Shown here one piece after another: positions 1 through 64,000 of a DNA stretch of 64,000 nucleotides (position 1 is the first letter of the stretch; each line of letters begins with the position of its first letter). Under the pieces are notes generated by a model. That model worked only from the letters and a program-made list of their open reading frames with translations. It was not told the origin of the DNA and made no database searches. The position numbers and the translations under genes are program-made. The stretch comes from Diphasiastrum complanatum (Eukaryota; Streptophyta; Lycopodiopsida; Lycopodiales; Lycopodiaceae). The DNA lies in the NCBI GenBank assembly GCA_029204225.1, contig CM055094.1, positions 16,512,609-16,576,608 of the forward strand, given 5' to 3'.

Positions 1-248
1 TGTAACGAAGTTTGGTTAAGTTTGTTGATGTATGTTTTGTTGGAGGGAAGTCACCCACATCGGGACCCCGGATCTGGCATGGCGCCAGGTTGGATCTCAA
101 TGTTGGTTTTCGGAACTTCAAGTTGGTTAAGTCTGATCGTTGTTGGCGAGTTGGCTGCTTGTATGTCAAGTGTGTTTGGATGGCAAGAGTTGAAGGCTGG
201 GAAGCTAAGTCGTGGTTCCCGGCTCCCTTTTGGGATGCCTGCGCTACA
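1..248 (+). mobile_element. Element T copy T0, 3' end only (LTR-A tail)
   Basis: The window opens inside a type-A LTR that ends with GCGCTACA at 248. The rest of this copy lies to the left of the window. The sequence matches the last 248 bp of the other LTR-A copies, for example the end of T1 at 5034. Confidence 0.9.
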
Positions 249-279
249 GCTGGCGTCCAGGGATACGACGCTCAGCTAT
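249..279 (+). repeat. 31-nt inter-element spacer (inverted LTR fragment)
   Basis: These 31 nt run from GCTGG to GCTAT between the end of one LTR-A and the start of the next LTR-B. The reverse complement matches an LTR-A interior segment (4425-4455 in T1) at 29 of 31 positions. The same spacer recurs at 5035-5065, 9089-9119, 10875-10905, 15661-15691, 20437-20467, 25223-25253, 35267-35297, 39298-39328, 44073-44103, 48848-48878 and 53607-53637. It is inverted at 59280-59310. Its outer 5-mers may be the target duplications of two founding insertions (inference). Confidence 0.9.
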
Positions 280-506
280 TGTTGTAAAGCTACCTTTACA
301 AGCTTTACTCCCGGTGCCAGCTATGTCCCCGGCGCCAGCAGCGCCCCTGCGGCTCTCGGCGCCACTTGACCAGAATCCAGCCGGTGCGAAGTTCCTATGG
401 CTGAAAATCTTTGATCGGTTTTAGCGGAGTCCAGAGAGCTCAGATCGATGTGCAATCACCTCACACGATCTAGGCATGATTAAAGGAAGCTGGAGGATCA
501 ATAGAA

Positions 507-561
507 TCTAGAGAGAGAAAATGACTTTCTAGAAAGAGGAAATCCTAGAGAGAGAAAAATG
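507..561 (+). promoter_or_regulatory. GAGA-rich duplicated tract in the LTR
   Basis: Two close copies of CTAGAGAGAGAAAA about 37 nt apart flank a TTTCTAGAAA palindrome. The tract is present in both LTR types and in every unit. GAGA tracts are known binding sites for plant BBR/BPC factors. A promoter or enhancer role here is inference from the motif and its place upstream of the putative polyadenylation signal. Confidence 0.4.
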
Positions 562-775
562 TGCTTTACTAGCTTGGGTAGAGTGCTTGGTATGAGGGGG
601 GGTGCCGAATCACACCAATACTACAGGGGAGTGCGGCTTGCGACTCAGGGCGAGCTCCAACCAAGTCTCAGCCTCCCTTGCTGGAATGTTGTCATGGCTC
701 TCGCCTTGGCATGCGCTAGCGCCCTAGAGACTAGGGTCGGTCACACACTTAAAATGTAACCTTCTCAGATTTATC

Positions 776-781
776 AATAAA
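776..781 (+). promoter_or_regulatory. Candidate LTR polyadenylation signal (AATAAA)
   Basis: AATAAA lies near the middle of the LTR, in the context TTTATCAATAAAGTGGG. It is kept at the same place in nearly all A and B LTRs. Retrotransposon transcripts end in the 3' LTR downstream of such a signal. A second AATAAA-like motif (ATCAATAAAATC) occurs only in LTR-A, near 4049, so the choice is not certain. Confidence 0.5.
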
Positions 782-1491
782 GTGGGATTTTTCTGAAACT
801 GACTCTGATTACCTTCTGGGTTTCAGTGTTCGGTCAAAGCGCCAGTTGTAAGGCCGCTTCAAAATTTTTAAGTTGGCACATACCTGAGGTTCGTATACCG
901 GGACGCCAGTGGTATGCCGTCGGGACCATTTGGTCAAAGGCGCCAGCGGTATGCTGTCGGGACCATTTGGTCCAAGAGCTGGTTGTTTCCATATCTGTCG
1001 CGGCTTGTGGTTCTGAGTGTTCCTTGCATGAACGTGAATGGGTTAAGCTCTTGGGGAACGGGCTCTGGCCTGTCGGCTGAGTTGGATTGCTTGCTTGGGT
1101 GGAAGTTACCTGTTTATGGCTGTCCAGTCTGGCGTGGCGCCAGGTTGGCTTCCAGTGCTCGTGACGAAGCTTTCAGTTGGTTAAGTCTGATGTAAGTTTG
1201 ACCGCTTGCTTGGAATGGATGTTACTCGTTTGTAACGAAGCTTCGAGTTGGTCAAGTTTGATGTATGTCGGGCGGCTTGCTTGGAGGGAAGTCACCCACA
1301 TTGGGAGCCCCGATCTGGCATGGCGCCAGGTTGAATCTCAATGTTGGCTTTCGGAACTTCAAGTGGGTTAAGTCTGATCGTTGTTGGCGAGTTGGCTGCT
1401 TGTATGTCAAGTGGGTTTGGATGGCAAGAGTTGAAGGCCGGGAAGCTAAGTCGCGGTTCCCGGCTCCCTTTGGGATGCCTGCGCTACATAA

Positions 1492-1503
1492 GGTATCAGA
1501 GCC
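1492..1503 (+). other. Primer-binding site of element T (tRNA-iMet)
   Basis: GGTATCAGAGCC lies 3 nt downstream of the 5' LTR. It matches the plant initiator-methionine tRNA 3' end, which primes many plant LTR retrotransposons. The LTR-proximal base differs from the longer TGGTATCAGAGCC match seen in element G. The site recurs after each complete LTR-B. Confidence 0.85.
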
Positions 1504-1578
1504 GACTGGGCGTTCAGCTATGCGGATCTCACAGAAATGGCCACGGTTTGGGGTTCATCAAGACAACTGTCGTGCAAG

Positions 1579-1964
1579 GTGCTGTCCACAGTGTAAGCAC
1601 GGGTGCGTCCACGGTCGGGGTGGTCGGCAGAACGGGGGACGTGATGAGTCAAAGTGCTGCCCTCGAGGTGTAAGCACGGTCAGTTCTCGCGGTTCGGGCG
1701 TGGCGCCGTCTGCACGTAGGACGGATGAGGCAAAGTGTTGCCTAGGTAGGTGAAAGCACGGTCTATGACTTGTGGGGTGCGGGGCGACATATTCGAACAG
1801 TACGGGTTAACCATTGATACAGAGATGCTGCTCGAATTCGGGTGTAAAGCATGGGTGGTTAGCTGCCGGTGCGGGATAGCTGCCGATCGTTTAGCTATAA
1901 GGGCTATCGACCAAAAAGTGGTGGGGCGTGACTGAGGCAATGTGTTGCTTAATGGTGAAATCAC
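1579..1964 (+). repeat. Leader array of five hairpin-like modules
   Basis: Five short modules share the pattern GTGCTG - palindromic core - (G)GTG(T)AAAGCAC. They lie at 1579-1600, 1654-1677, 1735-1759, 1825-1852 and 1942-1964. Each has a potential GTGCT/AGCAC outer stem. Cores include CTCGAG, CCTAGG and CGAATTCG. Module 4 reads ATGCT...AGCAT, a paired change that keeps the stem. Modules are usually preceded by GAGGCAAA-like sequence and followed by CGG. The same five modules occur in element G at 30414-30799 on the minus strand. Position just after the primer site suggests an RNA packaging or dimer structure (inference). Confidence 0.65.
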
Positions 1965-2888
1965 GGGTAGTCGGAGGGGTGTCCTATGTGGGCCGATTTT
2001 GTGATCGATTTGTATGGGCGCGGCCAGGCAAAGGTCCGTTGGCAGGACCATCTCAAAGGGGGGACCTTGTCTATGTTACTTGTTAGTAAACCTGCCTGAG
2101 TGTCTTACTGGTATGTATTCGTGGTGAGTCTTAGTACTCGTGCTTTGCCTGGTTTGCATGATTGCTTGTTATACAAGGAGCTGATGGCTCGAGAAGGAAC
2201 CTTTCTTTTGAAGGCTGATACCATCAAACAAAGAGGACTACAAAATCTGTGGGCGGATTTGCAGTTCAAGTACTCACACGTGAACGGCAACGAAACGACT
2301 CTATGTTTGCAAAGGATGGATGGCTAGCCTGTTTCTTGGGTTAGTTTCATTTGCGACAATGCCCACCAGACGTAAGCAGAAAGCCAAAAGTTGGAAAGGG
2401 CAATTTCAGGGGAGATCTTCTATGGAGTAGTTGGTCTTCATTTTGGGACGGCCACCTTCGGAACTGAAACTCACTGCGCATGGGTGATATCCAGTATCAG
2501 TTGGGTTTTTCCTCAAAGGGGAAAGACTAGGATTCTCTTCAAAGATTGGCAACAGGTTGGATCAAGCCATAATCCTAGCAGATGGGAAGCAAAGTCTTGG
2601 AAAAGCTTTTTGTTTGAAGAACTCTACTCTAACTCCGATCAGCTGATTTTATAAGTGGAGGGGAACTATCACACGCACCTCTCTCTTGGGACAAATTTTG
2701 AATGAAAGTTGATCAAAACGGCGGCAAAGTCAAGGTCACCTAGCCATACTCACATGAGGAGACTGGCGAACTTTGGACCTAATAAGTTGACAAGTTTTTG
2801 TTGTGGAAAGGAAAGCTTGTTATAGGCTTTCTCTCGACCAGCAATGATGAGGAAACATATGAGTACGCTGGCTTGTGTTACGTGTAAC

Positions 2889-3250
2889 GCAGCTGATCGA
2901 TGAAGGAACTGTGAAAGTTGAGTCTTGCATGAGAGACTTGGTATTTCGAACGGACGCTAAGGGACAGTTCGCGTTGATATCGGACTAGTGCAGTCTCTTG
3001 GTGCATGTGTCTGATTCAAAGAGAGCTACTTGAAGCCAAGCTCGATGTACGCTTCTTGTTTTGACTGTGAGGCAACTGACTAGTGATGGAATTGTGAAAG
3101 TCAGGTTTTGCGCGACGGACATGGTGCTTCAAACAAACGCGAAGAGATAGTTCGGATTCGGATCAAACTGGTGCGACCCTTTGGCTTTCCACGAGGTCAA
3201 TGGTTACATTTGGGCTGATTCAAAAGATCTACTTCAAGCTAAGTGAGAGG
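2889..3250 (+). repeat. Diverged ~180-nt tandem duplication in the internal region
   Basis: Unit 1 (2889-3071) and unit 2 (3072 to about 3250) align through shared blocks: GCARCTGA, a GTGAAAGT core, a GAC-TGGT block, ACGC-AAG-GA-AGTTCG, and CTGATTCAAA near each 3' end. They are far more diverged from each other than any two array units. The duplication therefore predates array amplification. No function is assigned. Confidence 0.6.
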
Positions 3251-3803
3251 TGCATTGCGGAGTACTCAATCTTTGCCTACCTTACAGAGCCAAGATGGAA
3301 AAGTATCAAGATCAGACTGGGACAAGGAGAGAAACCATGGTGCAGAAGCAACAAGGCACAGAGTGGACCACAAAGTGGGCAATCAAACGATAAATCCTTT
3401 GGCTCAGGGAGCCTTGATACCTGTGCGGAACTTATCAAATCTGGAGCTCAGGGAGCTCAATACAAAGTGCATCAAGGACAAATCAGGACCTCAAAGGAGT
3501 TCCCAAGTCGAAAGTCAGAAGCGACAGGGGCAAACATTTCAAAGAAAGGCCTCTGTCATAAGGTTCCTGGGTTTTACGAAAGCGATATCAAATCTACGCT
3601 TTTCCCAGACAAAGAGGTATGTTCAAGTTATGTAATTTTTCAATACAAAGAGCTGAGCCTCCGACTTGTGGTGTGCCACCTTCAATGTTAATAAAAAGTG
3701 CCCAGTAAATTGGGTACTGTGCCAAGTAGCTTAGATGTATAATATTTTAATTTGGAGACAGCTTTACTTTAATCTGACATCTGATGAGGACATCAGACTT
3801 TAT

Positions 3804-3816
3804 AAAGGTGGCACGG
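3804..3816 (+). other. Putative polypurine tract of element T
   Basis: AAAGGTGGCACGG lies immediately before the 3' LTR start at 3817. It is less purine-pure than the tract of element G. It occupies the plus-strand priming position and is preceded by GATGAGGACATCAG, a block also found next to the polypurine tract of element G. Confidence 0.55.
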
Positions 3817-3849
3817 TGTTGTAAAGCTACATTTACAAGCTTTGCTTCC

Positions 3850-3935
3850 GGCGCCAGCAGCGCCCCTGCTGCTCCCGGCGCCAACGGCGCCTGCGCCGCT
3901 CTCGGCGCCATTGTGACCAGAATCCAGCCGGCGCC
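3850..3935 (+). repeat. GGCGCC palindrome cluster in LTR-A
   Basis: Five GGCGCC hexamers occur in 86 bp, starting at 3850, 3877, 3886, 3904 and 3930, within a CCTGCTGC / GCGCC-rich stretch. LTR-B has fewer in the matching place. The stretch is CpG-dense and self-complementary, so it could be a methylation target or a structured U3 region (inference). Confidence 0.6.
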
Positions 3936-4424
3936 AAGTTCCTATGGCTGAAAATCTTTATTCGGTTCTAGCGGAGCCCAGATAGCTCAGATCGATGTGC
4001 AATCACCTCACACGATCTAGGCATGATTAAAATAAGCCCGGAGATCAATAAAATCTAGAGAGAGAAAATGACTTTCTAGAAAGACAGAATCCTAGAGAGA
4101 GAAAAACGTGCTTTACGAGCTTGGCTAGAGTGCTTGGTATGAGGGGGGGAGTCGAATCACACCAATACTATAGGGGAGTGCGGGTTGCGACTCAGGGCGA
4201 GCTCCAACCAAGTCTCAGCCTCCCTTGCTGGAATGTTGTCATGGCTCTCGCCTTGGCATGCTAGCGCCCCGGAGACTAGGGTCGGTCACACACTTGAAAT
4301 GTAACCTTCTCAAATTTATGATTAAAGTGGGATTTTCCTCAAACTGACTCTGATTACCTTTTGGGTTTCAGTGTTCGGTAAAAGCGCCAGTTGTAAGGCC
4401 GCTTCCAAATTTTTAACTTGGCAC

Positions 4425-4455
4425 ATAGCTGAGGGTCGTATCCCGGGACGCCAGC
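4425..4455 (+). repeat. LTR segment that is the parent of the inverted spacer
   Basis: This 31-nt LTR-A segment is the reverse complement of the spacer at 5035-5065, with two mismatches. The matching segment in LTR-B (5670-5699 region) fits less well, so the spacer derives from a type-A-like LTR. Confidence 0.85.
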
Positions 4456-4523
4456 GGTATGCCGTCGGGACCATTCGGTCCGCGGCGCCAGCGGTATGCT
4501 GTCGGGACCATTTGGTCCAGGAA
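4450..4523 (+). repeat. 37-nt tandem duplication with GGACC...GGTCC hairpins in the LTR
   Basis: The two copies, 4450-4486 and 4487-4523, both read GCCAGCGGTATG then (C/T)GTCGGGACCATT(C/T)GGTCC. Each contains a small perfect inverted repeat GGACC-ATTY-GGTCC. The pair is present in almost all LTRs of both types. Confidence 0.75.
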
Positions 4524-4710
4524 CTGGTTGTTTCAATATCTGTCGCGGCTTGTGGTTCTGAGTGTTCCTTGCATGAACGTGAATGGGTTAAGCTCTTGGG
4601 GAACGGGCTCTAACTTGTCGGCTGAGTTGGATGGCTTGCTTGGGTGCCTGTTACCTGTTTATGGCTGACCAGTCTGGCGTGGCGCCAGGTTGGCTTCCAG
4701 CGCTCGTGAC

Positions 4711-4935
4711 GAAGCTTTCAGTTGGTTAAGTCTGATGTAAGTCAGACCGCTTGCTTGGAATGGACGTTACTCGTTTGTAACGAAGCTTCGAGTTGGTTAA
4801 GTTTGATGTATGTCGGGCGGCTTGCTTGGAGGGAAGTCACCCACATCGGGACCCCGGATCTGGCATGGCGCCAGGTTGGATCTCAATGTTGGTTTTCGGA
4901 ACTTCAATTTGGTTAAGTCTGATCGTTGTTGGCGA
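4711..4935 (+). repeat. Three degenerate copies of a GAAGCTT-AGTTGGTTAAG box in the LTR 3' half
   Basis: Copies begin near 4711, 4782 and 4899 and share the order GAAGCTT(or GAACTT), AGTTGGTTAAGT, TGAT, GCTTG. Between the first two lies a hairpin, CGTTAC-TCGTTT-GTAACG (about 4764-4782). The LTR grew in part by local duplication. Confidence 0.6.
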
Positions 4936-5065
4936 GTTGGCTGCTTGTATGTCAAGTGTGTTTGGATGGCAAGAGTTGAAGGCTGGGAAGCTAAGTCGTG
5001 GTTCCCGGCTCCCTTTTGGGGTGCCTGCGCTACAGCTGGCGTCCAGGGATACGACGCTCAGCTAT

Positions 5066-8000
5066 TGTTGTAAAGCTACCTTTACAAGCTTTACTCCCGG
5101 TGCCAGCTATGTCCCCGGCGCCAGCAGCGCCCCTGCGGCTCTCGGCGCCACTTGACCAGAATCCAGCCGGTGCGAAGTTCCTATGGCTGAAAATCTTTGA
5201 TCGGTTTTAGCGGAGTCCAGAGAGCTCAGATCGATGTGCAATCACCTCACACGATCTAGGCATGATTAAAGGAAGCTGGAGGATCAATAGAATCTAGAGA
5301 GAGAAAATGACTTTCTAGAAAGAGAAAATCCTAGAGAGAGAAAAATGTGCTTTACTAGCTTGGGTAGAGTGCTTGGTATGAGGGGGGGTGCCGAATCACA
5401 CCAATACTACAGGGGAGTGCGGCTTGCGACTCAGGGCGAGCTCCAACCAAGTCTCAGCCTCCCTTGCTGGAATGTTGTCATGGCTCTCGCCTTGGCATGC
5501 GCTAGCGCCCTAGAGACTAGGGTCGGTCACACACTTAAAATGTAACCTTCTCAGATTTATCAATAAAGTGGGATTTTTCTGAAACTGACTCTGATTACCT
5601 TCTGGGTTTCAGTGTTCGGTCAAAGCGCCAGTTGTAAGGCCGCTTCAAAATTTTTAAGTTGGCACATACCTGAGGTTCGTATACCGGGACGCCAGTGGTA
5701 TGCCGTCGGGACCATTCGGTCCGCGGCGCCAGCGGTATGCTGTCGGGACCATTTGGTCCAAGAGCTGGTTGTTTCCATATCTGTCGCGGCTTGTGGTTCT
5801 GAGTGTTCCTTGCATGAACGTGAATGGGTTAAGCTCTTGGGGAACGGGCTCTGGCCTGTCGGCTGAGTTGGATTGCTTGCTTGGGTGGAAGTTACCTGTT
5901 TATGGCTGTCCAGTCTGGCGTGGCGCCAGGTTGGCTTCCAGTGCTCGTGACGAAGCTTTCAGTTGGTTAAGTCTGATGTAAGTTTGACCGCTTGCTTGGA
6001 ATGGATGTTACTCGTTTGTAACGAAGCTTCGAGTTGGTCAAGTTTGATGTATGTCGGGCGGCTTGCTTGGAGGGAAGTCACCCACATTGGGAGCCCCGAT
6101 CTGGCATGGCGCCAGGTTGAATCTCAATGTTGGCTTTCGGAACTTCAAGTGGGTTAAGTCTGATCGTTGTTGGCGAGTTGGCTGCTTGTATGTCAAGTGG
6201 GTTTGGATGGCAAGAGTTGAAGGCCGGGAAGCTAAGTCGCGGTTCCCGGCTCCCTTTGGGATGCCTGCGCTACATAAGGTATCAGAGCCGACTGGGCGTT
6301 CAGCTATGCGGATCTCACAGAAATGGCCACGGTTTGGGGTTCATCAAGACAACTGTCGTGCAAGGTGCTGTCCACAGTGTAAGCACGGGTGCGTCCACGG
6401 TCGGGGTGTTCGGCAGAACGGGGGACGTGATGAGTCAAAGTGCTGCCCTCGAGGTGTAAGCACGGTCAGTTCTCGCGGTTCGGGCGTGGCGCCGTCTGCA
6501 CGTAGGACGGATGAGGCAAAGTGTTGCCTAGGTAGGTGAAAGCACGGTCTATGACTTGTGGGGTGCGGGGCGACATATTCGAACAGTACGGGTTAACCAT
6601 TGATACAGAGATGCTGCTCGAATTCGGGTGTAAAGCATGGGTGGTTAGCTGCCGGTGCGGGATAGCTGCCGATCGTTTAGCTATAAGGGCTATCGACCAA
6701 AAAGTGGTGGGGCGTGACTGAGGCAATGTGTTGCTTAATGGTGAAATCACGGGTAGTCGGAGGGGTGTCCTATGTGGGCCGATTTTGTGATCGATTTGTA
6801 TGGGCGCGGCCAGGCAAAGGTCCGTTGGCAGGACCATCTCAAAGGGGGGACCTTGTCTATGTTACTTGTTAGTAAACCTGCCTGAGTGTCTTAATGGTAT
6901 GTATTCGTGGTGAGTCTTAGTACTCGTGCTTTGCCTGGTTTGCATGATTGCTTGTTATACAAGGAGCTGATGGCTCGAGAAGGAACCTTTCTTTTGAAGG
7001 CTGATACCATCAAACAAAGAGGACTACAAAATCTGTGGGCGGATTTGCAGTTCAAGTACTCACACGTGAACGGCAACGAAACGACTCTATGTTTGCAAAG
7101 GATGGATGGCTAGCCTGTTTCTTGGGTTAGTTTCATTTGCGACAATGCCCACCAGACGTAAGCAGAAAGCCAAAAGTTGGAAAGGGCAATTTCAGGGGAG
7201 ATCTTCTATGGAGTAGTTGGTCTTCATTTTGGGACGGCCACCTTCGGAACTGAAACTCACTGCGCATGGGTGATATCCAGTATCAGTTGGGTTTTTCCTC
7301 AAAGGGGAAAGACTAGGATTCTCTTCAAAGATTGGCAACAGGTTGGATCAAGCCATAATCCTAGCAGATGGGAAGCAAAGGAGAGAAACCATGGTGCAGA
7401 AGCAACAAGGCACAGAGTGGACCACAAAGTGGGCAATCAAACGATAAATCCTTTGGCTCAGGGAGCCTTGATACCTGTGCGGAACTTATCAAATCTGGAG
7501 CTCAGGGAGCTCAATACAAAGTGCATCAAGGACAAATCAGGACCTCAAAGGAGTTCCCAAGTCGAAAGTCAGAAGCGACAGGGGCAAACATTTCAAAGAA
7601 AGGCCTCTGTCATAAGGTTCCTGGGTTTTACGAAAGCGATATCAAATCTACGATTTTCCCAGACAAAGAGGTATGTTCAAGTTATGTAATTTTTCAATAC
7701 AAAGAGCTGAGCCTCCGACTTGTGGTGTGCCACCTTCAATGTTAATAAAAAGTGCCCAGTAAATTGGGTACTGTGCCAAGTAGCTTAGATGTATAATATT
7801 TTAATTTGGAGACAGCTTTACTTTAATCTGACATCTGATGAGGACATCAGACTTTATAAAGGTGGCACGGTGTTGTAAAGCTACATTTACAAGCTTTGCT
7901 TCCGGCGCCAGCAGCGCCCCTGCTGCTCCCGGCGCCAACGGCGCCTGCGCCGCTCTCGGCGCCATTGTGACCAGAATCCAGCCGGCGCCAAGTTCCTATG

Positions 8001-9088
8001 GCTGAAAATCTTTATTCGGTTCTAGCGGAGCCCAGATAGCTCAGATCGATGTGCAATCACCTCACACGATCTAGGCATGATTAAAATAAGCCCGGAGATC
8101 AATAAAATCTAGAGAGAGAAAATGACTTTCTAGAAAGACAGAATCCTAGAGAGAGAAAAACGTGCTTTACGAGCTTGGCTAGAGTGCTTGGTATGAGGGG
8201 GGGAGTCGAATCACACCAATACTATAGGGGAGTGCGGGTTGCGACTCAGGGCGAGCTCCAACCAAGTCTCAGCCTCCCTTGCTGGAATGTTGTCATGGCT
8301 CTCGCCTTGGCATGCTAGCGCCCCGGAGACTAGGGTCGGTCACACACTTGAAATGTAACCTTCTCAAATTTATCAATAAAGTGGGATTTTCCTCAAACTG
8401 ACTCTGATTACCTTTTGGGTTTCAGTGTTCGGTAAAAGCGCCAGTTGTAAGGCCGCTTCCAAATTTTTAACTTGGCACATAGCTGAGGGTCGTATCCCGG
8501 GACGCCAGCGGTATGCCGTCGGGACCATTCGGTCCGCGGCGCCAGCGGTATGCTGTCGGGACCATTTGGTCCAGGAACTGGTTGTTTCAATATCTGTCGC
8601 GGCTTGTGGTTCTGAGTGTTCCTTGCATGAACGTGAATGGGTTAAGCTCTTGGGGAACGGGCTCTAACCTGTCGGCTGAGTTGGATGGCTTGCTTGGGTG
8701 CCTGTTACCTGTTTATGGCTGACCAGTCTGGCGTGGCGCCAGGTTGGCTTCCAGCGCTCGTGACGAAGCTTTCAGTTGGTTAAGTCTGATGTAAGTCAGA
8801 CCGCTTGCTTGGAATGGACGTTACTCGTTTGTAACGAAGCTTCGAGTTGGTTAAGTTTGATATATGTCGGGCGGCTTGCTTGGAGGGAAGTCACCCACAT
8901 CGGGACCCCCGATCTGGCATGGCGCCAGGTTGGATCTCAATGTTGGTTTTCGGAACTTCAATTTGGTTAAGTCTGATCGTTGTTGGCGAGTTGGCTGCTT
9001 GTATGTCAAGTGTGTTTGGATGGCAAGAGTTGAAGGCTGGGAAGCTAAGTCGTGGTTCCCGGCTCCCTTTTGGGATGCCTGCGCTACA
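5066..9088 (+). mobile_element. Element T copy T2, short internally rearranged copy
   Basis: Parts are 5' LTR 5066-6274, internal region 6275-7870 (about 730 bp shorter than in T1) and 3' LTR 7871-9088. Both LTRs are full length. The spacers 5035-5065 and 9089-9119 lie on either side. The five leader modules are kept. Confidence 0.88.
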
Positions 9089-9119
9089 GCTGGCGTCCAG
9101 GGATACGACGCTCAGCTAT

Positions 9120-10874
9120 TGTTGTAAAGCTACCTTTACAAGCTTTACTCCCGGTGCTAGCTATGTCCCCGGCGCCAGCAGCGCCCCTGCGGCTCTCGGC
9201 GCCACTGTGACCAGAATCCAGCCGGTGCGAAGTTCCTATGGCTGAAAATCTTTGATCGGTTTTAGCGGAGTCCAGAGAGCTCAGATCGATGTGCAATCAC
9301 CTCACACGATCTAGGCATGATTAAAGGAAGCTGGAGGATCAATAGAATCTAGAGAGAGAAAATGACTTTTTAGAAAGAGAAAATCCTAGAGAGAGAAAAA
9401 TGTGCTTTACTAGCTTGGGTAGAGTGCTTGGTATGAGGGGGGGTGCCGAATCACACCAATACTACAGGGGAGTGCGGCTTGCGACTCAGGGCGAGCTCCA
9501 ACCAAGTCTCAGCCTCCCTTGCTGGAATGTTGTCATGGCTCTCGCCTTGGCATGCGCTAGCGCCCTAGAGACTAGGGTCGGTCACACACTTAAAATGTAA
9601 CCTTCTCAGATTTATCAATAAAGTGGGATTTTTCTGAAACTGACTCTGATTACCTTCTGGGTTTCAGTGTTCGGTCAAAGCGCCAGTTGTAAGGCCGCTT
9701 CAAAATTTTTAAGTTGGCACATACCTGAGGTTCGTATACCGGGACGCCAGTGGTATGCCGTCGGGACCATTCGGTCCGCGGCGCCAGCGGTATGCTGTCG
9801 GGACCATTTGGTCCAAGAGCTGGTTGTTTCCATATCTGTCGCGGCTTGTGGTTCTGAGTGTTCCTTGCATGAACGTGAATGGGTTAAGCTCTTGGGGAAC
9901 GGGCTCTGGCCTGTCGGCTGAGTTGGATTGCTTGCTTGGGTGGAAGTTACCTGTTTATGGCTGTCCAGTCTGGCGTGGCGCCAGGTTGGCTTCCAGTGCT
10001 CGTGACGAAGCTTTCAGTTGGTTAAGTCTGATGTAAGTTTGACCGCTTGCTTGGAATGGATGTTACTCGTTTGTAACGAAGCTTCGAGTTGGTCAAGTTT
10101 GATGTATGTCGGGCGGCTTGCTTGGAGGGAAGTCACCCACATTGGGAGCCCCGATCTGGCATGGCGCCAGGTTGAATCTCAATGTTGGCTTTCGGAACTT
10201 CAAGTGGGTTAAGTCTGATCGTTGTTGGCGAGTTGGCTGCTTGTATGTCAAGTGGGTTTGGATGGCAAGAGTTGAAGGCCGGGAAGCTAAGTCGCGGTTC
10301 CCGGCTCCCTTTGGGATGCCTGCGCTACATAAGGTATCAGAGCCGACTGGGCGTTCAGCTATGCGGATCTCACAGAAATGGCCACGGTTTGGGGTTCATC
10401 AAGACAACTGTTGTGCAAGGTGCTGTCCACAGTGTAAGCACGGGTGCGTCCACGGTCGGGGTGGTCGGCAGAACGGGGGACGTGATGAGTCAAAGTGCTG
10501 CCCTCGAGGTGTAAGCACGGTCAGTTCTCGCGGTTCGGGCGTGGCGCCGTCTGCACGTAGGACGGATGAGGCAAAGTGTTGCCTAGGTAGGTGAAAGCAC
10601 GGTCTATGACTTGTGGGGTGCGGGGCGACATATTCGAACAGTACGGGTTAACCATTGATACAGAGATGCTGCTCGAATTCGGGTGTAAAGCATGGGTGGT
10701 TAGCTGCCGGTGCGGGATAGCTGCCCTCACGACAATACTATAGGGGAGTGCGGGTTGCGACTCAGGGCGAGCTCCAACCAAGTCTCAGCCTCCCTTGCTG
10801 GAATGTTGGCAAGAGTTGAAGGCTGGGAAGCTAAGTCGTGGTTCCCGGCTCCCTTTTGGGATGCCTGCGCTACA
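9120..10874 (+). mobile_element. Element T copy T3, heavily reduced copy
   Basis: The 5' LTR is 9120-10329. After it come only the start of the internal region and pieces of a type-A LTR, ending CTACA at 10874. The spacer 10875-10905 follows. The whole unit is 1.8 kb instead of 4.8 kb, so this is a rearranged fossil. Confidence 0.85.
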
Positions 10875-10905
10875 GCTGGCGTCCAGGGATACGACGCTCA
10901 GCTAT

Positions 10906-13900
10906 TGTTGTAAAGCTACCTTTACAAGCTTTACTCCCGGTGCCAGCTATGTCCCCGGCGCCAGCAGCGCCCCTGCGGCTCTCGGCGCCACTTGACCAGA
11001 ATCCAGCCGGTGCGAAGTTCCTATGGCTGAAAATCTTTGATCGGTTTTAGCGGAGTCCAGAGAGCTCAGATCGATGTGCAATCACCTCACACGATCTAGG
11101 CATGATTAAAGGAAGCTGGAGGATCAATAGAATCTAGAGAGAGAAAATGACTTTCTAGAAAGAGAAAATCCTAGAGAGAGAAAAATGTGCTTTACTAGCT
11201 TGGGTAGAGTGCTTGGTATGAGGGGGGGTGCCGAATCACACCAATACTACAGGGGAGTGCGGCTTGCGACTCAGGACGAGCTCCAACCAAGTCTCAGCCT
11301 CCCTTGCTGGAATGTTGTCATGGCTCTCGCCTTGGCATGCGCTAGCGCCCTAGAGACTAGGGTCGGTCACACACTTATAATGTAACCTTCTCAGATTTAT
11401 CAATAAAGTGGGATTTTTCTGAAACTGACTCTGATTACCTTCTGGGTTTCAGTGTTCGGTCAAAGCGCCAGTTGTAAGGCCGCTTCAAAATTTTTAAGTT
11501 GGCACATACCTGAGGTTCGTATACCGGGACGCCAGTGGTATGCCGTCGGGACCATTCGGTCCGCGGCGCCAGCGGTATGCTGTCGGGACCATTTGGTCCA
11601 GGAACTGGTTGTTTCCATATCTGTCGCGGCTTGTGGTTCTGAGTGTTCCTTGCATGAACGTGAATGGGTTAAGCTCTTGGGGAACGGGCTCTGGCCTGTC
11701 GGCTGAGTTGGATGGCTTGCTTGGGTGGAAGTTACCTGTTTATGGCTGTCCAGTCTGGCGTGGCGCCAGGTTGGCTTCCAGTGCTCGTGACGAAGCTTTC
11801 AGTTGGTTAAGTCTGATGTAAGTTTGACCGCTTGCTTGGAATGGATGTTACTCGTTTGTAACGAAGCTTCGAGTTGGTCAAGTTTGATGTATGTCGGGCG
11901 GCTTGCTTGGAGGGAAGTCACCCACATTGGGAGCCCCGATCTGGCATGGCGCCAGGTTGAATCTCAATGTTGGCTTTCGGAACTTCAAGTGGGTTAAGTC
12001 TGATCGTTGTTGGCGAGTTGGCTGCTTGTATGTCAAGTGGGTTTGGATGGCAAGAGTTGAAGGCCGGGAAGCTAAGTCGCGGTTCCCGGCTCCCTTTGGG
12101 ATGCCTGCGCTACATAAGGTATCAGAGCCGACTGGGCGTTCAGCTATGCGGATCTCACAGAAATGGCCACGGTTTGGGGTTCATCAAGACAACTGTCGTG
12201 CAAGGTGCTGTCCACAGTGTAAGCACAGGTGCGTCCACGGTCGGGGTGGTCGGCAGAACGGGGGACGTGATGAGTCAAAGTGCTGCCCTCGAGGTGTAAG
12301 CACGGTCAGTTCTCGCGGTTCGGGCGTGGCGCCGTCTGCACGTAGCATGGATGAGGCAAAGTGTTGCCTAGGTAGGTGAAAGCACGGTCTATGACTTGTG
12401 GGGTGCGGGGCGACATATTCGAACAGTACGGGTTAACCATTGATACAGAGATGCTGCTCGAATTCGGGTGTAAAGCATGGGTGGTTAGCTGCCGGTGCGG
12501 GATAGCTGCCGATCGTTTAGCTATAAGGGCTATCGACCAAAAAGTGGTGGGGCGTGACTGAGGCAATGTGTTGCTTAATGGTGAAATCACGGGTAGTCGG
12601 AGGGGTGTCCTATGTGGGCCGATTTTGTGATCGATTTGTATGGGCGCGGCCAGGCAAAGGTCCGTTGGCAGGACCATCTCAAAGGGGGGACCTTGTCTAT
12701 GTTACTTGTTAGTAAACCTGCCTGAGTGTCTTACTGGTATGTATTCGTGGTGAGTCTTAGTACTCGTGCTTTGCCTGGTTTGCATGATTGCTTGTTATAC
12801 AAGGAGCTGATGGCTCGAGAAGGAACCTTTCTTTTGAAGGCTGATACCATCAAACAAAGAGGACTACAAAATCTGTGGGCGGATTTGCAGTTCAAGTACT
12901 CACACGTGAACGGCAACGAAACGACTCTATGTTTGCAAAGGATGGATGGCTAGCCTGTTTCCTGGGTTAGTTTCATTTGCGACAATGCCCACCAGACGTA
13001 AGCAGAAAGTCAAAAGTTGGAAAGGGCAATTTCAAGGGAGATCTTCTATGGAGTAGTTGGTCTTCATTTTGGGACGGCCACCTTCGGAACTGAAACTCAC
13101 TGCGCATGGGTGATATCCAGTATCAGTTGGGTTTTTCCTCAAAGGGGAAAGACTAGGATTCTCTTCAAAGATTGGCAACAGGTTGGATCAAGCCATAATC
13201 CTAGCAGATGAGAAGCAAAGTCTTGGAAAAGCTTTTTGTTTGAAGAACTCTACTCTAACTCCGATCAGCTGATTTTATAAGTGGAGGGGAACTATCACAC
13301 GCACCTCTCTCTTGGGACAAATTTTGAATGAAAGTTGATCAAAACGGCGGCAAAGTCAAGGTCACCTAGCCATACTCACATGAGGAGACTGGCGAACTTT
13401 GGACCTAATAAGTTGACAAGTTTTTGTTGTGGAAAGGAAAGCTTGTTATAGGCTTTCTCTAGACCAGCAATGATGAGGAAACATATGAGTACGTTGGCTT
13501 GTGTTACGTGTAACGCAGCTGATCGATGAAGGAACTGTGAAAGTTGAGTCTTGCATGAGAGACTTGGTATTTCGAACGGACGCTTAGGGGCAGTTCGCGT
13601 TGATATCAGAGTAGTGCAGTCTCTTGGTGCATGTGTCTGATTCAAAGAGAGCTACTTGAAGCCAAGCTCGATGTACGCTTCTTGTTTTGACTGTGAGGCA
13701 ACTGACTAGTGATGTAATTGTGAAAGTCAAGTTTTGCGCGACGGACATGGTGCTTCAAACAAACGCGAAGAGATAGTTCGGATTCGGATCAAACTGGTGC
13801 GACCCTTTGGCTTTCCACGAGGTCAATGGTTACATTTGGGCTGATTCAAAAGATCTACTTCAAGCTAAGTGAGAGGTGCATTGCGGAGTACTCAATCTTT

Positions 13901-15660
13901 GCCTACCTTACAGAGCCAAGATGGAAAAGTATCAAGATCAGACTGGGACAAGGAGAGAAACCATGGTGCAGAAGCAACAAGGCACAGAGTGGACCACAAA
14001 GTGGGCAATCAAACGATAAATCCTTTGGCTCAGGGAGCCTTGATACATGTGCGGAACTTATCAAATCTGGAGCTCAGGGAGCTCAATACAAAGTGCATCA
14101 AGGACAAATCAGGACCTCAAAGGAGTTCCCAAGTCGAAAGTCAGAAGCGACAGGGGCAAACATTTCAAAGAAAGGCCTCTGTCATAAGGTTCCTGGGTTT
14201 TACGAAAGCGATATCAAATCTACGCTTTTCCCAGACAAAGAGGTATGTTCAAGTTATGTAATTTTTCAATACAAAGAGCTGAGCCTCCGACTTGTGGTGT
14301 GCCACCTTCAATGTTAATAAAAAGTGCCCAGAAAATTGGGTACTATGCCAAGTAGCTTAGATGTATAATATTTTAATTTGGAGACAGCTTTACTTTAATC
14401 TGACATCTGATGAGGACATCAGACTTTATAAAGGTGGCACGGTGTTGTAAAGCTACATTTACAAGCTTTGCTTCCGGCGCCAGCAGCGCCCCTGCTGCTC
14501 CCGGCGCCAACGGCGCCTGCGCCGCTCTCGGCGCCATTGTGACCAGAATCCAGCCGGCGCCAAGTTCCTATGGCTGAAAATCTTTATTCGGTTCTAGCGG
14601 AGCCCAGATAGCTCAGATCGATGTGCAATCACCTCACACGATCTAGGCATGATTAAAATAAGCCCGGAGATCAATAAAATCTAGAGAGAGAAAATGACTT
14701 TCTAGAAAGACAGAATCCTAGAGAGAGAAAAACGTGCTTTACGAGCTTGGCTAGAGTGCTTGGTATGAGGGGGGGAGTCGAATCACACCAATACTATAGG
14801 GGAGTGCGGGTTGCGACTCAAGGCGAGCTCCAACCAAGTCTCAGCCTCCCTTGCTGGAATGTTATCATGGCTCTCGCCTTGGCATGCTAGCGCCCCGGAG
14901 ACTAGGGTCGGTCACACACTTGAAATGTAACCTTCTCAAATTTATCAATAAAGTGGGATTTTCCTCAAACTGACTCTGATTACCTTTTGGGTTTCAGTGT
15001 TCGGTAAAAGCGCCAGTTGTAAGGCCGCTTCCAAATTTTTAACTTGGCACATAGCTGAGGGTCGTATCCCGGGACGCCAGCGGTATGCCGTCGGGACCAT
15101 TCGGTCCGCGGCACCAGCGGTATGCTCTCGGGACCATTTGGTCCAGGAACTGGTTGTTTCAATATCTGTCGCGGCTTGTGGTTCTGAGTGTTCCTTGCAT
15201 GAACGTGAATGGGTTAAGCTCTTGGGGAACGGGCTCTGGCCTGTCGGCTGAGTTGGATTGCTTGCTTGGGTGGAAGTTACCTGTTTATGGCTGTCCAGTC
15301 TGGCGTGGCGCCAGGTTGGCTTCCAGTGCTCGTGACGAAGCTTTCAGTTGGTTAAGTCTGATGTAAGTCAGACCGCTTGCTTGGAATGGACGTTACTCAT
15401 TTGTAACGAAGCTTTGAGGTCGTTAAGTTTGATGTATGTCGGGCGGCTTGCTTGGAGGGAAGTCACCCACATCGGGACCCCGGATCTGGCATGGCGCCAG
15501 GTTGGATCTCAATGTTGGTTTTCGGAACTTCAATTTGGTTAAGTCTGATCGTTGTTGGCGAGTTGGCTGCTTGTATGTCAAGTGTGTTTGGATGGCAAGA
15601 GTTGAAGGCTGGGAAGCTAAGTCGTGGTTCCCGGCTCCCTTTTGGGATGCCTGCGCTACA
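10906..15660 (+). mobile_element. Element T copy T4
   Basis: Parts are 5' LTR 10906-12114, internal region 12115-14442 and 3' LTR 14443-15660, so the length is full. Its LTRs are mosaics. Part of the 5' LTR (about 11600-11720) reads like type A, and part of the 3' LTR (about 15235-15350) reads like type B. This points to conversion or crossover between the two LTR types. The spacer 15661-15691 follows. Confidence 0.88.
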
Positions 15661-15691
15661 GCTGGCGTCCAGGGATACGACGCTCAGCTAT

Positions 15692-18600
15692 TGTTGTAAA
15701 GCTACCTTTACAAGCTTTACTCCCGGTGCCAGCTATGTCCCCGGCGCCAGCAGCGCCCCTGCGGCTCTCGGCGCCACTTGACCAGAATCCAGCCGGTGCG
15801 AAGTTCCTATGGCTGAAAATCTTTGATCGGTTTTAGCGGAGTCCCGAGAGCTCAGATCGATGTGCAATCACCTCACACGATCTAGGCATGATTAAAGGAA
15901 GCTGGAGGATCAATAGAATCTAGAGAGAGAAAATGACTTTCTAGAAAGAGAAAATCCTAGAGAGAGAAAAATGTGCTTTACTAGCTTGGGTAGAGTGCTT
16001 GGTATGAGGGGGGGTGCCGAATCACACCAATACTACAGGGGAGTGCGGCTTGCGACTCAGGGCGAGCTCCAACCAAGTCTCAGCCTCCCTTGCTGGAATG
16101 TTGTCATGGCTCTCGCCTTGGCATGCGCTAGCGCCCTAGAGACTAGGGTCGGTCACACACTTATAATGTAACCTTCTCAGATTTATCAATAAAGTGGGAT
16201 TTTTCTGAAACTGACTCTGATTACCTTCTGGGTTTCAGTGTTCGGTCAAAGCGCCAGTCGTAAGGCCGCTTCAAAATTTTTAAGTTGGCACATACCTGAG
16301 GTTCGTATACCGGGACGCCAGTGGTATGCCGTCGGGACCATTCGGTCCGCGGCGCCAGCGGTATGCTGTCGGGACCATTTGGTCCAAGAGCTGGTTGTTT
16401 CCATATCTGTCGCGGCTTGTGGTTCTGAGTGTTCCTTGCATGAACGTGAATGGGTTAAGCTCTTGGGGAACGGGCTCTGGCCTGTCGGCTGAGTTGGATT
16501 GCTTGCTTGGGTGGAAGTTACCTGTTTATGGCTGTCCAGTCTGGCGTGGCGCCAGGTTGGCTTCCAGTGCTCGTGACGAAGCTTTCAGTTGGTTAAGTCT
16601 GATGTAAGTTTGACCGCTTGCTTGGAATGGATGTTACTCGTTTGTAACGAAGCTTCGAGTTGGTCAAGTTTGATGTATGTCGGGCGGCTTGCTTGGAGGG
16701 AAGTCACCCACATTGGGAGCCCCGATCTGGCATGGCGCCAGGTTGAATCTCAATGTTGGCTTTCGGAACTTCAAGTGGGTTAAGTCTGATCGTTGTTGGC
16801 GAGTTGGCTGCTTGTATGTCAAGTGGGTTTGGATGGCAAGAGTTGAAGGCCGGGAAGCTAAGTCGCGGTTCCCGGCTCCCTTTGGGATGCCTGCGCTACA
16901 TAAGGTATCAGAGCCGACTGGGCGTTCAGCTATGCGGATCTCACAGAAATGGCCACGGTTTGGGGTTCATCAAGACAACTGTCGTGCAAGGTGCTGTCCA
17001 CAGTGTAAGCACGGGTGCGTCCACGGTCGGGGTGGTCGGCAGAACGGGGGACGTGATGAGTCAAAGTGCTGCCCTCAAGGTGTAAGCACGGTCAGTTCTC
17101 GCGGTTCGGGCGTGGCGACGTCTGCACGTAGGATGGATGAGGCAAAGTGTTGCCTAGGTAGGTGAAAGCACGGTCTATGACTTGTGGGGTGCGGCGCGAC
17201 ATATTCGAACAATACGGGTTAACCATTGATACAGAGATGCTGCTCGAATTCGGGTGTAAAGCATGGGTGGTTAGCTGCCGGTGCGGGATAGCTGCCGATC
17301 GTTTAGCTATAAGGGCTATCGACCAAAAAGTGGTGGGGCGTGACTGAGGCAATGTGTTGCTTAATGGTGAAATCACGGGTAGTCGGAGGGGTGTCCTATG
17401 TGGGCCGATTTTGTGATCGATTTGTATGGGCGCGGCCAGGCAAAGGTCCGTTGGCAGGACCATCTCAAAGGGGGGACCTTGTCTATGTTACTTGTTAGTA
17501 AACCTGCCTGAGTGTCTTACTGGTATGTATTCGTGGTGAGTCTTAGTACTCGTGCTTTGCCTGGTTTGCATGATTGCTTGTTATACAAGGAGCTGATGGC
17601 TCGAGAAGGAACCTTTCTTTTGAAGGCTGATACCATCAAACAAAGAGGACTACAAAATCTGTGGGCGGATTTGCAGTTCAAGTACTCACACGTGAACGGC
17701 AACGAAACGACTCTATGTTTGCAAAGGATGGATGGCTAGCCTGTTTCTTGGGTTAGTTTCATTTGCGACAATGCCCACCAGACGTAAGCAGAAAGTCAAA
17801 AGTTGGAAAGGGCAATTTCAAGGGAGATCTTCTATGGAGTAGTTGGTCTTCATTTTGGGACGGCCACCTTCGGAACTGAAACTCACTGCGCATGGGTGAT
17901 ATCCAGTATCAGTTGGGTTTTTCCTCAAAGGGGAAAGACTAGGATTCTCTTCAAAGATTGGCAACAGGTTGGATCAAGCCATAATCCTAGCAGATGGGAA
18001 GCAAAGTCTTGGAAAAGCTTTTTGTCTGAAGAACTCTACTCTAACTCCGATCAGCTGATTTTATAAGTGGAGGGGAACTATCACACGCACCTCTCTCTTG
18101 GGACAAATTTTGAATGAAAGTTGATCAAAACGGCGGCAAAGTCAAGGTCACCTAGCCATACTCACATGAGGAGACTGGCGAACTTTGGACCTAATAAGTT
18201 GACAAGTTTTTGTTATGGAAAGGAAAGCTTGTTATAGGCTTTCTCTCGACCAGCAATGATGAGGAAACATATGAGTACGCTGGCTTGTGTTACGTGTAAC
18301 GCAGCTGATCGATGAAGGAACTGTGAAAGTTGAGTCTTGCATGAGAGACTTGGTATTTCGAACGGACGCTAAGGGACAGTTCGCGTTGATATCGGACTAG
18401 TGCAGTCTCTTGGTGCATGTGTCTGATTCAAAGAGAGCTACTTGAAGCCAAGCTCGATGTACGCTTCTTGTTTTGACTGTGAGGCAACTGACTAGTGATG
18501 GAATTGTGAAAGTCAAGTTTTGCGCGACGGACATGGTGCTTCAAACAAACGCGAAGAGATAGTTCGGATATGGATCAAACTGGTGCGACCCTTTGGCTTT

Positions 18601-20436
18601 CCACGAGGTCAATGGTTACATTTGGGCTGATTCAAAAGATCTACTTCAAGCTAAGTGAGAGGTGCATTGCGGAGTACTCAATCTTTGCCTACCTTACAGA
18701 GCCAAGATGGAAAAGTATCAAGATCAGACTGGGACAAGGAGAGAAACCATGGTGCAGAAGCAACAAGGCACAGAGTGGACCACAAAGTGGGCAATCAAAC
18801 GATAAATCCTTTGGCTCAGGGAGCCTTGATACCTGTGCGAAACTTATCAAATCTGGAGCTCAGGGAGCTCAATACAAAGTGCATCAAGGACAAATCAGGA
18901 CCTCAAAGGAGTTCCCAAGTCGAAAGTCAGAAGCGACAGGGGCAAACATTTCAAAGAAAGGCCTCTGTCATAAGGTTCCTGGGTTTTACGAAAGCGATAT
19001 CAAATCTACGCTTTTCCCAGACAAAGAGGTATGTTCAAGTTATGTAATTTTTCAATACAAAGAGCTGAGCCTCCGACTTGTGGTGTGCCACCTTCAATGT
19101 TAATAAAAAGTGCCCAGAAAATTGGGTACTGTGCCAAGTAGCTTAGATGTATAATATTTTAATTTGGAGACAGCTTTACTTTAATCTGACATCTGATGAG
19201 GACATCAGACTTTATAAATGTGGCACGGTGTTGTAAAGCTACATTTACAAGCTTTGCTTCTGGCGCCAGCAGCGTCCCTGCTGCTCCCGGCGCCTGCGCC
19301 GCTCTCGGCGCCATTGTGACCAGAATCCAGCCGGCGCCAAGTTCCTATGGCTGAAAATCTTTATTCGGTTCTAGCGGAGCCCAGATAGCTCAGATCGATG
19401 TGCAATCACCTCACACGATCTAGGCATGATTAAAATAAGCCCGGAGATCAATAAAATCTAGAGAGAGAAAATGACTTTCTAGAAAGACAGAATTCTAGAC
19501 AGAGAAAAACGTGCTTTACGAGCTTGGCTAGAGTGCTTGGTATGAGGGGGGAGTCGAATCACACCAATACTATAGGGGAGTGCGGGTTGCGACTCAGGGC
19601 GAGCTCCAACCAAGTCTCAGCCTCCCTTGCTGGAATGTTGTCATGGCTCTCGCCTTGGCATGCTAGCGCCCCGGAGACTAGGGTCGGTCACACACTTAAA
19701 ATGTAACCTTCTCAAATTTATCAATAAAGTGGGATTTTCCTCAAACTGACTCTGATTACCTTTTGGGTTTCAGTGTTCGGTAAAAGCGCCAGTTGTAAGG
19801 CCGCTTCCAAATTTTTAACTTGGCACATAGCTGAGGGTCGTATCCCGGGACGCCAACGGTATGCCGTCGGGACCATTCGGTCCGCGGCGCCAGCGGTATG
19901 CTGTCGGGACCATTTGGTCCAGGAACTGGTTGTTTCAATATCTGTCGCGGCTTGTGGTTCTGAGTGTTCCTTGCATGAACGTGAATGGGTTAAGCTCATG
20001 GGGAACGGGCTCTAACCTGTCGGCTGAGTTGGATGGCTTGCTTGGGTGCCTGTTACCTGTTTATGGCTGACCAGTCTGGCGTGGCGCCAGGTTGGCTTCC
20101 AGCGCTCGTGACGAAGCTTTCAGTTGGTTAAGTCTGATGTAAGTCAGACCGCTTGCTTGGAATGGACGTTACTCGTTTGTAACGAAGCTTCGAGTTGGTT
20201 AAGTTTGATGTATGTCGGGCGGCTTGCTTGGAGGGAAGTCACCCACATCGGGACCCCGGATCTGGCATGGCGCCAGGTTGGATCTCAATGTTGGTTTTCG
20301 GAACTTCAATTTGGTTAAGTCTGATCGTTGTTGGCGAGTTGGCTGCTTGTATGTCAAGTGTGTTTGGATGGCAAGAGTTGAAGGCTGGGAAGCTAAGTCG
20401 TGGTTCCCGGCTCCCTTTTGGGATGCCTGCGCTACA
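15692..20436 (+). mobile_element. Element T copy T5
   Basis: Parts are 5' LTR 15692-16900, internal region 16901-19228 and 3' LTR 19229-20436 (1208 bp, slightly short within the GGCGCC-rich part). The spacer 20437-20467 follows. Otherwise it is nearly identical to T1 and T4. Confidence 0.88.
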
Positions 20437-20467
20437 GCTGGCGTCCAGGGATACGACGCTCAGCTAT

Positions 20468-23400
20468 TGTTGTAAAGCTACCTTTACAAGCTTTACTCCC
20501 GGTGCCAGCTATGTCCCCGGCGCCAGCAGCGCCCCTGCGGCTCTCGGCGCCACTTGACCAGAATCCAGCCGGCGCCAAGTTCCTATGGCTGAAAATCTTT
20601 ATTCGGTTCTAGCGGAGTCCAGAGAGCTCAGATCGATGTGCAATCACCTCACACGATCTAGGCATGATTAAAGGAAGCTGGAGGATCAATAGAATCTAGA
20701 GAGAGAAAATGACTTTCTAGAAAGAGAAAATCCTAGAGAGAGAAAAATGTGCTTTACTAGCTTGGGTAGAGTGCTTGGTATGAGGGGGGGTGCCGAATCA
20801 CACCAATACTACAGGGGAGTGCGGCTTGCGACTCAGGGCGAGCTCCAACCAAGTCTCAGCCTCCCTTGCTGGAATGTTGTCATGGCTCTCGCCTTGGCAT
20901 GCGCTAGCGCCCTAGAGACTAGGGTCGGTCACACACTTAAAATGTAACCTTCTCAGATTTATCAATAAAGTGGGATTTTTCTGAAACTGACTCTGATTAC
21001 CTTCTGGGTTTCAGTGTTCGGTCAAAGCGCCAGTTGTAAGGCCGCTTCAAAATTTTTAAGTTGGCACATACCTGAGGTTCGTATACCGGGACGCCAGTGG
21101 TATGCCGTCGGGACCATTCGGTCCGCGGCGCCAGCGGTATGCTGTCGGGACCATTTGGTCCAAGAGCTGGTTGTTTCCATATCTGTCGCGGCTTGTGGTT
21201 CTGAGTGTTCCTTGCATGAACGTGAATGGGTTAAGCTCTTGGGGAACGGGCTCTGGCCTGTCGGCTGAGTTGGATTGCTTGCTTGGGTGGAAGTTACCTG
21301 TTTATGGCTGTCCAGTCTGGCGTGGCGCCAGGTTGGCTTCCAGTGCTCGTGACGAAGCTTTCAGTTGGTTAAGTCTGATGTAAGTTTGACCGCTTGCTTG
21401 GAATGGATGTTACTCGTTTGTAACGAAGCTTCGAGTTGGTCAAGTTTGATGTATGTCGGGCGGCTTGCTTGGAGGGAAGTCACCCACATTGGCAGCCCCG
21501 ATCTGGCATGGCGCCAGGTTGAATCTCAATGTTGGCTTTCGGAACTTCAAGTGGGTTAAGTCTGATCGTTGTTGGCGAGTTGGCTGCTTGTATGTCAAGT
21601 GGGTTTGGATGGCAAGAGTTGAAGGCCGGGAAGCTAAGTCGCGGTTCCCGGCTCCCTTTGGGATGCCTGCGCTACATAAGGTATCAGAGCCGACTGGGCG
21701 TTCAGCTATGCGGATCTCACAGAAATGGCCACGGTTTGGGGTTCATCAAGACAACTGTGGTGCAAGGTGATGTCCACAGTGTAAGCACGGGTGCGTCCAC
21801 GGTCGGGGTGGTCGGCAGAACGGGGGACGTGATGAGTCAAAGTGCTGCCCTCGAGGTGTAAGCACGGTCAGTTCTCGCGGTTCGGGCGTGGCGCCGTCTG
21901 CACGTAGGACGGATGAGGCAAAGTGTTGCCTAGGTAGGTGAAAGCACGGTCTATGACTTGTGGGGTGCGGGGCGACATATTCGAACAGTACGGGTTAACC
22001 ATTGATACAGAGATACTGCTCGAATTCGGGTGTAAAGCATGGGTGGTTAGCTGCCGGTGCGGGATAGCTGCCGATCGTTTAGCTATAAGGGCTATCGACC
22101 AAAAAGTGGTGGGGCGTGACTGAGGCAATGTGTTGCTTAATGGTGAAATCACGGGTAGTCGGAGGGGTGTCCTATGTGGGCCGATTTTGTGATCGATTTG
22201 TATGGGCGCGGCCAGGCAAAGGTCCGTTGGCAGGACCATCTCAAAGGGGGGACCTTGTCTATGTTACTTGTTAGTAAACCTGCCTGAGTGTCTTAATGGT
22301 ATGTATTCGTGGTGAGTCTTAGTACTCGTGCTTTGCCTGGTTTGCATGATTGCTTGTTATACAAGGAGCTGATGGCTCGAGAAGGAACCTTTCTTTTGAA
22401 GGCTGATACCATCAAACAAAGAGGACTACAAAATCTGTGGGCGGATTTGCAGTTCAAGTACTCACACGTGAACGGCAACGAAACGACTCTATGTTTGCAA
22501 AGGATGGATGGCTAGCCTGTTTCTTGGGTTAGTTTCATTTGCGACAATGCCCACCAGACGTAAGCAGAAAGCCAAAAGTTGGAAAGGGCAATTTCAGGGG
22601 AGATCTTCTATGGAGTAGTTGGTCTTCATTTTGGGACGGCCACCTTCGGAACTGAAACTCACTGCGCATGGGTGATATCCAGTATCAGTTGGGTTTTTCC
22701 TCAAAGGGGAAAGACTAGGATTCTCTTCAAAGATTGGCAACAGGTTGGATCAAGCCATAATCCTAGCAGATGGGAAGCAAAGTCTTGGAAAAGCTTTTTG
22801 TTTGAAGAACTCTACTCTAACTCCGATCAGCTGATTTTATAAGTGGAGGGGAACTATCACACGCACCTCTCTCTTGGGACAAATTTTGAATGAAAGTTGA
22901 TCAAAACGGCGGCAAAGTCAAGGTCACCTAGCCATACTCACATGAGGAGACTGGCGAACTTTGGACCTAATAAGTTGACAAGTTTTTGTTGTGGAAAGGA
23001 AAGCTTGTTATAGGCTTTCTCTCGACCAGCAATGATGAGGAAACATATGAGTACGCTGGCTTGTGTTACGTGTAACGCAGCTGATCGATGAAGGAACTGT
23101 GAAAGTTGAGTCTTGCATGAGAGACTTGGTATTTCGAACGGACGCTAAGGGACAGTTCGCGTTGATATCGGACTAGTGCAGTCTCTTGGTGCATGTGTCT
23201 GATTCAAAGAGAGCTACTTGAAGCCAAGCTCGATGTACGCTTCTTGTTTTGACTGTGAGGCAACTGACTAGTGATGGAATTGTGAAAGTCAAGTTTTGCG
23301 CGACGGACATGGTGCTTCAAACAAACGCGAAGAGATAGTTCGGATTCGGATCAAACTGGTGCGACCCTTTGGCTTTCCACGAGGTCAATGGTTACATTTG

Positions 23401-25222
23401 GGCTGATTCAAAAGATCTACTTCAAGCTAAGTGAGAGGTGCATTGCGGAGTACTCAATCTTTGCCTACCTTACAGAGCCAAGATGGAAAAGTATCAAGAT
23501 CAGACTGGGACAAGGAGAGAAACCATGGTGCAGAAGCAACAAGGCACAGAGTGGACCACAAAGTGGGCAATCAAACGATAAATCCTTTGGCTCAGGGAGC
23601 CTTGATACCTGTGCGGAACTTATCAAATCTGGAGCTCAGGGAGCTCAATACAAAGTGCATCAAGGACAAATCAGGACCTCAAAGGAGTTCCCAAGTCGAA
23701 AGTCAGAAGCGACAGGGGCAAACATTTCAAAGAAAGGCCTCTGTCATAAGGTTCCTGGGTTTTACGAAAGCGATATCAAATCTACGCTTTTCCCAGACAA
23801 AGAGGCATGTTCAAGTTATGTAATTTTTCAATACAAAGAGCTGAGCCTCCGACTTGTGGTGTGCCACCTTCAATGTTAATAAAAAGTGCCCAGTAAATTG
23901 GGTACTGTGCCAAGTAGCTTAGATGTATAATATTTTAATTTGGAGACAGCTTTACTTTAATCTGACATCTGATGAGGACATCAGACTTTATAAAGGTGGC
24001 ACGGTGTTGTAAAGCTACATTTACAAGCTTTGCTTCCGGCGCCAGCAGCGCCCCTGCTGCTCCCGGCGCCAACGGCGCCTGCGCCGCTCTCGGCGCCATT
24101 GTGACCAGAATCCAGCCGGCGCCAAGTTCCTATGGCTGAAAATCTTTATTCGGTTCTAGCGGAGCCCAGATAGCTCAGATCGATGTGCAATCACCTCACA
24201 CGATCTAGGCATGATTAAAATAAGCCCGGAGATCAATAAAATCTAGAGAGAGAAAATGACTTTCTAGAAAGACAGAATCCTAGAGAGAGAAAAACGTGCT
24301 TTACGAGCTTGGCTAGAGTGCTTGGTATGAGGGGGGGAGTCGAATCACACCAATACTATAGGGGAGTGCGGGTTGCGACTCAGGGCGAGCTCCAACCAAG
24401 TCTCAGCCTCCCTTGCTGGAATGTTGTCATGGCTCTCGCCTTGGCATGCTAGCGCCCCGGAGACTAGGGTCGGCCACACACTTGAAATGTAACCTTCTCA
24501 AATTTATCAATAAAGTGGGATTTTCCTCAAACTGACTCTGATTACCTTTTGGGTTTCAGTGTTCGGTAAAAGCGCCAGTTGTAAGGCCGCTTCCAAATTT
24601 TTAACTTGGCACATAGCTGAGGGTCGTATCCCGGGACGCCAGCGGTATGCCGTCGGGACCATTCGGTCCGCGGCGCCAGCGGTATGCTGTCGGGACCATT
24701 TGGTCCAGGAACTGGTTGTTTCAATATCTGTCGCGGCTTGTGGTTCTGAGTGTTCCTTGCATGAACGTGAATGGGTTAAGCTCTTGGGGAACGGGCTCTA
24801 ACTTGTCGGCTGAGTTGGATGGCTTGCTTGGGTGCCTGTTACCTGTTTATGGCTGACCAGTCTGGCGTGGCGCCAGGTTGGCTTCCAGCGCTCGTGACGA
24901 AGCTTTCAGTTGGTTAAGTCTGATGTAAGTCAGACCGCTTGCTTGGAATGGACGTTACTCGTTTGTAACGAAGCTTCGAGTTGGTTAAGTTTGATGTATG
25001 TCGGGCGGCTTGCTTGGAGGGAAGTCACCCACATCGGGACCCCGGATCTGGCATGGCGCCAGGTTGGATCTCAATGTTGGTTTTCGGAACTTCAATTTGG
25101 TTAAGTCTGATCGTTGTTGGCGAGTTGGCTGCTTGTATGTCAAGTGTGTTTGGATGGCAAGAGTTGAAGGCTGGGAAGCTAAGTCGTGGTTCCCGGCTCC
25201 CTTTTGGGATGCCTGCGCTACA
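20468..25222 (+). mobile_element. Element T copy T6
   Basis: Parts are 5' LTR 20468-21676, internal region 21677-24004 and 3' LTR 24005-25222. A tract in the 5' LTR near 20570-20612 carries type-A bases, probably a conversion patch. The spacer 25223-25253 follows. The internal region keeps the five leader modules, and near 21770 it shows the exact uninterrupted form of the site where element G inserted in T7. Confidence 0.88.
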
Positions 25223-26551
25223 GCTGGCGTCCAGGGATACGACGCTCAGCTATTGTTGTAAAGCTACCTTTACAAGCTTTACTCCCGGTGCCAGCTATGT
25301 CCCCGGCGCCAGCAGCGCCCCTGCGGCTCTCGGCGCCACTTGACCAGAATCCAGCCGGTGCGAAGTTCCTATGGCTGAAAATCTTTGATCGGTTTTAGCG
25401 GAGTCCAGAGAGCTCAGATCGATGTGCAATCACCTCACACGATCTAGGCATGATTAAAGGAAGCTGGAGGATCAATAGAATCTAGAGAGAGAAAATGACT
25501 TTCTAGAAAGAGAAAATCCTAGAGAGAGAAAAATGTGCTTTACTAGCTTGGGTAGAGTGCTTGGTATGAGGGGGGTGCCGAATCACACCAATACTACAGG
25601 GGAGTGCGGCTTGCGACTCAGGGCGAGCTCCAACCAAGTCTCAGCCTCCCTTGCTGGAATGTTGTCATGGCTCTCGCCTTGGCATGCGCTAGCGCCCTAG
25701 AGACTAGGGTCGGTCACACACTTAAAATGTAACCTTCTCAGATTTATCAATAAAGTGGGATTTTTCTGAAACTGACTCTGATTACCTTCTGGGTTTCAGT
25801 GTTCGGTCAAAGCGCCAGTTGTAAGGCCGCTTCAAAATTTTTAAGTTGGCACATACCTGAGGTTCGTATACCGGGACGCCAGTGGTATGCCGTCGGGACC
25901 ATTCGGTCCGCGGCGCCAGCGGTATGCTGTCGGGACCATTTGGTCCAAGAGCTGGTTGTTTCCATATCTGTCGCGGCTTGTGGTTCTGAGTGTTCCTTGC
26001 ATGAACGTGAATGGGTTAAGCTCTTGGGGAACGGGCTCTGGCCTGTCGGCTGAGTTGGATTGCTTGCTTGGGTGGAAGTTACCTGTTTATGGCTGTCCAG
26101 TCTGGCGTGGCGCCAGGTTGGCTTCCAGTGCTCGTGACGAAGCTTTCAGTTGGTTAAGTCTGATGTAAGTTTGACCGCTTGCTTGGAATGGATGTTACTC
26201 GTTTGTAACGAAGCTTCGAGTTGGTCAAGTTTGATGTATGTCGGGCGGCTTGCTTGGAGGGAAGTCACCCACATTGGCAGCCCCGATCTGGCATGGCGCC
26301 AGGTTGAATCTCAATGTTGGCTTTCGGAACTTCAAGTGGGTTAAGTCTGATCGTTGTTGGCGAGTTGGCTGCTTGTATGTCAAGTGGGTTTGGATGGCAA
26401 GAGTTGAAGGCCGGGAAGCTAAGTCGCGGTTCCCGGCTCCCTTTGGGATGCCTGCGCTACATAAGGTATCAGAGCCGACTGGGCGTTCAGCTATGCGGAT
26501 CTCACAGAAATGGCCACGGTTTGGGGTTCATCAAGACAACTGTGGTGCAAG

Positions 26552-26556
26552 GTGAT
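26552..26556. repeat. Left target-site duplication of element G (GTGAT)
   Basis: GTGAT directly precedes the element and recurs at 31811-31815 just after it. The empty site in T6, near 21767, reads AAGGTGATGTCC with a single GTGAT. Five bp is the usual duplication size for Ty3/gypsy integrase. Confidence 0.95.
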
Positions 26557-27476
26557 TGTTGCGCCGGCGCCTCAAAGGGCGCTGGGACTTGAGCGGTTTC
26601 CCCAACACGCGCTTAAGTCTAACATTCATCCATCATGCACTTACGTAAAAGCCAACTCAGAATCGTAACAAGCTTAACCATTCAGACTTAAGAAAACTGG
26701 AATCCCAACCAACCCGAAAGCCAACTCAGAATCCGTCCCCAAAAGGTAACCAAAGGCAAAGACAAGCCACACATGAAACCCAAGGCATAGTGGTCGCCAA
26801 ACTGACCAATTGGCATAGCGGCAAGCCCCATGTCGATGACAGGGACCCTTAGGCGCCAGCGACGCAAAAAGGTTGTAGTAAGGGTCCTTCCACTTGGACC
26901 AGTCCCGGAGGCGAAACCGAAATGGTAATCATCCCCAAGGATCAACTTTATTAGATTTGGAAGAGGTTACATTCATACATAGACTGACCGGTCTCGGGGC
27001 CACCAACACGTGCTGGGCATTGTGCCTGGCTCGTGCTGGTAGAGGGAGCTGAGACCTGGCGACTGGATTCCTGGCGCTGGTTGAGCTGCCCAAGTTTCTG
27101 TCTGCCGGACTCCCCCTATAGTTCTGCTGTGATTCGGCGCACCCCCTCTGGTTTGAAACATAGTGCTTTCTGGTAAAGCACGCTTTTTAGGACTTAGTTT
27201 TTATTTTGCTGATTAAGCCTGGCAAGCCTGGCAGAATCAGTCTGGCTCCCGGACATGGGTCCCGGGAGCCGTCCCGGCGGCCGAATCAACCTGCTTTCCT
27301 GACTAGGCCATGACTCGAGCTCCAGAGCTAGCTCATGACTTTGTGACTACTTGACTGGCTCACCACAGGTCGGAGGCTCAGTCCTTGACATTCTAACTTG
27401 CTCTGGGACCTTAGGGAGTGTCACCCCTTTGAGTCTTACAGGGCACGCTGGGTGCACCCAAGTCAGCTTTACAACA
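26557..27476 (-). repeat. 3' LTR of element G (920 bp)
   Basis: On the element strand it begins TGTTGTAAAGCTGAC and ends GGCGCCGGCGCAACA. It is the same length as the 5' LTR at 30891-31810, with the same sequence as far as I compared. Several stretches resemble the T LTR, including the CTTTATT...GAAGAGGTTACATT region and the CCCCTATAGT / GTGATTCGGC region. Confidence 0.93.
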
Positions 27477-27486
27477 TCCTCCCCTC
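27477..27486 (-). other. Polypurine tract of element G
   Basis: On the element strand GAGGGGAGGA directly abuts the TGTTG start of the 3' LTR. This is the classic plus-strand primer position. GATGAGGACATCAG lies just upstream, as in element T. Confidence 0.88.
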
Positions 27487-27843
27487 GTTTGAGAAAGCTG
27501 ATGTCCTCATCAGGGCCAAACTAGAACCTAAGACTCATGGCACGGGCTTAATTCACCGGCCAGACTTTAGTCACATATACAAGGGCACGGGCTTGATTCA
27601 CCGGCCAAAGAAAACCAACTGTAAAGCAGAGTAATGATATTGTGTTTTACACCCAGCACAGGAAAAGTGTGGATCTAGTTCACTTACGTAAAACCTGTGT
27701 GAAGCTGCTGCACTTAGACATCAAACTGAAGCTCACTCCTCAATGAGAAATGCGGCTTACTTTATTAGCATGAAAGAAAAAGGTACTCACGGCTCCCTTA
27801 AGCCTCAGATATGTCGTTGTGGTCGCACATCTGGATGAGTCCC
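27487..27843 (-). other. 3' untranslated part of element G
   Basis: About 360 bp lie between the end of the gag-protease frame and the polypurine tract, with no recognisable coding content. It contains a 24-nt direct repeat (27539-27562 and 27584-27607, core GGCACGGGCTT-ATTCACCGG) 45 bp apart. Confidence 0.7.
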
Positions 27844-28150
27844 CTAGGACTTTAGATATTTCGTTTGGTCGTCCAGGTTGAGCTCCTTGAGCTCTGCATC
27901 GGCACTTAGATTCACCTTTGACGTAGAAACTGCAGGCAATGTTGGCTCCATTTGACCTCGCATCAACTGGTTTGTCACTGTTGGATGTCTTTCATTAAAA
28001 AGATGAGTTTTCGCTTGGTCACACAAGGTGAGCTCCTTGAGCTCTGCATCGGCACTTGAATTCACCTTTGATGTAGAGACTATAGGCAATTTTGGCTCCA
28101 TTTGTTCCCGTGCCAGCTGGTCTGTCACTGTTGGTTGTCCTTCGTTAAAT
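27844..28150 (-). repeat. ~153-bp tandem duplication at the 3' end of the gag-protease frame
   Basis: Two adjacent in-frame copies encode closely similar ~50-residue blocks. Each has the order HLFNE, PTVT-QL, QMEP, STSKVN, SADAELKEL. The duplication keeps the frame. The block has no known domain. Confidence 0.85.
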
Positions 28151-30057
28151 AGGTGAATGAGATTGGGAGGAATGGTTGGCTCAGGTTCATTTGTGTCGTT
28201 CTTTTCTAGTTGGTCCCCTGGCACAGCTCTGACGACACAAGGTCTCCTGCCATTATATAATAACACAAGGTTAACCCCTTTTGCCAAGAAGGCCACCACA
28301 TGTTCGTTAAACCAACTTAATCCCAAAATAGCGTCGAAGGCATCCATCTTCAAGATTGTGAACGTTAGTCGATTCTTCCAGGCTCCCAGAGAGATTGGTA
28401 AGTTGGTTGCCAATCTACAAGTGGTCATTGTACCTTTCGCGGTCTCCACACAAATAGGAGTCACATTTTCTTCACATTGGATGTCCAATTCTCCTGTCAG
28501 TTTTTCTGACAAGTAGTTATGAGACGCCCCCAGGTCTACCATGAAGTAAATGATCCTGCCTTGAATACAGCCTTTCAGGTACAATAACTTGGATCCTCTC
28601 GCAGGAGTCGCCATAAGATGTTCACGATAAGCCGCAAGTGCCCCTATCTGTTGCAAGGCATTCAGGTCAGACTCCGTCAAATCCGTTTCTGGGTCCTCTT
28701 CATCATCTTGTTCACCATCTTCTTGATCAAATGCCTCTCTCTCCATCCTATCAAATCCTTCAATGGCAGCCATGATTTGCTTATTCAATGGTTTGGGGCA
28801 TGATCTCCAAGAGTGACCTTGCTGATGACAGTTGAAGCAACGCATGGAACTGCCCACTGTTGGTGAGCTGTTGCTGTGACTAGTCGAAGATCCAACATTG
28901 TTTCTTCTCTGGAACATGTTCCCTCCATTGTTGCCTTGGTTGCCAAACCCTGTTTTTGTTGGGAATTTATTCACGCTACTCGAGGCTTGGTTGCCATTTG
29001 GAGCTGAGTCCCCTCTTGAAAAGAAGCTCGGACTCGGTCTGGATCCACTAAATACTCTTGTTGAGGTTGCGGGAGCAGCTGGTGCCAATGTGCTCTCATA
29101 ATCACAAACCATTTCAGCCGCTCGAATAGTTGAATTGAAATCATGGGGCATGTAGCTGTCTATCGCACGTCGGGTCCAGGATTGCATTCCAGACAATAGG
29201 TAATGAGTTTTGTCCGCCTCGGACATATCTTCAATAACCCATACACTCTGTCTGAATCTATTGAGGTACTCTCGCAATGACCCTTTCTGTTTGAGCCCCG
29301 ATAATTCTGTCCTCAATCTCATGTGTGAATCCTTCGGTATGAACTCCTCTCGTAACGCGGTTTTGAATGCGTCCCATGTTTGAAAATGCATTCCTGCCAT
29401 CCGGTACCAATTTGTAGTGTAGCCCTCAAAATATGCTAATGCCAAGTCAGTTCTTTCTTCCTCAGGAGTGTTCATTAGACGGAAGTAATGGTCCATGTGA
29501 AACAACCAATCTTCCACAACTCGAATATCACGCTCTCCTTTGAAAGTAGGTGGTGCTTTCACTTTGGCAGTCTTTCTTGGGCCCTCCGTGGTTCGCGCTC
29601 GTGGTTCTCTTGGTATCTGTGGAGGAGGCGCCACTGCATTCTCCCTAGTTGCTTCCAACTCTTCAAACCTGGCTTCGAGCTGTGTTAGCCCGTCTCTCAT
29701 TTCTCTAGCAAGGTTAATTTGGGTAAGATTCATGGCTCGCAAGGATGTTTGCCATTCTTTCCTTTCGGTTTCTCTATCCTTCTTCACCTCGCTAAGCATA
29801 GCCGTCATTGCGCTTGATAAGTATTGCCGCATCTTCACTTCAAAGAGGTCCTGTTGTGCCTCTGGCAAGGGTTCATCTCTTGGTGTAGGTTCAGAAGGGC
29901 CACCCATCTCTTCATGGAGGGGCGCCACTGTGGAGTGCATACGCTCTTTCTTTCTCGACTTGGACCTGGTGCCATCTCGATGCATGCGAGAGCTGTATTC
30001 TCGAGTCAGCTCTTCTCCGTCCGTCAGTGCTCGTAACTCTTCAAGATGGTCCTCCAT
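27844..30057 (-). CDS. Gag-protease polyprotein of element G (737 aa)
   Basis: One long frame fills most of the element's internal region. Residues 1-65 are charged. Residues about 68-140 look like a coiled coil. A Retrotrans_gag capsid-type domain spans about 168-325, with the family pattern PTFKGERD, VEDWLFHMDHYF and a SLREYLNRFRQ helix. An Asn/Ser-rich linker follows. A CCHC zinc knuckle is at 407-420 (CFNC-HQQGH-SWRSC), then an acidic stretch. A retropepsin-like aspartic protease region spans about 495-600, with the FMVD-GAS and AILGLSW landmarks. The C-terminus is a two-copy repeat of about 50 residues (633-683, 684-733). In the family, Gag forms the virus-like particle and binds RNA, and the protease matures the polyprotein. 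I chose the start as the first ATG of the frame, downstream of the leader. It is a fossil-class element gene, not a host gene. Confidence 0.9.
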   Translation of the reverse strand: MEDHLEELRALTDGEELTREYSSRMHRDGTRSKSRKKERMHSTVAPLHEEMGGPSEPTPRDEPLPEAQQDLFEVKMRQYLSSAMTAMLSEVKKDRETERKEWQTSLRAMNLTQINLAREMRDGLTQLEARFEELEATRENAVAPPPQIPREPRARTTEGPRKTAKVKAPPTFKGERDIRVVEDWLFHMDHYFRLMNTPEEERTDLALAYFEGYTTNWYRMAGMHFQTWDAFKTALREEFIPKDSHMRLRTELSGLKQKGSLREYLNRFRQSVWVIEDMSEADKTHYLLSGMQSWTRRAIDSYMPHDFNSTIRAAEMVCDYESTLAPAAPATSTRVFSGSRPSPSFFSRGDSAPNGNQASSSVNKFPTKTGFGNQGNNGGNMFQRRNNVGSSTSHSNSSPTVGSSMRCFNCHQQGHSWRSCPKPLNKQIMAAIEGFDRMEREAFDQEDGEQDDEEDPETDLTESDLNALQQIGALAAYREHLMATPARGSKLLYLKGCIQGRIIYFMVDLGASHNYLSEKLTGELDIQCEENVTPICVETAKGTMTTCRLATNLPISLGAWKNRLTFTILKMDAFDAILGLSWFNEHVVAFLAKGVNLVLLYNGRRPCVVRAVPGDQLEKNDTNEPEPTIPPNLIHLFNEGQPTVTDQLAREQMEPKLPIVSTSKVNSSADAELKELTLCDQAKTHLFNERHPTVTNQLMRGQMEPTLPAVSTSKVNLSADAELKELNLDDQTKYLKS

Positions 30058-30413
30058 TATAGTCAGAGGTGTACTTCCAACAGATTATCGCCTCAATCCT
30101 TTTTATATTTGAAGCTCTCCCTTCTGTCAGCCGGGCCCCACAGCTCTCTTTTCTTCTTTATTAAATCAGCTTCAATGAAAATATCCCTTCCTCAAACTTA
30201 GCACGCCCACATCACCTGAGAGCCAAGTAGGAACCAGGTCATTTGTGTCCAAGCAAGCACACGACAAACGGAACATACCAACCAAAGCAAACATAGAGGA
30301 TCCCTCTCAAGCCACAAACCCCCCCTGAGACCGGACGTAGGACCTTTGCCTAGCCGCGCCCACACAAATCTATCACAGAATTAGCCCACGGGGAAACATC
30401 CATCCAACCATCC

Positions 30414-30799
30414 GTGCTTTCACCATTAAGCAGCACATTGCCTCAGTCACGCCCCACCACTTTTTGGTCGATAGCCCTTATAGCTAAACGATCGGCAGCT
30501 ATCCCGCACCGGCAGCTAACCACCCGTGCTTTACACCCGAATTCGAGCAGCATCTCTGTATCAATGGTTAACCCGTACAGTTCGAATATGTCGCCCCGCA
30601 CCCCACAAGGTACAGACCGTGCTTTCACCTACCTAGGCAGCACTTTGCCTCATCCGTCCTACGTGCAGACAGCGCCAGGCCCGAACCGCGAGAACTGACC
30701 GTGCTTACACCTCGAGGGCAGCACTTTGACTCATCAAGTCCCCCGTTCTGCCGACCACCCCGACCGTGGACGCACCCGTGCTTACACTGTGGGCAGCAC
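30414..30799 (-). repeat. Five-module hairpin leader of element G
   Basis: In element order the modules lie at 30799-30778, 30724-30701, 30643-30619, 30553-30526 and 30436-30414. Four have perfect GTGCT/AGCAC stems, including module 5, which is imperfect in T. The cores match those of the T leader one for one. This shows common descent of the T and G leaders, and possible selection on the stems. Confidence 0.68.
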
Positions 30800-30875
30800 C
30801 TTGCGCAACGGTTGTCCTGACAAATCCCAAAAACGTGGCCATCCCTGTGAGACTTGCGTAGCTGACCGGCTAGTC

Positions 30876-30888
30876 GGCTCTGATACCA
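30876..30888 (-). other. Primer-binding site of element G (tRNA-iMet)
   Basis: On the element strand TGGTATCAGAGCC lies 2 nt after the 5' LTR. It is a 13-nt match to the plant initiator-methionine tRNA 3' end. Confidence 0.93.
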
Positions 30889-30890
30889 CA

Positions 30891-31810
30891 TGTTGCGCCG
30901 GCGCCTCAAAGGGCGCTGGGACTTGAGCGGTTTCCCCAACACGCGCTTAAGTCTAACATTCATCCATCATGCACTTACGTAAAAGCCAACTCAGAATCGT
31001 AACAAGCTTAACCATTCAGACTTAAGAAAACTGGAATCCCAACCAACCCGAAAGCCAACTCAGAATCCGTCCCCAAAAGGTAACCAAAGGCAAAGACAAG
31101 CCACACATGAAACCCAAGGCATAGTGGTCGCCAAACTGACCAATTGGCATAGCGGCAAGCCCCATGTCGATGACAGGGACCCTTAGGCGCCAGCGACGCA
31201 AAAAGGTTGTAGTAAGGGTCCTTCCACTTGGACCAGTCCCGGAGGCGAAACCGAAATGGTAATCATCCCCAAGGATCAACTTTATTAGATTTGGAAGAGG
31301 TTACATTCATACATAGACTGACCGGTCTCGGGGCCACCAACACGTGCTGGGCATTGTGCCTGGCTCGTGCTGGTAGAGGGAGCTGAGACCTGGCGACTGG
31401 ATTCCTGGCGCTGGTTGAGCTGCCCAAGTTTCTGTCTGCCGGACTCCCCCTATAGTTCTGCTGTGATTCGGCGCACCCCCTCTGGTTTGAAACATAGTGC
31501 TTTCTGGTAAAGCACGCTTTTTAGGACTTAGTTTTTATTTTGCTGATTAAGCCTGGCAAGCCTGGCAGAATCAGTCTGGCTCCCGGACATGGGTCCCGGG
31601 AGCCGTCCCGGCGGCCGAATCAACCTGCTTTCCTGACTAGGCCATGACTCGAGCTCCAGAGCTAGCTCATGACTTTGTGACTACTTGACTGGCTCACCAC
31701 AGGTCGGAGGCTCAGTCCTTGACATTCTAACTTGCTCTGGGACCTTAGGGAGTGTCACCCCTTTGAGTCTTACAGGGCACGCTGGGTGCACCCAAGTCAG
31801 CTTTACAACA
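30891..31810 (-). repeat. 5' LTR of element G (920 bp)
   Basis: It is the partner of the LTR at 26557-27476, with the same length and no difference seen. It is followed on the plus strand by the second GTGAT target copy at 31811-31815. Confidence 0.93.
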
Positions 31811-34800
31811 GTGATGTCCACAGTGTAAGCACGGGTGCGTCCACGGTCGGGGTGGTCGGCAGAACGGGGGACGTGATGAGTCAAAGTGCTGCCCTCGAGG
31901 TGTAAGCACGGTCAGTTCTCGCGGTTCGGGCGTGGCGCCGTCTGCACGTAGGACGGATGAGGCAAAGTGTTGCCTAGGTAGGTGAAAGCACGGTCTATGA
32001 CTTGTGGGGTGCGGGGCGACATATTCGAACAGTACGGGTTAACCATTGATACAGAGATGCTGCTCGAATTCGGGTGTAAAGCATGGGTGGTTAGCTGCCG
32101 GTGCGGGATAGCTGCCGATCGTTTAGCTATAAGGGCTATCGACCAAAAAGTGGTGGGGCGTGACTGAGGCAATGTGTTGCTTAATGGTGAAATCACGGGT
32201 AGTCGGAGGGGTGTCCTATGTGGGCCGATTTTGTGATCGATTTGTATGGGCGCGGCCAGGCAAAGGTCCGTTGGCAGGACCATCTCAAAGGGGGGACCTT
32301 GTCTAGGTTACTTGTTAGTAAACCTGCCTGAGTGTCTTAATGGTATGTATTCGTGGTGAGTCTTAGTACTCGTGCTTTGCCTGGTTTGCATGATTGCTTG
32401 TTATACAAGGAGCTGATGGCTCGAGAAGGAACCTTTCTTTTGAAGGCTGATACCATCAAACAAAGAGGACTACAAAATCTGTGGGCGGATTTGCAGTTCA
32501 AGTACTCACACGTGAACGGCAACGAAACGACTCTATGTTTGCAAAGGATGGATGGCTAGCCTGTTTCTTGGGTTAGTTTCATTTGCGACAATGCCCACCA
32601 GACGTAAGCAGAAAGCCAAAAGTTGGAAAGGGCAATTTCAGGGGAGATCTTCTATGGAGTAGTTGGTCTTCATTTTGGGACGGCCACCTTCGGAACTGAA
32701 ACTCACTGCGCATGGGTGATATCCAGTATCAGTTGGGTTTTTCCTCAAAGGGGAAAGACTAGGATTCTCTTCAAAGATTGGCAACAGGTTGGATCAAGCC
32801 ATAATCCTAGCAGATGGGAAGCAAAGTCTTGGAAAAGCTTTTTGTTTGAAGAACTCTACTCTAACTCCGATCAGCTGATTTTATAAGTGGAGGGGAACTA
32901 TCACACGCACCTCTCTCTTGGGACAAATTTTGAATGAAAGTTGATCAAAACGGCGGCAAAGTCAAGGTCACCTAGCCATACTCACATGAGGAGACTGGCG
33001 AACTTTGGACCTAATAAGTTGACAAGTTTTTGTTGTGGAAAGGAAAGCTTGTTATAGGCTTTCTCTCGACCAGCAATGATGAGGAAACATATGAGTACGC
33101 TGGCTTGTGTTACGTGTAACGCAGCTGATCGATGAAGGAACTGTGAAAGTTGAGTCTTGCATGAGAGACTTGGTATTTCGAACGGACGCTAAGGGACAGT
33201 TCGCGTTGATATCGGACTAGTGCAGTCTCTTGGTGCATGTGTCTGATTCAAAGAGAGCTACTTGAAGCCAAGCTCGATGTACGCTTCTTGTTTTGACTGT
33301 GAGGCAACTGACTAGTGATGGAATTGTGAAAGTCAAGTTTTGCGCGACGGACATGGTGCTTCAAACAAACGCGAAGAGATAGTTCGGATTCGGATCAAAC
33401 TGGTGCGACCCTTTGGCTTTCCACGAGGTCAATGGTTACATTTGGGCTGATTCAAAAGATCTACTTCAAGCTAAGTGAGAGGTGCATTGCGGAGTACTCA
33501 ATCTTTGCCTACCTTACAGAGCCAAGATGGAAAAGTATCAAGATCAGACTGGGACAAGGAGAGAAACCATGGTGCAGAAGCAACAAGGCACAGAGTGGAC
33601 CACAAAGTGGGCAATCAAACGATAAATCCTTTGGCTCAGGGAGCCTTGATACCTGTGCGGAACTTATCAAATCTGGAGCTCAGGGAGCTCAATACAAAGT
33701 GCATCAAGGACAAATCAGGACCTCAAAGGAGTTCCCAAGTCGAAAGTCAGAAGCGACAGGGGCAAACATTTCAAAGAAAGGCCTCTGTCATAAGGTTCCT
33801 GGGTTTTACGAAAGCGATATCAAATCTACGCTTTTCCCAGACAAAGAGGCATGTTCAAGTTATGTAATTTTTCAATACAAAGAGCTGAGCCTCCGACTTG
33901 TGGTGTGCCACCTTCAATGTTAATAAAAAGTGCCCAGTAAATTGGGTACTGTGCCAAGTAGCTTAGATGTATAATATTTTAATTTGGAGACAGCTTTACT
34001 TTAATCTGACATCTGATGAGGACATCAGACTTTATAAAGGTGGCACGGTGTTGTAAAGCTACATTTACAAGCTTTGCTTCCGGCGCCAGCAGCGCCCCTG
34101 CTGCTCCCGGCGCCAACGGCGCCTGCGCCGCTCTCGGCGCCATTGTGACCAGAATCCAGCCGGCGCCAAGTTCCTATGGCTGAAAATCTTTATTCGGTTC
34201 TAGCGGAGCCCAGATAGCTCAGATCGATGTGCAATCACCTCACACGATCTAGGCATGATTAAAATAAGCCCGGAGATCAATAAAATCTAGAGAGAGAAAA
34301 TGACTTTCTAGAAAGACAGAATCCTAGAGAGAGAAAAACGTGCTTTACGAGCTTGGCTAGAGTGCTTGGTATGAGGGGGGGAGTCGAATCACACCAATAC
34401 TATAGGGGAGTGCGGGTTGCGACTCAGGGCGAGCTCCAACCAAGTCTCAGCCTCCCTTGCTGGAATGTTGTCATGGCTCTCGCCTTGGCATGCTAGCGCC
34501 CCGGAGACTAGGGTCGGTCACACACTTGAAATGTAACCTTCTCAAATTTATCAATAAAGTGGGATTTTCCTCAAACTGACTCTGATTACCTTTTGGGTTT
34601 CAGTGTTCGGTAAAAGCGCCAGTTGTAAGGCCGCTTCCAAATTTTTAACTTGGCACATAGCTGAGGGTCGTATCCCGGGACGCCAGCGGTATGCCGTCGG
34701 GACCATTCGGTCCGCGGCGCCAGCGGTATGCTGTCGGGACCATTTGGTCCAGGAACTGGTTGTTTCAATATCTGTCGCGGCTTGTGGTTCTGAGTGTTCC

Positions 34801-35297
34801 TTGCATGAACGTGAATGGGTTAAGCTCTTGGGGAACGGGCTCTAACTTGTCGGCTGAGTTGGATGGCTTGCTTGGGTGCCTGTTACCTGTTTATGGCTGA
34901 CCAGTCTGGCGTGGCGCCAGGTTGGCTTCCAGCGCTCGTGACGAAGCTTTCAGTTGGTTAAGTCTGATGTAAGTCAGACCGCTTGCTTGGAATGGACGTT
35001 ACTCGTTTGTAACGAAGCTTCGAGTTGGTTAAGTTTGATGTATGTCGGGCGGCTTGCTTGGAGGGAAGTCACCCACATCGGGACCCCGGATCTGGCATGG
35101 CGCCAGGTTGGATCTCAATGTTGGTTTTCGGAACTTCAAGTTGGTTAAGTCTGATCGTTGTTGGCGAGTTGGCTGCTTGTATGTCAAGTGTGTTTGGATG
35201 GCAAGAGTTGAAGGCTGGGAAGCTAAGTCGTGGTTCCCGGCTCCCTTTTGGGATGCCTGCGCTACAGCTGGCGTCCAGGGATACGACGCTCAGCTAT

Positions 35298-38200
35298 TGT
35301 TGTAAAGCTACCTTTACAAGCTTTACTCCCGGTGCCAGCTATGTCCCCGGCGCCAGCAGCGCCCCTGCGGCTCTCGGCGCCACTTGACCAGAATCCAGCC
35401 GGTGCGCCAAGTTCCTATGGCTGAAAATCTTTGATCGGTTCTAGCGGAGTCCAGAGAGCTCAGATCGATGTGCAATCACCTCACACGATCTAGGCATGAT
35501 TAAAGGAAGCTGGAGGATCAATAGAATCTAGAGAGAGAAAATGACTTTCTAGAAAGAGAAAATCCTAAGAGAGAAAGAATGTGCTTTACTAGCTTGGGTA
35601 GAGTGCTTGGTATGAGGGGGGGTGCCGAATCACACCAATACTACAGGGGAGTGCGGCTTGCGACTCAGGGCGAGCTCCAACCAAGGTCTCAGCCTCCCTT
35701 GCTGAAATGTTGTCATGCTCTCGCCTTGGCATGCGCAAGCGCCCTCAAAGACTAGGTCGGTCACAACACTTAAAATGTAACCTTCCAATTTATCAATAAA
35801 GTGGGATTTTTCTGAACTGACTCTGATTACTTCTGGTATTCAGGTTCGGTCAAAGCGCCAGTTGTAGGCCGCTTCAAAATTTTAAGTTGGCACATACCTA
35901 GTTCGTTATACCGGGACGACCAGTGGTATGCCAGTCGGGACCATTCGGTCCGCGCTCCAGCGTTATGCTGTCGGACCATTTGGTCCAAGAGCTGGTTGTT
36001 TCCATATCTGTCGCGGCTTGTGGTTCTGAGTTTCCTTGCATGACGAATGGTATATGGGTTTATGCTGCTGTGTGGGTTAACTGGCTCTTGGAGTGCTCTG
36101 TCGGCTGAAGATGTAGTTGCTGATGATTGTACTTGCTTGAATGGATGCTTTTGGGCCGCACTTGATGTTTATGGAAGTTTCCATTTGTGATAAATGCTTT
36201 TTGATCAAGTTCTTTGCATTCTAGGTAGCATAGAATGTGTTGCCAATTCCTAGCTTATGTAGTTTGGAGTGCAAGCATTCAAGCCAATGATCTTGGAGTT
36301 TAGATCCACTTAGGATCTGTATTTTTCACAGAACCTTGTCTATGTTACTTGTTAGTAAACCTGCCTGAGTGTCTTACTGGTATGTATTCGTGGTGAGTCT
36401 TAGTACTCGTGCTTTGCCTGGTTTGGCTTGTTATACAAGGAGCTGATGGCTCGAGAAGGAACCTTTCTTTTGAAGGCTGATACCATCAAACAAAGAGGAC
36501 TACAAAATCTGTGGGCGGATTTGCAGTTCAAGTACTCACACGTGAACGGCAACGAAACGACTCTATGTTTGCAAAGGATGGATGGCTAGCCTGTTTCTTG
36601 GGTTAGTTTCATTTGCGACAATGCCCACCAGACGTAAGCAGAAAGTCAAAAGTTGGAAAGGGCAATTTCAGGGGAGATCTTCTATGGAGTAGTTGGTCTT
36701 CATTTTGGGACGGCCACCTTCGGAACTGAAACTCACTGCGCATGGGTGATATCCAGTATCAGTTGGGTTTTTCCTCAAAGGGGAAAGACTAGGATTCTCT
36801 TCAAAGATTGGCAACAAGGTTGGATCAAGCCATAATCCTAGCAGATGGGAAGCAAAGTCTTGGAAAAGCTTTTTGTTTGAAGAACTCTACTCTAACTCCG
36901 ATCAGCTGATTTTATAAGTGGAGGGGAACTATCACACGCACCTCTCTCTTGGGACAAATTTTGAATGAAAGTTGATCAAAACGGCGGCAAAGTCAAGGTC
37001 ACCTAGCCATACTCACATGAGGAGACTGGCGAACTTTGGACCTAATAAGTTGACAAGTTTTTGTTGTGGAAAGGAAAGCTTGTTATAGGCTTTCTCTCGA
37101 CCAGCAATGATGAGGAAACATATGAGTACGCTGGCTTGTGTTACGTGTAACGCAGCTGATCGATGAAGGAACTGTGAAAGTTGAGTCTTGCATGAGAGAC
37201 TTGGTATTTCGAACGGACGCTAAGGGACAGTTCGCGTTGATATCGGACTAGTGCAGTCTCTTGGTGCATGTGTCTGATTCAAAGAGAGCTACTTGAAGCC
37301 AAGCTCGATGTACACTTCTTGTTTTGACTGTGAGGCAACTGACTAGTGATGGAATTGTGAAAGTCAAGTTTTGCGCGACGGACATGGTGCTTCAAACAAA
37401 CGCGAAGAGATAGTTCGGATTCGGATCAAACTGGTGCGACCCTTTGGCTTTCCACGAGGTCAATGGTTACATTTGGGCTGATTCAAAAGATCTACTTCAA
37501 GCTAAGTGAGAGGTGCATTGCGGAGTACTCAATCTTTGCCTACCTTACAGAGCCAAGATGGAAAAGTATCAAGATCAGACTGGGACAAGGAGAGAAACCA
37601 TGGTGCAGAAGCAACAAGGCACAGAGTGGACCACAAAGTGGGCAATCAAACGATAAATCCTTTGGCTCAGGGAGCCTTGATACCTGTGCGGAACTTATCA
37701 AATCTGGAGCTCAGGGAGCTCAATACAAAGTGCATCAAGGACAAATCAGGACCTCAAAGGAGTTCCCAAGTCGAAAGTCAGAAGCGACAGGGGCAAACAT
37801 TTCAAAGAAAGGCCTCTGTCATAAGGTTCCTGGGTTTTACGAAAGCGATATCAAATCTACGCTTTTCCCAGACAAAGAGGTATGTTCAAGTTATGTAATT
37901 TTTCAATACAAAGAGCTGAGCCTCCGACTTGTGGTGTGCCACCTTCAATGTTAATAAAAAGTGCCCAGTAAATTGGGTACTGTGCCAAGTAGCTTAGATG
38001 TATAATATTTTAATTTGGAGACAGCTTTACTTTAATCTGACATCTGATGAGGACATCAGACTTTATAAAGGTGGCACGGTGTTGTAAAGCTACATTTACA
38101 AGCTTTGCTTCCGGCGCCAGCAGCGCCCCTGCTGCTCCAGGCGCCAACGGCGCCTGCGCCGCTCTCGGCGCCATTGTGACCAGAATCCAGCCGGCGCCAA

Positions 38201-39297
38201 GTTCCTATGGCTGAAAATCTTTATTCGGTTCTAGCGGAGCCCAGATAGCTCAGATCGATGTGCAATCACCTCACACGATCTAGGCATGATTAAAATAAGC
38301 CCGGAGATCAATAAAATCTAGAGAGAGAAAATGACTTTCTAGAAAGACAGAATCCTAGAGAGAGAAAAACGTGCTTTACGAGCTTGGCTAGAGTGCTTGG
38401 TATGAGGGGGGGAGTCGAATCACACCAATACTATAGGGGAGTGCGGGTTGCGACTCAGGGCGAGCTCCAACCAAGTCTCAGCCTCCCTTGCTGGAATGTT
38501 GTCATGGCTCTCGCCTTGGCATGCTAGCGCCCCGGAGACTAGGGTCGGTCACACACTTGAAATGTAACCTTCTCAAATTTATCAATAAAGTGGGATTTTC
38601 CTCAAACTGACTCTGATTACCTTTTGGGTTTCAGTGTTCGGTAAAAGCGCCAGTTGTAAGGCCGCTTCCAAATTTTTAACTTGGCACATAGCTGAGGGTC
38701 GTATCCCGGGACGCCAGCGGTATGCCGTCGGGACCATTCGGTCCGCGGCGCCAGCGGTATGCTGTCGGGACCATTTGGTCCAGGAACTGGTTGTTTCAAT
38801 ATCTGTCGCGGCTTGTGGTTCTGAGTGTTCCTTGCATGAACGTGAATGGGTTAAGCTCTTGGGGAACGGGCTCTAACCTGTCGGCTGAGTTGGATGGCTT
38901 GCTTGGGTGCCTGTTACCTGTTTATGGCTGACCAGTCTGGCGTGGCGCCAGGTTGGCTTCCAGCGCTCGTGACGAAGCTTTCAGTTGGTTAAGTCTGATG
39001 TAAGTCAGACCGCTTGCTTGGAATGGACGTTACTCGTTTGTAACGAAGCTTCGAGTTGGTTAAGTTTGATGTATGTCGGGCGGCTTGCTTGGAGGGAAGT
39101 CACCCACATCGGGACCCCGGATCTGGCATGGCGCCAGGTTGGATCTCAATGTTGGTTTTCGGAACTTCAAGTTGGTTAAGTCTGATCGTTGTTGGCGAGT
39201 TGGCTGCTTGTATGTCAAGTGTGTTTGGATGGCAAGAGTTGAAGGCTGGGAAGCTAAGTCGTGGTTCCCGGCTCCCTTTTGGGATGCCTGCGCTACA
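35298..39297 (+). mobile_element. Element T copy T8, aberrant 5' half
   Basis: The 5' LTR begins at 35298 but becomes unlike its siblings from about 35560. Sequence from about 36060 to 36332 has no clear match elsewhere in the window. Ordinary internal sequence resumes at about 36333 and runs to 38079. The 3' LTR, 38080-39297, is normal. The spacer 39298-39328 follows. The first part may be an older variant or a poorly polished assembly patch. Confidence 0.8.
36060..36332. other. ~270-bp sequence not shared with other units
   Basis: Only short echoes of the LTR are visible here (CTGTCGGCTGA, ACTTGCTTGAATGGATG). The rest is AT-richer and is not found in any other copy in the window. It takes the place of the LTR-B 3' part, the primer site and the hairpin leader. 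No coding potential is seen. Confidence 0.6.
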
Positions 39298-39328
39298 GCT
39301 GGCGTCCAGGGATACGACGCTCAGCTAT

Positions 39329-42300
39329 TGTTGTAAAGCTACCTTTACAAGCTTTACTCCCCGGTGCCAGCTATGTCCCCGGCGCCAGCAGCGCCCCTGC
39401 GGCTCTCGGCGCCACTTGACCAGAATCCAGCCGGTGCCAAGTTCCTATGGCTGAAAATCTTTGATCGGTTTTAGCGGAGTCCAGAGAGCTCAGATCGATG
39501 TGCAATCACCTCACACGATCTAGGCATGATTAAAGGAAGCTGGAGGATCAATAGAATCTAGAGAGAGAAAATGACTTTCTAGAAAGAGAAAATCCTAGAG
39601 AGAGAAAAATGTGCTTTACTAGCTTGGGTAGAGTGCTTGGTATGAGGGGGGGTGCCGAATCACACCAATACTACAGGGGAGTGCGGCTTGCGACTCAGGG
39701 CGAGCTCCAACCAAGTCTCAGCCTCCCTTGCTGGAATGTTGTCATGGCTCTCGCCTTGGCATGCGCTAGCGCCCTAGAGACTAGGGTCGGTCACACACTT
39801 AAAATGTAACCTTCTCAGATTTATCAATAAAGTGGGATTTTTCTGAAACTGACTCTGATTACCTTCTGGGTTTCAGTGTTCGGTCAAAGCGCCAGTTGTA
39901 AGGCCGCTTCAAAATTTTTAAGTTGGCACATACCTGAGGTTCGTATACCGGGACGCCAGTGGTATGCCGTCGGGACCATTCGGTCCGCGGCGCCAGCGGT
40001 ATGCTGTCGGGACCATTTGGTCCAAGAGCTGGTTGTTTCCATATCTGTCGCGGCTTGTGGTTCTGAGTGTTCCTTGCATGAACGTGAATGGGTTAAGCTC
40101 TTGGGGAACGGGCTCTGGCCTGTCGGCTGAGTTGGATTGCTTGCTTGGGTGGAAGTTACCTGTTTATGGCTGTCCAGTCTGGCGTGGCGCCAGGTTGGCT
40201 TCCAGTGCTCGTGACGAAGCTTTCAGTTGGTTAAGTCTGATGTAAGTTTGACCGCTTGCTTGGAATGGATGTTACTCGTTTGTAACGAAGCTTCGAGTTG
40301 GTCAAGTTTGATGTATGTCGGGCGGCTTGCTTGGAGGGAAGTCACCCACATTGGGAGCCCCGATCTGGCATGGCGCCAGGTTGAATCTCAATGTTGGCTT
40401 TCGGAACTTCAAGTGGGTTAAGTCTGATCGTTGTTGGCGAGTTGGCTGCTTGTATGTCAAGTGGGTTTGGATGGCAAGAGTTGAAGGCCGGGAAGCTAAG
40501 TCGTGGTTCCCGGCTCCCTTTGGGATGCCTGCGCTACATAAGGTATCAGAGCCGACTGGGCGTTCAGCTATGCGGATCTCACAGAAATGGCCACGGTTTG
40601 GGGTTCATCAAGACAACTGTTGTGCAAGGTGCTGTCCACAGTGTAAGCACGGGTGCGTCCACGGTCGGGGTGGTCGGCAGAACGGGGGACGTGATGAGTC
40701 AAAGTGCTGCCCTCGAGGTGTAAGCACGGTCAGTTCTCGCGGTTCGGGCGTGGCGCCGTCTGCACGTAGGACGGATGAGGCAAAGTGTTGCCTAGGTAGG
40801 TGAAAGCACGGTCTATGACTTGTGGGGTGCGGGGCGACATATTCGAACAGTACGGGTTAACCATTGATACAGAGATGCTGCTCGAATTCGGGTGTAAAGC
40901 ATGGGTGGTTAGCTGCCGGTGCGGGATAGCTGCCGATCGTTTAGCTATAAGGGCTATCGACCAAAAAGTGGTGGGGCGTGACTGAGGCAATGTGTTGCTT
41001 AATGGTGAAATCACGGGTAGTCGGAGGGGTGTCCTATGTGGGCCGATTTTGTGATCGATTTGTATGGGCGCGGCCAGGCAAAGGTCCGTTGGCAGGACCA
41101 TCTCAAAGGGGGGACCTTGTCTATGTTACTTGTTAGTAAACCTGCCTGAGTGTCTTACTGGTATGTATTCGTGGTGAGTCTTAGTACTCGTGCTTTGCCT
41201 GGTTTGCATGATTGCTTGTTATACAAGGAGCTGATGGCTCGAGAAGGAACCTTTCTTTTGAAGGCTGATACCATCAAACAAAGAGGACTACAAAATCTGT
41301 GGGCGGATTTGCAGTTCAAGTACTCACACGTGAACGGCAACGAAACGACTCTATGTTTGCAAAGGATGGATGGCTAGCCTGTTTCTTGGGTTAGTTTCAT
41401 TTGCGACAATGCCCACCAGATGTAAGCAGAAAGTCAAAAGTTGGAAAGGGCAATTTCAGGGGAGATCTTCTATGGAGTAGTTGGTCTTCATTTTGGGACG
41501 GCCACCTTCGGAACTGAAACTCACTGCGCATGGGTGATATCCAGCATCAGTTGGGTTTTTCCTCAAAGGGGAAAGACTAGGATTCTCTTCAAAGATTGGC
41601 AACAAGTTGGATCAAGCCATAATCCTAGCAGATGGGAAGTAAAGTCTTGGAAAAGCTTTTTGTTTGAAGAACTCTACTCTAACTCCGATCAGCTGATTTT
41701 ATAAGTGGAGGGGCCGATCTCTCTTGGGACAAATTTTGAATGAAAGTTGATCAAAACGGCGGCAAAGTCAAGGTCACCTAGCCATACTCACATGAGGAGA
41801 CTGGCGAACTTTGGACCTAATAAGTTGACAAGTTTTTGTTGTGGAAAGGAAAGCTTGTTATAGGCTTTCTCTCGACCAGCAATGATGAGGAAACATATGA
41901 GTACGCTGGCTTGTGTTACGTGTAACGCAGCTGATCGATGAAGGAACTGTGAAAGTTGAGTCTTGCATGAGAGACTTGGTATTTCGAACGGACGCTAAGG
42001 GACAGTTCGCGTTGATATCGGACTAGTGCAGTCTCTTGGTGCATGTGTCTGATTCAAAGAGAGCTACTTGAAGCCAAGCTCGATGTACACTTCTTGTTTT
42101 GACTGTGAGGCAACTGACTAGTGATGGAATTGTGAAAGTCAAGTTTTGCGCGACGGACATGGTGCTTCAAACAAACGCGAAGAGATAGTTCGGATTCGGA
42201 TCAAACTGGTGCGACCGTTTGGCTTTCCACGAGGTCAATGGTTACATTTGGGCTGATTCAAAAGATCTACTTCAAGCTAAGTGAGAGGTGCATTGCGGAG

Positions 42301-44072
42301 TACTCAATCTTTGCCTACCTTACAGAGCCAAGATGGAAAAGTATCAAGATCAGACTGGGACAAGGAGAGAAACCATGGTGCAGAAGCAACAAGGCACAGA
42401 GTGGACCACAAAGTGGGCAATCAAACGATAAATCCTTTGGCTCAGGGAGCCTTGATACCTGTGCGGAACTTATCAAATCTGGAGCTCAGGGAGCTCAATA
42501 CAAAGTGCATCAAGGACAAATCAGGACCTCAAAGGAGTTCCCAAGTCGAAAGTCAGAAGCGACAGGGGCAAACATTTCAAAGAAAGGCCTCTGTCATAAG
42601 GTTCCTGGGTTTTACGAAAGCGATATCAAATCTACGCTTTTCCCAGACAAAGAGGTATGTTCAAGTTATGTAATTTTTCAATACAAAGAGCTGAGCCTCC
42701 GACTTGTGGTGTGCCACCTTCAATGTTAATAAAAAGTGCCCAGTAAATTGGGTACTGTGCCAAGTAGCTTAAATGTATAATATTTTAATTTGGAGACAGC
42801 TTTACTTTAATCTGACATCTGATGAGGACATCAGACTTTATAAAGGTGGCACGGTGTTGTAAAGCTACATTTACAAGCTTTGCTTCCGGCGCCAGCAGCG
42901 CCCCTGCTGCTCCCGGCGCCAACGGCGCCTGCGCCGCTCTCGGCGCCATTGTGACCAGAATCCAGCCGGCGCCAAGTTCCTATGGCTGAAAATCTTTATT
43001 CGGTTCTAGCGGAGCCCAGATAGCTCAGATCGATGTGCAATCACCTCACACGATCTAGGCATGATTAAAATAAGCCCGGAGATCAATAAAATCTAGAGAG
43101 AGAAAATGACTTTCTAGAAAGACAGAATCCTAGAGAGAGAAAAACGTGCTTTACGAGCTTGGCTAGAGTGCTTGGTATGAGGGGGGGAGTCGAATCACAC
43201 CAATACTATAGGGGAGTGCGGGTTGCGACTCAGGGCGAGCTCCAACCAAGTCTCAGCGTCCCTTGCTGGAATGTTGTCATGGCTCTCGCCTTGGCATGCT
43301 AGCGCCCCGGAGACTAGGGTCGGTCACACACTTGAAATGTAACCTTCTCAAATTTATCAATAAAGTGGGATTTTCCTCAAACTGACTCTGATTACCTTTT
43401 GGGTTTCAGTGTTCGATAAAAGCGCCAGTTGTAAGGCCGCTTCCAAATTTTTAACTTGGCACATAGCTGAGGGTCGTATCTCGGGACGCCAGCGGTATGC
43501 CGTCGGGACCATTCGGTCCGCGGCGCCAGCGGTATGCTGTCGGGACCATTTGGTCCAGGAACTGGTTGTTTCAATATCTGTCGCGGCTTGTGGTTCTGAG
43601 TGTTCCTTGCATGAACGTGAATGGGTTAAGCTCTTGGGGAACGGGCTCTAACCTGTCGGCTGAGTTGGATGGCTTGCTTGGGTGGCTGTTACCTGTTTAT
43701 GGCTGACCAGTCTGGCGTGGTGCCAGGTTGGCTTCCAGCGCTCGTGACGAAGCTTTCAGTTGGTTAAGTCTGATGTAAGTCAGACCGCTTGCTTGGAATG
43801 AATGTTACTCGTTTGTAACGAAGCCTCGAGTTGGTTAAGTTTGACGTATGTCGGGCGGCTTGCTTGGAGGGAAGTCACCCACATCGGGACCCCGGATCTG
43901 GCATGGCGCCAGGTTGGATCTCAATGTTGGTTTTCGGAACTTCAAGTTGGTTAAGTCTGATCGTTGTTGGCGAGGTGGCTGCTTGTATGTCAAGTGTGTT
44001 TGGATGGCAAGAGTTGAAAGATGGGAAGCTAAGTCGTGGTTCCCGGCTCCCTTTTGGGATGCCTGCGCTACA
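39329..44072 (+). mobile_element. Element T copy T9
   Basis: Parts are 5' LTR 39329-40538, internal region 40539-42854 (12 bp shorter than in T1) and 3' LTR 42855-44072. It shares several single-base markers with T10 and T11, which sets a right-hand sub-lineage apart from T1-T6. The spacer 44073-44103 follows. Confidence 0.88.
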
Positions 44073-44103
44073 GCTGGCGTCCAGGGATACGACGCTCAGC
44101 TAT

Positions 44104-47100
44104 TGTTGTAAAGCTACCTTTACAAGCTTTACTCCCCGTGCCAGCTATGTCCCTGGCGCCAGCAGCGCCCCTGCGGCTCTCGGCGCCACTGTGACCAGAA
44201 TCTAGCCGGTGCGAAGTTCCTATGGCTGAAAATCTTTGATCGGTTTTAGCGGAGTCCAGAGAGCTCAGATCGATGTGCAATCACCTCACACGATCTAGGC
44301 ATGATTAAAGGAAGCTGGAGGATCAATAGAATCTAGAGAGATAAAATGACTTTCTAGAAAGAGAAAATCCTAGAGAGAGAAAAATGTGCTTTACTAGCTT
44401 GGGTAGAGTGCTTGGTATGAGGGGGGGTGCCGAATCACACCAATACTACAGGGGAGTGCGGCTTGCGACTCAGGGCGAGCTCCAACCAAGTCTCAGCCTC
44501 CCTTGCTGGAATGTTGTCATGGCTCTCGCCTTGGCATGCGCTAGCGCCCTAGAGACTAGGGTCGGTCACACACTTAAAATGTAACCTTCTCAGATTTATC
44601 AATAAAGTGGGATTTTTCTGAAACTGACTCTGATTACCTTCTGGGTTTCAGTGTTCGGTCAAAGCGCCAGTTGTAAGGCCGCTTCAAAATTTTTAAGTTG
44701 GCACATACCTGAGGTTCGTATACCGGGACGCCAGTGGTATGCCGTCGGGACCATTCGGTCCGCGGCGCCAGCGGTATGCTGTCGGGACCATTTGGTCCAA
44801 GAGCTGGTTGTTTCCATATCTGTCGCGGCTTGTGGTTCTGAGTGTTCCTTGCATGAACGTGAATGGGTTAAGCTCTTGGGGAACGGGCTCTGGCCTGTCG
44901 GCTGAGTTGGATTGCTTGCTTGGGTGGAAGTTACCTGTTTATGGCTGTCCAGTCTGGCGTGGCGCCAGGTTGGCTTCCAGTGCTCGTGACGAAGCTTTCA
45001 GTTGGTTAAGTCTGATGTAAGTTTGACCGCTTGCTTGGAATGGATGTTACTCGTTTGTAACGAAGCTTCGAGTTGGTCAAGTTTGATGTATGTCGGGCGG
45101 CTTGCTTGGAGGGAAGTCACCCACATTGGGAGCCCCGATCTGGCATGGCGCCAGGTTGAATCTCAATGTTGGCTTTCGGAACTTCAAGTGGGTTAAGTCT
45201 GATCGTTGTTGGCGAGTTGGCTGCTTGTATGTCAAGTGGGTTTGGATGGCAAGAGTTGAAGGCCGGGAAGCTAAGTCGTGGTTCCCGGCTCCCTTTGGGA
45301 TGCCTGCGCTACATAAGGTATCAGAGCCGACTGGGCGTTCAGCTATGCGGATCTCACAGAAATGGCCACGGTTTGGGGTTCATCAAGACAACTGTTGTGC
45401 AAGGTGTTGTCCACAGTGTAAGCACGGGTGCGTCCACGGTCGGGGTGGTCGGCAGAACGGGGGACGTGATGAGTCAAAGTGCTGCCCTCGAGGTGTAAGC
45501 ACGGTCAGTTCTCGCGGTTCGGGCGTGGCGCCGTCTGCACGTAGGACGGATGAGGCAAAGTGTTGCCTAGGTAGGTGAAAGCACGGTCTATGACTTGTGG
45601 GGTGCGGGGCGACATATTCGAACAGTACGGGTTAACCATTGATACAGAGATGCTGCTCGAATTCGGGTGTAAAGCATGGGTGGTTAGCTGCCGGTGCGGG
45701 ATAGCTGCCGATCGTTTAGCTATAAGGGCTATCGACCAAAAAGTGGTGGGGCGTGACTGAGGCAATGTGTTGCTTAATGGTGAAATCACGGGTAGTCGGA
45801 GGGGTGTCCTATGTGGGCCGATTTTGTGATCGATTTGTATGGGCGCGGCCAGGCAAAGGTCCGTTGGCAGGACCATCTCAAAGGGGGGACCTTGTCTATG
45901 TTACTTGTTAGTAAACCTGCCTGAGTGTCTTACTGGTATGTATTCGTGGTGAGTCTTAGTACTCGTGCTTTGCCTGGTTTGCATGATTGCTTGTTATACA
46001 AGGAGCTGATGGCTCGAGAAGGAACCTTTCTTTTGAAGGCTGATACCATCAAACAAAGAGGACTACAAAATCTGTGGGCGGATTTGCAGTTCAAGTACTC
46101 ACACGTGAACGGCAACGAAACGACTCTATGTTTGCAAAGGATGGATGGCTAGCCTGTTTCTTGGGTTAGTTTCATTTGCGACAATGCCCACCAGATGTAA
46201 GCAGAAAGTCAAAAGTTGGAAAGGGCAATTTCAGGGGAGATCTTCTATGGAGTAGTTGGTCTTCATTTTGGGACGGCCACCTTCGGAACTGAAACTCACT
46301 GCGCATGGGTGATATCCAGCATCAGTTGGGTTTTTCCTCAAAGGGGAAAGACTAGGATTCTCTTCAAAGATTGGCAACAAGTTGGATCAAGCCATAATCC
46401 TAGCAGATGGGAAGCAAAGTCTTGGAAAAGCTTTTTGTTTGAAGAACTCTACTCTAACTCCGATCAGCTGATTTTATAAGTGGAGGGGCACCTCTCTCTT
46501 GGGACAAATTTTGAATGAAAGTTGATCAAAACGGCGGCAAAGTCAAGGTCACCTAGCCATACTCACATGAGGAGACTGGCGAACTTTGGACCTAATAAGT
46601 TGACAAGTTTTTGTTGTGGAAAGGAAAGCTTGTTATAGGCTTTCTCTCGACCAGCAATGATGAGGAAACATATGAGTACGCTGGCTTGTGTTACGTGTAA
46701 CGCAGCTGATCGATGAAGGAACTGTGAAAGTTGAGTCTTGCATGAGAGACTTGGTATTTCGAACGGACGCTAAGGGACAGTTCGCGTTGATATCGGACTA
46801 GTGCAGTCTCTTGGTGCATGTGTCTGATTCAAAGAGAGCTACTTGAAGCCAAGCTCGATGTACACTTCTTGTTTTGACTGTGAGGCAACTGACTAGTGAT
46901 GGAATTGTGAAAGTCAAGTTTTGCGCGACGGACATGGTGCTTCAAACAAACGCGAAGAGATAGTTCGGATTCGGATCAAACTGGTGCGACCGTTTGGCTT
47001 TCCACGAGGTCAATGGTTACATTTGGGCTGATTCAAAAGATCTACTTCAAGCTAAGTGAGAGGTGCATTGCGGAGTACTCAATCTTTGCCTACCTTACAG

Positions 47101-48847
47101 AGCCAAGATGGAAAAGTATCAAGATCAGACTGGGACAAGGAGAGAAACCATGGTGCAGAAGCAACAAGGCACAGAGTGGACCACAAAGTGGGCAATCAAA
47201 CGATAAATCCTTTGGCTCAGGGAGCCTTGATACCTGTGCGGAACTTATCAAATCTGGAGCTCAGGGAGCTCAATACAAAGTGCATCAAGGACAAATCAGG
47301 ACCTCAAAGGAGTTCCCAAGTCGAAAGTCAGAAGCGACAGGGGCAAACATTTCAAAGAAAGGCCTCTGTCATAAGGTTCCTGGGTTTTACGAAAGCGATA
47401 TCAAATCTACGCTTTTCCCAGACAAAGAGGTATGTTCAAGTTATGTAATTTTTCAATACAAAGAGCTGAGCCTCCGACTTGTGGTGTGCCACCTTCAATG
47501 TTAATAAAAAGTGCCCAGTAAATTGGGTACTGTGCCAAGTAGCTTAAATGTATAATATTTTAATTTGGAGACAGCTTTACTTTAATCTGACATCTGATGA
47601 GGACATCAGACTTTATAAAGGTGGCACGGTGTTGTAAAGCTACATTTACAAGCTTTGCTTCCGGCGCCAGCAGCGCCCCTGCTGCTCCCGGCGCCAACGG
47701 CGCCTGCGCCGCTCTCGGCGCCATTGTGACCAGAATCCAGCCGGCGCCAAGTTCCTATGGCTGAAAATCTTTATTCGGTTCTAGCGGAGCCCAGATAGCT
47801 CAGATCGATGTGCAATCACCTCACACGATCTAGGCATGATTAAAATAAGCCCGGAGATCAATAAAATCTAGAGAGAGAAAATGACTTTCTAGAAAGACAG
47901 AATCCTAGAGAGAGAAAAACGTGCTTTACGAGCTTGGCTAGAGTGCTTGGTATGAGGGGGGGAGTCGAATCACACCAATACTATAGGGGAGTGCGGGTTG
48001 CGACTCAGGGCGAGCTCCAACCAAGTCTCAGCCTCCCTTGCTGGAATGTTGTCATGGCTCTCGCCTTGGCATGCTAGCGCCCCGGAGACTAGGGTCGGTC
48101 ACACACTTGAAATGTAACCTTCTCAAATTTATCAATAAAGTGGGATTTTCCTCAAACTGACTCTGATTACCTTTTGGGTTTCAGTGTTCGGTAAAAGCGC
48201 CAGTTGTAAGGCCGCTTCCAAATTTTTAACTTGGCACATAGCTGAGGGTCGTATCTCGGGACGCCAGCGGTATGCCGTCGGGACCATTCGGTCCGCGGCG
48301 CCAGCGGTATGCTGTCGGGACCATTTGGTCCAGGAACTGGTTGTTTCAATATCTGTCGCGGCTTGTGGTTCTGAGTGTTCCTTGCATGAACGTGAATGGG
48401 TTAAGCTCTTGGGGAACGGGCTCTAACCTGTCGGCTGAGTTGGATGGCTTGCTTGGGTGGCTGTTACCTGTTTATGGCTGACCAGTCTGGCGTGGCGCCA
48501 GGTTGGCTTCCAGCGCTCGTGACGAAGCTTTCAGTTGGTTAAGTCTGATGTAAGTCAGACCGCTTGCTTGGAATGAATGTTACTCGTTTGTAACGAAGCC
48601 TCGAGTTGGTTAAGTTTGACGTATGTCGGGCGGCTTGCTTGGAGGGAAGTCACCCACATCGGGACCCCGGATCTGGCATGGCGCCAGGTTGGATCTCAAT
48701 GTTGGTTTTCGGAACTTCAAGTTGGTTAAGTCTGATCGTTGTTGGCGAGGTGGCTGCTTGTATGTCAAGTGTGTTTGGATGGCAAGAGTTGAAAGATGGG
48801 AAGCTAAGTCGTGGTTCCCGGCTCCCTTTTGGGATGCCTGCGCTACA
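44104..48847 (+). mobile_element. Element T copy T10
   Basis: Parts are 5' LTR 44104-45313, internal region 45314-47629 and 3' LTR 47630-48847. It is nearly identical to T11 and shares private markers across the T9/T10 and T10/T11 boundaries. That indicates a very recent 4775-bp duplication. The spacer 48848-48878 follows. Confidence 0.88.
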
Positions 48848-48878
48848 GCTGGCGTCCAGGGATACGACGCTCAGCTAT

Positions 48879-51800
48879 TGTTGTAAAGCTACCTTTACAA
48901 GCTTTACTCCCCGTGCCAGCTATGTCCCTGGCGCCAGCAGCGCCCCTGCGGCTCTCGGCGCCACTGTGACCAGAATCTAGCCGGTGCGAAGTTCCTATGG
49001 CTGAAAATCTTTGATCGGTTTTAGCGGAGTCCAGAGAGCTCAGATCGATGTGCAATCACCTCACACGATCTAGGCATGATTAAAGGAAGCTGGAGGATCA
49101 ATAGAATCTAGAGAGATAAAATGACTTTCTAGAAAGAGAAAATCCTAGAGAGAGAAAAATGTGCTTTACTAGCTTGGGTAGAGTGCTTGGTATGAGGGGG
49201 GGTGCCGAATCACACCAATACTACAGGGGAGTTCGGCTTGCGACTCAGGGCGAGCTCCAACCAAGTCTCAGCCTCCCTTGCTGGAATGTTGTCATGGCTC
49301 TCGCCTTGGCATGCGCTAGCGCCCTAGAGACTAGGGTCGGTCACACACTTAAAATGTAACCTTCTCAGATTTATCAATAAAGTGGGATTTTTCTGAAACT
49401 GACTCTGATTACCTTCTGGGTTTCAGTGTTCGGTCAAAGCGCCAGTTGTAAGGCCGCTTCAAAATTTTTAAGTTGGCACATACCTGAGGTTCGTATACCG
49501 GGACGCCAGTGGTATGCCGTCGGGACCATTCGGTCCGCGGCGCCAGCGGTATGCTGTCGGGACCATTTGGTCCAAGAGCTGGTTGTTTCCATATCTGTCG
49601 CGGCTTGTGGTTCTGAGTGTTCCTTGCATGAACGTGAATGGGTTAAGCTCTTGGGGAACGGGCTCTGGCCTGTCGGCTGAGTTGGATTGCTTGCTTGGGT
49701 GGAAGTTACCTGTTTATGGCTGTCCAGTCTGGCGTGGCGCCAGGTTGGCTTCCAGTGCTCGTGACGAAGCTTTCAGTTGGTTAAGTCTGATGTAAGTTTG
49801 ACCGCTTGCTTGGAATGGATGTTACTCGTTTGTAACGAAGCTTCGAGTTGGTCAAGTTTGATGTATGTCGGGCGGCTTGCTTGGAGGGAAGTCACCCACA
49901 TTGGGAGCCCCGATCTGGCATGGCGCCAGGTTGAATCTCAATGTTGGCTTTCGGAACTTCAAGTGGGTTAAGTCTGATCGTTGTTGGCGAGTTGGCTGCT
50001 TGTATGTCAAGTGGGTTTGGATGGCAAGAGTTGAAGGCCGGGAAGCTAAGTCGTGGTTCCCGGCTCCCTTTGGGATGCCTGCGCTACATAAGGTATCAGA
50101 GCCGACTGGGCGTTCAGCTATGCGGATCTCACAGAAATGGCCACGGTTTGGGGTTCATCAAGACAACTGTTGTGCAAGGTGCTGTCCACAGTGTAAGCAC
50201 GGGTGCGTCCACGGTCGGGGTGGTCGGCAGAACGGGGGACGTGATGAGTCAAAGTGCTGCCCTCGAGGTGTAAGCACGGTCAGTTCTCGCGGTTCGGGCG
50301 TGGCGCCGTCTGCACGTAGGACGGATGAGGCAAAGTGTTGCCTAGGTAGGTGAAAGCACGGTCTATGACTTGTGGGGTGCGGGGCGACATATTCGAACAG
50401 TACGGGTTAACCATTGATACAGAGATGCTGCTCGAATTCGGGTGTAAAGCATGGGTGGTTAGCTGCCGGTGCGGGATAGCTGCCGATCGTTTAGCTATAA
50501 GGGCTATCGACCAAAAAGTGGTGGGGCGTGACTGAGGCAATGTGTTGCTTAATGGTGAAATCACGGGTAGTCGGAGGGGTGTCCTATGTGGGCCGATTTT
50601 GTGATCGATTTGTATGGGCGCGGCCAGGCAAAGGTCCGTTGGCAGGACCATCTCAAAGGGGGGACCTTGTCTATGTTACTTGTTAGTAAACCTGCCTGAG
50701 TGTCTTACTGGTATGTATTCGTGGTGAGTCTTAGTACTCGTGCTTTGCCTGGTTTGCATGATTGCTTGTTATACAAGGAGCTGATGGCTCGAGAAGGAAC
50801 CTTTCTTTTGAAGGCTGATACCATCAAACAAAGAGGACTACAAAATCTGTGGGCGGATTTGCAGTTCAAGTACTCACACGTGAACGGCAACGAAACGACT
50901 CTATGTTTGCAAAGGATGGATGGCTAGCCTGTTTCTTGGGTTAGTTTCATTTGCGACAATGCCCACCAGATGTAAGCAGAAAGTCAAAAGTTGGAAAGGG
51001 CAATTTCAGGGGAGATCTTCTATGGAGTAGTTGGTCTTCATTTTGGGACGGCCACCTTCGGAACTGAAACTCACTGCGCATGGGTGATATCCAGCATCAG
51101 TTGGGTTTTTCCTCAAAGGGGAAAGACTAGGATTCTCTTCAAAGATTGGCAACAAGTTGGATCAAGCCATAATCCTAGCAGATGGGAAGCAAAGTCTTGG
51201 AAAAGCTTTTTGTTTGAAGAACTCTACTCTAACTCCGATCAGCTGATTTTATAAGTGGAGGGGCACCTCTCTCTTGGGACAAATTTTGAATGAAAGTTGA
51301 TCAAAACGGCGGCAAAGTCAAGGTCACCTAGCCATACTCACATGAGGAGACTGGCGAACTTTGGACCTAATAAGTTGACAAGTTTTTGTTGTGGAAAGGA
51401 AAGCTTGTTATAGGCTTTCTCTCGACCAGCAATGATGAGGAAACATATGAGTACGCTGGCTTGTGTTACGTGTAACGCAGCTGATCGATGAAGGAACTGT
51501 GAAAGTTGAGTCTTGCATGAGAGACTTGGTATTTCGAACGGACGCTAAGGGACAGTTCGCGTTGATATCGGACTAGTGCAGTCTCTTGGTGCATGTGTCT
51601 GATTCAAAGAGAGCTACTTGAAGCCAAGCTCGATGTACACTTCTTGTTTTGACTGTGAGGCAACTGACTAGTGATGGAATTGTGAAAGTCAAGTTTTGCG
51701 CGACGGACATGGTGCTTCAAACAAACGCGAAGAGATAGTTCGGATTCGGATCAAACTGGTGCGACCGTTTGGCTTTCCACGAGGTCAATGGTTACATTTG

Positions 51801-53606
51801 GGCTGATTCAAAAGATCTACTTCAAGCTAAGTGAGAGGTGCATTGCGGAGTACTCAATCTTTGCCTACCTTACAGAGCCAAGATGGAAAAGTATCAAGAT
51901 CAGACTGGGACAAGGAGAGAAACCATGGTGCAGAAGCAACAAGGCACAGAGTGGACCACAAAGTGGGCAATCAAACGATAAATCCTTTGGCTCAGGGAGC
52001 CTTGATACCTGTGCGGAACTTATCAAATCTGGAGCTCAGGGAGCTCAATACAAAGTGCATCAAGGACAAATCAGGACCTCAAAGGAGTTCCCAAGTCGAA
52101 AGTCAGAAGCGACAGGGGCAAACATTTCAAAGAAAGGCCTCTGTCATAAGGTTCCTGGGTTTTACGAAAGCGATATCAAATCTACGCTTTTCCCAGACAA
52201 AGAGGTATGTTCAAGTTATGTAATTTTTCAATACAAAGAGCTGAGCCTCCGACTTGTGGTGTGCCACCTTCAATGTTAATAAAAAGTGCCCAGTAAATTG
52301 GGTACTGTGCCAAGTAGCTTAAATGTATAATATTTTAATTTGGAGACAGCTTTACTTTAATCTGACATCTGATGAGGACATCAGACTTTATAAAGGTGGC
52401 ACGGTGTTGTAAAGCTACATTTACAAGCTTTGCTTCCGGCGCCAGCAGCGCCCCTGCTGCTCCCGGCGCCAACGGCGCCTGCGCCGCTCTCGGCGCCATT
52501 GTGACCAGAATCCAGCCGGCGCCAAGTTCCTATGGCTGAAAATCTTTATTCGGTTCTAGCGGAGCCCAGATAGCTCAAATCGATGTGCAATCACCTCACA
52601 CGATCTAGGCATGATTAAAATAAGCCCGGAGATCAATAAAATCTAGAGAGAGAAAATGACTTTCTAGAAAGACAGAATCCTAGAGAGAGAAAAACGTGCC
52701 TTACGAGCTTGGCTAGAGTGCTTGGTATGAGGGGGGGAGTCGAATCACACCAATACTATAGGGGAGTGCGGGTTGCGACTCAGGGCGAGCTCCAACCAAG
52801 TCTCAGCCTCCCTTGCTGGAATGTTGTCATGGCTCTCGCCTTGGCATGCTAGCGCCCCGGAGACTAGGGTCGGTCACACACTTGAAATGTAACCTTCTCA
52901 AATTTATCAATAAAGTGGGATTTTCCTCAAACTGACTCTGATTACCTTTTGGGTTTCAGTGTTCGGTAAAAGAGCCAGTTGTAAGGCCGCTTCCAAATTT
53001 TTAACTTGGCACATAGCTGAGGGTCGTATCCCGGGACGCCAGCGGTATGCCGTCGGGACCATTCGGTCCGCGGCGCCAGCGGTATGCTGTCGGGACCATG
53101 TGTTTCAATATTTGTCGCGGCTTGTGGTTCTGAGTGTTCCTTGCATGAACGTGAATGGGTTAAGCTCTTGGGGAACGGGCTCTAACCTGTCGGCTGAGTT
53201 GGATGGCTTGCTTGGGTGGCTGTTACCTGTTTATGGCTGACCAGTCTGGCGTGGCGCCAGGTTGGCTTCCAGCGCTCGTGACGAAGCTTTCAGTTGGTTA
53301 AGTCTGATGTAAGTCAGACCGCTTGCTTGGAATGGACGTTACTCGTTTGTAACGAAGCCTCGAGTTGGTTAAGTTTGACGTATGTCGGGCGGCTTGCTTG
53401 GAGGGAAGTCACCCACATCGGGACCCCGGATCTGGCATGGCGCCAGGTTGGATCTCAATGTTGGTTTTCGGAACTTCAAGTTGGTTAAGTCTGATCGTTG
53501 TTGGCGAGGTGGCTGCTTGTATGTCAAGTGTGTTTGGATGGCAAGAGTTGAAGGCTGGGAAGCTAAGTCGTGGTTCCCGGCTCCCTTTTGGGATGCCTGC
53601 GCTACA
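48879..53606 (+). mobile_element. Element T copy T11
   Basis: Parts are 5' LTR 48879-50088, internal region 50089-52404 and 3' LTR 52405-53606 (1202 bp). The spacer 53607-53637 follows. It is the closest relative of T10. Confidence 0.88.
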
Positions 53607-53637
53607 GCTGGCGTCCAGGGATACGACGCTCAGCTAT

Positions 53638-55380
53638 TGTTGTAAAGCTACCTTTACAAGCTTTACTCCCCGTGCCAGCTATGTCCCCGGCGACAGCAGC
53701 GCCCCTGCGGCTCTCGGCGCCACTGTGACCAGAATCTAGCCGGTGCGAAGTTCCTATGGCTGAAAATCTTTGATCGGTTTTAGCGGAGTCCAGAGAGCTC
53801 AGATCGATGTGCAATCACCTCACACGATCTAGGCATGATTAAAGGAAGCTGGAGGATCAATAGAATCTAGAGAGAGAAAATGACTTTCTAGAAAGAGAAA
53901 ATCCTAGAGAGAGAAAAATGTGCTTTACTAGCTTGGGTAGAGTGCTTGGTATGAGGGGGGGTGCCGAATCACACCAATACTACAGGGGAGTGCGGCTTGC
54001 GACTCAGGGCGAGCTCCAACCAAGTCTCAGCCTCCCTTGCTGGAATGTTGTCATGGCTCTCGCCTTGGCATGCGCTAGCGCCCTAGAGACTAGGGTCGGT
54101 CACACACTTAAAATGTAACCTTCTCAGATTTATCAATAAAGTGGGATTTTTCTGAAACTGACTCTGATTACCTTCTGGGTTTCAGTGTTCGGTCAAAGCG
54201 CCAGTTGTAAGGCCGCTTCAAAATTTTTAAGTTGGCACATACCTGAGGTTCGTATACCGGGACGCCAGTGGTATGCCGTCGGGACCATTCGGTCCGCGGC
54301 GCCAGCGGTATGCTGTCGGGACCATTTGGTCCAAGAGCTGGTTGTTTCCATATCTGTCGCGGCTTGTGGTTCTGAGTGTTCCTTGCATGAACGTGAATGG
54401 GTTAAGCTCTTGGGGAACGGGCTCTGGCCTGTCGGCTGAGTTGGATTGCTTGCTTGGGTGGAAGTTACCTGTTTATGGCTGTCCAGTCTGGCGTGGCGCC
54501 AGGTTGGCTTCCAGTGCTCGTGACGAAGCTTTCAGTTGGTTAAGTCTGATGTAAGTTTGACCGCTTGCTTGGAATGGATGTTACTCGTTTGTAACGAAGC
54601 TTCGAGTTGGTCAAGTTTGATGTATGTCGGGCGGCTTGCTTGGAGGGAAGTCACCCACATTGGGAGCCCCGATCTGGCATGGCGCCAGGTTGAATCTCAA
54701 TGTTGGCTTTCGGAACTTCAAGTGGGTTAAGTCTGATCGTTGATCTCACACGTGAACGACAACGAAACGACTCTATGTTTGCAAAGATGGATGGCTAGCC
54801 TGTTTCTTGGGTTAGTTTCATTTGCGACAATGCCCACGAGACGTAAGCAGAAAGTCAAAAGTTGGAAAGGGCAATTTCAGGGGAGATCTTCTATGGAGTA
54901 GTTGGTCTTCATTTTGGGACGGCCACCTTCGGAACTGAAACTCACTGCGCATGGGTGATATCCAGTATCAGTTGGGTTTTTCCTCAAAGGGGAAAGACTA
55001 GGATTCTCTTCAAAGATTGGCAACAGGTTGGATCAAGCCATAATCCTAGCAGATGGGAAGCAAAGTCTTGGAAAAGCTTTTTGTCCGAAGAACTCTACTC
55101 TAACTCCGATCAGCTGATTTTATAAGTGGAGGGGAACTATCACACGCACCTCTCTCTTGGGACAAATTTTGAATGAAAGTTGATCAAAACGGCGGCAAAG
55201 TCAAGGTCACCTAGCCATACTCACATGAGGAGACTGGCGAACTTTGGACCTAATAAGTTGACAAGTTTTTGTTGTGGAAAGGAAAGCTTGTTATAGGCTT
55301 TCTCTCGACCAGCAATGATGAGGAAACATATGAGTACGCTGGCTTGTGTTACGTGTAACGCAGCTGATCGCTGAAGGAAC
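53638..55380 (+). mobile_element. Element T copy T12, partial, last plus-strand unit
   Basis: Most of a type-B LTR (53638 to about 54742) is joined to a middle piece of the internal region (about 54743-55380). That piece shares single-base markers with the minus-strand copies M1 and M2 rather than with T9-T11. An example is GATCGCTGAAGG near 55370, where the plus copies read GATCGATGAAGG. It may have come from the other arm. The unit ends at the inversion junction. Confidence 0.85.
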
Positions 55381-55383
55381 CCG
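55378..55383. other. Inversion junction between plus and minus arrays
   Basis: Left of the junction the plus-strand internal region ends ...GAAGGAAC. Right of it a minus-strand LTR-A begins CCGCACTCCCC, whose siblings read CGCAACCCGCACTCC (near 60162). AAC is common to both parents, a 3-nt microhomology. All units to the right are inverted. Confidence 0.85.
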
Positions 55384-58300
55384 CACTCCCCTATAGTATT
55401 GGTGTGATTCGACTCCCCCCCTCATACCAAGCACTCTAGCCAAGCTCGTAAGGCACGTTTTTCTCTCTCTAGGATTCTGTCTTTCTAGAAAGTCATTTTC
55501 TCTCTCTAGATTTTATTGATCTCCGGGCTTATTTTAATCATGCCTAGATCGTGTGAGGTGATTGCACATCGATCTGAGCTATCTGGGCTCCGCTAGAACC
55601 GAATAAAGATTTTCAGCCATAGGAACTTGGCGCCGGCTGGATTCTGGTCACAATGGCGCCGAGAGCGGCGCAGGCGCCGTTGGCGCCGGGAGCAGCAGGG
55701 GCGCTGCTGGCGCCGGAAGCAAAGCTTGTAAATGTAGCTTTACAACACCGTGCCACCTTTATAAAGTCTGATGTCCTCATCAGATGTCAGATTAAAGTAA
55801 AGCTGTCTCCAAATTAAAATATTATACATTTAAGCTACTTGGCATTGTACCCAATTTACTGGGCACTTTTTATTAACATTGAAGGTGGCACACCACAAGT
55901 CGGAGGCTCAGCTCTTTGTATTGAAAAAATTACATAACTTGAACATACCTCTTTGTCTGGGAAAAGCGTAGATTTGATATCGCTTTCGTAAAACCCAGGA
56001 ACCTTATGACAGAGGCCTTTCTTTGAAATGTTTGCCCCTGTCGATCCTGACTTTCGACTTGGGAACTCCTTTGAGGTCATGATTTGTCCTTGATGCACTT
56101 TGTATTGAGCTCCCTGAGCTCCAGATTTGATAAGTTCCGCACAGGTATCAAGGCTCCCTGAGCCAAAGGATTTATCGTTTGATTGCCCACTTTGTGGTCC
56201 ACTCTGTGCCTTGTTGCTTCTGCACCATGGTTTCTCTCCTTGTCCCAGTCTGATCTTGATACTTTTCCATCTTGGCTCTGTAAGGTAGGCAAAGATTGAG
56301 TACTCCGCAATGCACCTCTCACTTAGCTTGAAGTAGATCTTTTGAATCAGCCCAAATGTAACCATTGACCTCGTGGAAAGCCAAAGGGTCGCACCAGTTT
56401 GATCCGAATCCGAACTATCTCTTCGCGTTTGTTTGAAGCACCATGTCCGTCGCGCAAAACTTGACTTTCACAATTCCATCACTAGTCAGTTGCCTCACAG
56501 TCAAAACAAGAAGTGTACATCGAGCTTGGCTTCAAGTAGCTCTCTTTGAATCAGACACATGCACCAAGAGTCTGCACTAGTCCGATATCAACGCGAACTG
56601 TCCCTTAGCGTCCGTTCGAAATACCAAGTCTCTCATGCAAGACTCAACTTTCACAGTTCCTTCAGCGATCAGCTGCGTTACACGTAACACAAGCCAGCGT
56701 ACTCATATGTTTCCTCATCATTGCTGGTCGAGAGAAAGCCTATAACAAGCTTTCCTTTCCACAACAAAAAGTTGTCAACTTATTAGGTCCAAAGTTCGCC
56801 AGTCTCCTCATGTGAGTATGGCTAGGTGACCTTGACTTTGCCGCCGTTTTGATCAACTTTCATTCAAAATTTGTCCCAAGAGAGAAGTGCGTGTGATAGT
56901 TTCCCTCCACTTATAAAATCAGCTGATCGGAGTTAGAGTAGAGTTCTTCGAACAAAAAGCTTTTCCAAGACTTTGCTTCCCATCTGCTAGGATTATGGCC
57001 TGATCCAACCTGTTGCCAATCTTTGAAGAGAATCCTAGTCTTTCCCCTTTGAGGAAAAACCCAACTGATACTGGATATCACCCATGCGCAGTGAGTTTCA
57101 GTTCCGAAGGTGGCCGTCCCAAAATGAAGACCAACTACTCCATAGAAGATCTCCCCTGAAATTGCCCTTTCCAACTTTTGACTTTCTGCTTACGTCTGGT
57201 GGGCATTGTCGCAAATGAAACTAACCCAAGAAATAGGCTAGCCATCCATCCTTTGCAAACATAGAGTCGTTTCGTTGCCGTTCACGTGTGAGTACTTGAA
57301 CTGCAAATCCGCCCACAGATTTTGTAGTCCTCTTTGTTTGATGGTATCAGCCTTCAAAAGAAAGGTTCCTTCTCGAGCCATCAGCTCCTTGTATAACAAG
57401 CCAAACCAGGCAAAGCACGAGTACTAAGACTCACCACGAATACATACCAGTAAGACACTCAGGCAGGTTTACTAACAAGTAACATAGACAAGGTTCCCCC
57501 TTTGAGATGGTCCTGCCAACGGACCTTTGCCTGGCCGCGCCCATACAAATCGATCACAAAATCGGCCCACATAGGACACCCCTCCGACTACCCGTGATTT
57601 CACCATTAAGCAACACATTGCCTCAGTCACGCCCCACCACTTTTTGGTCGATAGCCCTTATAGCTAAACGATCGGCAGCTATCCCGCACCGGCAGCTAAC
57701 CACCCATGCTTTACACCCGAATTCGAGCAGCATCTCTGTATCAATGGTTAACCTGTACTGTTCGAATATGTCGCCCCGCACCCCACAAGTCATAGACCGT
57801 GCTTTCACCTACCTAGGCAACACTTTGCCTCATCCGTCCTACGTGCAGACGGCGCCACGCCCGAACCGCGAGAACTGACCGTGCTTACACCTCGAGGGCA
57901 ACACTTTGACTCATCACGTCCCCCGTTCTGCCGACCACCCCGACCGTGGACGCACCCGTGCTTACACTGTGGACAGCACCTTGCACAACAGTTGTCTTGA
58001 TGAACCCCAAACCCTGGCCATTTCTGTGAGATCCGCATAGCTGAACGCCCAGTCGGCTCTGATACCTTAGGTAGCGCAGGCATCCCAAAGGGAGCCGGGA
58101 ACCACGACTTAGCTTCCCAGCCTTCAACTCTTGCCATCCAAACCCACTTGACATACAAGCAGCCAACTCGCCAACAACGATCAGACTTAATCCACTTGAA
58201 GTTCCGAAAGCCAACATTGAGATTCAACCTGGCGCCATGCCAGATCGGGGCTCCCAATGTGGGTGACTTCCCTCCAAGCAAGCCGCCCGACATACATCAA

Positions 58301-59279
58301 ACTTGACCAACTCGAAGCTTCGTTACAAACGAGTAACATCCATTCCAAGCAAGCGGTCAAACTTACATCAGACTTAACCAACTGAAAGCTTCGTCACGAG
58401 CACTGGAAGCCAACCTGGCGCCACGCCAGACTGGACAGCCATAAACAGGTAACTTCCACCCAAGCAAGCAATCCAACTCAGCCGACAGGCCAGAGCCCGT
58501 TCCCCAAGAGCTTAACCCATTCACGTTCATGCAAGGAACACTCAGAACCACAAGCCGCGACAGATATGGAAACAACCAGCTCTTGGACCAAATGGTCCCG
58601 ACAGCATACCGCTGGCGCCGCGGACCGAATGGTCCCGACGGCATACCACTGGCGTCCCGGTATACGAACCTCAGGTATGTGCCAACTTAAAAATTTTGAA
58701 GCGGCCTTACAACTGGCGCTTTGACCGAACACTGAAACCCAGAAGGTAATCAGAGTCAGTTTCAGAAAAATCCCACTTTATTGATAAATCTGAGAAGGTT
58801 ACATTTTAAGTGTGTGACCGACCCTAGTCTCTAGGGCGCTAGCGCATGCCAAGGCGAGAGCCATGACAACATTCCAGCAAGGGAGGCTGAGACTTGGTTG
58901 GAGCTCGCCCTGAGTCGCAAGCCGCACTCCCCTGTAGTATTGGTGTGATTCGGCACCCCCCCTCATACCAAGCACTCTACCCAAGCTAGTAAAGCACATT
59001 TTTCTCTCTCTAGGATTTTCTCATTCTAAAACGTCATTTTCTCTCTCTAGATTCTATGGATCCTCCAGCTTCCTTTAATCATGCCTAGATCGTGTGAGGT
59101 GATTGCACATCGATCTGAGCTCTATGGACTCCGCTAAAACCGATCAAAGATTTTCAGCCATAGGAACTTCGCACCGGCTGGATTCTGGTCACAGTGGCGC
59201 CGAGAGCCGCAGGGGCGCTGCTGGCGCCGGGGACATAGCTGGCACGGGGAGTAAAGCTTGTAAAGGTAGCTTTACAACA
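55381..59279 (-). mobile_element. Element T copy M1 (minus arm), partial 3' LTR
   Basis: In genome order the parts are part of the 3' LTR (type A) 55381-55747, internal region 55748-58069 and 5' LTR (type B) 58070-59279. The five-module leader lies at about 57590-57985. Markers such as TTAAATGTATAAT and TGTACAC in the internal region group it with T9-T11. The spacer 59280-59310 follows. Confidence 0.87.
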
Positions 59280-59310
59280 ATAGCTGAGCGTCGTATCCCT
59301 GGACGCCAGC
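59280..59310 (-). repeat. 31-nt spacer, minus arm
   Basis: This is the same spacer as in the plus arm, inverted, between the 5' LTR of M1 and the 3' LTR of M2. Its presence shows that the minus arm came from the same array and not from an independent insertion. Confidence 0.9.
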
Positions 59311-62300
59311 TATAGCGCAGGCATCCCAAAAGGGAGCCGGGAACCACGACTAAGCTTCCCAGCCTTCAACTCTTGCCATCCAAACACACTTGACATACAA
59401 GCAGCCACCTCGCCAACAACGATCAGACTTAACCAACTTGAAGTTCCGAAAACCAACATTGAGATCCAACCTGGCGCCATGCCAGATCCGGGGTCCCGAT
59501 GTGGGTGACTTCCCTCCAAGCAAGCCGCCCGACATACGTCAAACTTAACCAACTCGAGGCTTCGTTACAAACGAGTAACGTCCATTCCAAGCAAGCGGTC
59601 TGACTTACATCAGACTTAACCAACTGAAAGCTTCGTCACGAGCGCTGGAAGCCAACCTGGCGCCACGCCAGACTGGTCAGCCATAAACAGGTAACAGGCA
59701 CCCAAGCAAGCCATCCAACTCAGCCGACAGGTTAGAGCCCGTTCCCCAAGAGCTTAACCCATTCACGTTCATGCAAGGAACACTCAGAACCACAAGCCGC
59801 GACAGATATTGAAACAACCAGTTCCTGGACCAAATGGTCCCGACAGCATACCGCTGGCGCCACGGACCGAATGGTCCCGACGGCATACCGCTGGCGTCCC
59901 GGGATACGACCCTCAGCTATGTGCCAAGTTAAAAATTTGGAAGCGGCCTTACAACTGGCGCTTTTACCGAACACTGAAACCCAAAAGGTAATCAGAGTCA
60001 GTTTGAGGAAAATCCCACTTTATTGATAAATTTGAGAAGGTAACATTTCAGGTGTGTGACCGACCCTAGTCTCCGGGGCGCTAGCATGCCAAGGCGAGAG
60101 CCATGACAACATTCCAGCAAGGGAGGTTGAGACTTGGTTGGAGCTCGCCCTGAGTCGCAACCCGCACTCCCCTATAGTATTGGTGTGATTCGACTCCCCC
60201 CCTCATACCAAGCACTCTAGCCAAGCTCGTAAAGCACGTTTTTCTCTCTCTAGGATTTTGTCTTTCTAGAAAGTCATTTTCTCTCTCTAGATTTTATTGA
60301 TCTCCGGGCTTATTTTAATCATGCCTAGATCGTGTGAGGTGATTGCACATCGATCTGAGCTATCTGGGCTCCGCTAGAACCGAATAAAGATTTTCAGCCA
60401 TAGGAACTTGGCGCCGGCTGGATTCTGGTCACAATGGCGCCGAGAGCGGCGCAGGCGCCGTTGGCGCCGGGAGCAGCAGGGGCGCTGCTGGCGCCGGAAG
60501 CAAAGCTTGTAAATGTAGCTTTACAACACCGTGCCACCTTTATAAAGTCTGATGTCCTCATCAGATGTCAGATTAAAGTAAAGCTGTCTCCAAATTAAAA
60601 TATTATACATTTAAGCTACTTGGCATTGTACCCAATTTACTGGGCACTTTTTATTAACATTGAAGGTGGCACACCACAAGTCGGAGGCTCAGCTCTTTGT
60701 ATTGAAAAAATTACATAACTTGAACATACCTCTTTGTCTGGGAAAAGCGTAGATTTGATATCGCTTTCGTAAAACCCAGGAACCTTATGACAGAGGCCTT
60801 TCTTTGAAATGTTTGCCCCTGTCGCTTCTGACTTTCGACTTGGGAACTCGTTTGAGGTCCTGATTTGTCCTTGATGCACTTTGTATTGAGCTCCCTGAGC
60901 TCCAGATTTGATAAGTTCCGCACAGGTATCAAGGCTCCCTGAGCCAAAGGATTTATCGTTTGATTGCCCACTTTGTGGTCCACTCTGTGCCTTGTTGCTT
61001 CTGCACCATGGTTTCTCTCCTTGTCCCAGTCTGATCTTGATACTTTTCCATCTTGGCTCTGTAAGGTAGGCAAAGATTGAGTACTCCGCAATGCACCTCT
61101 CACTTAGCTTGAAGTAGATCTTTTGAATCAGCCCAAATGTAACCATTGACCTCGTGGAAAGCCAAAGGGTCGCACCAGTTTGATCCGAATCCGAACTATC
61201 TCTTCGCGTTTGTTTGAAGCACCATGTCCGTCGCGCAAAACTTGACTTTCACAATTCCATCACTAGTCAGTTGCCTCACAGTCAAAACAAGAAGTGTACA
61301 TCGAGCTTGGCTTCAAGTAGCTCTCTTTGAATCAGACACATGCACCAAGAGTCTGCACTAGTCCGATATCAACGCGAACTGTCCCTTAGCGTCCGTTCGA
61401 AATACCAAGTCTCTCATGCAAGACTCAACTTTCACAGTTCCTTCAGCGATCAGCTGCGTTACACGTAACACAAGCCAGCGTACTCATATGTTTCCTCATC
61501 ATTGCTGGTCGAGAGAAAGCCTATAACAAGCTTTCCTTTCCACAACAAAAACTTGTCAACTTATTAGGTCCAAAGTTCGCCAGTCTCCTCATGTGAGTAT
61601 GGCTAGGTGACCTTGACTTTGCCGCCGTTTTGATCAACTTTCATTCAAAATTTGTCCCAAGAGAGAGGTGCGTGTGATAGTTCCCCTCCACTTATAAAAT
61701 CAGCTGATCGGAGTTAGAGTAGAGTTCTTCGGACAAAAAGCTTTTCCAAGACTTTGCTTCCCATCTGCTAGGATTATGGCTTGATCCAACCTGTTGCCAA
61801 TCTTTGAAGAGAATCCTAGTCTTTCCCCTTTGAGGAAAAACCCAACTGATACTGGATATCACCCATGCGCAGTGAGTTTCAGTTCCGAAGGTGGCCGTCC
61901 CAAAATGAAGACCAACTACTCCATAGAAGATCTCCCCTGAAATTGCCCTTTCCAACTTTTGACTTTCTGCTTACGTCTGGTGGGCATTGTCGCAAATGAA
62001 ACTAACCCAAGAAACAGGCTAGCCATCCATCCTTTGCAAACATAGAGTCGTTTCGTTGCCGTTCACGTGTGAGTACTTGAACTGCAAATCCGCCCACAGA
62101 TTTTGTAGTCCTCTTTGTTTGATGGTATCAGCCTTCAAAAGAAAGGTTCCTTCTCGAGCCATCAGCTCCTTGTATAACAAGCCAAACCAGGCAAAGCACG
62201 AGTACTAAGACTCACCACGAATACATACCAGTAAGACACTCAGGCAGGTTTACTAACAAGTAACATAGACAAGGTTCCCCCTTTGAGATGGTCCTGCCAA

Positions 62301-64000
62301 CGGACCTTTGCCTGGCCGCGCCCATACAAATCGATCACAAAATCGGCCCACATAGGACACCCCTCCGACTACCCGTGATTTCACCATTAAGCAACACATT
62401 GCCTCAGTCACGCCCCACCACTTTTTGGTCGATAGCCCTTATAGCTAAACGATCGGCAGCTATCCCGCACCGGCAGCTAACCACCCATGCTTTACACCCG
62501 AATTCGAGCAGCATCTCTGTATCAATGGTTAACCCGTACTGTTCGAATATGTCGCCCCGCACTCCACAAGTCATAGACCGTGCTTTCACCTACCTAGGCA
62601 ACACTTTGCCTCATCCGTCCTACGTGCAGACGGCGCCACGTCCGAACCGCGAGAACTGACCGTGCTTACACCTCGAGGGCAGCACTTTGACTCATCACGT
62701 CCCCCGTTCTGCCGACCACCCCGACCGTGGACGCACCCGTGCTTACACTGTGGACAGCACCTTGCACAACAGTTGTCTTGATGAACCCCAAACCCTGGCC
62801 ATTTCTGTGAGATCCGCATAGCTGAACGCCCAGTCGGCTCTGATACCTTATGTAGCGCAGGCATCCCAAAGGGAGCCGGGAACCACGACTTAGCTTCCCA
62901 GCCTTCAACTCTTGCCATCCAAACCCACTTGACATACAAGCAGCCAACTCGCCAACAACGATCAGACTTAACCCACTTGAAGTTCCGAAAGCCAACATTG
63001 AGATTCAACCTGGCGCCATGCCAGGTCGGGGCTCCCAATGTGGGTGACTTCCCTCCAAGCAAGCCGCCCGACATACATCAAACTTGACCAACTCGAAGCT
63101 TCGTTACAAACGAGTAACATCCATTCCAAGCAAGCGGTCAAACTTACATCAGACTTAACCAACTGAAAGCTTCGTCACGAGCACTGGAAGCCAACCTGGC
63201 GCCACGCCAGACTGGACAGCCATAAACAGGTAACTTCCACCCAAGCAAGCCATCCAACTCAGCCGACAGGCCAGAGCCCGTTCCTCAAGAGCTTAACCCA
63301 TTCACGTTCATGCAAGGAACACTCAGAACCACAAGCCGCGACAGATATGGAAACAACCAGCTCTTGGACCAAATGGTCCCGACAGCATACCGCTGGCGCC
63401 GCGGACCGAATGGTCCCGACGGCATACCACTGGCGTCCCGGTATACGAACCTCAGGTATGTGCCAACTTAAAAATTTTGAAGCGGCCTTACAACTGGCGC
63501 TTTGACCGAACACTGAAACCCAGAAGGTAATCAGAGTCAGTTTCAGAAAAATCCCACATTATTGATAAATCTGAGAAGGTTACATTTTAAGTGTGTGACC
63601 GACCCTAGTCTGTAGGGCGCTAGCGCATGCCAAGGCGAGAGCCATGACAACATTCCAGCAAGGGAGGCTGAGACTTGGTTGGAGCTCGCCCTGAGTCGCA
63701 AGCCGCACTCCCCTGTAGTATTGGTGTGATTCGGCACCCCCCTCATACCAAGCACTCTACCCAAGCTAGTAAAGCACATTTTTCTCTCTCTAGGATTTTC
63801 TCTTTCTAAAAAGTCATTTTCTCTCTCTAGATTCTATGGATCCTCCAGCTTCCTTTAATCATGTCTAGATCGTGTGAGGTGATTGCACATCGATCTGAGC
63901 TCTCTGGACTCCGCTAAAACCGATCAAAGATTTTCAGCCATAGGAACTTCGCACCGGCTGGATTCTGGTCACAGTGGCGCCGAGAGCCGCAGGGGCGCTG
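59311..64000 (-). mobile_element. Element T copy M2 (minus arm), cut by window end
   Basis: In genome order the parts are 3' LTR (type A) 59311-60528, internal region 60529-62850 and 5' LTR (type B) from 62851 past the window end. Its period relative to M1 is about 4780 bp. The internal region is otherwise like that of T9-T11. Confidence 0.88.

Follow-up and report, generated by a model that had tools for sequence, protein, structure and literature searches.

A local tandem array of a non-coding LTR retrotransposon in Diphasiastrum complanatum and its probable origin by double insertion into an antisense LTR

The 64,000-nucleotide stretch of the Diphasiastrum complanatum assembly analysed here (the window) contains a genuine tandem array, whose unit is a whole non-coding LTR retrotransposon plus a 31-nt spacer. 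The spacer is a 31-nt antisense piece of the family's own LTR, bounded by the 5-mers GCTGG and GCTAT, and the array probably arose when two elements inserted into an antisense LTR at a distance of 31 nt from each other and unequal exchange followed. In the proposed sequence of events, two same-orientation members of one non-coding family would have entered a single LTR, in antisense, of an older copy of that family. The 5-bp targets would have been GCTGG for element A and GCTAT for element B, to give A-(31 nt of host LTR)-B. Chimeric units would then have come from unequal homologous exchange of B with A, on sister or homologous chromatids, and more exchange would have multiplied the whole unit with its spacer until the local array numbered about 31 units. 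Deletions, one inversion and insertions of other elements would have occurred afterwards.

Composition of the array

Start coordinates and open reading frames bear out the original prediction of 12 plus-strand and two minus-strand copies of one non-coding LTR element, mostly with the order LTR-internal-LTR and with ~98-99.9% similarity among units (Table 1). The repeat period of undamaged adjoining units is 4,759-4,786 bp, and the spacer, predicted to be invariant, is indeed identical at 13/13 window sites, 12 of them on the plus strand and one on the minus strand. At all 13 a 3' LTR lies on one side and a 5' LTR on the other (at 249 only the 3' LTR end is present, and at 10875 only 3' LTR scraps), which supports the predicted amplification as whole element plus spacer, unlike tandems in which neighbours share an LTR. 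The further claim that every copy keeps both LTRs does not hold: both are full-length, small indels aside, in nine of the 12 plus-strand units, and units 3, 8 and 12 and the first minus-strand unit are damaged. Nor do array copies alone fill the window, because a separate LTR element is inserted in unit 7.

The units form head-to-tail, homogenised repeats. Adjacent units 9-11 differ at only 1-5 internal positions, a run of three near-identical neighbours, whereas neighbours 4-5 and 5-6 show 23 and 19 internal differences, compared with 9 for the distant pair 1-11, so that adjacency does not always mean likeness. Past the window, the same contig carries a lone LTR flanked by two spacers (C3:16581634-16582905).

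The longest open stretch of unit 10 is 197 codons, and two tested array-unit open reading frames (162 and 163 aa) gave no Pfam match; the window as a whole contains no Rfam match at gathering score and no tRNA. In the genome, RuBisCO large-subunit fragments give three matches, in keeping with a plant. Directly after the 5' LTR of the array unit stands GGTATCAGAGCC, which we take to be the primer-binding site, and AAGGTGGGGTGGA precedes the 3' LTR starts of family copies elsewhere. With two LTRs, a primer-binding site, a polypurine tract and no coding domains, the element has the features of a non-coding LTR retrotransposon of the LARD-like class. The element inserted in unit 7 is flanked by a 5-bp target duplication, GTGAT (26552-26556 and 31811-31815). 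Its 737-aa open frame has no Pfam match to reverse transcriptase or integrase, and a zinc knuckle in it scores below its Pfam cut-off. As an LTR element with gag and without reverse transcriptase or integrase, it is of the TR-GAG type. A second, separate insertion of this gag-protease element lies at C7:56548756-56554012.

Table 1 Features of the window; each plus-strand unit begins at the start of its 5' LTR.
Feature	Position	Strand	Details
3' end of a 3' LTR	12-248	+	window base 1 is the contig's first base, preceded by a 10,000-N run
First 31-nt spacer	249-279	+	antisense LTR positions about 609-639
Further 31-nt spacers (starts)	5035, 9089, 10875, 15661, 20437, 25223, 35267, 39298, 44073, 48848, 53607	+	
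Unit 1	280-5034	+	complete; 5' LTR 280-1488, internal 1489-3816, 3' LTR 3817-5034
Unit 2	5066-9088	+	internal deletion at about 7380
Unit 3	9120-10874	+	1.75-kb remnant; 5' LTR, 395 bp internal, 3' LTR scraps
Unit 4	10906-15660	+	complete
Unit 5	15692-20436	+	complete
Unit 6	20468-25222	+	complete
Unit 7	25254-35266	+	split by gag-protease LTR element
Inserted 5.25-kb LTR element	26557-31810	-	920-bp LTRs identical
737-aa open frame of inserted element	27844-30057	-	Retrotrans_gag, aspartic protease (Pfam)
Unit 8	35298-39297	+	cut 5' LTR; 289-bp foreign piece at 36044-36332
Unit 9	39329-44072	+	complete
Unit 10	44104-48847	+	complete; reference unit of the analysis
Unit 11	48879-53606	+	complete
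Unit 12	53638-55380	+	cut at LTR position 1105, fused to internal fragment (inversion junction)
Minus unit 1	55378-59279	-	only 370 bp of 3' LTR left
31-nt spacer	59280-59310	-	identical
Minus unit 2	59311-64000	-	5' LTR reaches C3:16576667, just outside the window

Spacer origin and the array edge

When the spacer is compared with 11 3' LTRs of the window in reverse complement, it shows 2/31 mismatches to eight and 3/31 to three, and 2000 shuffled spacers never reached fewer than 9 mismatches to the LTR. Both bounding 5-mers are recurrent insertion sites of the family elsewhere: the junction of host LTR, GCTGG and element start occurs at 20 genome sites (two being array-edge sites), and that of host, GCTAT and element start at six sites outside the array. 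Each target has also been used singly, with GCTGG on each side of the insertion at C1997:33630-38697 and GCTAT on each side of that at C1:92976496-92981670. The two 5-mers lie 26 bp apart in the LTR and are each used in both orientations; among 38 sampled own-family flanks, 34 fall within LTRs, with one base struck repeatedly. If these two self-LTR targets form an insertion hotspot, they would make close same-site doublets likely, and we tentatively suggest that the family may thereby carry a built-in seed for tandem arrays, from which self-targeted double insertion and exchange could repeatedly start new satellites.

One array edge, on contig C2593, runs host LTR-GCTGG-element A-spacer-chimera-spacer. 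The left junction of element A reads CATACCGCTGG and then LTR start, and its right side CTACA and then GCTGGCGTCC, the spacer, so that GCTGG stands both before A's 5' end and at its 3' end. A's 5' LTR is scrambled, and the GCTGG junction and the body of A are probably one element. The C7 copy of this edge is rearranged further. The unit after A is 5' like the array and 3' like A: over its first 600 internal bp it differs from A at 36/599 sites and from unit 10 at 4/600, further on it differs from A at 2/200 and then at none over ~1,790 internal bp; its 3' LTR shows no mismatches to A's, with small gaps. This B5'/A3' chimera between two spacers documents expansion by exchange between the two copies. 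The exchange is read from the chimera and from the three near-identical adjacent units, and the double insertion is supported by the spacer's origin, the single use of each target elsewhere and GCTGG both before and behind A; how exactly the exchange proceeded, presumably in an unequal and homologous manner, is the less direct part.

For element B, GCTAT is present on the left only and the right edge is missing. Its expected right junction, CTACA-GCTAT-GTGCC, was not found at the array locus, and a genome search that tolerated up to two mismatches gave one match only, an insertion on C1 separate from the array; B would have had a right-hand target duplication of its own. By K2P distance, the array 3' LTR lies closer to A's 3' LTR (0.025) than to the 5' LTR of its own unit (0.0625), and B's original 3' LTR is therefore not recognisable with certainty. 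The two LTRs within an array unit differ by about 6%, whereas the figure is 0.2-0.3% for the two dispersed copies that were measured. This LTR5/LTR3 distance was considered as a measure of age and rejected, since the array 3' LTR groups with that of element A.

Alternative origins and genomic placement

An unlikely alternative starts from a single GCTAT insertion. A tandem duplication using the 3-bp microhomology GCT would have fused its right flank (the GCT of the target duplication) to host DNA located 26 bp upstream, and the resulting dimer would have grown into the array. The spacer does start with GCT and end with GCTAT, and such a junction would produce an identical 31-nt stretch; however, it would have to fall by chance exactly at the GCTGG boundary, a family target in 18 other places, and at the C2593 edge GCTGG flanks A on its 5' as well as its 3' side. 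Less probable still is a two-LTR circle or reverse-transcription concatemer, with a junction that holds primer-binding-site sequence, that was integrated or rolled out as an array. It would account for whole units retaining both LTRs, and an 11-nt spacer stretch (10 matching) resembles the region after the primer-binding site; yet 127 of the 2000 shuffled spacers fit that region equally and the antisense LTR match is far better (2-3/31 mismatches), so this region was rejected as the spacer's source. Against the circle also stand the divergence of about 6% between a unit's LTRs and the descent of the C2593-edge units from different elements.

It is likewise highly improbable that assembly produced most of the array by repeating a single locus. 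The window's contig has been put on C3 although it overlaps C7 perfectly, errors like those of raw reads occur at contig ends, and 10,000-N runs break the array; but the units differ mutually and carry private deletions, they recur in contigs of different structure, and the gag-protease element has inserted separately in the window and on C7. The artefact is probably the contig's placement, not the array. The contig sits between two 10,000-N runs on C3, and a 27.8-kb dovetail links its right part to C7, with no difference along at least 18.6 kb of this overlap. The contig thus probably belongs to C7 and was wrongly scaffolded; two independent loci on C3 and C7 are judged less likely than a single locus. 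The far array edge is rearranged (C7:56342501-56342906). The antisense-LTR spacer, the mosaic of two elements in the units and the probable misplacement of the contig go beyond the original prediction.

The 1.74-Gb assembly contains 31 exact copies of the spacer, in addition to five array variants, in one C7 region, the window's contig and one unplaced contig. Adding the variants and removing five double-counted overlap spacers gives ~31 different units in total. The array illustrates reasonably well how a tandem repeat looks at an early stage, as predicted, but falls short of satellite scale: high copy number in long arrays is not seen in this assembly, in which gaps or collapse could hide more. 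None of the features tested supports a centromere, sex- or B-chromosome role.

Relation to known tandem repeats and meaning

On the proposed origin, the array would be a variation on double-insertion tandems, already known as a kind. As described by McGurk and Barbash in 2018 (Genome Res), an element that inserts twice at the same site or close to it reportedly produces a head-to-tail dimer that serves as a satellite substrate. This work is cited in passages of PMC9659126 and PMC12368964. On that reading the array would share with such tandems the paired insertion of one element near one site and the dimer as seed; unlike them, its targets lie 26 bp apart inside the family's own antisense LTR, the intervening 31 nt are retained in every unit, and a chimeric exchange product survives at one edge.

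PMC11899658 describes plant LTR-retrotransposon tandems of variable copy number whose neighbours share one LTR, a single insertion being favoured by the authors for two rice loci; those units are likewise head-to-tail, whereas the array's LTRs are not shared. In the same family, C1 47.7676-47.7801 Mb carries a shared-LTR-like tandem with a spacing of 3,809 bp. Maize CRM1TR and CRM4TR, described in PMC3648361, have monomers of about 0.7-1.4 kb that consist of an LTR-UTR segment and are explained by internal deletions; they resemble the array as all-LTR-retrotransposon local tandems with later retrotransposon insertions and exchange of variant sequence, but here the unit is a whole element plus spacer. 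According to the nested-autoinsertion survey PMC6911290, LTRs are not commonly targeted and the sites of 26 look-alike nested pairs are always at least 50 bp apart; here too elements enter older copies of their own family, in contrast mostly within LTRs and repeatedly at the same base. The kangaroo endogenous-retrovirus megasatellite (Koga 2023), which PMC11899658 places in centromeres and likens to shared-LTR tandems, is similarly an LTR element amplified in tandem with recognisable provirus structure, and differs in scale and host.

The array itself most likely has no function for the cell. The first steps of tandem repeats are usually lost because later exchange erases them; here they can be read because the locus preserves the piece of target, both target 5-mers, element A in unexchanged form and one product of exchange, which makes the array a readable case of tandem-repeat birth rather than an established high-copy satellite. 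The LTR-LTR divergence of an array unit need not equal its age, and contigs of such arrays may end up scaffolded onto the wrong chromosome. If the reading of the two self-LTR targets as a hotspot is true, it would provide a route for an LTR retrotransposon to start new satellites repeatedly.

The array in the window and its extent in the genome

The window array comprises 12 plus-strand and two minus-strand units laid out as a 5' LTR (~1.21 kb), an internal region (~2.32 kb) and a 3' LTR (~1.22 kb), with undamaged neighbours repeating head to tail every 4,759-4,786 bp and a 31-nt spacer that is identical at all 13 of its places. Both LTRs are full-length in nine of the 12 plus-strand units, the other three and minus unit 1 being damaged; later events include deletions in units 2, 3 and 8 and an inversion at 54.7-55.4 kb. 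The longest open stretch in unit 10, our reference, is 197 codons. Two tested ORFs of the element (162 and 163 aa) gave no Pfam match, and within the window neither an Rfam family at the gathering score nor a tRNA in the tRNA search was found.

Across the assembly (1,744,706,496 bases in 5,176 contigs), the exact spacer occurs at 31 places, namely 16 on C3, 13 on C7 and two on C2593. Another 21 places carry one mismatch; sorted by position and sequence from the match rows, five are C7 array units and 16 are scattered, with letter changes of the LTR source. Five spacers are counted twice through an overlap between C3 and C7, and removing these double counts leaves ~31 different units (~0.15 Mb), although N runs may conceal more. 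The two C2593 spacers may represent another haplotype of the C7 array edge. Because only ~31 different units were counted, the high-copy satellite of the original prediction is not borne out: its tandem of whole element plus spacer is real but local, and its satellite scale, like its centromere, sex-chromosome and B-chromosome readings, finds no support in this analysis.

The window corresponds to C3:16512609-16576608, and the C3 piece bearing it (16512609-16588393) has an N run of exactly 10,000 on each side; the window start is therefore a contig end. Its last 27.8 kb aligns antiparallel to C7:56343252-56370900, at whose aligned end (56370900) C7 reaches another 10,000-N run. The overlap shows zero differences from 16564637 at the latest to 16583264 and differences only towards both ends, which is the pattern that two contigs from one place would give. 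A very recent duplication is a possible alternative. The N runs are probably scaffold gaps, since all four are equal in length and error-rich sequence adjoins them. We infer that the C7 gap, or the sequence next to it, is where the window's contig should lie, and this contig was probably scaffolded onto the wrong chromosome.

Positions of elements, insertions and related loci in the assembly
Feature	Position	Length	Strand	Remarks
gag-protease LTR element (in unit 7)	window 26557-31810	5,254 bp	minus	two identical 920-bp LTRs; target duplication GTGAT
Second gag-protease insertion in an array unit	C7:56548756-56554012			
Foreign stretch within an array unit	C3:16577863-16581535	3.67 kb		overlap with a 1,017-aa frame carrying copia-type gag
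Foreign piece in unit 8	window 36044-36332	289 bp		183 bp identical to the end of the 3.67-kb foreign stretch
Single whole element	C1997:33630-38697			GCTGG on both sides
Single whole element	C1:92976496-92981670			GCTAT on both sides
LTR sites of the array family	C1:47767557-47780141			constant 3,809-bp spacing; polypurine tract before three

Origin of the spacer and the preserved array edge

The spacer matches the reverse-complemented LTR interior with two mismatches in eight and three in three of the 11 window LTRs in which it was found, whereas 2,000 shuffled spacers compared with both strands of the unit never fell below nine. This antisense match runs from GCTGG to GCTAT. Had two founders, element A at GCTGG and element B at GCTAT, inserted in the antisense LTR of an older family copy (the host LTR), the intervening piece would be exactly the spacer, i.e., 21 bp plus two 5-bp target copies. 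The junction of host LTR, GCTGG and element start is present at 20 places (≤2 mismatches), two of them array edges (C7:56572565 and C2593:16074), and the same site in opposite orientation (CCAGC) at 10; the GCTAT junction gave 38 rows (32 in the array, six outside it) and its opposite orientation (ATAGC) two places. These places likely include copies of one another, and the counts do not equal independent events, because several identical insertion flanks are common to C1 at ~13.9-14.05 Mb and 44.01-44.13 Mb, regions whose likeness may stem from a large duplication or from duplicated assembly. Both targets are recurrent and rarely filled, as 5,417 LTR sites still read through the first target (≤1 mismatch).

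In the 12.5 of 49.5 kb of C2593 examined, the order in array sense is host LTR (opposite orientation), GCTGG, element A (5' LTR scrambled), spacer, second unit, spacer and an array-type 5' LTR. Over its first 600 internal bases, the second unit shows 36 differences from A in 599 sites and four from unit 10 in 600; beyond them, it differs from A at two of 200 sites and then at none in ~1,790 internal bases, and its 3' LTR matches A's with zero mismatches and small gaps. As a plausible mechanism, one unequal exchange between B on the left and A on the right would yield A-spacer-(B5'/A3')-spacer-B. The C2593 order is the product expected of such an exchange and would preserve the first steps of the array, whose seed is explained nearly to the base. 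Over 1,204 bp, the C2593 host flank shares 99.9% identity with the C7 array edge, but the adjoining elements are arranged differently, so either two haplotypes carry different edges or one edge was assembled in two versions.

Mosaic units and later insertions

Among 11 array 5' and 11 array 3' LTRs (cut or damaged window LTRs excluded), mean K2P distances are 0.0063 within 5' LTRs, 0.0105 within 3' LTRs and 0.0625 between them, and the 3' LTRs group with the 3' LTR of A (0.025) rather than with their 5' counterparts in the array. LTR pairs of the two dispersed elements examined differ by 0.0016 and 0.0033. The 3' LTR of unit 1 departs from that of A at 21 sites in the first 600 bases and two in the last 418, an end at which unit 10 departs at eight. 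The units are therefore mosaics, and we rejected the 6% difference between the LTRs of a unit as an insertion age. Comparison of nine internal regions gave 1-5 differing sites between adjacent units 9-11 and 6-34 for every other pair; local exchange is shown for this one run only, because the neighbours 4/5 (23 sites) and 5/6 (19 sites) differ more than the distant pair 1/11 (nine sites).

The array units were hit twice by the gag-protease element, whose 737-aa frame contains gag and an aspartic protease and gave no polymerase match. Its leader shares 91.6% identity over 548 bp with the beginning of the array internal region, so the two elements probably had replication proteins in common. At C7:56607026 and C7:56717661, the GCTGG target carries a right junction that ends GCGCAACA and resembles the terminus of the gag-protease LTR, as would be consistent with a common integrase.

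Target preference and relation to known tandems

We sampled the 13 bases preceding LTR starts, not at random but from the rows that come first in genome order (C1 and the beginning of C2): 100 of 1,382 rows starting with G/C and, from the first 100 of 3,148 starting with A/T, 39. Of those 100 A/T rows, 56 were set aside on inspection as the polypurine tract upstream of 3' LTRs or near variants, and a script removed five more that resembled it, one perhaps wrongly. Own-family flanks (≤1 mismatch) make up 38 of the 139 sampled and 27 of 119 different flanks, against 10 of 695 shuffled controls; 34 of the 38 lie within LTRs and eight at the two targets. With the gag-protease element included in the reference, the G/C rows alone gave 28 of 100 versus two of 300 shuffled. 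Sampled flanks outside the family favour G/C at each end of the 5-bp target, a preference with which GCTGG agrees and GCTAT agrees on one side only. According to a 12-plant survey, nesting does not commonly target LTRs, and the sites in 26 look-alike nested pairs are always at least 50 bp apart (PMC6911290). The LTR sites on C1 at constant spacing probably represent a conventional tandem with shared LTRs.

A double-insertion route to tandems was reportedly proposed by McGurk and Barbash (2018). In plant LTR-retrotransposon tandems, as described in PMC11899658, LTRs are common to adjoining units, and a single insertion is favoured for two rice loci. CRM1TR and CRM4TR are likewise retrotransposon-derived tandems, although their unit, as portrayed in PMC3648361, differs from ours. 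Our narrow literature search, incomplete in coverage, found no title or abstract opening reporting an array seeded by two insertions in an element's own LTR. The window array is a variant, not previously found in the literature searched, of a known kind of tandem.
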